Assembly (NCBI GenBank): GCA_030386875.1
Contig: CM059559.1
Location: 4,027,177 to 4,091,176 of the forward strand
Source of the DNA: Morinoia aosen
Taxonomy: Eukaryota; Arthropoda; Malacostraca; Amphipoda; Talitridae
DNA length: 64,000 bases
Direction of reading: 5' to 3'
In this document: in pieces, positions 1 through 64,000 of the stretch
Layout: every line of letters starts with the position of its first letter
How positions within the stretch are numbered: the first letter of the stretch is position 1
Position numbers and translations under genes: made by a program
Notes under the pieces: generated by a model
What the model was told of the DNA's origin: nothing
The model's input: the letters and a program-made list of their open reading frames with translations, nothing else
Database searches by the model: none

Positions 1-333
1 CTTATTCTGCAAAGGAGATGCCTGACAGAGTCTTGAGTAGCGGTACGTTTACAACTGAGGTGCGCAACTTTCTAAGGCTACGTGTTAGAGGACAGTTCAA
101 CATAAATTAAGTAAAACGAAGATGAATCATTCGAAAAAACTCCACACACCAAGATCAGAAATGCTAGACCAGCATGGTCAAATTTTTCTAGATTCCACTC
201 AAAACTGTGAGTAAATGTTCCTACATCTTAGGTGCCCTAATTTTGCCAGCCTCCTTTTGCAATGACACACAACGCAATAACACGCTTTCGAGACAAGTAT
301 AATATCGGAGGGAACTGAAGATATCCGTATTAA

Positions 334-554
334 CACGTAGACTGCAGCACGACCCATCGATGGGTCGTGCTTAAGTTTTTCCTGCTGCGAAACAACCCAT
401 CGGTGGGTTATTTGAAAGGTTTTAATAATCTTCTAAAAGTATTAGTATTTAATATACCCAGTTAATGTTTAACATCTATAATATTTCTAACAACTTTTGA
501 ATTTAAATTTAGGTTGAGTACTGAACTTCAGTGTAGCCCATCGCAGTCAACGTG
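334..554. mobile_element. TTAA-flanked MITE (piggyBac-like)
   Basis: Left end TTAACACGTAGACTGC mirrors the right end GCAGTCAACGTGTTAA, with TTAA at 330-333 and 555-558. The length is 221 bp and there is no coding potential. TTAA duplication suggests a non-autonomous piggyBac-type element. A right end of similar sequence lies at about 24300-24357. Confidence 0.65.
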
Positions 555-560
555 TTAAAG

Positions 561-815
561 CTCAGAGACGAGTGACTTGAATGACTCAGAGACGAGTGAC
601 TTGAATGACTCAGAGACGAGTGACTTGAATGACTCAGAGACGAGTGACTTGAATGACTCAGAGACGAGTGACTTGAATGACTCAGAAACGAGTGACTTGA
701 ATGACTCAGAAACGAGTGACTTGAATGACTCAGAGACGAGTGACTTGAATGACTCAGAAACGAGTGACTTAAATGACTTAGAGACGAGTGACTTGAATGA
801 CTCAGAGACGAGTCG
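561..815. repeat. 24-bp minisatellite
   Basis: About 10.5 units of 24 bp built on GACTCAGAGACGAGTGACTT. It starts directly after the TTAA of the MITE and ends about 30 bp from the donor of the exon at 845. Because 24 is a multiple of 3 it gives open frames (SHSSL/NDSETSDL-type repeats), which I treat as intronic. Confidence 0.9.
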
Positions 816-844
816 TTTACTGAGCCCACAAGACGTTGGCTCAC

Positions 845-992
845 TGAAGTTAGCTAAGGCACCGGAGTTGGGGTGGTCGAGCCAGGCGCGGATCACGACA
901 AGCAGCGGCTCGCTCGACGCTCCGCAGCGGTCGTCCATGGAGCAGCCGCGGATGCGGAAGAAGTACTCAGTGTTCGAGACGAGGCCTGATAC
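845..992 (-). CDS. Exon: second half of FN3 domain 5
   Basis: Acceptor ATCACACAG and donor TTCA|GTGAGC bound 148 bp (phase 0 in, phase 1 out). The translation has VSGLVSNTEYFFRIRGCSMD followed by DRCGASSEPLLVVIRA and a linker (WLDHPNSGALANF). Two extra Cys (RGC, DRC), six residues apart, sit in the F-G region. The exon leaves in phase 1, so at least one more exon lies left of the window. Confidence 0.9.
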
Positions 993-1660
993 CTGTGTGA
1001 TGCGTGGTTACACATGTAATGGCGTTTTATCTACTAACTCAAAATCCAGGATGCATACTTGCGATTGGAAATGGGTTTCATCACTTTATACTCAAATACG
1101 TAAAATCTTTTCAAGTGAAGTAAGTAAAGGCAAATCTATTTAGAACTTAAATCCTCAAAATGTGTCAAAGACCATTCATTTTCCACTAATCTTTACTTTC
1201 CCATTAAATACAGTCTTACCAGGTACGCAAAATTTCTACTCTATCAACAATTATCACAAATGCTAACTCGTCTTTCAGTCTGGCTTCAAATATTCATTTC
1301 TCGAGTTCTTCTCAGACTCAATGGGCAACAATTTCCTACAGTGACACAGGACCTACATTACTCCCACACTTGAAGCTTCCTGAACAAAAAAGGTTTTTCA
1401 CATCGACGCAGGAAATTAAAAACTTTCTATGCCCTTCTTAACTTACAAACATATGGACGTCACTCCTCTCTGACCTGCCTCCCCAACCCCTATAATTAAC
1501 GTTTGGAGGTATCCAAGAGATTTATAAAGTGCAGCGCTAAGCCACTTACAGCGTTTTTATTCAAAAATTACAAAAATTTTACTGCACGTCAGCTCCTTAT
1601 AATCAAACATGACTCCAACCACTCCCTGAACACACAACGCCGTCTCAGCAGCAGGCGCAC
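993..1660. other. Intron between the two FN3-5 exons
   Basis: About 670 bp of AT-rich intron with no recognised element. Confidence 0.6.
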
Positions 1661-1896
1661 CTTGTACTGGGTTTTGTCAGACATGACGCTGACTTTGGTC
1701 CAAAGCGGCAGCGCAAGACTCTTGTTCTGCGAGTAGAGGAGCTCGTACATGGTTGGCAGTGGAGTGACCTGAGGGGCTGAAGGGGTCTCCGAGGGGTCCT
1801 TTTTGGCAGCGGTGAGGGACGAGGGAGCCTGCCACGTCACCAGCACCGTGCTCGCGTCTAGAGGTCGGTACTGGAGGTCCGTGGGAGCAGCAGGCA
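1661..1896 (-). CDS. Exon: first half of FN3 domain 5
   Basis: Acceptor CTTTGCAG and donor AAG|GTGCGC bound 236 bp (phase 1 in, phase 0 out). It encodes VPAAPTDLQYRPLDASTVLV, TWQAPSSLTAAKKDPSETP and then PTMYELLYSQNK with LWTKVSV. The B-C region is longer than usual for FN3 because of a Pro/Thr/Ser-rich loop of about 20 residues. Confidence 0.92.
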
Positions 1897-2810
1897 CTGC
1901 AAAGTAAATAAATGCACTCAGACCTAGTTCATACCCTCAGCACCAACAGCTGTGGCTAGCCTGTGTTTTACACGTCTTCGTGGTGCCAGACCGGAGCGTC
2001 ACTTCGAACAAGAAAGACACTCGGTTTGAGTTCAATTCCAGTGACTGAGCGCTATATTTAAAAAACCGGCAGTTCCTCCAACGAGAGTACAAAATGCATA
2101 CGACGAGAGCAGAAAACACAGAAGACGTGAAAAGTTTATTATATGACAATCCTTTCTGCTCAATGAGGTTGCACTCCCTTTTCTTAGTTTAAGAAGCGGA
2201 AAACTTATAGGAATTATAACGCAATTGTAAAATGCACTAATTAATCGATATGTTTCTTCACACAAAAGGCCGCACCTGTGCTGGTAAATCGAGCAAAAAT
2301 TACTTTAAAAAAACAGTAAACATTGCTGCACCAGCTTGTTGCATTCTCTGATGTCCGGCAGACTTACAAAGAGAAAATAGCACCAAGAGTTTCAGGAAAA
2401 ATAGTTGCTTTCTGTCCGTCACTGGGCGTTCATTTCCTTTGCGTTTTTTAAAAAATATCTTCAACTGATTATTATCAACGTATATATAAAAGACTTGGCA
2501 GCTTCATATCATCTGATCTGGGCCTATCCCTGAATATTGTTACCACTAAAAAAAGGTTTTATTACAATTATGGAGAAATGTATCCGTAAGTCTTAGGACG
2601 ACCACCATCTTAACAGCATGGCCCCCTTCAAATGAACTTCAGAAACATCATTTCACATTCCAAGTTCTCAAAGAAACTAAAATCCTAACAGGTACTCAGT
2701 ACAAATTTAAAATCGCAAGCCCTTACTTGGGACCATAACCACCTAGGCTCTCGAAAAATCAGCACAGTCAACAACATTGAAAAGCACAGTATTTCCTAGT
2801 AAAAGCTCAC
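1897..2810. other. Intron between FN3-4 and FN3-5
   Basis: About 900 bp of AT-rich sequence. I see no repeat, RNA gene or conserved coding segment. Confidence 0.6.
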
Positions 2811-2941
2811 CTCTGTCAGTGGTGGAGACCTCGACCACAGGGCAGTATGGTCCATACACGTTCTCAGAGATGTGTGCCCGCACGCTGAACTCGTACCAAG
2901 TGAACGGCTTCAAGCCCGTCACCAACACCTCATTCACTATG
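2811..2941 (-). CDS. Exon: second half of FN3 domain 4
   Basis: Acceptor ATCGACAG and donor AGAG|GTGAGC bound 131 bp (phase 2 in, phase 1 out). The translation has VLVTGLKPFTWYEFSVRAHI then PVVEVSTTDR. The first 46 bp of this exon and its acceptor are tandemly duplicated 132 bp upstream. Confidence 0.92.
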
Positions 2942-3158
2942 CTGTCGATGAAAATTTACTGTGAATATGCTTAAAATTTTGGGGTTATATAACAATTAAG
3001 AAGGATAAGTGTAAAAACATACATCAACCAAGTGAACGGCTTCAGGCCTGCCACCAACACCTCATTCACTATGCTGCCACTGAAAATTTACTGTGAATAC
3101 GCTTCAAATTGCGCGGTATATAACAACTAAGAAGGATAAGTATAAAAAACGTACATCA
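2896..3158. repeat. 132-bp tandem duplication covering an exon start
   Basis: Copy A (2896-3026) and copy B (3027-3158) share about 85-90% identity. Each holds the first 46 bp of the FN3-4 exon, its acceptor and about 85 bp of intron. Copy B has an acceptor-like GGCAG at 3074-3078 but the exon is cut off after FTW. Confidence 0.88.
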
Positions 3159-3648
3159 CATTTATGGTAAACGTTTCGAAAATATTAAAATTCTACTCTC
3201 AGTGCCTTACATCTGCATTAAATGTGATGTATGTTTTCAAACTAGTTCCTTTTATTCTACGAGTAAGATTCTCGATGAATTGCCCTATGCGAAATACACT
3301 AAGAAGGATAGAAATGCTAGTTGAACTCGACACAAAATGTCGAACCTCGCAACGTCTCTGGTGATAACTTGCGGTTACGATGCTTTGACATCAACACATC
3401 GAGCTAATCCAAGAATTAAAAATTGTAATAATTAGTTAAAGGCTGAACTTAATGAATTTTTCAACTCCAATGAGTAAAGAAAGGAATACTTTTATAAAGC
3501 AGTTTTAGGTTAAGCTTTCATAAAACAAGAGACGTCAAAATACTTCCCGCATGAGTGGACAGAGTTGAGTACACCCACTATTCCCTATACACCCTGTTAA
3601 CATGGATAAATATTTGTAGCAAGTACCACAGTCCTGGCCATCACCTAC

Positions 3649-3791
3649 CTGTGGATAATGCGCGTGGGTTCGTTAGGGGACGGCGGAATGGTGAGGTAGC
3701 GGACGGTGTAGAAGCTAACGAGTTTTTTGTGGTGGTCTGCAACTCTCCACCACAGCTGCACGCTCGTCTGGCTCTGCACCTCCACCTCCAG
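3649..3791 (-). CDS. Exon: first half of FN3 domain 4
   Basis: Acceptor GCTCACAG and donor CAG|GTAGGT bound 143 bp (phase 0 in, phase 2 out). It encodes LEVEVQSQTSVQLWWRVADH, then VSFYTVRYLTIPPSPNEP and TRIIH. The core Trp and the Y-x-V-R-Y strand C' motif of FN3 are present. Confidence 0.9.
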
Positions 3792-4180
3792 CTGTGAGCA
3801 GATAATGAGACTGTCATAAATGGAGCACGCGTTGACCTCCTTTCCATTCTTGTGAAAGACATTACGCTTTAATGACGCTTTGATCTGTTTAAAGGACCTA
3901 CACTTTAGTGTCATACCAATCCTTATGCTTTGATCGTGTTTCAGAAGACATGTTTGAGTGACTCTTCCAAGAAGTTTCAAGTCACTTCGTTACACGAAGT
4001 ACACGAGAAAAGAAAGGTAGGTGCGATGAAATCATTGGCCTTGTCCTACCATGAAGAATAAATAGTAAATATTCAAACCCAAAGACAAATCATCAATGGA
4101 AAGCACATAAAAAATTGCGGCATTTCGAGACAGACAACTGGAACTAAACAGAAGAGCTCTACAGACGGGAGGTAACACAC

Positions 4181-4317
4181 CTGTTCGATATCAGGCGAGA
4201 GAGAGGAGCCAAAGTTAATGGAGGAGTTGTGAGCGTGGGTCTGGATGAATTCCACCGTAGGATCGCCATCCCCAGCGAGGTTTATGCCCTTCACCTCCAC
4301 TTGGTACCACCCAGGGC
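4181..4317 (-). CDS. Exon: end of FN3 domain 3
   Basis: Acceptor TTCCACCAG and donor CAG|GTGTGT bound 137 bp (phase 1 in, phase 0 out). The translation starts GPGWYQVEVKGINLAGDGDP, the closing F-G strands of FN3-3, followed by a Ser/His/Asn linker ending SPDIEQ. A SINE-like repeat lies about 100 bp upstream. Confidence 0.9.
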
Positions 4318-4420
4318 CTGGTGGAAGAAGAGCATGGTCAACTGCTTGGCACTGACACGCAATCAGAAGTTGATCAGAGACTCAACCTATGCAGGACACC
4401 GCAGATTAGATTTGTCGTTA

Positions 4421-4771
4421 GTTTTAGCCTCCCTACCCGCAGCAACAAATGCGATCCAAAGAGAGGAAAGAGGATGGCACCATTCAGCATGGAGTTAAGG
4501 AAACGCGGAATCTACGCAGAAAGGGGATAGAAACAGTAAGTTGTGAGAGAAGATTATGAAACAAAACCAAAATTGAAGAAGAAAGTAGTAGGTACTAAAA
4601 TGAGACAGCAGCAACCCGAAAAAAAGGATGGTCCTCAAAATAACAAAAAAAAAAAAAATTTTACTTCAACAAAAGAGAGGCCTACCTAACTCTCAGCTAG
4701 ACCCCCCCCCCACATTTTCCCCCTAGGAGTGCTAATTCCCATAGAGACAATAGTTTTATCCTCCTGAGGGG
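4421..4771. repeat. SINE-like dispersed repeat, copy A
   Basis: It begins GTTTTAGCCTCCCTACCCGC and ends CCTCCTGAGGGG, matching the copies near 34710, 41165 and 57975. No ORF. See the 34710 copy for target-site duplication. Confidence 0.75.
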
Positions 4772-5686
4772 TATTAATGCTTTGATTTTGCTAAATTTGT
4801 ATGCTTACGGGCATTAGTTAACAGTTTGCTCGTACTCCGCATTACATTTGACATTTTTTATCCTATTTCTTCCATAATGTTCCTTCATTTTGATCGTAAT
4901 GATTGCTTCTGAAATTTAATACTCTCATGCATCCTTTAGAACAAATTCTCATAATCTTTACTTAACTGTCGTAATTTTCCCATGTCGGTCAGTGGGTAAT
5001 GTACTTATCACTGCGTTTAACATTCTTTTTTGTATAATCCCTTCTTTTCATTTTGTTCATTTTCATGTCCCTCTCATGGAGGTTTGAAATATTCTTCGTG
5101 AAACGTCTCTTTTAGGCTCAGTAACACAAAGAGTTATAGATTGTTCTTGATGCCTTCATTTACGTCACATTTTCCATCCCATGTTAAGAAGGCCGGCAGC
5201 AAGCAGACCGTTGACAGATATACCAAAACACTGCCTCAGAATTTAAGAAGAAGCTCGTAAATTACCCCCGCAATGACCGATGCACTCTTACCGAACGAAA
5301 GCCAAAAGTATTTATCCATTCTAGAGGTGAATTAAAAATATACTGACCTATATTAATAAATGTTCCAAATCAGCCAGTCGAGCGCTGCTTTCTAGTAACC
5401 TTCACTGAAACTACAATACAAACTTAAACTTGAGTTCTCTCGTGAGATACGAGATAGGTTCACAAAACATGTACGAAAACAACACAGCTCTTCTTACAGA
5501 TAAAACGCTAACAATGAGAAGTCACTTCTAATTTTGTAAGAATTAATCCCACCCTAAATATGGACTTATAAACACCTACAAACACAACAATGCAAGCCAC
5601 ACTCAAATTACACATCTGAATAGAAAGTCATCAAACCAGCCGTCATTGCATCAAGTGTCAATACAAGAGGAAGGAGGGCAGCAGAC
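4772..5686. other. Intron within FN3-3
   Basis: About 900 bp of AT-rich intron with no recognised feature. Confidence 0.5.
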
Positions 5687-5822
5687 CTAGCCCGGCGATG
5701 ATGTAGGAGGTGTTGGACGATGGCATGAGGACCGCAGGCAGCCACTCGCCTTTCTCAGGCCGGTAGCGCAGGCTGTAGCCCTCCAGGGCTGCCATGTCGT
5801 GCTTGGCTGGCTCCCATGTCAC
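5687..5822 (-). CDS. Exon: middle of FN3 domain 3
   Basis: Acceptor CTGCGCAG and donor CTAG|GTCTGC bound 136 bp (phase 0 in, phase 1 out). It encodes VTWEPAKHDMAALEGYSLRY followed by RPEKGEWLP and NTSYIIAGL. VTW is the FN3 core Trp. A 29-bp minisatellite begins about 14 bp upstream of the acceptor. Confidence 0.9.
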
Positions 5823-5835
5823 CTGCGCAGTGTCA

Positions 5836-6121
5836 TGCTCACTTAGTCTTGTACTCAAGTGTTCTACTCGCTTAGTCTTGTACTCAAGTGTTCTACTCAC
5901 TTAGTCTTGTACTCAAGTGTTTTACTCACTTAGTCTTGTACTCATCAAGTTTATTACTCACTTAGTCTTGTACTCATCAAGTGTATTACTCACTTAGTCT
6001 TGTACTCAAGTGTTCTACTCACTCAGTCTTGTACTAAAGTGTTCTACTCACTTAGTCTTGTACTCACTTAGTCTTGTACCCATCAAGTGTATTACTCACT
6101 TAGTCTTGCACTCAAGTGTTG
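5836..6121. repeat. 29-32-bp minisatellite next to an acceptor
   Basis: About nine units built on CTTAGTCTTGTACTCAAGTG. The array reaches to about 14 bp from the FN3-3 acceptor at 5823. Confidence 0.9.
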
Positions 6122-7111
6122 GTCGTGTACTTGTTTCCTCAAATCTGTCTCAAAATCTATCTTAACAGCTCACTGGTTAGTGACGGCCAGGGTATAACCG
6201 ACGGAGTCATTCACTAGGTTCCGTACACCAATGCAATGCGGCTGCGGTAGCATTACACTAATGCATTGCAAAGGGTTTGTTGTGCATGTCTCTGAGTGAC
6301 CTGACGGTTGGAGCTTTACCAGTGCTGGGACTTTGGAGCGCAGGCGGACCACACGTGGTGGTCACGTCACAGCAGTCACGTTGATAGGACACTGCGTGCC
6401 CTGTCTGTCCTATCTGTGTCTGTGTGCCCTGGTCTCCAAGGCTGCCAACACTATCTAAGAGCCTAGCTGGGAGCGGCAGTCAAGCTGATTGGTAGCGTCT
6501 GTGCTCTAGCCTGGTCTCTAAGTGTGCCATTATGGTCTAAAGTCTGGTGCTGAAAACCAAAAGCTGTCTGTGATGCCCTCTACACCGTGCAATGTTATCA
6601 ATGAAGCTGATTTTAACCAGTTTTTAACAACTGTTTAGTAAAAATTCTAAAATTCTAACACAAAGACTTTTCTGGGTTGCATTTACAATAAACTTTACGA
6701 TTTAAAAACTTTTAATGACACCTGGGAGCAAATGACAACTAAAAAATCAAAGAGACCTTCAGTGGTAGTTGCCTTGGTCTCAGGCTTGCAAGGCTTGACC
6801 ACCTGAGAGAAGAAAGACAAGTGCCCGGTGACAAGAATTCAGAAATATCGCCGGTAATTCATATTTCTTCAATGCCAAAAAGTAAACGCTGAGATCAATA
6901 TCGAGAATTGAAGAAATTCTAATGAAAAACAGAACGATCAAATTAGCAACCTCTTAACCTCTTTCACGAAAGCTTACTATCGTCGTCGGCACGTTTTCAT
7001 TGACAGCAACAACTCACCAAAATAGTAGACAAAACTCGAATTAAGTAAAAATGATAGCTGCTAAAGCTCTTTGCATAGTAATATCTTGAAGAAAGAAGAG
7101 AAAAAGCTCAC
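6122..7111. other. Intron within FN3-3
   Basis: About 1 kb with moderate GC near 6180-6480 and AT-rich sequence after it. No element identified. Confidence 0.5.
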
Positions 7112-7435
7112 CTTGACAGCCCAGCTGCCCTTGCTATCACGGCCGGCAGTGCTGTTGAGCCCCACCCAGTAGACGGTGAGGTTCACGAGGGGAGGCAGAG
7201 GCAGGGGAATCGGTAGAGGCGCTGGCGTCCTGTAGTTGTCTTCTCTCTGTGGGTTGCGCCTTTCGAAGTCTAAGCCATTCCTAGGGTACTCCTCCCTCTC
7301 AGGCAGCCGCACATTCTTCCACACAAGGTGAGCTCCCTCCGGGTAGCCCATTGAGTTGCCCGCTAGCACGCGCACCGAGTAGTTTGTGCCGGGCTGGAGG
7401 CCGGTTAGCATCACCTCGTGCACGTTTGGACTCGT
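7112..7435 (-). CDS. Exon: end of FN3 domain 2, linker, start of FN3 domain 3
   Basis: Acceptor ATTTCAG and donor AAG|GTGAGC bound 324 bp, phase 0 at both ends. It encodes LTGLQPGTNYSVRVLAGNSM (strand F of FN3-2), a charged then Pro/Leu-rich linker (PAPLPIPLPLPPLVNLTVYW), and the first strand of FN3-3 ending GSWAVK. Confidence 0.92.
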
Positions 7436-8140
7436 CTGAAATGAAGCAATGAAGTACAATGCTCAGCAATATATTGTGTTCAGAAATAAACTTCTCATAA
7501 GTTTGAATTTGTATATGAATTAGTTAGAGACTTCGATGCGAAAGGGGTTTGAGCATGTGAAAAAGCAGGCCACACAGATAAGAGATATGATCGAATCATG
7601 AATAATTGCAAATCCTAACTCTATTTAAGATTTGTTACATTGTTAGGGAATAGGGATAACAATCGATGAAAAATAAGGTAAGAAAAACTACTCGCTCAAA
7701 TAAAATTAAATAAGAAAGTGCTAGACCAATTACTGCAAATGAAAGAGTTGCATCTCAGACAGAGCGCAGATTTTCTAGACTCACCTTCTCTTTTTGGCTT
7801 CCCAAATAGTGCAAAGGAGCGCCCCCCCCCCGTTGTGTACTATTTTCTCCTTATTCTAATAAATTTAAGAATTTTTGAGCATATTGGATAAAAATAAAAT
7901 AAGGAATAATTGAAAACCCTTTATTTTTACGTTATAACAGCACCACGAACACTCAAAAATCTAATGAGGACCACACTTCAAACGAACAAACTAGAAAAAA
8001 TGCAATGAGACAAATCAAAGGACGTTCAAGTCCAAAAATTTGGGGTGATCTTAATCGTATTCGAAGGAAGTTTGTGGTGATGTGAATTGCAGAAGTTGCT
8101 CGAATTTCCTTCAGAAATATTATTTTTGACCACACGCTAT
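7436..8140. other. Intron within FN3-2
   Basis: AT-rich with a C homopolymer near 7825. No gene or element seen. Confidence 0.5.
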
Positions 8141-8199
8141 ATTGCTACATGCCGCACGCTCTATTGCTATACGACAGCAAGTTATATTTCTACACACCT

Positions 8200-8490
8200 A
8201 TATAATCTACTTCTACATGCTTACATGCTTGATTCGTTCACGCACACGTACTTTATATCTATATATGTCTATATGCTCTATTTCTATATGCCTACATGTT
8301 CCATTCTTCAAAGTATCAACAATTCATTTCTACATGCCTAAATGTTCCATTCTTCCAAGTCTCAGCAATTCATTTCTACATGCCTACATGTTCCATTCTT
8401 CCATGTCTCAGCGATTCATTTCTACATGCCTACATGTTCCATTCTTCCAAGTCTTAACGATTCATTTCTACATGCCTACATGCTTTGTTA
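8200..8490. repeat. 46-bp minisatellite next to a donor
   Basis: Four clear 46-bp units start TACATGCCTACATGTTCCAT at about 8285, 8331, 8377 and 8423, with decayed units before 8285. The array ends about 27 bp from the FN3-2 donor at 8517. Confidence 0.88.
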
Positions 8491-8517
8491 TCAACATAGG
8501 GAATAAAAAAGGCTTAC

Positions 8518-8675
8518 ATCCTTGACGTTGTAGTAGTGGATCTTGCGCTGCTTCCACTGGACCTTGTAGCCTATGATGGTGCCCCGCGCCACGGCGGGGG
8601 AGAGAGGCGACCATTGCACCAGCAGCTCTGTCGCCGACACCGCCTTCAGCTTCATCTTTGGCACACCCGTTGGGA
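8518..8675 (-). CDS. Exon: first half of FN3 domain 2
   Basis: Acceptor CCCGCGCAG and donor GAT|GTAAGC bound 158 bp (phase 1 in, phase 0 out). The translation has VPKMKLKAVSATELLVQWSP then GTIIGYKVQWKQRKIHYYNV, strands A to D of an FN3 domain. The exon lacks an ATG and shows only through splice-phase matching. The LINE inserted in the upstream intron ends only 78 bp from its acceptor. Confidence 0.9.
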
Positions 8676-8752
8676 CTGCGCGGGAGGTTTACGTAATAAG
8701 AAAGCATGAACACACTAGAATTGTGCTATATTATATACTAGAATTAAGTTTC

Positions 8753-11749
8753 TCACCCCCCAATGAAGGGGGTGAGAGAGGTCGAAAGACCACTCAAACC
8801 CTAGTACTAGGATCTTTGAATGTAAGGGGGTGTGGAAGTAGAGCAACTGAGAGTAAGAAGGAGGAGATCGGAAGAATGATGGTAAACCGGAAGATGGATG
8901 TATTGGCCTTGAGTGAGACGAAATTGAAGGGTAGTGGTGAGTTGATGTTTGGGAGTGTGGGAGGGAGAGTGTCTGAAGTACGTGGGGGACATGCAAGAGA
9001 GGGTGTGGCTATACTATTGAGTGTAAGAATCAGAGAGAAAGTAGTTGAATGGGGTGAGGTGTGATCAAGAATAATGTGGGTACGAGTGAAATGGGGGGAA
9101 GAGTCCTGGGTGTTTTTGAACGCGTACGGACCGGTATCGGAGAGGAGTGGGGAAGACAGAGAGGAGTTTTGGGAGAAATTGTCCGAGTGTGTGGCTAGAG
9201 TGGGGAGTGGTTGTAGAGTTGTGGTGATGGGGGACCTGAATGCAAGAGTGGGTGATGAGGTGGTGGATGGTGTTGTTGGTAAGTACGGAGTAGCTGGGGT
9301 GAATGAGAGTGGGGATTTCTTGGTGGGGTTATGTGTGGAGAGTGAGTTAGTGGTTGGGAATAGTTTGTTTTAGAAAAAAAGTATAAACAAGTATACATAT
9401 GTGAGGACGAATGGAGGTGTGATAGAGGAGAGAGCATTGATGGATTATATTTTGGTTAGCAGGGGAGTGATGGGTCGTTTGCTCGATGTGCATGTGTTCC
9501 GTGGTGAGATGAATGGGATTTCGGATCATTATTTGGTGGAAGGAAAGCTGAGAGTTGGTGGAATGTGGGGAGGTGTTAAAAGGAGGAGTGGAAGGGAGGT
9601 GTTAAATGTAAGCAAGTTACATGATTCTGAGCGTGAGTGTGAGTATCAGGAGAAGATGAAAGTGGAGTATGGGAGGGTGAAGGAAAGTGAGGTGGGTGGA
9701 GTGGAAGGGGAATGGAAGCTGTTTAAAGATGCGGTGGAAAAATGTGCAAGGGAAGTGTGTGGGGTAAGGAAGGTTGGAGGGGGGATTAGAAAGGGGAGTG
9801 AATGGTGGAACGGAGAAGTAGGAGCGGCTGTGAAAAGAAAGCGGGGAGCATTCGAGAGGTGGCTGCAACGAGGCAACCAGCAAAATTTTGAAGAGTATAA
9901 GGAGAGGAAGAAAGAGGTACAAAGAATGGTAAGGAGAGCGAAGAGGGCGGCGGATGAGGAATGGGGGAGGAAGTTGGGAGGGGATTTCATGGAGAGAAGG
10001 AAGGTTTTCTGGAAGGAAGTGAAGAGAATTAGGAAGGGTCAGGTGGAGAATGAGGCAAGAGTGAAGGATACAAATGGTAGGCTGCTAGTAGAGAGTTGTG
10101 ATGTGAGAAAGAGATGGGCGGAGTATTTTGAGGAACTGCTGAACATGAGGGATGATAGGATTGCGAGAGTAGTAGCTGTTGGAAGTGATGTTAGAATACC
10201 TGTGTTTGGTGAAGTGAATAGAAGTCGAATAAGAAGGGCAGAGGTGAGATGTGCGTTGGATGAAATGAAAAATGGGAAAGCTCCAGGTTTGGATGGCTGC
10301 ACGGTTGAATGTCTAAAGAAAGGAGGAAATGTGGTTGTAGAATGGTTGGTGCGTTTATTAAATGTGTGTTTCGAGGCTAGTAAAGTGCCAGTTGATTGGA
10401 GTAGCGCGTGCGTAGTTCCGTTGTACAAGGGGAAAGGTGACAGGTATGAGTGCAGTAATTCTAGGGATATAAGTCTACTGAGTGTCGTTGGGAAGCTGTA
10501 TGGAAGAGTGTTAATTGGAAGAGTGAGAGTGTTGACGGATCGTTTGCTTGCTGAAGAACAGTGTGGTTTTAGGTGTGGTAGAGGTTGTGTGGATCAAATG
10601 TTTGCTGTGAGGCAGGTGAATGAAAAATACTTAATAAAGGGAAAGGATGTATATTGGGCATGTATGGATCTAGAGAAGGCGTATGACAGAGTGGATCGCG
10701 AGGCTCTATGGCAAGTGGTAAGTTTGTATGGAGTGGGTGGGAGACTGTTGAATGCGATCAAGAGTTTCTACATTGATAGCAGAGCATGTGTGAGAGTAGG
10801 GAATGAGGTGAGTGAATGGTTCCCAGTTGTGACAGGTGTGAGACAGGGATGTGTGATGTCGCCGTGGTTGTTTAATTTGTTTATGGATGGTGTGGTGAGA
10901 GAAGTGTATGCCAGAGTGTTGGGAAAAGGTGCGCAGTGGGTGGGACGAAATGGTATGTATTGGGAAGTGTGTCAGCTGTTGTTTGCAGATGATACAGCGC
11001 TTGTGGCTGATTCAGAGGAAAAACTGAGGAGACTGGTTGCAGAGTTTGATAGCGTGTGCTAAAGGCGGAAATTGAGGGTAAATGTGAATAAAAGGAAGGT
11101 GATGAGATGTTCAAGAGGTGGAGTGTTTGGAACTTTGGATGTGAGGTTGAATGAGGAAGTTTTAGAGGAGGTAGAGCATTTTAGGCACCTCGGGTCGGAT
11201 GTGACTGTTAAGGATAGTATGGAAGTAGAAGTGAAGCATCGAGTGAGTGAAGGTTGTAAGACATTGGGTGCAATGAGGAAAGTTTTTGAATGCAGGAGTT
11301 TGAGTATGAATGCTAAGAGGGGACTGTATGAAAGTTTGATTGTGCCAGTTTTGTTGTATGGAGCAGAGTCCTGGGGGTTGAGAGCAGCTGAGAGGAGGAA
11401 GTTGGATGTGTTTGAGATGAAGTGTTTGAGGAGCATGTATGGAGTAACTAGAAGAGATAGGATCAGGAATGAGTTGGTTAGGGGGCAGACGGGTGTTATC
11501 AAAAAGTTGAGCAGGCGAGTGGATGAAAGAGTGCTTGGATGGTTTGGGCATGTTGAAAGAATGAATGTTGAGCGGCTGGTGAAAAAGATATATATGTCGG
11601 AAGTGAGTGGTCTTCGAGCGCGAGGTAGACCACGGATGAGTTGGATGGATGGGGTGCGACGTGCTTTGTATGAGAGGGGTCTGACTGTGGACGTGGCGAG
11701 AGGGATGGCTGCGGACAGAAGTGAGTGGGGGCAGTGTATAAGGAGGTAA
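8753..11749 (+). pseudogene. LINE endonuclease-reverse transcriptase ORF with three in-frame stops
   Basis: One reading frame runs through the whole element, broken only by TGA at 9062, TAG at 9371 and TAA at 11060. In order: endonuclease start (LGSLNVRG), MGDLNARVGD, ALMDYIL and the catalytic ISDHY motif; RT blocks KAPGLDG, EEQCGFRCGRG, CMDLEKAYDRVD, GVRQGCVMSPWLF and the catalytic LLFADDTALVADS; then LYGAESW and the RTE-type tail LGWFGHVERM with RARGRPRMSWMDGV. It is about 1000 codons, normal for RTE. No frameshift in 3 kb suggests a fairly recent insertion. Confidence 0.93.
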
Positions 11750-12032
11750 TTTTATTTTTGACGCGTTACTGGAAGCTTCCCGCGTGTGATGGGGTTGACC
11801 TGTCATGTGCGGGGGGGAGGGGCTGCACTCAATGAAGCGGTCGGGGTAAACCAGCTGTTGCTGTCGGGCCTGACTGTGGAAGGTGGTTGTGCTGGGCTGC
11901 TGCTGATCCTGGCAGTTCAGGTGCGGCCAGTGCTGCCTCTCTCGCCTCCTAGTGACTAAGTGTGGTGATTGTGGCCTGCTGTCGGCTACCCTCCCATAGG
12001 GAGGATAAGCCCGGTATATGTATGTATGTATG
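8753..12032 (+). mobile_element. RTE-like non-LTR retrotransposon (LINE), nearly full length
   Basis: A 3.28-kb element flanked by a 14-bp target duplication TAGAATTAAGTTTC (8739-8752 and 12033-12046). It ends in a (TATG)n tail at about 12016-12032. It carries an AP endonuclease followed by a reverse transcriptase and a C-terminal segment of RTE/BovB type. RTE elements are about 3.2-3.3 kb, so little is missing. It lies in the intron between FN3-1 and FN3-2, antisense to the host gene. Confidence 0.93.
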
Positions 12033-12521
12033 TAGAATTAAGTTTCACTCAATGAAACATACAATTCTACTCACTTGTCCAGCTTGTGGTTTTTGTTGAC
12101 AGTGATACAAAGATCTCTTTGTAGTTGTACTGCTTGAGTGAAATAATCATTAATTGCATGCTACACGTGCCAATTATTCGTTTCAGTAATGTGCACTACT
12201 GAGTATTTATAAGATCATTTTTTTCACCAGGTTCAGTCTATTGTAGAAATCGGTATGAATACCTTTGTCTTATTTGGTGAACGCAGACCTTCCGTGTCAC
12301 CTGTAAACTTGCTGCTTCAACTTACTGTTCCGTGTTCCAGGTCACAAATGTATACGACGAGGAGCAAGCCTAAAAAGTTCCCTTTAGGAGTTTCTTATAC
12401 CTAGTCCAAAAATTGCTCATGAATTGTTACTCTGTCCATGCGACCAGCGAGCCAGTTTTATTTCCACCGAGAACAACTCCCCAGTATACCACGGGCTTAT
12501 TTTTGCCATTACTCTTCTTAA

Positions 12522-12728
12522 CCCTTTAACGACCACATTTTCTTCTCATGTTACCACCATCAATAAACTGGCACGGCATCAGATATTTATCGTTTTAACG
12601 ATGAGGAAGGAACTGCCACTCGACAGTGCAGTCCAAAAAACACATCAGGGAACTAATTTCACGAGAAATACAACATATTGAGGCTATCTTCGAAGGAGGA
12701 CCGTACAGTCCACTTGGGCGTTAAAGGG
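12522..12728. mobile_element. TTAA-flanked MITE with CCCTTTAACG termini
   Basis: TTAA at 12518-12521 and 12729-12732 flank a 207-bp segment beginning CCCTTTAACGACC and ending GGCGTTAAAGGG. The ends are inverted repeats of piggyBac type. There is no coding capacity. Confidence 0.75.
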
Positions 12729-13303
12729 TTAAGGAACTTTGTGGAAGGATTTCTGAAAAATTAGATATATGAAGTTCACAGCTATCGTACCATGGTTCAT
12801 TCGGTTGACTTCATCAAAAACATTGATTCAGTTCAACATCTACAATCATCCGAAAGTTATCTAAATGTGCGCTAAATCCCCTCAACATCTACTCTCACTC
12901 CCAGCACAAAAAGTAGTCTTAACAAAAGTCACCTCAACGCCAATTGTCACCCTAATGTCCAGGCATCTAAATGGCTTCAGGAGACCAAATTACCTCGAGT
13001 TCTCACGTTACCCAGCACTCGAGGTGCCGCGACTCACTCTCAACCTTCTCTGACTATCTCGTACCCCCATCAGTATTTCTACAGAAGATATTGGAAACAT
13101 CACTATTCAGTGATATATGTAGATACACATAATTATTTAGTTATAAACAACATATAAACATATTCTTCCTTCCTCTTGTTAGCAGAAAATATATTGGAAT
13201 AAAATAAGTTATCATGCCCTTAAAGATAAGCAAATGCGCCTCTAGGGGTTCATGTACCACAGGCTGGGAGCCCCTGCCCTAGAGCGCCAGTGCCGACACT
13301 CAC

Positions 13304-13456
13304 TCTCCTCTCCAGTGCGGAAGACGATGGGGTCGGAAGGGTCGCTAGCGACGTCTGTGAAGGCGCGGATGTACACAGAGTAGTTGGTGTTGAGGGCGAG
13401 GTCTTTGAACACGTGAGAGGTGTTGCGCACCACGATCTGCTGCTCTGCCGTGGACC
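13304..13456 (-). CDS. Exon: second half of FN3 domain 1
   Basis: Acceptor GTGGGCAG and donor GAGA|GTGAGT bound 153 bp, phase 1 at both ends. It encodes FKDLALNTNYSVYIRAFTDV and a following SDPIVFRTGEE, the L-x-P/N-x-T-x-Y strand F signature and closing strand of FN3-1. Confidence 0.9.
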
Positions 13457-15425
13457 CTGCCCACCACATTACCATCATGAGCACAAAAGTCAGGCTTAGG
13501 TTTCGCGATACTGAACATTGGGAGCACCACATCGTTCAGTAAATAGTAAAGATTCTTTTAGAGCACGCTGATTTTCTGAAAAGTTATATTGACATATGGT
13601 TTTCAGTCGCACACTGACATGCGTGGTATGCTCTTCCGAACATTGGCATAGGGACCTCTGAGTGGACGTTCCTGCGAAGACATTCTACTTTAAAACTTGT
13701 TGAGCAAAATAAGATCAGAGAGTGGTCTTCATTAGTTTATGCACTGAATTGAAAAATATATCGTGAGCTCTTTTGTAATTAGTGAAGTACATGGAAAAAT
13801 GAAACAAGTTTACAAATTTTTATATCGTTGTACTAGTAATAAGAATTATTCAATTTAAAATTAAGTGCATTAGGTTATCTTAAATTTCACAGCTTTTGGT
13901 TTACATTTTTAGACCATTGATATGTGATATAATGTGAAACCGAGAATGTTCGACGCAATTGCCATTTTACTAATCGAGGTTGCAAGGACGCCAAGGCTGC
14001 TGATGAAATTTGTGGCGTTTATGGAGAAGCAATGCCTCCGAGTATCCCCCGCTGTTGGTTTTTGCACCGTAAAAATAGAATTTGGAGCTAAAAGACAGGT
14101 CAGACACCGGTCAACCAGTTGAGTTAGCTAGTGCGATTACACAAATATTAAAGGCAAAAAAAAAGAAAATCCCCATCACACGATCACAAAACGGGAGAAG
14201 CCAATAAATTATAACAATACATTGCAATGAGTCCTCTTTTCAATCATAGGGTAAGGTAGAGAAACTTGGCGTTTGGATGCCTCAGGCTTTGAGCAAAAAC
14301 AACAGGAATTAACGCACCACGACTACCGCCAGTCAGCTCGACATCGTTGAGCACATGATCATAGGCAGAGTTTCTTTCCCCACCGGTGACGAGAAATGGT
14401 GTCCTTACGGCAATAGGAAGCAACGAAAAATAAGACTCAGCCCACACCAACAAGCAATACCCTCACGTTTTACAGCATGCAAAGTTCTACGCAAGTCAGA
14501 AGCTGTTTCAGTTCAGAAACGAAGCAATTACCCACCCATGGAAAGTCACCATCCGTCTGGCTCTATTGAAATGTACTAATTGAAATAGAAAGTAATTGAA
14601 TAAAAAATTGATGACCCAACACTCAATATCACAAACAGCAAATTCCGTTAACGTGAGTATACGCACAAAATTTTTGTAATGATGTTGCACCGGCAGACAA
14701 GCACATCAATTGCGCACAGAGCACAAGCACTCTTAATGGTTCACAATGAAGAGAACCGAAGCTACGGCAATCATTACGCTCAGCTAAGTTTGTCCTAAGC
14801 GGTGAATAACATGCATTCTTTTCAGAGCGTTACTCACTGTTTGAGAACATGTCTGCTAGTGAACTTGCGATTTAAGTATTAAACATTTACTCTATCGAAC
14901 AGGCAAATGAACTAAGCACAGGTTGGAGCCCCATGCCCGTAATGAGCCAGCACTAAGTTACGGGAGAAGTGTTAACCCCTTAACGTCCAATTTTTATCCT
15001 GAAGAGGGAAAAATTTTTTCCAATAATTATTTGCTCTTCTGGCATCGTTGGTGATAGAAAAACAACATGCAATCGGGAAATCGGGACGCTGCGACTAGAT
15101 CGAATGTAAACGCATCCTGAAAGTGGATGATTCGAAGTTGTGTAGAAACTAGCCGTCAATTTTGTGTAAATTCATTTATTTGAAAGGGGACACTGGTGTC
15201 TTTGTGGGCAAAAAAGTGTTAAGGAATAAACGGACTTGGAATGGGGGAAATAAGAACACGTCAAATGAGCGCGTTGAGAAGACTAACTCACTTGCTGAGG
15301 TGACAAAAAAAAGTGCACAATTACATTCAATGAAGAAAGGAAACCATCGTCTAGGTACCAACAACAAACAAGAATCAAGGATGACAAAAACAGGCCCCCG
15401 GCGAGCCTGCAACCACAACACGTTA
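13457..15425. other. Intron within FN3-1, proximal part
   Basis: About 2 kb of unremarkable sequence, with an AACCCCTTAACGTCC motif near 14973 that resembles one end of the 12522 MITE family. Nothing else recognised. Confidence 0.5.
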
Positions 15426-15427
15426 TT

Positions 15428-16186
15428 GTACGTTTCAAAGTACCATACAATACGTTAGATGGTACAATAGTACGTTAGATTGGTAGAAGGTACAATAATG
15501 CATCAAGATACCTAACGTACAACAGTAAGTTAGGTATTGTACGATAGAGGGTAAAATAGAAGGTACGTTATGTACGTTAGAAGGTACAATAGAAGGTACG
15601 TTATTGTGCCTTAGAAGGCTCAATAGAAGGTACGTTTTTGTGCGTTAGAAGGCCCAATAGAAGGTACGTTATTGTGCCTTAGAAGGCTCAATAGAAGGTA
15701 CGTTATTGTGCGTTAGAAGGCCCAATAGAAGGTACGTTATTGTCCGTTTGAAAGTACAATAGAAGGTACATTATGTACGTTAGGCCGCCGTCACACGGAG
15801 ATCAAATGGTAACGTTTCTTCATAATTTTCTACAGTCGGCGGCACCAATCGGTCTGCCCAGAGCCCCGAAGCCGTCAGATTTCAGCCTTAGTTAACCATA
15901 GTATGACTAAGCTTGTCCCAAACTAAGGCTGAAATCTGACGGTTTCGCGGCGCTGGACAGACCGATTGGTGCCGCTGACTGTATAAAATTATAATGAAAC
16001 GTTAACATTTGGTCTCCGTGTGACGGAGGCCTAAGAAGGCACAATAGAAGGTACGTTATTGTACATTAGAAGGCCCAATAGAAATTACGTTATTGTACGT
16101 CAGAAGGCGCAATAAAAGGTACGTTATGGTACGTTAGAAAGTACAATAGAAGGTACAATATGTACGTTAGAAGACAAAATAGAAGG
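15428..16186. repeat. Degenerate 34-bp minisatellite, interrupted by a MITE
   Basis: Repeats of AGAAGGTACGTTATTGTACG type run from 15428 to 15786 and again from 16035 to 16186. The gap is filled by the inverted-repeat element at 15787-16033. Confidence 0.85.
15787..16033. mobile_element. MITE with long terminal inverted repeats
   Basis: The left arm GGCCGCCGTCACACGGAGAT pairs with the right arm ending GTCTCCGTGTGACGGAGGCC. The arms extend over about 110 bp each, almost to the centre. It lies inside the older minisatellite and splits it. Confidence 0.85.
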
Positions 16187-16421
16187 TAGCCATCGTACGT
16201 CAGAAGGCCCAACAGAAGGTACGTTATTGTACGTCAAGAGGCCCAACAGAAGGTAGCCATCGTACGTCAAGAGGCCCAACAAAAGGTAGCCATCGTACGT
16301 CAAGAGGCCCAACAAAAGGTAGCCATCGTACGTCAAGAGGCCCAACAGAAGGTAGCCATCGTACGTCAAGAGGCCCAACAGAAGGTAGCCATCGTACGTC
16401 AAGAGGCCCAACAGAAGGTAC
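16187..16421. repeat. 33-bp minisatellite next to a donor
   Basis: About seven units built on CAAGAGGCCCAACAGAAGGT, nearly identical to one another, ending about 33 bp from the FN3-1 donor at 16454. It looks like a recent amplification of the neighbouring degenerate repeat. Confidence 0.9.
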
Positions 16422-16454
16422 ACTCAACTGCCCGTGAGACGGAGGATCACCCAC

Positions 16455-16615
16455 CCAGCTGGCTGATGTGGAGGGTGTACGCCTGAGGGCTGGGCACGTG
16501 GTAGGAGGCCCAGGTGATGAGCACAGAGGTGGACGACAGGAGCTGGTAGCGCAGATCGCGCGGCGGCTTGGGGCTGTCGGACGACGAGTTCACGTACATG
16601 TGTGCCCAGCTTGAC
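16455..16615 (-). CDS. Exon: first half of FN3 domain 1
   Basis: Acceptor GCGAGCAG and donor CTGG|GTGGGT bound 161 bp (phase 2 in, phase 1 out). The translation has SPKPPRDLRYQLLSSTSVLI then TWASYHVPSPQAYTLHISQL, the typical Pro-rich start and core Trp of an FN3 domain. The donor was chosen because phase 1 is needed by the next exon. A 33-bp array starts about 35 bp into the following intron. Confidence 0.9.
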
Positions 16616-17585
16616 CTGCTCGCAACAGGAAGCTCGTGGTTATGAATTCAGGCTTCGAAAAGATTATCTCAAGATGGCCATCCAATAAATACTTTTTTAC
16701 CGCTCTATTATCATCATCTCGTAGTACAAATGATTTACCAGCCCCTCAAACAAGCGAGGCATGCGAGTGAAATGCAAGCTTAATGACTTCCTACAATTTT
16801 TCCTGTATTCTTCCTACAATCTTTCCTGTTTTTGATAACCACCAGAAAAGCGTCATTCACTTTGGTGAAAATATTGTAGCAGGGGGAGTGGAATCGAACC
16901 TATTTCTTTCCTGTCTTAACAGTATAATGGGTATAATGAGGAGAGTACAATGAAGATTAATGCGATTCAGGAAGCGGCGCATACTGTGTCATATTAAGAT
17001 TGAAATGTCAAAACTTTGTTGTGTATCCTGTCTCCTGTTTCAATGTTAATGTTAATTTTTAGTTGATTAAGGTTTTTGCATTTATTTCACGACACACTGT
17101 ACAAAATTGCGAGATAAGCTAAACTAGGGTAGGGAAAACTCAAATTCTCTACGCAAAACTTACGGCAGAACTTGAGAGAAATTAAATCAACTACAAAATC
17201 AGGTAAAACAAATTTGTTTTAACACGATGTGCTTCTTGTCTGTACAATATCAGGCAGCAGTAGCTGAGATTCAAGATGTGTGTTTTTTTTCGCTCATCAA
17301 AATTATACAATCTTGCATATTTTCAAATAAAATTTAGCCATTAAGAGCACTCAGTTAAGCATAAAAAATAATCATTGAATAGTCTCTTGAAAAATAAATT
17401 CTACTTCCCGAAACAGCAATCCTATGAACCCAGCACGCGAGCAAACTGGCGGATTTTTAAAACAAAGTTGAACTTTAAATGAAGGAATACTTAACTCAAA
17501 AATAAAGTAGGATAATTTTGAGCATTGCACATGTTGCTAACATTGCACATGTATAATATAATTTTATCAAATACATTAGAGCATG
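16616..17585. other. Intron between Ig4 and FN3-1
   Basis: AT-rich intron with no recognised feature apart from the tandem repeat that follows. Confidence 0.5.
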
Positions 17586-18056
17586 GAAAAGTAGAGTACA
17601 GTCCGTAGTATAGCATAGAACTAAAAGTGTAGAAGTACAGAACTACTACACCAGTGTACAGTATTTCAATCAACACCTACGTTTTTAGTAATCTATTAAA
17701 AAGTATATAAGTACAGGACTGCTACACTAGTGTGCAGTATTTCAATCAACACCTACGTTTTTAGTAATCTATTAAGAAGTATATAAGTACAGGACTGCTA
17801 CACCAGTGTACAGTATTTCAATCAACACCTACGTTTTTAGCAATCTATTAAAAGTACAGAACTACTACACCAGTGTACAGTATTTCAATCAACACCTACG
17901 TTTTTAGTAATCTATTAAAAAGTATATAAGTACAGGACTGCTACACCAGTGTGCAGTATTTCAATCGACACCTACTTTTAAGCAATCTATTAAGAGTACA
18001 GAAGTACAGGACTGCACCAGTGTACAGTATTTCAATCAACACCTACGTTTACAGTA
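17586..18056. repeat. About 70-76-bp tandem repeat
   Basis: Six units containing GTACAGTATTTCAATCAACA and a following CACCTACGTTTTTAG, with length variants. It is in mid-intron, not at a splice site. Confidence 0.88.
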
Positions 18057-18647
18057 AAATAGAGTAGTCCCATTGCATTATCCACGCACCAGTAAAAGAA
18101 CCAGTAACTATCTGCAGCCACTTACACCACGGGCAAACAAATCTTGACAAGCCCTCAACAATCAGGTTTTAAAAGATAAACCTTTTTTAAACGATTTGCT
18201 ATAAACTTCCTCCAAGCATCATTGTTCCTCCTAGCAATCAGGGACGTAATAATACTTCAATATGTATATTTTTTCCTTTCGATGCTTTCAGATATAGATC
18301 AGGTTCATCTTTTCTCGTCTTGTTTCCGAGTTGAGAATGACCAAAAAAAGTCCAAATGTCCTTTTCACTCACTAACTTGTATAAATAAAATAATACGACC
18401 TATTTAAACGGGCGTGACTAGGGGCCTGGGGAACCTCTATCATGTACTTTCCCTGTAAAGTATCATATCAATGATGCTCAGCCACCTTCTACTAAAAAGA
18501 GGAAAAGGCTCGGTATATACCATTTAAACGCGTGTTACTGACTTTCTTTAATAAGATAATATAACCTCTTTAAAGGCGCGTTTCTGCGCACTTTAAATAC
18601 AAAGATTTTCAAAAAGCAAAACATTTACATGCATTTGGAGCACTCAC

Positions 18648-18907
18648 GCGTATCCCGCATCGTTGAGTGCGACACACTGGTAGAGCGCAGAGTCAGCAGT
18701 GACGCTGTTGGCGAAGATGAGCTGGTTCCTCTTCATCTGGATGCGCCCCGTCTGCGTAACAAGCTTGCCGTTCTTGTACCACAGCACGGAGGGGTGCGGC
18801 CACCCCGACACCGAGCAGTTGAGGCGCGACGTCTTGGCCATGAGGGTCACCAGGTTCTTAGGAGGGTCCTCAATCTTGGGTGGGATATTGAGCACAACCT
18901 CCGTCTC
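18648..18907 (-). CDS. Exon: Ig domain 4
   Basis: Acceptor CCCTTCAG and donor ACGC|GTGAGT bound 260 bp (phase 0 in, phase 2 out). It encodes nearly all of Ig4 in one exon: ETEVVLNIPPKIEDPPKN, then SRLNCSVSGWPHPSVLWYKN, then ADSALYQCVALNDAGYA. Both Cys, the Trp and the D-x-A-x-Y-x-C motif are present. Confidence 0.92.
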
Positions 18908-19722
18908 CTGAAGGGGGCAGCGTCAGCAGCTTTACGTATCACAAATCAGCTCTTGCATTCACTTCTCATATACGAGGGAGTGAAGCAACATCTCGCATGC
19001 TCATCTCAACTCCACGCACCCTAGAGGCAAGTCTCCCACTTGAGCAACTAAGCAAAAAAATGTTTTGTACGAGGAGTAGCACTTGCAGCCTTTTAACACA
19101 ACAAACCTCACTTTGTATTTCTGTCAACTGTATCATCTATTTTTGCAAGGCAACTCGGATTACATTCATTCCTTTTCACTGCGTCTATTCAATACAACTA
19201 CATAAAATCATTTTAAAGAAAAAAAACGCAGCAGGAGGCAGCTGTCCTTAGATAAGCGACTTCCAGTGACAGACCCGTGCATTGGAAACAGGCATGCAGG
19301 GAAACTCCAGACACAAGAGGAACATTTGACAACTTGGCCCACAACACCACGTGCCACCCCAGCCATATTGACCGTAGCTAAAGGATGTAAAACATCTGCT
19401 TTGCAAGAGATAACCAACTCTTCTAACGCCTCGCAGGAATTTTTGATCCTCTTTCGAGAATAGCCTCAACGTGCTGTATTTCTTGTTAGATTTGTTTCTG
19501 AATGTGTTCTGAGAAAATCTCTGCTGAAGGGTAGTAATTTGTTGCCCTCCTTCCTCATTTTGATATTGGTCACTACCTGGTGCCAGTGCCAGTTTAGGGA
19601 CAGGAGCTTTAATAACAGTAGTATGAGTATAAAAATGCTGACTTTAATGGCCAAGAGCACAAATGTTTGCCCTAGAGACAATATCTGTAAGCGACCGGGG
19701 TGCCGAGGCTCACGTCACGTAC
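18908..19722. other. Intron between Ig3 and Ig4
   Basis: Part of it (about 19530-19615: CTACCTGGTGCCAGTGCCAG) loosely resembles the 48130/53495 repeat end. Otherwise plain intron. Confidence 0.4.
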
Positions 19723-19865
19723 CTGCCTGTGGTCCGTGCCGGCAATGGAGCACGCGTAGAAGCCCTCGTGGGCTTCAGTGAGGCCCACCAAACGCAGGTT
19801 GCCCTGGCCCAAAAAGGCGAAGCTGGGCCCCGGCTCAACTCGGGACCAAGGGCCGTCCACAGTGC
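19723..19865 (-). CDS. Exon: end of Ig domain 3
   Basis: Acceptor TTTCAAG and donor CAG|GTACGT bound 143 bp (phase 1 in, phase 0 out). The translation includes GQGNLRLVGLTEAHEGFYAC and then SIAGTDHRQ, the E to G strands of Ig3 with the second Cys. Confidence 0.9.
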
Positions 19866-20903
19866 CTTGAAAGTCAAATCAATCAATAAGAAAATCAGTG
19901 AGAATAGACGTAAAGAACTATCATCTTCCATTGGAGACTCAACAGTCACAGCACAAACAACAGTTTGAAATCTTATGTCATCATTCATACGCAGTCTCCA
20001 GGAGCATCAACGGAATATGTCAGATAAAAAGTACGTGAAACAAAAACCATACAAAAATTTATGTACCTGTGTAATGGCCAAAAAATTCTATCAATACTAA
20101 CTCGAGATTCTGACCTCCACCTGCGTTAGAGGTCATCCGCATGTTATGAGAGAATGTCACTCTGAAATGACTTAAAACAACTTCTTTTGAAAAGATTAAC
20201 ATCCTACCTTAAACAACGGAGTACGACAGCAGAGAATTCCCTCTAAAGTTCAACTATCACCGCTTTCCTTACAATGATAATGAATACTAGTGCTATGTAA
20301 CGAATTTCTTCTGAATGCACATTCCCACACACGTGAATTTCTAATTATTTCTTTTCGTTCTCTTTCACCCTTTACAGAAATATCTGAAACCAGTTTGCCC
20401 AATCTCCCCGTCTTATATCGTACAATGACATAACTTCATGTTCCACACACACAGTCCCCGACTAATATTATTTGACACCTCAATTCCAAGCACAGAAAAA
20501 TGGCAGGAAAATTATAATAAGCTAAGAATTCTTTTTAGTGCACATTGTGAAAAGACGCTATCTAGCACAGAATGGTGCATAACGAGAACAAATCTTTCCG
20601 ATGTGGCCTCATAACCCTATAAAAATAATGAGAAGAAGACGATGCATCTTTATCCACGTGAAAAAAAAACTTTTTTCAGCACAGAGAGCATAACGAGAAC
20701 AAAACATTTTGCAGTACCCTCATACGCCTACAAAAATAAGAATAAAACGATGCATCTGCTTTCAGGTAAAAAAACGATTTTCAGCACAGAGAGTGACGCA
20801 TAACGAGAACAAAACATTTTGCAGTACCCTCATACGCTCCAAACATTAGAAGAATCAAACGACGAAACACACACAGGGCGACCGGGCAGATCTCGTCACT
20901 CAC
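19866..20903. other. Intron within Ig3
   Basis: A roughly 90-bp segment with CAGCACAGAGAG and AACGAGAACAAAACATTTTG is repeated imperfectly about three times between 20560 and 20840, approaching the Ig3 donor at 20903. Confidence 0.6.
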
Positions 20904-21145
20904 GAGCACGCTGCCAGAGGAGGCGGGGGAGGGGCAGGCCGGTGGCGAAGCACTCGAGGGTGAGGTTGTCGCCCCTGTTGGCGGTGTGCTGGCGGTGGTA
21001 CGGGGACAGGAACGCCGCCGCGTTGCTGGCCGAGTCCGACAGGGAGTCCGGAGACAGGGCGGGCAGGTCGGGCTCAGGCTCCACCGCCACCGGGATGGCC
21101 ACCGAGCTCCGCGTCTTGTTGGCCAGGGCGTTGTGGGCCACGCAT
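20904..21145 (-). CDS. Exon: end of Ig domain 2 and start of Ig domain 3
   Basis: Acceptor CACCTCAG and donor GCTC|GTGAGT bound 242 bp (phase 2 in, phase 1 out). It opens with CVAHNALANKTRSSVAIPV, closing Ig2, then an acidic/Ser-rich linker, then GDNLTLECFATGLPLPRLLW with the first Cys and the Trp of Ig3. A 22-bp GC-rich array abuts the acceptor. Confidence 0.9.
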
Positions 21146-21149
21146 CTGA

Positions 21150-21600
21150 GGTGGTGGTAGGGTGATGGTGAGGTGATGGTGAGGTGGTGGTGGGGTGATG
21201 GTGAGGTGGTGGCGGGGTGATGGTGAGGTGGTGGCGGGGTGATGGTGAGGTGGTGGCGGGGTGATGGTGAGGTGGTGGCGGGGTGATGGTGAGGTGGCGG
21301 CGGGGTGATGGTGAGGTGGCGGCGGGGTGACGGTGAGACGGTGGAGAGGGAATGGTGAGGTGGTGGCGGGGTGACGGTGAGACGGTGGAGAGGAAATGGT
21401 GAGGTGGCGGCGGGGTGACGGTGAGACGGTGGAGAAGAAATGGTGAGGTGGTGGCGGGGAGGTTTTGGTGAGGTAGTGGTGGCGGGGTGACGGTGAGATG
21501 GCGGCGGGGTGATGGTGAGGTGGTGGCGGGGTGATGGTGAGACGGTGGAGGGACAATGGTGAGAAGGTGGAGGGGCAATGATGAGGGGACGAAAAGGTTA
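21150..21600. repeat. 22-bp GC-rich minisatellite abutting an acceptor
   Basis: About 20 units of GATGGTGAGGTGGTGGCGGG type with variant blocks (GACGGTGAGACGGTGGAG). It touches the acceptor of the Ig2/Ig3 exon at 21146. The minus strand is a C-rich polypyrimidine-like tract, so the array itself supplies the acceptor context. Confidence 0.9.
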
Positions 21601-22065
21601 TAGTGAGGTGGCGAGTGCACCATAACAACACCATAGCGACATGACGGCCTCCACTCCTTATAAATAATTCATTGACAGTCTGACACAACACAAACGGAAT
21701 TTTACGGCTGTTAAAATAGCTCACATACTAATATGAAGACCCAACGTGTAGAAAACAAGCGCTTGTGTTTTCCCGAAGTTCAAAAATCGTTTAAATTTTG
21801 TGTTACATCAAAGACGTGAAAGAAAATATTCTCGAAAGGACTGTTCAAAAATACGGAGCTGTTAACACAGTAAGATTGAGATTAAAGATTGCCTGCGTGT
21901 CATCGACTGTCAGTCGCGTAGCTGAAATCTATTACACCCTACACAATAGTCAGGTCTTGATGTTCACATATATTGGGAGCTGGAGTGGCCTTTATGTATA
22001 AACTTTCGAAGGCACTAATGTCAGTCCATCACTGACGTCGTTGCGCTGCAAGAGCTACCGCTCAC

Positions 22066-22134
22066 CTGTACAAGCCGGAGTCGCTGGCCTGCAGCGGTGC
22101 GATCTGCAGCACTCCTATTTCTGGCACCGTCAAT
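22066..22134 (-). CDS. Exon: middle of Ig domain 2
   Basis: A 69-bp micro-exon with acceptor CTGTCCAG and donor CAG|GTGAGC, phase 2 at both ends. It encodes LTVPEIGVLQIAPLQASDSG and LYR, the E-F strands up to the residue before the second Cys. A 98-bp imperfect tandem duplication lies just upstream in the intron. Confidence 0.9.
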
Positions 22135-22316
22135 CTGGACAGAGATGGAGCACATGGAAATGTTTTGCAGCGTTCGGTCATTTCATCAGATGGGGGAAAG
22201 GCTGTAGTGATTTCTTTCAGCTGACTGCAATATAAACAGAAATGGAGCACATGGAAATGTTTTGCAGCATTCGGTTATTTCATCAGGTGTGGGAAAGGCT
22301 GCAGTGATTTCTTTCC
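22131..22316. repeat. 98-bp tandem duplication at an acceptor
   Basis: Two copies share GGAGCACATGGAAATGTTTT and flanking sequence, offset by 98 bp. The first copy reaches to the Ig2 micro-exon acceptor; the second lacks a usable AG at the equivalent place. Confidence 0.85.
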
Positions 22317-22319
22317 GAG

Positions 22320-23034
22320 CCCCGCATGTTGAGCCGCAGTTGTTGATCTACAGTGTAGTGTACCGCGTCATAACATGCTCATTTTAATGATAAACCATTT
22401 AAACAATTTATTTACCACAAGTGATACAGCAATAGATTGTTTCTCAAGTCTATTACAATGGACATATTTGATTATAGCTACTTGTGGGCCCGAATAAGTT
22501 CAGCGACTTCTAGGACATCCTATCATGAAACTATTTTCAAAGTGTACAGTTATGTTTAACCTAATTTACTTGACCTAGGGGCATACAAGACTGGTCATGC
22601 TTCGATGCTTAATTTTAACATTTCAGTTTAACTTGAAAACAATACCTTAACGAAGAAAGGCACTATATAGAACTCAGGTAAAATAATAGCAACATTGAAT
22701 GGTGATAAATAAATAGCTTTGAGATGTCTTGTGTCAGATTGAAAAATTTGAAATTTTATATCTTATGAATAGAGAAATGATGGATACATGTAGAATTGTC
22801 CTTTAAACTTGTAACATCTGAAAGTTTCGCACATTCGCATGAAGCAGAATGCTCAGTAAATAAGATAGTGAAGTAGAATCGCCACAAGGGTAGAAGTATT
22901 CAACCCTTTAAAGTAAGAGCATGTAAATGTGGTTGAAGCTACATATAGTCTTATTTTTGTGCTACACTGAAGTACACCACTTTAAACACAAATCATACAC
23001 CAAGTTCGGTGTACGGCTTACTTTCCAGAACTAA
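22320..23034. other. Intron within Ig2, proximal part
   Basis: AT-rich sequence with no recognised element. Confidence 0.5.
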
Positions 23035-23302
23035 AGGCCTGTTTACACGATCATTGAGTGCGCGCGTGAGCAGTGAAGAGAGGCGCTAGCCCCGCCCAAT
23101 TGCTTTCGCTTCAGGCGCATTTACTGCTCGATAACAATGCGGACTATGCTCGTTTTCATGGCGGTGGCCAGAGCTTGTCAGTATCGTTACAGCCACACTG
23201 TCTTTGAGCAAGTAAATGCGCCTGAAGCGAAAACAAGCGGGTGGGGCTTGCGCCTCTCTTCACTGCTCACGCGAGCACTCAATGATCGTGTAAACCGGCC
23301 TT
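23035..23302. mobile_element. MITE family X, copy 1
   Basis: Terminal inverted repeats of about 100 bp: TTTACACGATCATTGAGTGC at the left and its complement at the right. It is about 268 bp, with possible TAA flanks. The second copy is at 32907-33177 in another intron of the same gene. Confidence 0.88.
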
Positions 23303-23429
23303 AACACGACTACACTTATCGGCTCTTGACTCATAACGGAGTAAGCAACCTAACCAATACATCCTCTTCGTTTGGAAATAATTTGAAAACGAAATCTTTC
23401 CGACGAGGAGCAAAAAACTGAGGGATAAC

Positions 23430-23586
23430 CTGTCATCAGGTGTGAGGGGCGCCCCATCTCTGAACCAGGTGAGCTGCGCAGGAGGGTAGCTGTCGACGGC
23501 GCAAGAGAAGCGCGCTGCTCCCCCCATCGCGACTTGGCCTTCACTGGCAGGCTTGGACACGCCCATTCTGAAGTTGCGGCTCAAAT
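23430..23586 (-). CDS. Exon: first half of Ig domain 2
   Basis: Acceptor ACCGCCAG and a weak donor CAG|GTTATC bound 157 bp (phase 1 in, phase 2 out). The translation has GGAARFSCAVDSYPPAQLTW followed by FRDGAPLTPDDR, that is strands B to D with the first Cys and the core Trp. The weak donor is supported because phase 2 joins cleanly to LTVPEIG in the next exon. Confidence 0.9.
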
Positions 23587-23599
23587 CTGGCGGTAGGTC

Positions 23600-23790
23600 A
23601 CAGCATACAGCGTACTGTCAATATCATTGACTCAATATATTGATGAGATTTTTGGTTGCCCACAAAGTCAATTAATTGACGGTCGCCAATCAAGCCCATA
23701 GACGATCAATTTAATTGTTAATATAATTGACAATGATGAATATTGACAATTGAATTGACCGTCTGTGGGCTTGATTAATAAATACTGTAT
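23600..23790. repeat. AT-rich inverted repeat related to the 55094 element
   Basis: It contains CAATTTAATTGTTAATATAA with complementary segments and shares blocks with the TTAA element at 55094-55277. No clear ends, so a diverged or rearranged copy. Confidence 0.6.
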
Positions 23791-24400
23791 TTATTTTCTG
23801 GCCATCAACAAAGGGGCTTCTTGCTGATGAGTGCCCTGATTCAGCACTCAGGGGGCAAAGCTAAATACTGGCTTCTTTGCCCCCTGACTGACTTCTTCGT
23901 CACTTCTTTCAATACTGACCAGAGTTAAAATGACTCAACCAAACCAAATATGAATTGATTGATTGAAAATTCTGATGAAGTGTTCGTAGAAGTATCTTAT
24001 AAACAGAGGAAATTTTTCCAAGTGCTTGACATGTTCTCCGTCAGGTTATTTTATGAAATTGATATTAGTACCAATTATTGACACTAATTGATATTAGTGA
24101 ATATTGAAATTGATATAAGTGATACTGATATGAGTTTTAAAAATATAATGAAAATTTAGGTAAATCGGTCGAACCTTTTTCTTACATCAATCAGCCAAAA
24201 CAGAAGAGGGTCTTTTACAAAGACCTGAAATATTTTCGGTCTTCTAATGCTGCAGTGTGTAGTAGGTTTCCCATTTTCAAAGTTGATTACCACAATTGAC
24301 TTTAAATTTGAATTGAATATTGAACTTCACTTCAAGTCATCGCAGTTAACGGGTTAAAGCAAAACCACATGGCCGCTACCGGGTCGGCTGCGTCACTCAC
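23791..24400. other. Intron between Ig1 and Ig2 exons
   Basis: AT-rich intron. A MITE-like right end with GTTAACGGGTTAAAG (about 24300-24357) resembles the end of the 334-554 element and sits about 45 bp from the Ig1 donor. Confidence 0.5.
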
Positions 24401-24509
24401 TTGCGACCTTGAGGCGTATGGGTGGTCCGGAGATGTTGCCGATGGCCGTGTGCACCACACAGCGGTACTCGCCCTCGTCTGACATGCGCCCGCCGCGCCG
24501 CACCACCAC
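24401..24509 (-). CDS. Exon: end of Ig domain 1
   Basis: Acceptor GGTGGTGCAG and donor GCAA|GTGAGT bound 109 bp (phase 0 in, phase 1 out). It encodes VVVRRGGRMSDEGEYRCV and then the G strand (SGPPIRLKVA), completing Ig1 with the classic D-E-G-x-Y-x-C pattern. The intron immediately upstream is a 5.4-kb minisatellite whose units contain the same CTGGTGGTGCAG acceptor core. Confidence 0.9.
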
Positions 24510-24510
24510 C

Positions 24511-24883
24511 TGCACCACCAGTGATACTCTGTTACTGGCTGCCTGCACCACCAGTGATACTCTGTTACTGGCTGCCTGCACCACCAGTGATACTCTGTTA
24601 CTGGCTGCCTGCACCACCAGTGATACTCTGTTACTGGCTGCCTGCACCACCAGTGATACTCTGTTACTGGCTGCCTGCACCACCAGTGATACTCTGTTAC
24701 TGGTTGCCTGCACCACCAGTGATACTCTGTTACTGGCTGCCTGCACCACCAGTGATACTCTGTTACTGGCTGCCTGCACCACCAGTGATACTCTGTTACT
24801 GGTTGCCTGCACCACCAGTGATACTCTGTTACTGGCTGCCTGCACCACCAGTGATACTCTGTTACTGGCTGCCTGCACCACCA
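24511..24883. repeat. 33-bp minisatellite carrying an acceptor core
   Basis: About 11 units, nearly identical, whose minus strand reads CTGGTGGTGCAGGCAGCCAG and continues TAACAGAGTATCA. CTGGTGGTGCAG is the same sequence as the true Ig1 acceptor at 24510. The unit is 11 codons and is in frame with the exon. Confidence 0.95.
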
Positions 24884-27800
24884 GATACACGCGGTAACTC
24901 GCCAGACCACTGCCTGCACCACCAGACACACGCGGTAACTCGACAGACCACTGCCTGCACCACCAAATACACGCAGTAACTCGCCAGACCACTACCTGCA
25001 CCACCAGATACACTCGGTTGCTCGCCAGACCACTCCCTGTACCACCAGACACACACGGTAACTCGCCAGACCACTCCCTGCACCACCAGATACACGCGGT
25101 AACTCGCCAGACCACTCCCTGCACCACCAGATACAAGCGGTAACTCACCAGATCACTCCCTGCACCACCAGATACACGCGGTAACTCGCCAGACCACTGC
25201 CTGCACCACCAGATACACACGGTAACTCGCCAGACCACTCCCTGCACCACCAGATACACGCGATAACTCGCCAGACCACTCCCTGCACCACCAGATACAC
25301 GTGGTTCCTTGCCAGACCACTGCCTGCACCACCAGATACACGTGGTTACTCGCCAGACCACTCCCTGTACCACCAGACACACGCGGTAACTCGCCAGACC
25401 ACTCCCTGTACCACCAGATACACGTGGTTCCTTGCCAGACCACTGCCTGCACCACCAGACACACGCGGTAACTCGCCAGACCACTGCCTGCACCACCAGA
25501 TACACGCGATAACTCGCCAGACCACTGCCTGCACCACCAGACACACGCGGTAACTCGCCAGACCACTGCCTGCACCACCAGATACACGCGATAACTCGCC
25601 AGACCACTGCCTGCACCACCAGATACACGCGATAACTCGCCAGACCACTGCCTGCACCACCAGACACACGTGGTAACTCGCCAGACCACTGCTTGCACCA
25701 CCAGATACACGCGATAACTCGCCAGACCACTGCCTGCACCACCAGACACACGCGGTAACTCGCCAGACCACTGCCTGCACCACCAGATACACGCGGTAAC
25801 TCGCCAGACCACTGCATGCACCACCAGATACACGCGGTAACTCGCCAGACCACTGCCTGCACCACCAGATACACGCGATAAATCGCCAGACTACTGCCTG
25901 CACCACCAGATACACGCGGTAACTCGCCAGACCACTGCCTGCACCACCAGATACACGCGGTAACTCGCCAGACCACTCCCTGTACCACCAGACACACGCG
26001 ATAACTCGCCAGACCACTCCCTGTACCACCAGATGCACGCGGTAACTCGCCAGACCACTCCCTGTACCACCAGATACACGTGGTTCCTTGCCAGACCACT
26101 GCCTGCACCACCAGACACACGCGGTAACTCGCCAGACCACTGCCTGCACCACAAGATACACGCGATAACTCGCCAGACCACTCCCTGTACCACCAGACAC
26201 ACGCGGTAACTCGCCAGACCACTCCCTGTACCACCAGATACACGTGGTTCCTTGCCAGACCACTGCCTGCACCACCAGACACACGCGGTAACTCGCCAGA
26301 CCACTGCCTGCACCACCAGATACACGCGATAACTCGCCAGACCACTCCCTGTACCACCAGACACACGCGGTAACTCGCCAGACCACTCCCTGTACCACCA
26401 GATACACGTGGTTCCTTGCCAGACCACTGCCTGCACCACCAGACACACGCGGTAACTCGCCAGACCACTGCCTGCACCACCAGATACACGCGATAACTTG
26501 CCAGACCACTCCCTGTACCACCAGACACACGCGGTAACTCGCCAGACCACTCCCTGCACCACCAGATGCACGCGGTAACTCGCCAGACCACTGCCTGCAC
26601 CACCAGACACACGCGGTAACTCGCCAGACCACTGCCTGCACCACCAGACACACGCGGTAACTCGCCAGACCACTCCCTGCACCACCAGACACACGCGGTA
26701 ACTCGCCAGACCACTGCCTGCACCACCAGACACACGCGATAACTCGCCAGACCACTGCCTGCACCACCAGATACACGCGATAACTTGCCAGACCACTCCC
26801 TGTACCACCAGACACACGCGGTAACTCGCCAGACCACTCCCTGCACCACCAGATGCACGCGGTAACTCGCCAGACCACTGCCTGCACCACCAGACGCACG
26901 CGGTAACTCGCCAGACCACTCCCTGCACCACCAGATGCATGCGGTAACTCGCCAGACCACTGCCTGCACCACCATATACACGCGGTAACTCGCCAGACCA
27001 CTGCCTGCACCACCAGATACACGCGATAACTCGCCAGACCACTCCCTGTACCACCAGACACACGCGGTAACTCGCCAGACCACTCCCTGCACCACCAGAT
27101 GCACGCGGTAACTCGCCAGACCACTGCCTGCACCACCAGACACACGCGGTAACTCGCCAGACCACTGCCTGCACCACCAGATACACGCGATAACTCGCCA
27201 GACCACTCCCTGTACCACCAGACACACGCGGTAACTCGCCAGACCACTCCCTGTACCACCAGATGCACGCGGTAACTCGCCAGACCACTCTCTGTACCAC
27301 CAGATACACGTGGTTCCTTGCCAGACCACTGCCTGCACCACCAGACACACGAGGTAACTCGCCAGACCACTGCCTGCACCACCAGATACACGCGGTAACT
27401 CGCCAGACCACTGCCTGCACCACCAGATACACGCGATAACTTGCCAGACCACTCCCTGCACCACCAGACACACGCGGTAACTCGCCAGACCACTGCCTGC
27501 ACCACCAGATACACGCGATAACTCGCCAGACCACTCCCTGTACCACCAGACACACGCGGTAACTCGCCAGACCACTCCCTGCACCACCAGATGCACGCGG
27601 TAACTCGCCAGACCACTGCCTGCACCACCAGACACACGCGGTAACTCGCCAGACCACTGCCTGCACCACCAGATACACGCGATAACTCGCCAGACCACTG
27701 CCTGCACCACCAGATGCACGCGGTAACTCGCCAGACCACTGCCTGCACCACCAGACACACGCGGTAACTCGCCAGACCACTGCCTGCACCACCAGATACA

Positions 27801-29947
27801 CGCGATAACTCGCCAGACCACTGCCTGCACCACCAGATACACGCGATAACTTGCCAGACCACTCCCTGTACCACCAGACACACGCGGTAACTCGCCAGAC
27901 CACTCCCTGCACCACCAGATGCACGCGGTAACTCGCCAGACCACTCCCTGTACCACCAGATACACGTGGTTCCTTGCCAGACCACTCCCTGCACCACCAG
28001 ATACACGTGGTTCCTTGCCAGACCACTGCCTGCACCACCAGATACACGCGATAACTCGCCAGACCACTCCCTGTACCACCAGATACACGTGGTTCCTTGC
28101 CAGACCACTGCCTGCACCACCAGATACACGCGATAACTCGCCAGACCACTCCCTGCACCACCAGATACACGTGGTTCCTTGCCAGACCACTCCCTGTACC
28201 ACCAGATACACGTGGTTCCTTGCCAGACCACTCCCTGCACCACCAGATACACGTGGTTCCTTGCCAGACCACTGCCTGCACCACCAGATACACGCGATAA
28301 CTCGCCAGACCACTCCCTGCACCACCAGATACACGTGGTTCTTTGCCAGACCACTGCCTGCACCACCAGATACACGCGATAACTCGCCAGACCACTCCCT
28401 GCACCACCAGATACACACGGTAACTCGCCAGACCACTCCCTGCACCACCAGATACACGTGGTTCCTTGCCAGACCACTGCCTGCACCACCAGATACACGC
28501 GATAACTCGCCAGACCACTCCCTGCACCACCAGATACACACGGTAACTCGCCAGACCACTCCCTGCACCACCAGATACACGTGGTTCCTTGCCAGACCAC
28601 TGCCTGCACCACCAGATACACACGGTAACTCGCCAGACCACTCCCTGCACCACCAGATACACGCGATAACTCGCCAGACCACTCCCTGCACCACCAGATA
28701 CACGTGGTTCCTTGCCAGACCACTGCCTGCACCACCAGATACACGCGATAACTCGCCAGACCACTGCCTGCACCACCAGATACACGCGATAACTCGCCAG
28801 ACCACTCCCTGCACCACCAGATACACGCGATAACTCGCCAGACCACTGCCTGCACCACCAGATACACGCGATAACTCGCCAGACCACTCCCTGCACCACC
28901 AAATACACGCGATAACTCGCCAGACCACTCCCTGCACCACCAGATACACGCGATAACTCGCCAGACCACTCCCTGCACCACCAAATACACGCGATAACTC
29001 GCCAGACCACTGCCTGCACCACCAGATACACGCGATAACTCGCCAGACCACTCCCTGCACCACCAGATACACGCGATAACTCGCCAGACCACTCCCTGTA
29101 CCACCAGATACACGTGGTTCCTTGCCAGACCACTGCCTGCACCACCAGATACACGCGATAACTCGCCAGACCACTCCCTGCACCACCAGATACACGCGGT
29201 AACTCGCCAGACCACTCCCTGTACCACCAGATACACGTGGTTCCTTGCCAGACCACTGCCTGCACCACCAGATACACGCGATAACTCGCCAGACCACTCC
29301 CTGCACCACCAGATGCACGCGGTAACTCGCCAGACCACTGCCTGCACCACCAGATACACGCGGTAACTCGCCAGACCACTCCCTGCACCACCAGATGCAC
29401 GCGGTAACTCGCCAGACCACTGCCTGCACCACCAGATACACGCGATAACTCGCCAGACCACCAGATGCACGCGGTAACTCGCCAGACCACTGCCTGCACC
29501 ACCAGATACACGCGGTAACTCGCCAGACCACTGCCTGCACCACCAGATACACGCGGTAACTCGCCAGACCACTCCCTGTACCACCAGATACACGTGGTTA
29601 CTCGCCAGACCACTGCCTGCACCACCAGATACACGCGGTAACTCGCCAGACCACTGCCTGCACCACCAGATACACGCGGTTCCTTGCCAGACCACTGCCT
29701 GCACCACCAGATACACGTGGTTACTCGCCAGACCACTGCCTGCACCACCAGATACACGCGGTAACTCGCCAGACCACTGCCTGCACCACCAGATACACGC
29801 GGTTCTTTGCCAGACCACTGCCTGCACCACCAGATACACGCAGTAACTCGCCAGACCACTCCCTGTACCACCAGATACACGTGGTTACTCGCCAGACCAC
29901 TACCTGCACCACCAGATACACGCGGTTACTCGCTGCTTGCACCACCA
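24884..29947. repeat. Giant 41-bp minisatellite
   Basis: About 123 tandem units over 5.06 kb, with plus-strand core CTCGCCAGACCACTGCCTGC followed by ACCACCAGATACACGCGGTAA. It shares a 15-bp core (minus CTGGTGGTGCAGGCA) with the 33-bp array. Common variants are GATAAC or GGTTCCTTGCC for GGTAACTCGCC, ACTCCCTGTACC, GACACACG and GATGCACG. 41 is not a multiple of 3 and no phase of the unit makes a stop on the minus strand, so frames stay open for more than 1300 codons. I regard it as intronic. Confidence 0.96.
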
Positions 29948-30874
29948 ATTAATTAGGCAAACAAACCTACCATTACCTTCAGCATCAACTAAACTAGGAA
30001 CTCGTTCGCCACACCCCTGTCTGCAACACAAGACTTGATCAGCTTGCGGAAGGGGAATGCCCAATCTAACAACAACAGAGCTGGTAGCGTGTGGTGCTCA
30101 AACCGAAACCAATCAAATATTGCCCATCCAAAAAATGGTCTCAAAATACTCATCACTTTCACTGCATCATGAGCCATTTGTAATGCACGGCTGCCACAGA
30201 GTGCTTAGTGTACTGGTGATGTTAACTGCTAAGAATTGTATACAGTTAATCATAGCTTATGACGTACGTTACTGAGAATAGTTGTAGCCCAATTCATAGC
30301 CATGCACTATTTACATCACACTCAAAAGGAACACTTCTACAGACTGAGCAGCTCGCTGTAACTGATTCCCGATTCAAGCTACATGGAAGCACAGCATAAC
30401 TCAACAATTCAAAGATTAAAGGTTCCAAATTAGAAACGAGCTAACATTCGCAGCTCGCACCAGCGATCCATCATCCCAAACGCCCACACTCAGCACCACA
30501 CGCACACCAGACGTGGCGGTAGACCGTCGTTGAGACACTGACCAGTTTTCTCTACAGAAATATTCCTGACGTAAATATAGTTAAGAGGAGAGGTAACAAA
30601 TTAGCACTAACTGAATACAAGAGAACTGAGCATATTTTTCCCTTACGCTCAATATTTTTACTGTGAATGTTATGAAAATGCACCGGTTAAAAAGGAAATA
30701 CCACACTGTATATTCTTTCCGTCAACATTACGGCACTATTCGTTTATTTTGTTGCGACCCTTCAAAAAATTTCGGATAAACAACAATGAGGCTACTAAAT
30801 CGTCCATTAAAAAAATTCCTCCACGCCTGAAGCAGAACTTGTATATCACACAGAAGACCACAGCGAGTCAGGCA
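29948..30874. other. Intron within Ig1 between the giant array and the exon at 30955
   Basis: About 900 bp without recognisable elements. Confidence 0.5.
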
Positions 30875-30930
30875 TAGGCACACACAGCGAGTCACACACA
30901 GACACACACAGCGAGTCACACACAGGCACA
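30855..30930. repeat. Short CACACAGCGAGT tandem repeat next to a donor
   Basis: Three to four units of CACACACAGCGAGTCA, about 24 bp apart, ending about 25 bp from the Ig1 donor at 30954. Confidence 0.8.
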
Positions 30931-30954
30931 CGAGGAACACTTGGCCCAACGCAC

Positions 30955-31917
30955 CTTCGTGATGTTGAGGTGACCGGCGGCCGTGGTGACGTGGCGCCGG
31001 TCGCTCACTTCGACGTCATTCTTGAGCCACGTGACCGTGGCGGCGGAGAACACCGCTGACTGGCTCGTCACCGTCGACGGTGCCGGGCTCGTGCTGCTCG
31101 ACACTGGCGAATCCGCGGACGACGCCGGCGAAGAAACCGACATCGGGTCGACCAAACCCAAACCATCGTCTGCCCGTGACCGACCAAGATCATTGGAGGT
31201 GAGACTATCATCGACGTGGTTGTTTCCATTCGAAAGAGGACCACCGTAGTCGGCCGAAACTCGGCCACCATCAGCCGCAGAAGCCAGCACACTCTGGGCT
31301 ACGACATGGCCATTATCTGGAGAAGCAACGCCTCCTTCGGCTTCATCGTATTCTTTGTCGTGGCTTTTGGACGAAGAGAGGCTACCGCTCTGCTCGTCAG
31401 ATGACGACAGTCGACTCATATCTGGCGAAGATTCGGCCGCGGCCGAGGAAGAAGGTCGACTAACGTCATCGAAAGCTAAATCTGCTGTCTCTGACGATGA
31501 AAACGACAACGAAGGAAGCGGCGGAACAGGCTGGGGCGGAGGCGAAGACAACGATGATGGTGGAGGTGGTGGAACAGGCGATGCTGATGATGAAACATTA
31601 GACTGCGATTGAGGTGGCAACAACACGGATGATGACGAAGATGAACTTGAGGTAGCACTGTTAGGATTACTGAAGTTACTGCTGCTGAGAGGAGAAGGTC
31701 CAGCAAAGGCTTTGGCGGGCTTGAGTGGTGCTAGGTCACTTGTACTATCGTCGTTATAGTAGTCATAATACTGGGGAGGTGACTGGGCGCTATCGGTGTA
31801 GTAGTGGTAGTGCAGCGCGGGCCGAGAGGCGCCGTAGTCGCGCGTCAGGTACTCTTCTGAGTAGGGGTCGTCGTACAGGTCATCTGGGGGGCTCAGGGGC
31901 GGCGGTCTGCGGCGCTC
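30955..31917 (-). CDS. Exon: low-complexity insert and middle of Ig domain 1
   Basis: This 963-bp exon is phase 0 at both ends (acceptor TCGGCAG, donor AAG|GTGCGT) and has no stop. It begins ERRRPPPLSPPDDLYDDPYS, has an acidic Tyr-rich part (YYDYYNDD), then long Ser, Pro and Asp-rich tracts. Only the last 28 or so residues are Ig-like: TVTWLKNDVEVSDRR then GHLNITK, which are strands C to E. With the upstream His-rich tail this puts about 330 disordered residues between strands B and C of Ig1. An internal phase-0 acceptor near AVFSAATV, which would remove most of the insert, cannot be excluded. Confidence 0.75.
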
Positions 31918-32906
31918 CTGCCGACAGGCGCACCAGATATGTGTCAATTTGTGTTCATTTCGAATTGAACTGGCTACTGATACACCAAAAGTATGCGAAA
32001 ATTAGTCTTGCGTCCATCTCAAATTGAAATTTGAACTGGCAACAGACACCACAAATACATACGCAAATTCAACTTGTATTCGTTTCGAATTGAAATATGA
32101 ACTAGCAAAAGGGAAAACAAGAATACTCGGAAATTAAAGCTCTACCATTTTAAACTGAAACAACTATTGAACTTCTTCTTCGCCTGAGAAGTTGACTTTT
32201 TGCTCACGGACTAAAATTGTACACTCGGTTATCTCAGGGCATAAAATGATGTTGGCTGTGGTTACATCATCGTTCATGATAAGAGACCGATGAGGTCAGA
32301 ATTTAAGTCAGTTTATGCCTCCTAAATCACATTAATGTGTAACCAAAAGAGGTAAGAGGAAAGCATAAATACCATGCAATACGTAATTATAAGTAAACCT
32401 GTGCCCTTTTAAACTGGAATGTGAACTGAACCATTGATTTGATATTTTGTTCTCCTGAAATGCGACATGAAGTGTACGCGCCAGAAGCGGGAGGCTCGGA
32501 GTTCCATCATACGAATGAACTTTCTGAGATCTTGCATCGTTGCCCATCTGGGAGAAATGCTTCGATATTCTGTACCCATAATTGAATAAATGGAAAACTA
32601 TTCGTAACGTACGAAAGTGTGGTTGTGGTGTTCATGTCGCAATGTTGAATGATGATTGACCCTTGAATGCCCACGTGATATACATGACAACGATGCAAAA
32701 AGTATTTTCCTTTACACCTCGAAAGCAACACTTCACACACTGCGCCGCACATGACCTTCATTTGGTTCGACAAGTCTGCTCCAGAAGCGCAACATCACGC
32801 TAATTTGAAATCTCGTGCAAATCAACGGCATTTTGACAGGTACTGCCCTCGTAACAAACCGACGTAAGAGTTGAGATTGTCAAGTACTTGTCAGGTGTCA
32901 AGCGTA
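31918..32906. other. Intron within Ig1
   Basis: Contains a loose repeat of CAAATTGAAATTTGAACTGG type (about 31940-32110). Otherwise no feature. Confidence 0.5.
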
Positions 32907-33177
32907 AAGGCCGGTTTACACGATCATTGAGTGCGCGCGTGGGCAGTGAAGAGAGGCGCCAGCCCCGCCCACTAGTTCTTGCTTCAGGCGCATTTACTTG
33001 CTTAATGACAATGCGGCCGTAATGATACTGACAAGCTCTGGCCAGCGCCATGAAAACGAGCATGGTCCGCACTGTCATTAAGCAATTAAATGAGCCTGAA
33101 GCGAGAGCAAGTGGGCGGGGCTTGCGCCTCCCTTCACTGCTCACGCGCGCACTCAATGATCGTGTAAACAGGCCTTT
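32907..33177. mobile_element. MITE family X, copy 2
   Basis: Same family as 23035-23302: left TTTACACGATCATTGAGTGC, right complement, arms of about 100 bp and a shared central part. Inserted in the intron between two Ig1 exons. Confidence 0.88.
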
Positions 33178-33432
33178 GGCTAAGTGACAGAAACCTACCC
33201 TACCTGGCTAGTGACAGGCACCAGCAAAGCAAAGGATAACTGATGAACACGTACTAGACAATTCACCAATACCGACGAGCCAAGCACGTAAGGCCCCCGG
33301 CATGGATCACCAAGCCCAATACAGGCAAAGTAGCAAGTGATATAAAAAAGAAAAGCTACGGAGGGAAAAGCACGTGAGGCTACTGCAAGCACGTATAAAA
33401 CTGCTTGAAAAAAAAAGAATGTGCGAGTTTTT

Positions 33433-33570
33433 ACGCCCCATACCGGCTGGGAAAGAAGGTGGTGCTGCTGGTGGCTGTGTACAAACGTATTAGAGTGCTG
33501 AAAAAAGAAGAGCTGTCCGAGACATACCGGCTGGGAAAGAAGGTGGTGCTGCTGGTGGTTGCGTAGCTGG
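33433..33570. repeat. 84-bp duplication that copies an exon end and its donor
   Basis: CATACCGGCTGGGAAAGAAG and the following GTGGTGCTGCTGGTGG occur at 33439 and 33523, 84 bp apart. The second donor (33444|33443, GTATGG) is in the same phase and no stop lies between the two, so its use would add 28 residues. Confidence 0.85.
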
Positions 33571-33772
33571 TGGTTGGTGCGGTCAGGCTGGTGGCTGTAG
33601 TGGTGGTCGAGGCGATGAAGAGGGTGGCTGAGGCTGCCCAGGTCGCAGTGCAGCAAGAGCGGCGCGCCCCGCACGGCATACACCGTCCGGGGCAGAGTCC
33701 TGTGGTGGGCCTCCTCGCCGCCCTCCGCTCGCCCCCTCACCGCCGCATCGCCCCACACGCCTCCGCTCTGGC
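33528..33772 (-). CDS. Exon: start of Ig domain 1
   Basis: Acceptor GTGCAG is followed by 245 bp entered in phase 1 and left in phase 0 at CAGCCG|GTATGT. It encodes a Gly/Arg/Glu-rich lead, then LPRTVYAVRGAPLLLHCDL, which is strands A-B of an Ig domain with the first disulfide Cys. A His/Gln-rich stretch ending HHLLSQP follows. The exon has no clear ATG, so the start codon is upstream. An 84-bp tandem duplication copies the end of the exon and its donor. Confidence 0.75.
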
Positions 33773-34709
33773 CTGCACGTGCCGGATGAACGTCAGCTCG
33801 TGCACGTCACGGGATACATGTCAATTGATGCACGTCAACTGATGTACGTCAGGGGATACGCAACAAGTGATACACATGAGATATAGAAGTGATGCACACC
33901 AGAAACTACACTTCGAGTGATGCATGGCATGGCATGGCATTGTATGCACATCAAGTGACACACATCCATCACACTATAACGCTAACATGGAAAAGTACAT
34001 CCTAAACACGGAATACATAAAAAAATGACATCAATGTCGTTATTGGGTCTAAACATTGCGAGAGTTGTAAATCTTACGATTTATTTACTGTGATAATTTA
34101 AATGCATTGAAGAATTTAAATCGACTTTTTACCTAATCAATTTGCGCAATTTCACCCTCATGGCAGAGCGCATACGAAAAATGCTAAGTAAAACTAAATT
34201 AAAATGTTCTCACATTTTTCCGGGGAAAAATAGTCCACGGTCGGGAAATGACTTATCATAATGCGCACTTCTCATTGAAAAAGCAGCCTATATCCCCTCG
34301 CACACACACACACACACACATGCACGTCAAGATAACTGCTGATTACCGACTCGTGTACAGCCGTTTGACAAAATTAATACATAACCCTTTTCGGACACAT
34401 GTTATCGAATCTATAAAAAAAATTGGCAATAGAGATCATTGAGCGTCCCGTAAGCCAGCACGGTTGTCAGAGGATGGACGATAGTTCCAGCCTGCTGATG
34501 TGTCCATGGTATTAGCGTTGAGTTGCTTACACGAGTAGTTAGCGATGAAGTGGTGCAACTGTTGGCTAATGTGAGCGTATGCTACGTACCTGCTAGAGTA
34601 GGGACCAACGTGGAATGCAACTGTTGACTAGTATATTCGCCTCCTTAGCTCAAAAGACGATACTGAAATAGGGCATAGGCTAATATGTTTACCTACTGAG
34701 CAGTCAAGT
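33773..34709. other. Distal part of the presumed first intron
   Basis: Contains imperfect repeats of TGATGCACGTCA type (33790-33960) next to the Ig1 exon acceptor and a (CA)n run near 34300. No gene seen. Confidence 0.5.
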
Positions 34710-35068
34710 TTAGTTTATTAGTTTATTAGTTAGTTTAAGCCTCCCTATCCTCAACAATGAGATGTAAAGAGAGGAAGGAAGAAGGCACCATTTAGTATGG
34801 AGTTAAAGGGAACGTGGAATCTATGCAGAAAGGGCACAGAAACAGAAAGCTAAGAAAGAAGTTCATGAAACAAGAAAAAGTTGAAGAAGAAAGTGGTAGG
34901 CGGTGAAAAACAGGACAGCAGTGAACCGAAAAAAAGATGGTCCGTAACACAACAAAACCTATTCTATTTTAACAAAAGAAAGCCTACCTAACCTTTAGCT
35001 CGGGCCCTCACATTGTCCCCCTGGGAGCGCTAGTTCCCATAGATACAATAATTGTATCCCCCTGAGGG
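34710..35068. mobile_element. SINE-like retroposon with 12-bp target duplication, copy B
   Basis: GAGCAGTCAAGT occurs at 34698-34709 and 35069-35080, flanking a 359-bp segment. Its left end is a simple repeat (TTTATTAG)n, as expected of a retroposon tail if the element is on the minus strand; the other end is CCCCCTGAGGG. No convincing RNA polymerase III boxes were found, so the SINE label is provisional. Confidence 0.7.
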
Positions 35069-35399
35069 GAGCAGTCAAGTAGGTACTGACATTGGCAAAT
35101 ACACAATTAGGTAATGGCATTGGCTGGCATACTTGCTACTCAGCACACAAAAAGGTACTGATGTAGCAGAAATCTGAAAAAGCTGAGCCCTGACTCGGGA
35201 AAAACGCGGTGTTTGCTACCGAGAGTTTCCACGAACTATGCAGCTTTAGCGAACGGCGAAACACTTCACAAATGTAAACGTTTTTGCAAACTATTGGCAG
35301 ACACCGCACCAGCACGGACAGAAATTCCTTTGTGATCTGCTATGCGCGTCACCAAGTGGCGTCCAGTCTCCCCATAGAATGTAGCGTAGCACTGGCTAC

Positions 35400-35750
35400 A
35401 CATATCTATATTTCTATTTTATAAAAGGAGCCGCGTCCGTCTGTGTGTCACACCCACCAGCCTGCAGTGTGAGATGAGCGTATCTGTGATACAAGCTTCA
35501 TCAACTCAACAAATTTCGGTGCCTTAACCCAGCAGATTGGGAGTCGGAATGAACATCACGTGCATTGGTAGGTTAGATTGGGTTGTATAGAATATCAGCG
35601 GTTGAGACTTGGGAAAGTATTGGAAAACCATAGAATAGCATTGGAAATCATGGGAAAACCATGTTGAAGCTCAGTTGGTCCTATATCTAACACTGTCATT
35701 TTTTGGCGGGCCTTGTGCACTCGTACTTATAAAAAACGCTGAGTGTGGCC
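35400..35750. repeat. Dispersed repeat related to the fold-back arms
   Basis: It shares GTATCTGTGATACAAGCTTC-like and GGCGGGCCTTGTGCACTCGT-like blocks, in the same order, with the left arm of the fold-back element (49420-49600). Confidence 0.6.
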
Positions 35751-36760
35751 ATGTAAATAGTTATTGGGTGAATATTAAGCCTAGTTAGGTGGACACTTAA
35801 AGACACCACTAGGAGTTCAGTTCACAATTGAAGAATTACCAAAGCTTTTCGCTGCCCCGATATTCTACAAAATCAAACTTCTATACGGTTATAATGGTGA
35901 TGATTAAGATTACCTCGCCATTTCAATACGCACCATAATCATGAAACTTTATATCCTACTCACAAAACCATCAAGCACTGGAACCTCGCGATTTAAATAT
36001 GCACCATAATCATGAAACTCAATGTCCTACTCGCAAAAGCATCAAGCACTGGCAGGACACATTTGTTGATATATGAAAAAAACATAACTGATCCTAAAAT
36101 CTCATTGACGCCCCACATCAGCTACACAAACACCATAGAGAGGTCAACACTAACAGTCCATGCAGCGATTAAAAACAACTGGTTCCATCCGTCTGTGATA
36201 GCCTAAGAATGTGACAGCCTTTCACCCTACCGCCAACTTTGTACGCGCACAAAAATTAGTCGTTGATAACTTTTTCTAGTAACTTAACATAGATCAAACA
36301 CATGCCCAATTATCTTTACTGCGCAAAACCAAATTATTTCCATATTAAAATTGGTGTCTTAATGAAAGAATTTTATTTCTTTACACAAAGTGAACTACTG
36401 CAGCCCACGCTGAGCTGATCAGTGAGTCACGAGCTCGCCACGCTAAGTGCAGTCGACCCTAGAGTTGAAAGTCATCTCAGGGAACCTCAACCAGTACGGA
36501 TACAAGTCAGTCCGAGAAATTCAACGCTCGACTCAAGCCCCGTGTTGAATGAATAACTGAAGCTAATTCATTATCCGGAGAATTTGGTGTTCGCTCGAGA
36601 TAAACAACTCGAAGGTTGAACGCAAATACTGCGTTCTTACACTTACATTTTACCAAGTTAATTTGCAGACAAATTCACAAAGCAGCGTTCAGTAAATTGC
36701 TTTCTAGGTGTTTCTTCAAATGTAAGAAACTGCGAACCACATACCACGACCTAGAGCAGC
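35751..36760. other. First-intron sequence
   Basis: About 1 kb of AT-rich sequence with a short duplicated segment (CACCATAATCATGAAACT at about 35930 and 36004). No gene seen. Confidence 0.5.
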
Positions 36761-36761
36761 T

Positions 36762-36764
<3 letters not shown>

Positions 36765-36795
<31 letters not shown>

Positions 36796-37550
36796 ACAGC
36801 AACACGCATAAACAAATACGAACGTCTGTATACACCACACACCAGCACCCGGATACACCACACACCAGCACCCGGATACACCACACACCAGCACCCGGAT
36901 ACACCACACACCAGCACCCGCACACATCCCACACTAATACCCGCACACAACCCAAACTAACACCCGCACACACCCCACACCAACACCCGTACACACCCCA
37001 CACCAACACCCGCACACACCCCACACCAACACCCGCACACACCTCACACCAACACCCGTACACACCCCACACCAACACCCGCACACACCCCACACCAACA
37101 CCCGGACACACACCCCACACCAACATCCAGACCCACCCCACACCAACACCCAGACACACACCCACACACCAACACTCAGACACACACCCCACACCAACAC
37201 CCAGACCAACACCCAGACACACACCCCAGACCAACATCCAGACACACCCCCCACCAACATCCAGACACACACCCCACACCAACATCCAGACACACACCCC
37301 ACACCAACATCCAGACACACACCCCACACCAACATCCAGACACACACCCCACACCAACATCCAGACACACACCCCACACCAACACCCAGACACACACCCC
37401 ACACCAACACCCAGACACACACCCCACAGCAACACCCAGACACACACCTCCCACCAACATCCAGACACACACCCCACACCAACACCCAGACACACACCTC
37501 ACACCAACATCCAGACACACACCCCCCCCAGCACCCAGACACACCCCCCA
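36765..37550. repeat. (CA)n run and about 27-bp CA-rich minisatellite
   Basis: A (CA)n run at 36765-36792 leads into about 26 units of ACACCCCACACCAACA type, with CACCCG, CATCCAGA and CACCCAGA variants in separate blocks. The reverse strand gives Cys/Val/Gly-rich open frames that are not real proteins. Confidence 0.92.
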
Positions 37551-37552
37551 CG

Positions 37553-37690
37553 GGAGGTTGGAGTACACGCGACTATCAGCAGAGGAGGCGGTGCAGCGGA
37601 GTGCACTGGAGGAGGTCGGTGCACACAGCACAAGGCACCACCACCTCACAGCGCGGGGCCCGGATCGGGGCAGTCGACATGCAACATGTG
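37553..37690 (-). other. GC-rich unique island, possible exon or promoter segment
   Basis: A 140-bp GC-rich block abruptly follows the CA-rich array. On the minus strand it holds a possible acceptor (CCTCCTCCAG) and an open stretch (HSAAPPPLLIVACTPTS), but no donor in the right phase to join the Ig1 exon. It could be an exon, a promoter fragment or chance. Confidence 0.25.
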
Positions 37691-38749
37691 TAAGTCGCAC
37701 TGCCTACATTGCAACATGCCAATGTGTGCACTGCCTGCATTGCAACAAGAATCGTTCAATCGTAAACGTTATGTTACTCCATGCGTATCGTTAGCTTTCT
37801 CCAACGAATTATGCACGGGGCAGTATTGTCACTGGAATGTGTTGTCTAGTAAGCGAAATGGTTTGGTAGAAAGGTTGTGTGAGAGATGCAATGGATGTAG
37901 TTAATTTATGAGGTCGCCACTACTGAACTGCGATTGCTTACTGTCCAGAGTTTCGAATTTCATTGCAGGGTTTGAATGTTAAAATTTGAGGTGGGCAGTC
38001 CAGCGTTTGATATTCTTCCCGGGCCACACTTCTTGCATCATTTGGAGATAATCTTACACAATATTTCCACGCCACTTGCACCATTTAGACATAATTTCAA
38101 ACAATATTCTGCGCGGCAGGCCTCGCTTCCGGGAGGAGGAAGTCGCGGAAGCAAATTTGCAAGAGGAGTGTCAATCAATACCGAAATGACACGTGGGCAA
38201 AATTGATGGACCAAATAACTTTCGAAGTCAGCAAAACTATCCACCAACAGAGGAAGGCAAGAGCTCGCGTTGAAAAATCTCAAGTTCAACACGAAGCATA
38301 GGCGTTTTATTATTTTATTAGTTAGTCTAAAACTCTCTAACCACAACATAAGTGACCTCAAAAGAGCGAAATGAAAGGACCACTTAATACGGAATGTAGA
38401 AAATGAAGAATCTAAGCACAAGATGTGTGTTTAATTAGACAGGAAACCCTGTACATAAAAACAGCAAGTTAAGAAGGAAAAGGAAAAAAGTCCAAAAGAT
38501 AGCGAAGAAAGCATGAAAATTGAAGAAGCAACATGGGTATGATAAACGAAAGTCCCAAATGCCTATCAGTAGCTAAGGTATTTAACACAAGTGCCTCCTT
38601 AGGGCGCCAGTCCACAAACGTAGGATAGACAAACCTGACTGACCTAAACCTTCTGCTTATCCTTCGTCTCCTGAAGGGGAAAACATCGTCCAACACAAGG
38701 AATTTCATGCTCATAGGGGGTGCAGAATCTCGACGCAGCTGTGCTCATA
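37691..38749. other. First-intron sequence with a decayed SINE-like copy
   Basis: The segment about 38305-38690 resembles the 34710 family (TTAGTTAGTCTAAAACTC start) but is strongly diverged. Confidence 0.45.
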
Positions 38750-39997
38750 CCGGGTGGCCCAGCGAAGTGTGGACAAATACATGTTTTTTTCGTTATATGA
38801 AGTCCAATCAATACAACTCATGCACCAAATAAAGAGACATGTATTGCCTTCAACAACATTCGAGAATTATTCAATATATCCTCCTTTCTCCTTGATAACC
38901 TGGCGGAGACGTGGGATCACCTGATCACACGCGGTACGCAGTTTCAGGGTCAATTTCTGGCCAAGATTTGGTCAGTTTTGCTTCAGAAGCCCCGCACTTG
39001 AGGAGGATACAGCGCAGGACTTCTGCTCCAAGATAAACCATATCCCAAAGTCCATTGGATTTAAATCAGGAGAAGATGGAGGCCATAGTTCCTTGTGCCA
39101 AAACGCCTTGAAATCGTCTGTGCACCAGTCCTGGACCAATCTGGCTAGGTAAGAGGTTGCTCCATCTTGCTGAAGTGTAATTCCTTTAATTTTAGTGACT
39201 TTCCTTGCCCAAGGAACAACTTCATCCTTTAACGTCTTCAGATGAACTTGTTTGTTGATTTTGATACCAGCCTCGATGAAAATCAAAAGGGGTTTTAAGA
39301 ACTGTGGGCGTAATCCCAGCCCACACCAGTACCGAAGCTGGTTTTTGTCTCCTGAATGAAGTTCGACGCTCAACAGACACTGAATATTTAAATTTAATCA
39401 AAATCCGATCATTTTTGCTGTTGTTTATGGCTTGAACGGCGAATAATTTCTCATCCGTCCAGAGAACTTCTAGCTGCGCACCATCAAGGAGCTTATTCAG
39501 AAGAATCTTTCGAACCTCTTTGGGTTCGACCTTATGATCCCGTACCAGCACCCTATGAACTGTAGAATGGCTAAGATGTGCCTCTTTAGCAAGTTTTCTT
39601 GTGCTCCTTCCAGGATTCAGTCGCAACTTTTCTCCAATATTCTTAATGAGTTTTTTGGTTCTTACGGACCTCTCTGGGGTCCTCCTGACCTTTGGTAAGC
39701 AGCTACCTGTCTCTCTGAACCTTTTTACTGCCTTGTATACACCGGAGCGACTCAAAAACCCTTTCAAAACCTTGAAAATCTTAGCAATGAATAGCCCAAT
39801 AAGACAATGAGTTTCAATGATCTCATTTAAAGTCTACCATATATAGGTGTAACTTTAATTTCCCGGAAAAGTTATAGAATATTAGTAATTTAAGATGATT
39901 ATACTATAAATCTGTAATAAATACAAATAATTTAGTGATCGGGAAATGTGTTTAAGTTTAACATGAAATTTAGTCTACACTTCGTTCGGTCACCCGG
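38750..39997 (-). mobile_element. Tc1/mariner superfamily transposon (maT-like)
   Basis: A 1248-bp element flanked by TA (38748-38749 and 39998-39999). Imperfect terminal inverted repeats of about 28 bp read CCGGGTGGCCCAGCGAAGTG at the left and CCGGGTGACCGAACGAAGTG at the right. It carries a mariner-type transposase on the minus strand. Confidence 0.92.
38972..39830 (-). pseudogene. Mariner/maT-like transposase, frameshifted
   Basis: The N-terminal part has paired helix-turn-helix sequence (GVYKAVKRFRETGS; STRKLAKEAHLSHSTVHRVL) and the first catalytic Asp (VLWTDEKLF). The second (LQQDGATSY) and third (SPDLNPMDFGIW) catalytic Asp are in another frame, with the switch near 39370. About 37 residues separate the second and third Asp, which suggests DD37D (maT). 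No clear N-terminal Met. Confidence 0.9.
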
Positions 39998-40169
39998 TAT
40001 ATGACTGAGAATCGATCGCCAATCACGAGTTAAGAGAAAATGCCAAATTCTATCAACCAAAATCTCGATGAAAAAGGTTGCGGCCAACCGCCAACAGCCG
40101 CCGCAGGGTCACACTCGCGTCTTCTAAAATCACCGTATTCCAGTAAAGGCTGTAGACACTGGGAAATTA

Positions 40170-40172
40170 TTA

Positions 40173-40234
<62 letters not shown>

Positions 40235-40240
40235 GTAATT
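40170..40240. repeat. (ATT)n microsatellite
   Basis: More than 20 uninterrupted ATT units. Confidence 0.97.
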
Positions 40241-40939
40241 GTTTAACCACCGTTACCACTAACAAGTGATCCGCACAGTGAGTCGCAGTAGCTTATTACA
40301 GTTAGACATTAGGAAAGCAAGATATGAACTACTCCTAGATCATACCGTTTATTACAACTTACAACACATACGAAACTACTTGACCTGGACTACGCGAGAA
40401 AAAAACTACAAAAAATATTAACGTAAGCGAGGGCCAGTCAGAAAATCTGTTCTTTTTTCACGAAGAGTTCGTGCCAAGCTACCACCAAGTCCACACTTTG
40501 GGACACTATTTTTTGGGCAGAAATTTCACGAGGTCGACACACGTCGAGAACAAATAGAAAGAACAGAAAAACCGACTAAAATTAATTCTTCCATATAGAG
40601 ATAAAACACTCCAACAAAAAATAGGACTCTGCACACAAAACGAACACAGACACACACACCAAATTAATACGCAAGCAACATGGTAAGTCACAAGAAAACG
40701 AACTCGCACTCACAATGTGAATAAGAAAACTCGTACCGAAAAGAGGAAAACTCGGCAGGGTAAATACTAGGAAATTGGCCATCCTTAAAAAAAAGGAAAG
40801 AAATCCGTGCGTCCGGCGAGGAAGGAAAGAAGTTCTCTCTCTCTGAGAGGCAGATCGGAGGGAGAGCAGCAGGAGCAAGAGGCGACGAAACAAGGAAATG
40901 AAGTAGATAGGAAAAGAAGGGAAGGTAAAAAAGAGCAGA

Positions 40940-41062
40940 TTGGGGGTCAATTTCTGTCCAAAATTTGGTCAGTTTTGCTGCAGAACCTCCACACTTGAGT
41001 GGGATACAGCGCAGGACTTCTGCTCCAAGATAGACCAAATCCCAAAGTCCGTTGGGATATCG
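40940..41062. mobile_element. Fragment of a second copy of the mariner-like element
   Basis: About 120 bp match 38945-39060 (GGTCAATTTCTGTCCAAAAT and onward to CCCAAAGTCCGTTGG) with scattered differences. No terminal repeats. Confidence 0.85.
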
Positions 41063-41160
41063 ACTGATGAGTTAGTTTCAGCCTCCCTTACCACAACTAA
41101 GATGATCAAAGAAAAAAGGATGAAAGCATAATTTAATACGGAATTAAGGGGACGCAGATC
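41062..41160. repeat. SINE-like dispersed repeat, truncated copy
   Basis: Starts GAGTTAGTTTCAGCCTCCCT and stops after the GAATTAAGGGGACGC region, directly before another copy. Confidence 0.65.
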
Positions 41161-41164
41161 AGAT

Positions 41165-41514
41165 TAAATTTTATTTTAAGCCTCCCTGACCGCAACAAAA
41201 GCGTTCCAAAAAAAAAGGAAGGATGAAGGCACATGACCTTGAGGGAACGCGGAACCTATGCACAAGGTCCCCTCTGCATAGGACCAGGGCGATAAGAAGG
41301 TAGGCTATGAAACAGAATTAAAGTTTAAGAAGAAAGTCAGAGGTACTGAAAGACAGGACAGCAGCGAACCGAAAAAAAAGTCTTGAACAAACAAGAAAAT
41401 ACAATTTATTTCAACAAAGAGAAGGCCTACCAAACTCTCAGCTCGTGGCCTCACATTTTTCTAATGGGAGCGCTAATTCCCATAAACACAATGGATGTTA
41501 CCCCCTGAGGGGGG
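41165..41514. repeat. SINE-like dispersed repeat, copy C
   Basis: Runs from TTTTATTTTAAGCCTCCCTG to CCCCCTGAGGGG, about 350 bp, with a short internal duplication. Same family as 4421, 34710 and 57977. Confidence 0.75.
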
Positions 41515-41935
41515 AATAGACTAGGAAAAGAAGGAAAGGTAGTATAAATTGGAAGAGAGGAGGCAAGAGAAATACAAACCACAAGGGAGAGAAGAGAATA
41601 CAAGGAGAAAGCAAGAAGCAAAAGGATGAAAGAAGAGCCAGGAACGGCGAGAGAAGAGGCATTCGGAAGAGAGATGGGGCAGAAAGGATAGGAGGGTAGG
41701 CATATAAGAAGAAAACAAAAGCAACAAAACATGAGGCAGCAGCAAGGAAGAAGAAAAAGGAGGCAGACGAGGAGAGAGTAGGCAAGAAGAAGGAGGCAAG
41801 AAGAAGGATGCAGAAAGGGAGGAGAGAGAGAGGAGGCAGGAAGAAGAAGGAAGCAGAAGGGGAGAAAGAGAGAGAGAGGAGGCAGGAAGAAGAAGCAGGA
41901 GGCAGAAGAGGAGAAGGAGGCAAGAGGGCGAGAGC
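41515..41935. repeat. Polypurine tract
   Basis: About 420 bp of A/G-rich sequence made of GAGGCAGGAAGAAGAAG-type repeats. The opposite strand gives long Ser/Pro/Leu frames that reflect composition only. Confidence 0.9.
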
Positions 41936-42059
41936 CACACCGGCGTAACCCCACTTCCGGGTGGCGGAACAACAGCTGCAGCTACGCACCAGCCGCAGCC
42001 CTCGCGTGCACCCGAGTTGGAAACTTCGCAGCGTACGTAGCTCGTCACAGCCCTGAGAT

Positions 42060-42332
42060 CACGGTTCAGGAAACAAGGTATGATCATTTCTTTGGGAGAA
42101 AATACACCTCCTCTTGTTCGGCTAGCCAATAGAAAGGCTGTACTTCAAACAAACTTAATGACGTCACCAAAACGCCATGTCGTTAGGCCAATAGTTGAGA
42201 CGGATTTGGGGGTAGCAGTGCTACCAGATGCAATATGAGCGCTACTATTGGCTCGTTGCCGTGACGTCAGCAAAACCACACCGACAACGAAAAAAGACTT
42301 GTTTGAACCTACCTTGTTTCCTCTACCGTGCC
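42060..42332. mobile_element. MITE with GAGGAAACAAGGTA termini, copy 1
   Basis: The right end TACCTTGTTTCCTCTACCGTG pairs with a degraded left end CAGGAAACAAGGTA. It shares its interior with the intact copy at 63121-63389, including two TGACGTCA-type motifs and CCAATAG boxes. Confidence 0.85.
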
Positions 42333-44040
42333 TGAGATGTACCGACATTTGAGAGCCACTCGGGTAAAACTAAATCAGGCGTGACCTTTAGGGACAGGTA
42401 ACTTGCTTAAGATGTATTTTACTTTTCTGCGCAATGTAGGGATTTATTACAGATTGGATCCACAGCTCTGGTGGGCGAATGTGTCATTTTGCTTAGCACT
42501 ATTATGACTATCAGCTAGATCCTGAATTTTACCTTACGCTATTACTGAAAGCATAACACAGACCGACTAAACCAACAGCATTTTCAGAGTTCTTTTGGTA
42601 CGTTAGTACATATTCAGAGCATAATAGAATAGATGAGAAACAGCCTTATATTTGATCAAGCTAAATTTAATTACCCGCGTTATTATCGCATGTGTGAAAA
42701 TAGTTCTCGCGCACACAGCGCGATTGGAAATTTATCATTTGATGACTAAGGATTTGATGATTACTGATTTGATTGATGATTGATTCGATGATTAATGATT
42801 TGACGGAGTTCTCGCCTGGAGTGGTCGTAGGCGTTTTCACGGTTACGAAGCATTTTAAAAAAGACGAAGAAACTTTCAAATCCGAGAATCTGTTAATGAC
42901 ACTGAAGTAGCCTACATACACAGCGAAAAATGAGTCACCAATGATTGATTTCCAACGAGACACTACATAGAGAGCGATTAGAGAATTTATATGCAAAGTT
43001 AGGAAATAACTGGACTTATCGATCTGCTCAAGTCGCTTGATCAAAGATTAAGTTAACTAACAAAAACGACAATTGAGTATTAACGACAATCTAAAATTGG
43101 CTACTATATATATAGACCTCACTAGCTTTGTACTAAAATTCGCTCTCAGGTTTTCGGAACAGAAAAATTGACGTGCATGAATAACACTCGCATATATCTT
43201 GCCGCTTTCCGATTTATCCAAGAACTTTTCTTTCACTGGGTCAAATGTACATTGGTACATTAAACAAGGAGATCATGCCAAAAAAGGCTTAATTAATGAT
43301 CTTTTGCATCATCTAACTCCCCATGTATGATAGCCAAAACACTAAGAGGGAGTGGATACATTTTCTTCGCCTAGTCTACCGATGTCCACAAAGCGCACTT
43401 ACCCAGTCTAACTATTTCGCCAGAGCATGCATGTTTTTCGCCGCCTAAGTGATTTAATTACAGAGGCGGCGAAAAATATGCATGCAGCGGTGAAAAAGTT
43501 AGACTGGGTAAGTGTTGTACAAGTCAGTTCTTGCTAACAAGAACTGGGTACGTAGGTACGTTTTCGGGCTCAAAACAGGCATGGCTTTGATATTAAATTA
43601 ACCATCATTTTCATACTTCGGTGCCAGTAAATTTGCGTTCACTCATCTGAAGCGACCAGCAACAGGGAAACTCGGTTAAGGTATGGCTCCAGAGAACGCC
43701 CCAAGCGCGCAAATTTCAGTGTTTTGGTTTCCACATCCGCTCAGCCGGCAAAAGGAGGCAGCGGGAATATCCCAACGGCACGAATGACGGAGTGAGATGA
43801 AAAAAGAAATCGAGCGATAGTGCAGCTAATTTGTACTAGTTTCTTTTACGAGAGAGATAAAAATGAGGTTCAAATACATAATAAACTCTCCAAAGTTCCG
43901 AACGACAGGCTTGATTAGCTGTGTATAGCAGCAGGAAGACTGACAAAAACTAATAAAAAAAGTTTTTTATTCAATAGGAATACCTCTTTTTTGCTACCTA
44001 CTAGACTCATAACAATGAGAAGTATGAGCTGATAGATGTT
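42333..44040. other. First-intron sequence with a small palindrome
   Basis: Mostly AT-rich. At 43398-43514 a short inverted repeat (ACTTACCCAGTCTAACTATT, paired with its complement) looks like a small MITE. Nothing else recognised. Confidence 0.55.
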
Positions 44041-44044
44041 GTTC

Positions 44045-44392
44045 TCGAAAAATGATATAAATATCAATCTCGAAAAAAAGACATAAAGATCAATCTCGAA
44101 ATAAATGATATAAATATCAATCTCGAAAAAAGTGATATAAATATTAATCTCGAAAAAATTATATAAATATCAATCTCGAAAAAATTATATAAATATCAAT
44201 CTCGAAATAAATGATATAAATATCAATCTCGAAAAAATTATATAAATATCAATCTCGAAAAAGAAGATATAAAGATCAATCTCGAAAAAATGATATAAAT
44301 ATCAATCTCGAAAAAAAAGGTATAAAGATCAATCTCGAAAAAAAATGATATAAATATCAATCTCGAAAAAAAAGATACAAAGATCAATCTCC
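44045..44392. repeat. About 27-bp AT-rich minisatellite
   Basis: About 13 units of AATATCAATCTCGAAAAAAT with length variation at the A run. Confidence 0.92.
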
Positions 44393-45320
44393 GAATAGAA
44401 TCGAAAATGCTGAACGCTCATCGCTACAGCACACCGAAATACTACTCCAGATATCACTCTGTTTGATTGGTGCGGCGACAACAAGCGCTCTGCAGGGAGT
44501 GGAAATAATTTATTCAAGTGTCTCGTTCGAATATCATTTCCGCAAACCGTCTCAAGGTGAGCGGGCTAATCAACCAATTGGTGTCACAGCGGGCACTTCA
44601 CTTCGTAGATGAAGTCCTACAACAATATTCGTTGACACGCACTGCACAAACCAGCGAGTTTAAAACTTAGCCAACACTAAGCCTTAAACAGTTGATGTTC
44701 GAGTTATACGCATAATCTTGCACGAACCTCAAATTACAGGTTAAAAACAAGTCTCAGTTATTCAAAACTTGAACCAAATATCAAGTTGGTCGAATACGCA
44801 GGACTTAGTTTTAGCCCTCACAATTGAAAGATTTATAACTCATGGATGACTGCGTACCCACGATCTTCGAAACTCGGCTCAGGTCTGACATTAATACGAC
44901 CAGTAATAGCAAATCAGCAACCAATACAACACTACGCCGCCGAACCTACATTGTCCACGTAGCACAAGCTGGGCTCAGTTGATCAGGCCCAGTGACGCAA
45001 ACTCACTCACGTCTTTCGGAGCCCGAACTGAAATTCACTGATTGAAGAAAAAAAATTTCGAACGCCGTTTTGCCACGCCCATCATCCGTCGCATCACAAG
45101 ACGACGCTAGTTTAAAATAAAAATATCACCTTCAAGAAAATATCTGCGTCTCACGTCACCGATTGATGCTCTGTCGCAACGGCACAGAACACGCCACACC
45201 AGCTAATGCAGCACAGCAGCTCTTGCCATTATTTATTGACATCAACTAAAATATTACACCTTATTAGGCGTCAGATAACATGACTTTCAGTAACTTCTCT
45301 ACAGCTACCAGCTACTATGC
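44393..45320. other. First-intron sequence
   Basis: About 900 bp, no element or coding segment seen. Confidence 0.5.
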
Positions 45321-45324
45321 AGCG

Positions 45325-45990
45325 GCTACTCTACACGTTAGAGAGCTCCACAACAGCTGCTCTACACGTTAGAGGGGCCCACACCAGCTGCTCTACACGT
45401 TAGAAGGCTCCACACCAGCTACTCTACACGTTAGAGGGCTCCACACCAGCTACTCTACACGTTAGAGGGGCCCACGCCAGCTACTCTACACGTTAGAGGG
45501 GCCCACGCCAGCTACTCTACACGTTAGAGGGGCCCACGCCAGCTACTCTACACGTTAGAGGGGCCCACGCCAGCTACTCTACACGTTAGAGGGGCCCACG
45601 CCAGCTACTCTACACGTTAGAGGGGCCCACGCCAGCTACTCTACACGTTAGAGGGGCCCACGCCAGCTACTCTACACGTTAGAGGGGCCCACGCCAGCTA
45701 CTCTACACGTTAGAGGGCTCCACACCAGCTACTCTACACGTTAGAGGGGCCCACACCAGCTACTCAACACGTTAGAGGGCTCCACACCAGCTACTCAACA
45801 CGTTAGAGGGCTCCACACCAGCGGCTCTACACGTTAGAGGGCTCCACACCAGCGGCTCTACACGTTAGAGGGGCCCACGCCAGCTACTCTACACGTTAGA
45901 GGGGCCAACACCAGCTACTCTACACGTTAGAGGGGCCCACGCCAGCTACTCTACACGTTAGAGGGGCCCACGCCAGCTACTATGCAGCCG
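45325..45990. repeat. 31-bp minisatellite
   Basis: About 21 units of CTACTCTACACGTTAGAGGG followed by GCCCACGCCAG, with a central homogeneous block and variant edges (GCTCCACACCAG). Confidence 0.95.
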
Positions 45991-46074
45991 CTACTATAGA
46001 CGTGGGAGGGCCACACACACTCAGCTCCTCGACGGGCCCCTCACGAGCGAGAGGCCGCCCCTCTACTGCGCAGC

Positions 46075-47292
46075 TCCCGTACAGTCACCTCAACAGTCGC
46101 GCTACACCACTCCTGTATGCCTGTACAGTCACCTCAACAGTCGCGCTACATCACTCCTGTACGCCTGTACAGTCACCTCAACAGTAGCGCTACACCACTC
46201 CTGTACGCCCGTACAGTCACCTCAACAGTCGCGCTACATCACTCCTGTACGCCTGTACAGTCACCTCAACAGTCGCGCTACACCACTCCTGTACGCCCGT
46301 ACAGTCACCTCAACAGTCGCGCTACACCACTCCTGTACGCCCGTAGTCACCTCAACAGTCGCGCTACACCACTCCTGTACGCCCGCACAGTCACCTTAAA
46401 AGTCGCGCTACACTACTCCTGTACGCCCGTACAGTCACCTCAACAGTCGCGCTACACCACTCCTGTACGCCCGTACAGTCACCTCAACAGTCGCGCTACA
46501 CCACTCCTGTACGCCCGTACAGTCACCTTAACAGTCGCGCTACACCACTCCTGTACGCCCGTACAGTCACCTCAACAGTCGCGCTACACCACTCCTGTAC
46601 GCCTGCACAGTCACCTCAACAGTCGCGCTACACCACTCCTGTACGCCTGCACAGTCACCTCAACAGTCGCGCTACACTAATCCTGTACGCCCGTACAGTC
46701 ACCTCAACAGTCGCGCTACACCACTCCTGTACGCCTGCACAGTCACCTTAACAGTCGCGCTACACTACTCCTGTACGCCCGTACAGTCACCTCAACAGTC
46801 GCGCTACACTACTCCTGTACGCCCGTACAGTCACCTCAACAGTCGCGCTACACCACTCCTGTACGCCCGTACAGTCACCTCAACAGTCGCGCTACACCAC
46901 TCCTGTACGCCCGTACAGTCACCTTAACAGTCGCGCTACACTACTCCTGTACGCCCGTACAGTCACCTCAACAGTCGCGCTACACCACTCCTGTACGCCC
47001 GTACAGTCACCTCAACAGTCGCGCTACACCACTCCTGTACGCCCGTACAGTCACCTTAACAGTCGCGCTACACCACTCCTGTACGCCCGTACAGTCACCT
47101 CAACAGTCGCGCTACACCACTCCTGTACGCCCGTACAGTCACCTCAACAGTCGCGCTACACCACTCCTGTACGCCCGTACAGTCACCTCAACAGTCGCGC
47201 TACACCACTCCTGTACGCCCGTACAGTCACCTCAACAGTCGCGCTACACCACTCCTGTACGCCCGTACAGTCACCTTAACAGTCGCGCTACG
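46075..47292. repeat. 44-bp minisatellite
   Basis: About 27 units of CAGTCACCTCAACAGTCGCG followed by CTACACCACTCCTGTACGCCCGTA. It lies about 85 bp from the 31-bp array. Open frames in it are spurious. Confidence 0.95.
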
Positions 47293-47649
47293 CAAGGTTG
47301 ACAAAGTAATAAAAAGACTTTGAAATGTAAAGCAAATTTACTCCCAACATCCAAGTAGGTTGGGTATTCCTTAGACATTTTCGCTTCGAATTCAACAGCT
47401 CTCATTCCTTCTGAGCCTGCACTCCTGATACACCGAACAGCTTAGCCGGTTTACTCTCGGCAGTACCTGCCACTCAACACACCAAGTATTTCACCTATTA
47501 GAAAATCAGATAAGACCCTAAGTTCGTTCAAAATTTAATTAATTTATAAAAACACCTAAAAACAAAAATTTAACAAATAAACTACTGCTGATACTACATG
47601 AACCGAAATAAAGGGTGGCGCAGAAAGAATACATGGATTTCAAACTGGT

Positions 47650-48118
47650 GCACTATTTAGTTTAGACTAAAATGAACGTGGAAATCTGTGCACAAGGTGC
47701 ATAAAAAAAGTAGGTTGAGAAAGAAGTTCACGCAACAAAATAAAAGTTGAAGAAGAAAGTAGTAGATGCTGAACAACAGGACAGCAGTGAACCAAAAAAA
47801 CATGGTCTGTAACAAAATAAAATCCTATTTTAGTTCAACAAAAGGAAGGCCTATCTAAACTTCAACTCGGGACCTCACATATTCTGCAAAATCTGTGCAC
47901 AAGGTGTGCTCCTGCACAAGATCCTCTTCGCATAGCAACAGTAAGTTAAGAAGGAAGGCTATGAAACAAGATGAAAGTTGAAGAAGGAAGTCAGAGGTGC
48001 TAAAATACAAGACAGCGTGAATCGAAAAAAGGTGTTCCTTAACAATAGAAAAAAATATTTAAACAAAAAAAAACGACAACTTTACGTTAAGCTCGGGACC
48101 ACACATTTTCTTCTTAGC
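47650..48118. repeat. Two tandem partial SINE-like copies
   Basis: 47650-47884 and 47886-48118 each match the body of the 34710 family (for example GAAGTTCACGCAACAAAATA and GTTGAAGAAGAAAGTAGTAG). Confidence 0.65.
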
Positions 48119-48129
48119 TCCTAATTGTC

Positions 48130-48380
48130 TAATATTCTACATCACCATTCAAAATCAACCCGAATTTCTACTTAAATCTGCTTATTCCATTAAAAAAGAG
48201 CTTATAACCGTATGCGACAATGAATCTCTGAACTGTTTACAGCCCATCTATCGAATTTTGTTTTTGAAACTGTAAGCTAATGTATCATTTAAAGTTCATA
48301 GCCGAACAGCAGTTTCTTCTTCATTCTGCTGTCGGTAACAACCTGATGCCAGTACCAGCTTTAAAATGATAGTGCTAATT
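48130..48380. repeat. 250-bp dispersed repeat, copy 1
   Basis: Matches 53495-53735 along its length (TTTACAGCCCATCTATCGAATTTTG versus TTTACAGCTCATCTATCG). The two copies bracket the fold-back element in direct orientation. Confidence 0.85.
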
Positions 48381-48911
48381 TCCGTAGATAAAAATCCGTA
48401 ACACAAGATAAGGTCATCAATATATTTCATCAACCAATCTATTGTGATTCACTTTCATGAGCTGACACACATAAGGGTCCTAACCGCGACAAAGCGTAGG
48501 TCAGCATTATTTCGCATAAATATTTCATTTTCTCCCACTAGCTAGTGAAGGCACCAATAAACAGGCAATACCTCAGAATTTGAAGAAAATATACCAAGGA
48601 TTTTACGGTGTTTGTGGGGCATTATATTCCACTCACAAAATTCAAGAGCAGTTCACATTTAAATACGAGTTTTGGGGCTACATCAAACGTGAATATGCGA
48701 TTCAACTTTCTCAACCGCTTGAATATATGATTAAAGGTGGTTCATAAATATGTATTAGAATTTCTCTGAGTAACCCTTTGACACACTCAGGTGTGTCAAA
48801 ATTGCTATCCTTGTGCATCCCATTTGGTTCAAAATGTACACACAAACACGTGCAGAGACAAGCGTCAGGCTCAAGCGTGCCCTAGCACAGTAGTCACATA
48901 TGACTAACTCT

Positions 48912-51900
48912 AGTGATGTACCGATGTATCGGTATCGGCAGTATCGGCCATTTTTAGTGGTATCGGTATCGGCAAAATCCGGCCGATACTTTACCGATAC
49001 TTTCCAAAAATACGTATTTTATCATTCAAATGAAGGTCATAAACCATGAAAGTAAAAGTATTTAACCTAATAATACCCGTTGTGTGTTTATTTATATATT
49101 TATTTGGTGTCCGCGTTGTATGAGTTTGCGGTATCATGGACACCGAATTCCTCAGTGTAACATTAAAAGATGGCGTTTCCATGCATTTAAATATTTGACA
49201 TTTTATCAGGATAGGTTTTGTTAGGATAGGATAGGTTAGCTTAGATTACGATAGGCTAGGTTAGCACAGGTTAGGTAATACTGTCAGAATTTTTCTCGGG
49301 TCCGCCTAGCTTAACGATGACATTGTCCATGGAATCTCCGCGAGTCCTGCTACTATCTAATAATACCCATGGTTTATTTGGAGTCCGCTTCTTCCATTTT
49401 CTTTGTCACGCTCATATAAGGAGAGTTATAGTGACCGTATCTGTGATACGAGTTTCACCAGTGCGCAAGAACAAGAATATTTTTGGTCACGAGCGCTGTT
49501 AGGATGAATACATTCGTTGAGCATCACATTTGGAAAATTTGTTCAAGAAAGTTAGCGAGTCCCGTAATTTTTGACGGGCTGTGCGTACTTGAAATCAAAT
49601 AAAGAGCCTATTCATACCTAGTAAATTAGATAGCTAACTGTTGAATTATAGCGTTCAATCAGGCCCGCTAACTGAATTCACTACTTTGAATTCCCGATGA
49701 GTCACGGTCATAACTGAAAGCTATGTAAAATGAATAGTTAAACCATGTAGCTACATAAAATTTTTATACTTTTACGACTAAACCTTTATAGTTCGACCTA
49801 ATGTCCATATCTTAAAGTATGTAACAGGCTAACAAAAACCAACCAAACCAATTTAATAAAGTTGAAGGTGCATTTCAAAGTTTTTGTGAATTTAATATAG
49901 AAATTGCCGAAAATTCTATTTTAATTTAGCTTGTAAATCGCCAAATATTACGAAGCTAATAATTTATTTTAACTTAGCATGCATATCACCGTTCATTACG
50001 AATCTTGCATTTTTCTTCTATGTTAAGATGTTTGAACAATTCACGAACAATCTTATAGTTCAATGCATCTGAACGGGTCAGTTGATTGCTTTCATCGCAA
50101 CTTGATGAATATAAAAACGAGGAAAATTCCAATAAACTTAATTATATTTACTAGGAATACGTTTTGGAGTCCAGCTCCATCATCAGTTCGTAAAATTAAA
50201 ATTCATTACGACTACAATAAAAGAAAAAAGAAAATGTTGGATACAGTCATTAAAGAAAATCACGAAAACAAAAAAAAATCAAAACATGTCCCAGAGAAAG
50301 TAAAATCGACATGATCTACTTCCAATTTACGATGGGTAGGAACTGTCAGAATTGTTGAGGGCCAGTATTCGTTTAAAAATATGTAGCGACTCTGAAATTC
50401 TGAGGTCACATGTAGTTGAAGCCGAATCTAAGATTTTGAAGTCCGCAGAGGATATCAGTTCGTTACATTTCACTGCGTGATAGCGTACGAATTGTGCGAA
50501 TTCATTCCCCGTGCGGAAGCTTCAACCCCGATGTTCGGCCATTCTGATATAAAACTTTTGTGCCGTAATGCCGACGTACGATGATGTGCACTGCACACAA
50601 CTGTAAGAATAAATCAGAAAGGCTCTTTCTCCATCAAAAGCGTATTCTTGTACCGGAATTGTGTAATTTTATGGTTGCTTCATTTTTCCGGTACAAGGAT
50701 ACGCTTCCGATGGAGATGCGAACCTCGATCTCTGATTTATTTTTAACAGTTATACAGTTGTGTGCAGTGCACATCATCGTACGTCGGCATGACGTCACGA
50801 AATTTTTATAACAGAATGGTCGAACATTGGGGTCGAAGCTTCCGCGCGGGGAACAAATTAGCTTACTCCTTACACTCCGCAGTACGTAATCACGCAGTAA
50901 AATGCAACTAAATCTTTTAGATTCGGCTTCAACTGCATGTGACTTCAGAATTTTAGAGTCGCTACATATTTTTAAACGAAAACCGGCCTCAACTATTCTG
51001 ATAGTTCCTACCCATAACAAATTGTAACTAAATAGTAATCTTGTCGATTTTAGTTTTTCTGGGACATGTTTTAATTTTATTTTTATTTTCTTGATTTCCT
51101 TTAATGACTGTATCCAACGTTTTGCTTTATCTTTTATTGCAGACATAATGATTTGTAAATTTACAAACTGATGATGGATCTGGACTCCGAAACGTATTCC
51201 TAATAAATATGATCAAGTTCCTTGAAATTGTCGTTTTTAAATTCTTCATCTTATAGATGGTTGCGTGTTTGCGGATATTTTCGGTTTCGGGGCTTACCGA
51301 ATTTTAATATTTTCTTTCGCCAAAGTATGTACTCGTATTTGGTGTGAATAACACGAAAATGACAACCCTTTTTTGGAGAAACTATTGTTTTGGTCCCCTT
51401 TTGGAGCCAGTTGCTATTATATCTAGTCTACATTACGTTGCAATACGATTAGAAACACATATCTATTGAATGGATTTCATTTTGTTGTTTTTCTCAACAA
51501 TATAGTTAACATAGCAAGAGCATTTTATTTTTCACAATCGGAAACTTTTTTGTCAATATTTTTGTATTATTAGATATATAAGGAAATAATTTTATTATAA
51601 CTCCCATGTAGGAGCTATAATGGTTTTATTTTAATACAAGTGTGCACGGCCTGCCAAAAATGGGATTCAATACTTTTCATGAACGAATTTTCAAGATGTA
51701 GATGATAAACAAATACAATATATCCATCCTAACAGTACCCGTGATGAAAAATATTTTCCCACCGTTGAAACTCGTATCACAGATACGGCCATTATAACTA
51801 TCCTTATGAGCGTGAGTGACAGAGAAATGGAAAAAACAGACACCAAACAAATGAACCAAGGGCAAGGTTATTATTAGGTAGCAGCATGACCCATGGAAAT

Positions 51901-52690
51901 ACCGAGGACAATGTCATCGTTAAGCTAGATGGACCCATGGAAAAATTCCGTCAACATTATCTAACTTATGCTATCCTAATTCTATGTCGTGACTCGCACC
52001 GCCGCAAAGCACGTTCACGACGCGAAGGCCTAGCGATCGTCATTACATGGTAGCAACTGCGGTTCTTGTAGACCCTACACCACTAATGCGTTTTCCACTG
52101 TTGCCAATACGTAGAACGGAAAGTCGGGTAGGTTTAAAATGTTTATGCCGAGCACATATGCACAAGAACGCACAAAGCTCTCTTGACTCGGAGTTCCCCT
52201 CCGGTGACAAATCACCATTACTCAAAAACGATTACTTCGGGCACAGCTATTCACCAAATTACTATATTCAATTTAATGTCTTTTAATTATTCAATATGGG
52301 CTGAAAGCTGCACAAAAGCGACATGGTTAGCAAAATGCGCAAATTACGGCGATCACAACAACCTATTCAATACTACTAACCTATCCTGATAAAATTTCAA
52401 ACATATCATTGCATGTACAGACGATCTTTCAATGTTACACTGAGGAATTCGGTCTCCGTGATAACGCAAACTCAGACATCCTATGTTTTTTAAGAAGCGG
52501 ACACCGAACTAATACATAAGCTAACATACAACGGGTATTATTAGGTTAGATGATTGTAAAAGTATCGGTATCGGTAGTAGTATCGGTCAAAGTATCGGTA
52601 TTTTCAAGTATCGGAGTATCGGTATCGGTATCGGCCAAAAAATGGGTATCGGTATCGGTATCGGCCAAAAAAATGGTATCGGTACATCAC
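48912..52690. mobile_element. 3.8-kb fold-back element with nested inverted repeats
   Basis: The ends are AGTGATGTACCGATGTATCG and the complementary CGATACC...CATCACT, both rich in TATCGG repeats. The outer arms pair over about 700 bp (48912-49615 with 51615-52690; the right arm has roughly 370 bp extra at 51975-52345). AGTGATGTACCGATAC-type ends recall hAT elements, but an exact 8-bp target duplication is not evident (CTAACTC lies beside both ends). No transposase is encoded. Confidence 0.75.
50112..51241. repeat. Large palindrome inside the fold-back element
   Basis: Arms of about 560 bp centred near 50679. For example, GATGATGTGCACTGCACACA at 50580 pairs with the complementary run ending at 50778, and AGGAATACGTTTTGGAGTCC at 50152 pairs near 51200. 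Confidence 0.88.
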
Positions 52691-53494
52691 TAAAGTCTAA
52701 CTCATTAGTCAATACGGCTAAAAACGAAATTCACCTCCAATTTTATACACTGAATCAAGCAAGCGAGCCGCGCTCGGGCCGTGAGAAAGATCAAGGCGAC
52801 ACAAGCTGTGAGAAAAATGGAGCTTTAAAGCTGACGTGTAATGTCTTAGCCACGCAGTCAACAGCAAACGGGTAGCGTTTAAGTTTTAAACAAGCGCATA
52901 AATAAAACATTGCGCGAAACGTCTGAGAATCTGAGCTTGTAAACGAAGGCTGAACTGTTTGCTGATGGCAAGTAGGAGTTACCTTCTAGACGAACATTAA
53001 ATACTCTAAATAAATATACTAGGGAGTTCTCATATTTTCTGTGATACAAGGAATTTCCTTAAAAATATTATAGTATTTCCAACTTCACGCGCAGTGTGAA
53101 CAATAAAAATAACGATAACACTTTGCATGCGATGCCTGTAGAAGACTGTTCAGCTCCACGCAAGGCCAGGCCTGAACCACGTTAACTGACGCAATTTGTA
53201 CTGCGCTTGGAACCGCATGAGCGCGGATGAGGAGCAACATTTTCACAATCTACGTAGAAGACCCAAGACTAATCTGATTGATAAAAACTCACACATTCAA
53301 CGTGTAACGCACAAAATTTTTCAGGGTTAGACGCACACCCGCAAGGAAGTGAGTTTACAGTCCCTCATATGGAAGTGCTATCCCTTGTAAGGAGTAAATC
53401 ATCTGTCCATAACACCCATCGTAGGTTTTGTAGCACAATGGAACAGAAGCCATCAGCTAGTTTTGAAAAGCCCGCACAAGTACTCGTCCAATAT
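52691..53494. other. First-intron sequence
   Basis: About 800 bp between the fold-back element and the second 250-bp repeat copy. No gene seen. Confidence 0.45.
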
Positions 53495-53735
53495 TCAACA
53501 TAACCATTCAAAACAATCCGGAATTTCTACCTAAATCCACTTATTCCATTTAAAAAAAGAGCTTCTAACCATATGCGACAGGGCATCTCGGAACTGTTTA
53601 CAGCTCATCTATCGAATTTTGCTTTTCAATCTGTAAGCTAATGCGTTATTTGAAATTCATTACGAAACAGCAGTTCCTTCTTCATTCTGCTGTCAGCGAC
53701 AACCTGATAACTGCACCAGCTTTGAAACGATAGTT
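53495..53735. repeat. 250-bp dispersed repeat, copy 2
   Basis: Second copy of the 48130-48380 repeat, about 80% identical by eye. Confidence 0.85.
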
Positions 53736-53739
53736 GTGA

Positions 53740-54130
53740 CGGCGCTATGAAAGCGGTAACGAGTACAAAATTTCGACTGCTAAGTGCTAGGGAAGAGGAC
53801 CTCGAGGTGGTAAAGGCACCACGCCAAACAAGGTAGCGTTGTTTCCATGCCGGTCACAGGCACATCGGGCTACGAACAAGCGGAAGATGAGGCGAGATGA
53901 GCACCCATTCATTTGCCAAGGAACCTGGCGTGACCACAGCGCATGCGTGCGCACGAACACGCGCTTCTTCTGCGTACTCGTGACGTCAGGCCTACGCCTA
54001 AGAATAAAAGCGAACGTTAAAGCATCGACCCTAGCTCTCTATAGCTGCTCTCTCCCGGGAGTGATGAGCACGATGCTGACGCAGATGTAGCTGTGGTAGA
54101 GTTACACTTGCACGCTCATATTAGCCATCC
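53740..54130. other. GC-richer unique segment of unknown role
   Basis: Non-repetitive and more GC-rich than its surroundings, with a TGACGTCA-like site (CGTGACGTCAGG) and AATAAAAG. It could hold a promoter or a short exon. I cannot support either. Confidence 0.25.
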
Positions 54131-55089
54131 AGCCGCACACGGGAAGGCATAAGTTCATCTATTTGCTCTATTGCTCTTTTTCACGAGTGCGCGCGAAGTG
54201 CTAAGGCAGGACAATCGACGCTTGTGTGAGATGCAGTAAACTTTTACGCACACGGACGGTGTAGTTCAAATGGGAGGCTGCGATCTTCTAGCACAAAAAG
54301 GGAAGAAATGTCCATAAAAAGCTTAAAATCTTCCTCGTCACAGAGAAAAACTAAGGACACAATCATTATATTCAAATTATTAAAAGAGAAAAGAAAGAAA
54401 AACAGTCAATTTCAAATAAAAATGATACAAAACACATCATTGGTTTTGAAATATAAGTGAATTAGCTATTAGCTTGTCTATAAAATTAGCGCTATGAGAT
54501 TAGAATTTGGACTTGAACAACAAGAACCGACAAACAAGTAATATCGATCATTTCACAAACTACACGGAATGAATAGCAATAGCCAAGAAAACACATCCAA
54601 AACACATTATCTTTAGCACTGCAATATGAGAGCACCATTAATTCTGCAAGTACATGTTTTAATTTCACACAAATGCACTCCTTTGAGCAATGCAATGTTC
54701 GCTACATATACAAGTCCTGAGGGAGGCGCGTAGAGGCGTGCTATGTATAAAGCTGTATGTATACTCAGGGCGTGAAGTCGAACGTATGCCAAAAAAGTGA
54801 CAGGTCGCTAATGCGCGGCGCCCATACACTGTGCTACAGAGGACAACCAGCCGTCAGTTTCTCTCAACGAGGCACAATGACGCAGCACCGCGGCCATTTG
54901 CGTGATCAACTTACACTCGCCATACAACAGACACAGAGGGTCGATTTTCGAACAATTTACGCCGGTGTAGCAGTACAGCGAAATATCACTCATCGACGTG
55001 GTCACGCTCGCCCTTTACCCTGGTCACTCTGGTTTAGTTAGTTTGTTTTTCAAATATAACTTGCGCGCTGAGTGTCTGACAAGCCTAAA
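54131..55089. other. First-intron sequence
   Basis: No element or coding segment recognised. Confidence 0.4.
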
Positions 55090-55093
55090 TTAA

Positions 55094-55277
55094 GCGGCCC
55101 ATAAACGATCATTTTAATTGTCAATATAATTGACAATGGTGAATATTGACAATTTAATTAATCGTTTGTGGGATTGATAGACGACCGTCAAATAATTGAC
55201 TTATCGGGCAAAAAAAAATTTCGTCAATATACTGAGTCAATGATATTGACAATTAAATTGATCGCCTATGGGCCGCT
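55094..55277. mobile_element. TTAA-flanked MITE with GCGGCCC termini
   Basis: TTAA at 55090-55093 and 55278-55281 flank a 184-bp AT-rich inverted repeat beginning GCGGCCCATAAACGATC and ending GATCGCCTATGGGCCGC. Related to 23600-23790. Confidence 0.75.
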
Positions 55278-55705
55278 TTAAAGCTCGCCATAAGCTCATC
55301 GTTCATATTTTCTTCGAGCAGATCCGAGGTCACGCTGTTCGTGCAACGCACAAGGAAAGACGTTGTTCTCGGCGGCGCTGTGGCGACGATACTTGGAAGT
55401 TACAGCAGTTGCGGCAGACGCAATTACCGTGTACGGAACGCTCAAGATTGCGTCTATATAAAATAAATCAAGGGAAAATTTTTCAATGAGAACATAGCAG
55501 TCGGTAAAACTTGAGTTCTATATTGAACTCATAAAAAAATAACTTCAATTTTCAACATTCAAAAATGAATAGAAGTTTAATTGGAAGTGCGTACACTCGA
55601 CTTTCATCCCACTCGTATACAAAATTCCATTGGCCACACCCACGTTACGAAAATTTACTTAAAGACACCACCGGCAGGTCACGGGGCAGTCAACGAGCTA
55701 ATTAA

Positions 55706-56856
55706 GGGGGTCCTCCAGAATGAAAATTTTTCTGATCCGATTGGTCTGAAACTTGGTGAGTATATGTAGTTTTGCAAGACAAACATATTTGAACTTGAAA
55801 TTTTTTGATTTAGGCCTTATTTTTTCCGAAAAATTTGAAAAATAGGTTTTTTGGGTCATTTTTATGCATATTTCAAAAGAATAGAAGTCATTGAGTTTTT
55901 ATGCTAGAACAAATTCAAAGACAGTTTTGGAATCCTTGAAACATTTCTAACAAAGATATATTCAGGGATTTTGCATTTTTTCTTTTTAATTCTTTTTATA
56001 TGCGAAAATTTACCAATAAATAAAAAAAACGAAATTTTTGGATTTGAACCATTATAAAAAAAAAATGAAATGTAAAAATGGAAAAAAGGGAATATAACTT
56101 TGTTAGAAATGTTCCAAGGATTCCAAAACTGTCTCTGAATTTGTTCTAGCATAAAAACTCAATGACTTCTATTCTTTTGAATTTTGAAAGTAAGTAACTT
56201 TACAGTATAGGCCAAAAACTAAATTTTTTGTTTTAGTGTGATATAATGGAAAATTTATGTAATTGAATGCTGTTTTCATTTTTATTTCGATTATCTCCAT
56301 GCATAACATCATATTCACACTGTGAATTGTAATTTCCAAAAAAGAAAAAAATTTAAAAAATTTTTACTTGTATCACAAAAATTATGGAATTTTTTGTTTT
56401 CAGTTTGATTCTTATGAAATTTGACTAAAATATGTAACTTTTGAAAAGAAACACAATTTCCTCTGTACATTTTTTTGATTCAGGTCTTAGTTTTTGGAAA
56501 AATTTGACATATTGGTTTTTAGTCCACTGGTATTGATACTTCAAAAGAATAGAACTCATTGAGTTTTCAGGCTAGAACAAAAACAAAGACAGTTTTAGAA
56601 TCCTTGAAATACATCTAACAAAAGTACATTCGCAAATTTTCTATTTCTTCTTTTGTTTTCTTTTTATATGGGGTTAAAATGGGCTCGAAAATTTAAGATT
56701 TTGGTCCCCTTACCCCCCCCCCCCCCTCTGGGGAGGGATCTATTGTCCGTAGCGCCATAAAATTTTAGGACCGAATAGTCCACCACCTAAGGGTTCTTTT
56801 CCAACAATAAAATGAAAAATGACCATCGGAGAGAAAAGGGGCCCCGGAGGACCCCC
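55706..56856. mobile_element. 1.15-kb TTAA-flanked non-autonomous element
   Basis: TTAA at 55702-55705 and 56857-56860; ends GGGGGTCCTCCAG and CCGGAGGACCCCC are inverted repeats. The interior is AT-rich without coding capacity. A palindrome at 55871-56183 (TTCAAAAGAATAGAAGTCAT arms) is present, with a third copy of the arm at 56533-56632. Confidence 0.85.
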
Positions 56857-56860
56857 TTAA

Positions 56861-57976
56861 GGTGCTGAGAATTCACACGCAATCGTGACCGTGTATCTGC
56901 AACTTTTTTGTTATTCTATGTTAGGGTTAAGAGTTTTTGTGCGATACACAACCAAAAATATTTCTGCTTTTAAAGTATGTTTCCAATGGAACAAGCTCGA
57001 TTATGCACATTTAAATAGTAGAACCGTCAGATGTTTGATCAATTCACTCGAAACTATTAGCATTTCTACGATCATGCGAAACTGGGGTAATTTTCTCATG
57101 TCTCCAAACTTTAGTCCCGTTCGTTCGAACAGCGGTAAAAAAAAATACACTTCGCGTGCTCAGAACGGATTCGGAGCAGCAGCTAAACCATTCAGTACAT
57201 TACAACAACACTGTTTTTATCATTCCGCATATTGCAACACAGTCTTAACTATTCCATATATTAGAACAGTCTTTACCATTCCGCATACATGTGCCGATGG
57301 CCTATCTGAAGTTGAGGTAACCTAAGATATTTTCTGTGGGTGCGCTAGTTCCCCCATAGGATAGGATAGATAAAGCAAACTAACCTGAGCCTATCGCCAA
57401 CCTGATGCGCACTGAGGGACCTCTATACCACGTCAAACGTATCTTAGATTTATAAGCCCTTGAATACCTTAATGCATCACGCAATGGTTCATTCAATTAG
57501 TCTAAATTGCACCTCTCAGTGACGCTCAATGTCAGAACAAGTTAAAAACTGGAACGCACCACGCATATTTTGACAGCCCAAGCAAGCGTGTCGAACCATG
57601 CAATGCGGATTGCTGGAGTGCCAAGAACACAACCGGATCCTTCGTAACACAATGTGATGGCCAGAACTTGAATATCGTGGGAGTCAAAAGTGCACTGTGT
57701 AAAACATGGCAGAAAACTAAACTGAAAGTGCATGGAGAGAATGAAGTCGTCAAGAGCTGTTGCTACACCCTGCCAAGGATTTTCAATTGAGTACAACACA
57801 GTTTCAATGAATAGATGAAAAAGCAATCAGATACACTAACCGTCATTAGCAATGTTCTGAAACAAAGTAACGTAGCAATATGTCACCAAGTGTAGTATGA
57901 AATTGTACTCGATTATGTATTAGTTAAAACCTACTTAACCGCGTTTAACAGATTTACAAAAATGTATTAGATTAGA
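56861..57976. other. First-intron sequence
   Basis: About 1.1 kb with no recognised element, apart from a short CATTCCGCATA-type repeat near 57215-57290. Confidence 0.45.
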
Positions 57977-58320
57977 TGAGTTAGTTTGAGCCTCCCTATC
58001 TGCAACAAAGGCGTTCCGAAGAGAGGAACATGTAAGGCACCATTTAATATGACCTTGAGGAAACACGGTATTTATGCACAAGGTGCATATAAACACTAAG
58101 GTGATAAAGAAGTTCATGAAACAAAATATAAGTTGAAGAAGAAAGTAGCAGGTGCTGAAAAACAGGACGGCAGTGAACCGAAAAAAGGTGATTCGGAACC
58201 AAACAAAAAGCCTATTCTATTTGAATAAAAAGAAGGCGTACCTAACCTTTAGCTCAAGACCTCATATTTTCCTCCTCGAAGCGCTTATTCCCACAGATAC
58301 AATAGTATGCCACTGAGGGG
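57977..58320. repeat. SINE-like dispersed repeat, copy D
   Basis: Runs from GAGTTAGTTTGAGCCTCCCT to CCACTGAGGGG. A second, more diverged copy appears to follow at about 58325-58620. Confidence 0.75.
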
Positions 58321-58975
58321 TTCTAAGATAGGAAAGGAAGGCATAATATAGTATTAAATTTAAGGAACGGAGAGAAGTGCGTTTCTACGTAAGATTCCTT
58401 AAACATAAATACATATAGATTGACAGACGATTGACAAGAGTTCATCAAGAAGAAAGTTGAACAAGACAGTTACAGGGGACAAAAAACTAAAAACAGACAG
58501 TAGGAAACGCAACAAAACTAGTGCATAACACAACAAAAATACATACCCTTCCACAAAAAGGCCAACCTAACATCCAGCAGCTCGGTACCCCACATCCTCA
58601 TGAAATTGAGGGAGCTATTTCGAAATACAGTGCTAACAGATGTGTCCGCGACGCAGCCCAGCAGTCGTCCAACAGGCGGGCACTTAGCGAGGCATTCCAA
58701 TGCGACCGCGCAAAATTACCGAGCACAACTTCTTGCAGTGGCCAGGCTGTCCCGCCGAGCCCCGGCCAACACAAGCATGTCAAACTTGCTCCACAGTCTA
58801 CACGCAACTTGCATATTTTCACAGCTATGCTGGTTTTAAGATTTTGCATCAACACTACAAAACATTGCACGCAATATTGTTTATTACATTACGTGTTTAC
58901 CGACACGGTCTTGAACTGTCACCCTCGGCGAGACCATTTTGTTTCAATCTGCCGCTTGCCCAAACGCTGTTACCG

Positions 58976-59153
58976 TGCTACTCCGAAAGAACTGAGTGCA
59001 CGAAGCTGAATACATGATGCATTTTTCTTCATGATATTCCCACACTCCTTCAACGCTCACGCGTAAAGAACACTGTTTTAGAGCCGTGCTTTTCATATAC
59101 ACAGTCCTCAACTTGAACGAAGAGTTGCGCAAAAAAGCGTACATTACCTTAAA
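58976..59153. repeat. 175-bp dispersed repeat, copy 1
   Basis: Matches 62770-62945 (GAGTGCACGAAGCTGAATAC, CAACGCTCACGCGTAAAGAA). Both copies keep an open minus-strand frame of about 55 residues (CSLRVSVEGVWEY / CSLRVSVVGVWEY). Confidence 0.85.
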
Positions 59154-62100
59154 ACATGTTGTTTAGAAGCGTCTCACACGCTTCTTAACAAATTCCAACA
59201 GAAACATTCAACGAAGGAAGAATCCTACGTTGCATTGCGCACTTATAAACGCAGGTTCATTCAGGATTTCTACTTACGACCGTAAGCCAACACGGTGACA
59301 CGCGGGAAGCTGCGCATTCCAAATCTTAAACCAAGAAAAATGCCAAATATCCAAGAATATAATACAGCAAATTTTTTTTAAGGCATTTTTAGCATTGTTC
59401 GCCACTCGCTAGCATGTCGTGATTGGGGAGAAGCCTATTATCTGTTCCCGATTACTTCATATAAATTGATAGATTTCTTGAGAAGAAGCTGTCAATTCGG
59501 TTACTGTGCACGCTTATACGAAGAGAACGTGGCTGATTACAAAGAAAGTACAAAGCCGGTAACCGTGCAGATTACTAGAAGCTGGATGCTCAAATTTTAC
59601 TAGAAAAATGTTCATATAAAAAATTTCTCCTAAAAATAGCACATAAATTGCAGCCAAGCCGCCGTAAAAGAACCCTCGCTGCCAGCTATATCGCTACAAC
59701 GAAATTAATTACTTAAAAATTAGGCTCCTCAGCTGGCGCGACACTGCCTGAACACTCTGGGACAAATTAATATTAACTTGAAAGCGCACAAGCTTGCGCG
59801 CCACTTTTGTTCAGAACGGGAGCATAAACGTTAACTGACATCTTTTGGAACGGACGTCGCCAGCGTTGGAAATAAAAATTATTCCTTGGACTACTACCAC
59901 GACAAAAGCACGTTAAGAATGCGGCATCACACCGCACTTTCAGTACAGATAGCCCACTACCAGGAGACTCTAGTATCAGTAGCTCTCAATACAAAAAAAT
60001 TGTTCAATAAAGATCTCAGAACTAGATGATGTTCTCACGCGAGAAGCATGCAGTTTTTCCAGTTGAGGTTGCACCTTGAGGCACGGCCCAGCAGGTGTAA
60101 CACTGACGGCACCCACCACCCGACGCAGCCCAGTTGTACACGAGCGTGTTTGTCGTCATCACAGCGGCCATCCGCTGCAATAACACAGGCGATCTGTGCT
60201 CATGCGCAGTCCTCACAACTCCTGCATTTATGCCATCTAAAATGTTTGAAAATAAGGAACAGCTTCAAGCAACGAGAGTTGTATTACTACGCAGGTTCGG
60301 GCAAAGCGCAAGTGTGATACATTAATTGTGCTGGTTCCGGTGTGGTCCCCAAGCGCAATGTTGGGTACGCTGCCATTTGTCACATCTTCTTATTGGCCAC
60401 GCTAATGTTGTTCAATCTTTTTTTAATCTACATAAGAATTGACTATCGCTTCTTTTATAGAAGGTACACCTAAAAGTTGAGAAAAATGTGATCTAAGATG
60501 ACGTGTGATCCTGCCAAACAAATCAGAGCTGAATCAGCGTTTTCATCGAGCAAAAATGTAAGAATAGAGAATGAGTGAGTTTTTTTTACAATTAAAACAC
60601 GATTTTGAAAATATAAGTGAATATCAAAACGAGCCCCAGAAGATGTTATTGATCTTGACATAATTTCGCGCTTCATTTTCTAGTTTTAAGAAAAAGCTAC
60701 TTATAAGTTTTAGGATAATAGGGCAATTATCATCTCAGTTATAACAGCAGTTGATACTCAAGAAGCACTCGTCAAACATGTCCGCTCGTATTAAACGATC
60801 GTCTCAGAGAAATTCAATTTAAACTTAATGGAAGTGAAGTAGGAAGCACATTGTACAGAATAATTCCGCCTGTCATAGCTGGTTCTAGGAAGTACAGCAG
60901 ATACTGTTGGCCCTTGGAACTACACACAACGGGCACAGCGGGCATTGAGAAGTACAGCTGGCACTACTAGCACTAGGAACTACAACAGGTACAGTCAACA
61001 TTATGAAATGCAGCTGACTTTCAGCAACGGAAGAAGCATTCCGCAAAAGAGACAAAAATTAAGATAAGAAGAAAGAAGTACATATAGAGATGCTGGTCAG
61101 GGAATTGGCAGCGAGGCACATCGGCCTCCGCATGGAAGCCCCGGCAGAGAAATGAAATTGATAAAGGCAAAACTTCCAAGCCTGCAATACTCATTGCAAC
61201 GAGCGTTGACAATCCTGTTGCGAGTAGTCGCTGATGATTACTGATTTGCAAAATACAAAGACAAGGACAGAAAAACCATACCCCTCCCCTGTAAGTGTGA
61301 CTCAACATCCCACATCTTCATACAGCGAAGTTCAGTTCTGAAGTTGCGCCGAATGATCAACTCAATCGACTGAACAGAGCTGATTGGTATTGTCTTCGAC
61401 TCTTCCTTCAATGTCATTATTGAAGGTGTAAAACACGAAGGAACAACCCTATTCATTTGGTAGACAAGAAAATACCCTAATGAATCATAAGAAACCTAGA
61501 CGACGATATTTTTGCAGAATAAGTGACCGATAAACCTTTACGAAACCATCACGTATTCCTGCATGCCAGATGATACCATCGATATCGCAACCATGCATAG
61601 CCACTGTATACCGTGACAATAACTGTGTCATGGGAAGGTAACTTCCTTGAAGTCCACTACATCAAAGCACACAGTAAAACTTTACGTGTCTACCAGAACT
61701 GTCAGCCGAAAATTTTGAAACAAACCATAAGCAACAAAATAAAATGAGGCAGAAAAGCATCAGCTTTAACAATTTCCATACACATTATCCTATAAAGACA
61801 CATACCATTTTTCGGTAACCAGCGTCTCTGAAATTTGGCACGTCCTTCACACCGGATCCAGCAACCGGAAAATATGACCTCCGCTGACATTTCCCATGTT
61901 CACAATCCATCTTAAACCAAACTGAATAGAAAACCCCGTGCATTTTGAACTAATTTTCGGCGCCTGAACAATACGGATCACTAGTCTCATTCCTGCAGTC
62001 ATATTCCATTCTACCCTCTTCTCTGGATCACCCATCACGTCCCCCACCATCTCAAGACTTCCCCTCCCTCCCTTCCACTTGCAGAGCCCCTCCACAGAAA

Positions 62101-62769
62101 GAGGGCCTCCTTTGTGCACTATCTGGGCAGATAACCGCACAACACCTCCAGATAGCGCGAACCTCTCACTGTCTCTCCCTCCGTCGCCTCTCCACCAGCC
62201 GCCATTGCCACCATTTCCATAGAAGTTCCCCCTAAAGTTACATCAAGGAACCTTACTCCACATCTTGGCCACATCACTCACGGCTGTTCCTGCGAATTTT
62301 AAACAAATACTATGTGGTAATTATGGAGCTGTAGACCCGATCCTTTCTTATCTCCCTGCATCGACGACCTTGACCTTGGAATCGTCAGGAGAACTAACAA
62401 GTTCGCTCGCAGACGATGCTCAACACTTTGACTGCGACGTGAGCCACCGGTGGTCACTGAGGGAGTTTTCGTAATGCTGCTCACAGAACAGTAGTCACCA
62501 AGTCAATTTTCATAAATACTAAATCAAAACTAAATAAAAGTACGATTTAGTTAATGATTACTATTGTCAACATTGCTTACTAGAATTGACGACTAGGACG
62601 TCGTTTTCACAGTATAGCTGAGAGAAAAATTAGGGTTGGAGGGCATAAATGAAACCTCAATTCTTGGGCTAAGTGACACGGCTCTCGCTGATATCGACAT
62701 GAGATACGGGCGGTCGAATGCTAAACCGCAGAAATTACAAAGGGGCTAATGCGGAATACATTTTGTTGA
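59154..62769. other. First-intron sequence, no recognised features
   Basis: About 3.6 kb of mixed composition. I found no gene, RNA or mobile element that I could support. Confidence 0.45.
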
Positions 62770-62945
62770 CGCTGCTCCGAAAGAACAGAGTGCACGAAGC
62801 TGAATACATGATGCATTTTTTCTTCAAGATATTCCCACACTCCTACAACGCTCACGCGTAAAGAACACTGCTTTAGAGCCGTGCTCTTCATACGCACGAT
62901 CCTCAACATGTACGAAGAGCTGCGCAAAAACGCGTACATTACTTT
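62770..62945. repeat. 175-bp dispersed repeat, copy 2
   Basis: Second copy of 58976-59153, about 90% identical by eye. Confidence 0.85.
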
Positions 62946-63120
62946 GTCATCACTGAAGTACAGGCAGCTGAAGAGGGATAAGTTTCATTTGTCGTCCGCT
63001 ACTACTGGCCAAATGCAAAGCTATAGACTACACAATTGTCTCAAGTTAACTCTACCGCGCTACATACTGTACAAGTAGAGCGCCTGAAGGAACACGCAGC
63101 TTTGAGGAAGTAACCTCTCG

Positions 63121-63389
63121 TCACGGTAGAGGAAACAAGGTAGAGTCATTTTATGGGGTAAAATACACCTCTTGTTCGGCTAGCCAATAGATAGGCTTTA
63201 TTTCAAACAAACTTAATGACGTCACTAAAACGTCTTGTCCTCAGGCCAATAGTGGAGATGGATTGGGGGTAGCAGTGCTACCAGATGCAATATGAGCGCT
63301 GCTATTGGTTCGATGTCGTGACGTCAGCAAACCCACACTGACGTCAAAAAAAAGACTGGTTTGACACTACCTTGTTTCCTCTACCGTGA
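63121..63389. mobile_element. MITE with GAGGAAACAAGGTA termini, intact copy
   Basis: Perfect 23-bp inverted ends (TCACGGTAGAGGAAACAAGG and complement), 269 bp, with CTCTCG at both flanks (63115-63120, 63390-63395). It contains AATGACGTCAC and CGTGACGTCAGC, palindromic CRE-type sites, and several CCAATAG boxes. Confidence 0.9.
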
Positions 63390-63671
63390 CTCTCGTATAC
63401 GGAGTGCACCACCAAAACCCTGGCATTTCGCTCAGTATCACTGATACGCTCCTCCTTTCAAGAAGAGAATCCGATGCAAAATAGCTCAATAATTACAGAG
63501 AGAGAGCCATATAATACCAGGGTTGGGGCTTCTGAAGCTCGGTCCACACGCGCGTACGGGCGCAGCGAAAGGCCGAAGTGAGGGCTGCGAGAGCCTGTTT
63601 GGGTGCTGGTCTGCGGGACGCGGTCGTGTGCCGCTGTGGCGCATAGGTGAGAGCGTGCTGAGTGTCCGTGC

Positions 63672-63875
63672 AGGCTGCTGACCTGCAGTGAAGCCTACTA
63701 ACCTGCAGTGAAGCATACTGACCTGCAGTGAAGGCTACTGACCTGCAGTGAAGGCTACTGACCTGCAGTGAAGGCTAATGACCTGCAGTGAAGGCTACTG
63801 ACCTGCAGTGAAGGCTACTGACCTGCAGTGAAGGCTATTGACCTCAAGTGAAGGCTACTGACCTGCAGTGAAGGC
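63672..63875. repeat. 20-bp minisatellite carrying a donor
   Basis: About 10 units of ACCTGCAGTGAAGGCTACTG. On the minus strand each has CACTGCAG|GTCAGTAG, a good donor, so the exon ending at 63863 is followed by a ladder of possible donors spaced 20 bp apart. Confidence 0.9.
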
Positions 63876-63928
63876 CAGAGGGTCTACACCCTGAACGCCC
63901 TGCTTGCCTCTGCTCACTCCGCCGCCGC
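63863..63928 (-). CDS. Tentative 5' exon upstream of Ig1
   Basis: A T-rich acceptor ending TTTGTAG precedes 63928 and a CAG|GTCAGT donor follows 63863. The 66-bp segment is open when entered in phase 1 (ending GVDPLAFTA) and leaves in phase 1, which is the phase needed by the Ig1 exon about 30 kb downstream. It would be the linker between a signal peptide beyond the window and Ig1. Its donor lies in the last unit of a 20-bp tandem array. The exon is short, so chance is not excluded. Confidence 0.4.
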
Positions 63929-64000
63929 CTACAAAGCAAACAAATACGTTAGACTTGAACACATGAAATGTGAAGGAAAATGAAAACATTAAAAAATGTA

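Follow-up and report, generated by a model that had tools for sequence, protein, structure and literature searches.

Tandem repeats at the exon-intron junctions of an Ig/fibronectin-III gene in the amphipod Morinoia aosen: a probable mirage-like case in an arthropod

Results

A 19-exon gene for an Ig/fibronectin-III protein

The window, by which we mean the whole 64,000-nucleotide stretch of the Morinoia aosen genome analysed here (C4:4027177-4091176; the searched genome comprises 1.99 Gb in 29 contigs), contains a gene for an Ig/fibronectin-III protein on its minus strand at 845..63928. Nineteen exons were modelled in the window, all on the minus strand: E1-E5 at 63863-63928, 33528-33772, 30955-31917, 24401-24509 and 23430-23586; E6-E10 at 22066-22134, 20904-21145, 19723-19865, 18648-18907 and 16455-16615; E11-E15 at 13304-13456, 8518-8675, 7112-7435, 5687-5822 and 4181-4317; and E16-E19 at 3649-3791, 2811-2941, 1661-1896 and 845-992. 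When joined, they form a single stop-free frame of 1,326 codons. Exon E1 was placed by splice signals, phase and open frame only, and phase was kept in mind when picking three acceptors (E8, E10 and E11) and the E11 donor, so that the agreement of phase is partly by construction. An earlier sequence-only reading of the same DNA had arrived at splice sites that match our model to within one base.

In the product, five stretches match fn3 in Pfam, which also recognised Ig domains, and the relatives of its middle part in the PDB are receptor phosphatases, Roundabout, contactins and DCC; by domain order, the closest family would be DCC/protogenin-like. A 418-residue part of the product searched in the genome matched seven places, all of them within the window. 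At locus L023, the likely acceptor of the gene's membrane-helix exon has an array ending 16 bp away; as the phase of this exon does not continue from E19, the two may be separated by a further exon. A search of the window against Rfam gave no match at the gathering score. The telomere repeat of the arthropod type is plentiful in the genome, with 6,769 forward and 8,723 reverse matches to (TTAGG)6, and 0 for the control.

Arrays on or beside the splice sites

Array positions and distances are those of Tandem Repeats Finder (TRF), on the plus strand unless stated. At the first modelled exon, a 20-bp × 10.4 array (63668..63875) spans the E1 donor at 63862 and carries nine copies of CAGGT. The E2 donor of the model, 33527, lies in the first copy of a 36-bp exact repeat (33523..33558, minus strand), whilst the second copy (33439..33474, minus strand), in which the 36 identical bases recur 84 bp away, carries a decoy donor at 33443; this repeat was missed by TRF. 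Upstream of the same exon, a weak 14-bp array (33785..33851; 67% matches) lies 12 bp from the E2 acceptor at 33772 on the plus strand and 47 bp from it in reverse-strand TRF. A 24-bp × 3 array (30859..30931) lies 23 bp from the E3 donor at 30954.

The E4 acceptor at 24509 is itself the end of a 33-bp × 11.4 array (24509..24884; distance 0), the unit of which contains the acceptor, with TGGTGGTGCAG present 12 times; a 41-bp × 124 array (24869..29933), in which GGTGGTGCAGG is present 95 times, continues it into the same intron. A 97-bp duplication (22139..22315) ends 4 bp from the E6 acceptor at 22134, and the upstream copy has a TTGCAG of its own. Exon E7 is flanked on both sides: a 22-bp × 19.6 array (21150..21586) reaches to 4 bp from its acceptor at 21145, the CAG of which is supplied by the last unit, and a 111-bp × 2.5 array (20577..20854), not seen near this site by reverse-strand TRF, lies 49 bp from its donor at 20903, beyond our limit of 35 bp.

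Towards the last modelled exon, a 33-bp × 7.2 array (16181..16420) lies 34 bp from the E10 donor at 16454, a 46-bp × 4.4 array (8280..8482) lies 35 bp from the E12 donor at 8517, and a 29-bp array (5838..6114) ends 15 bp from the E14 acceptor at 5822. A 132-bp duplication (2895..3158) spans the E17 acceptor at 2941 and includes 47 exon bp, 44 of the first 50 exon bases being identical to the copy 132 bp away. Finally, a 24-bp × 10.5 array (561..813) lies in the intron 31 bp from the E19 donor at 844. Repeats were thereby confirmed at all 11 places named in the sequence-only reading, ten by TRF and the one at 33527 as the 36-bp identity, and TRF added a site beyond that list, the acceptor at 33772.

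What the repeats contain

Four sites in the window were directly observed to have the splice site itself repeated: the E1 and E2 donors and the E4 and E17 acceptors. Comparison of the exon end with the array unit at 11 sites with an array gave a clear match at three, a weak match at one and none at seven. The exon end of E10 is weakly like its 33-bp unit, a borderline likeness that 7-10 of 300 shuffles equalled. Exon sequence was not found in the arrays at the E3, E12 and E19 donors or at the E2 and E14 acceptors, and most near-splice arrays in the window are without exon sequence and adjoin the junction only.

The consensus units differ from site to site across several introns, and TRF bears out the earlier statement that they are unrelated in sequence; introner-type elements were considered as a source and set aside, the units being unrelated and sharing no common element, and growth of the arrays out of short ancestral introns was another candidate origin. 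Three arrays were searched genome-wide: the 46-bp array at the E12 donor has a single match in the whole genome, whilst the 24-bp array at the E19 donor and the 29-bp array at the E14 acceptor are matched elsewhere only in diverged form, at no more than 74% and 68%, respectively. With one array unique and two with diverged matches only, the window arrays look like products of local origin and not like one dispersed element. Two-copy duplications lie exactly at 2941, 22134 and 33527; these are young and represent the earliest stage.

The excess in the window is beyond chance

TRF returned 46 rows, merged into 26 arrays (period at least 7) that total 12,276 bp. An array lies within 35 bp of, or overlaps, 11 of the 38 splice sites (TRF, plus strand); beyond these, one further array lies at 49 bp and the next at 184 bp. 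With reverse-strand TRF the count is 10 of 38. Shuffling the arrays within their own introns yielded a mean of 0.98 sites and a maximum of 6 (0 of 4,000 shuffles reached 11; Poisson P for at least 11 ~8e-9), and placing them among all introns a mean of 0.58 (0/4,000). When the gene model was rotated and edge distance alone was counted, 10 sites were observed against a mean of 2.2 (2/4,000), in a test that preserves the spacing of exons and arrays; rotations close to zero may be among the 2/4,000. Leaving out E1, E2 and all arrays with scores <100 gave 8 of 34 against 1.5 (4/4,000). By the own-intron, all-intron and rotation nulls, the excess of arrays at splice sites is well beyond chance in the window, and the earlier claim of an excess over random placement holds for this gene (11/38 vs 0.98). 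The window was put forward because of this feature, and is therefore not an unbiased sample of the genome.

Splice sites of other genes

We sampled other genes through 57 exons (114 splice sites) from matches to the myosin head and the SNF symporter, with edges set by frame and splice score before TRF was run; three of 60 loci (L054, L056 and L057), each one long single-exon match, were left out. Five arrays lay 0-40 bp from a site and four overlapped one, where the array density at 100-1,300 bp predicts 2.0; at 0-100 bp the counts were 13 plus the four overlapping against 4.9 by the same null. For a placement null, overlapping loci were merged into 41 regions of ~3 kb (150,913 bp, 70 arrays) and the arrays were placed at random outside exons. 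This gave 9 observed against 3.9 at <40 bp (19/3,000) and 17 against 8.1 at <100 bp (2/3,000), in a null which cannot make overlaps and whose expectation is raised by the short regions.

Inspection of the nine cases at <40 bp (positives only) left seven firm (L045, L048, L065, L070, L072, L081 and L083) and two with doubtful splice sites (L061 and L074). In L065, a 183-bp unit at the donor C7:2081806 includes 69 exon bp and the donor, and in L072 a 54-bp × 5.8 array includes the acceptor at C19:38142741; both are plain mirages, as the lancelet minisatellites discussed below are called. A 41-bp × 8 array at L084 abuts or spans the donor of a carnitine-acyltransferase exon. In a 2.5-kb stretch with three exons, the one array present is at a donor. 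Long open frames had been listed as a sign of exon-side arrays, a candidate sign that was dropped, as the frames at L027, L029 and L052 are far shorter than listed.

Among eight distinct fn3 exons (16 sites), retained after 12 of 20 loci were removed as near-copies, no array lies within 40 bp of a splice site. The window gene is richer in arrays than the sample (11/38 against 9/114 sites, Fisher P 0.002). The genome-wide excess proposed as a check in the sequence-only reading is weakly supported: it is about 2- to 4-fold at the 114 sites, depending on the null, and is absent from the 16 fn3 sites. A splice-site excess is likely to be genome-wide, modest in size and weaker than in the window.

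Discussion

Origin of the arrays

We think it rather probable that the window arrays are mirage-like minisatellites, in which duplications at the junctions were tolerated and subsequently expanded in the intron. Short tandem duplications (about 20-130 bp) would arise at or beside exon-intron junctions; where the duplicated piece includes the splice site, the exon-side copy would stay in use and the other copies would turn intronic, and with the exon-side splice copy still working the duplication would be tolerated. Slippage or unequal exchange could then expand and homogenise the intronic copies, leaving an array in contact with the exon or overlapping it. Mirage-like arrays may in this manner offer introns a possible way to lengthen without damage to the gene. 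We infer both that the splice sites of the model are correctly spliced and that the duplications followed this order.

Even duplication along the gene, with tolerance of duplications that span a junction, predicts arrays at 1.6 of the 38 sites (P for at least 11, 1e-6), so that extra births at exon edges are needed: tolerance accounts for splice sites inside arrays, not for the number of arrays. The earlier suggestion that duplications start at exon-intron edges is in keeping with the two-copy duplications at three junctions, and we infer in addition a higher birth rate of duplications at exon edges than in other places.

One candidate for the seed of this bias is GC-rich exon DNA, and a rival explanation dispenses with splicing altogether: minisatellites would be seeded by GC-rich DNA, which in these genes occurs as islands formed by the exons. 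GC content is 61% in exons, 41% in non-array introns and 53% in arrays; arrays away from exons have one GC-rich flank, both in the window (n = 14; 0.527 vs 0.449 expected, 0/3,000) and in other loci (n = 47; 0.478 vs 0.436, P 3e-4), and at non-exonic flanks of at least 60% GC an array lies within 36 bp at 130 of 960 positions, against 1-2% below 50% GC. However, only four array edges account for these 130 positions, situated, in some cases at least, where two arrays leave a gap between them, and the relation is not graded, with 0 of 2,600 positions at 55-60% GC. The GC step as such is not significant in other loci (P 0.12), where part of the GC-rich islands may be exons that went unrecognised, and the units of several near-splice arrays are AT-rich (GC 0.35-0.46). 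We regard GC content as a doubtful substitute for the junction itself.

It is unlikely that survival, and not birth, explains the pattern. In that case, deletions erasing exon-side arrays would also hit the splice site and be selected against, so that arrays pile up there; by our own birth-death argument this would hold whatever the unit sequence and for both kinds of splice site, in agreement with what is seen. The median array match is 91% near splice sites and 86% far from them in the window (P 0.26), and 85% and 86% in the other loci (P 0.83), in a test of array age that is weakened by homogenisation. Homogeneity is not lower in near-junction arrays than in other arrays, a point against survival alone; likewise, the earlier alternative that selection removes repeats elsewhere is not upheld, as near-splice arrays are not measurably older (less alike) than the rest. 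Two-copy duplications are also present at junctions, and the peak at splice sites is narrower than one left by deletions hundreds of bases long would be.

A role of the arrays in splicing, whether in exon definition in long introns or in the regulation of alternative splicing, for which selection would keep them, is improbable, given unrelated units, the involvement of donors as well as acceptors, and arrays that stand in place of an ordinary pyrimidine tract at 24509 and 5822, although minisatellites of C. elegans are described as over-represented near multiply alternative exons (CeRep25B, PMC4039745). Chance in a single gene, chosen as striking from a genome rich in repeats, is a very remote prospect, for whilst the window was selected for the feature, the excess outside it is moderate and the fn3 sample has none, the Poisson probability of the window count and the clear junction-spanning arrays in other genes argue against it.

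Beyond mirage-like arrays in a single gene, the data allow a broader but tentative idea, which we consider possible and do not favour: exon-intron junctions may be genome-wide birth hot spots for tandem duplications, continually copying splice sites into introns. If this were true, introns would be lengthened and supplied with decoy splice sites that might give rise to new introns or exons, and mirages would be a general animal route of intron growth in place of a lancelet oddity.

Comparison with known systems

The sequence-only reading knew of no described process that would place repeats in this way, a point that does not stand: lancelet minisatellites that duplicate exon-intron boundaries are known as "mirages" (PMC3087553, PMC3902484). 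Mirages are described in Adh3, the globins BflGb6 and BflGb9, troponin C and PGBD5, with units of 10-160 bp, many of them with AG/GT signals; splicing is reported to be normal, Adh3 shows length and somatic instability, and the mechanism of origin is called unclear. Lancelet mirages and the window gene have in common tandem repeats at boundaries, both 5' and 3', with unrelated units. In the window gene, an array stands at the exon-intron boundary at 11 of 38 sites, and several introns carry differing units; a unit with both exon sequence and splice signal occurs at the E1 and E2 donors and the E4 and E17 acceptors, and in L065 and L072, but not at most others. The present case differs in that the host is an arthropod and many arrays only adjoin the junction, without an exon copy, and, whereas normal splicing is reported for the lancelet genes, the window gene is known from its sequence and the open frame of the exon join. 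In the open-licence literature that was searched, we found no report of mirages outside lancelets.

Two further systems are related. Tandem duplication is a model of intron gain (ATP2A1, potato RdRp; PMC4974935) in which splice signals are likewise copied; there a new intron results, whereas here we claim only the lengthening of introns that already exist. In human genes within segmental duplications, minisatellites of ~30 bp at boundaries alter exon-intron structure in some paralogs (PMC2812944); there, coding parts are modified or novel introns formed in recent paralogs, in contrast to the window gene, where the coding sequence looks unchanged.

The pattern is real and beyond chance in the window gene, and probably general but weaker in the genome. 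Such a gene makes it countable whether duplications are gained faster at exon edges and whether GC or chromatin is the cause, and raises the matter of how the correct one of many identical copies continues to be selected in splicing. Mirages have so far been reported from single lancelet genes; here, one gene has about ten, and, on the likeness set out above, it is probably a mirage-like case of a known kind, in a phylum other than that of the lancelets.

Many of the fibronectin type III (fn3) matches in the genome are near-identical copies of one another, with about 0.75 Mb between copies. The pairs L001/L002, L004/L005 and L013/L020 lie on contig C10 near 14.0 and 14.8 Mb, and further near-identical copies occur on C15 at 68.9-69.8 Mb; these copies may be genuine duplications or haplotypes retained in the assembly. 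At several of the myosin-head and SNF-symporter loci, from which exons outside the window were sampled, the listed open-frame length disagrees with the actual frame around the match.

Within the window, the 41-bp tandem array in the intron adjoining the acceptor of exon E4 (24393-29925, minus strand) has three frames that run for kilobases without stops, the longest reaching 1,734 codons; gene-prediction programs might mistake this artefact for coding sequence.

Exon E3 (30955-31917) appears to encode a long Ser/Pro-rich segment of about 300 residues, lying between the B and C strands of the first Ig-like domain of the gene. The intron between exons E11 and E12 holds a putative LINE-like retroelement (8700-11750, plus strand), named by eye, whose open frames, on the same reading, look endonuclease-like and reverse-transcriptase-like. 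Elsewhere, two overlapping open frames (38972-39833, minus strand) resemble, on visual inspection, a fragmented mariner-type transposase.
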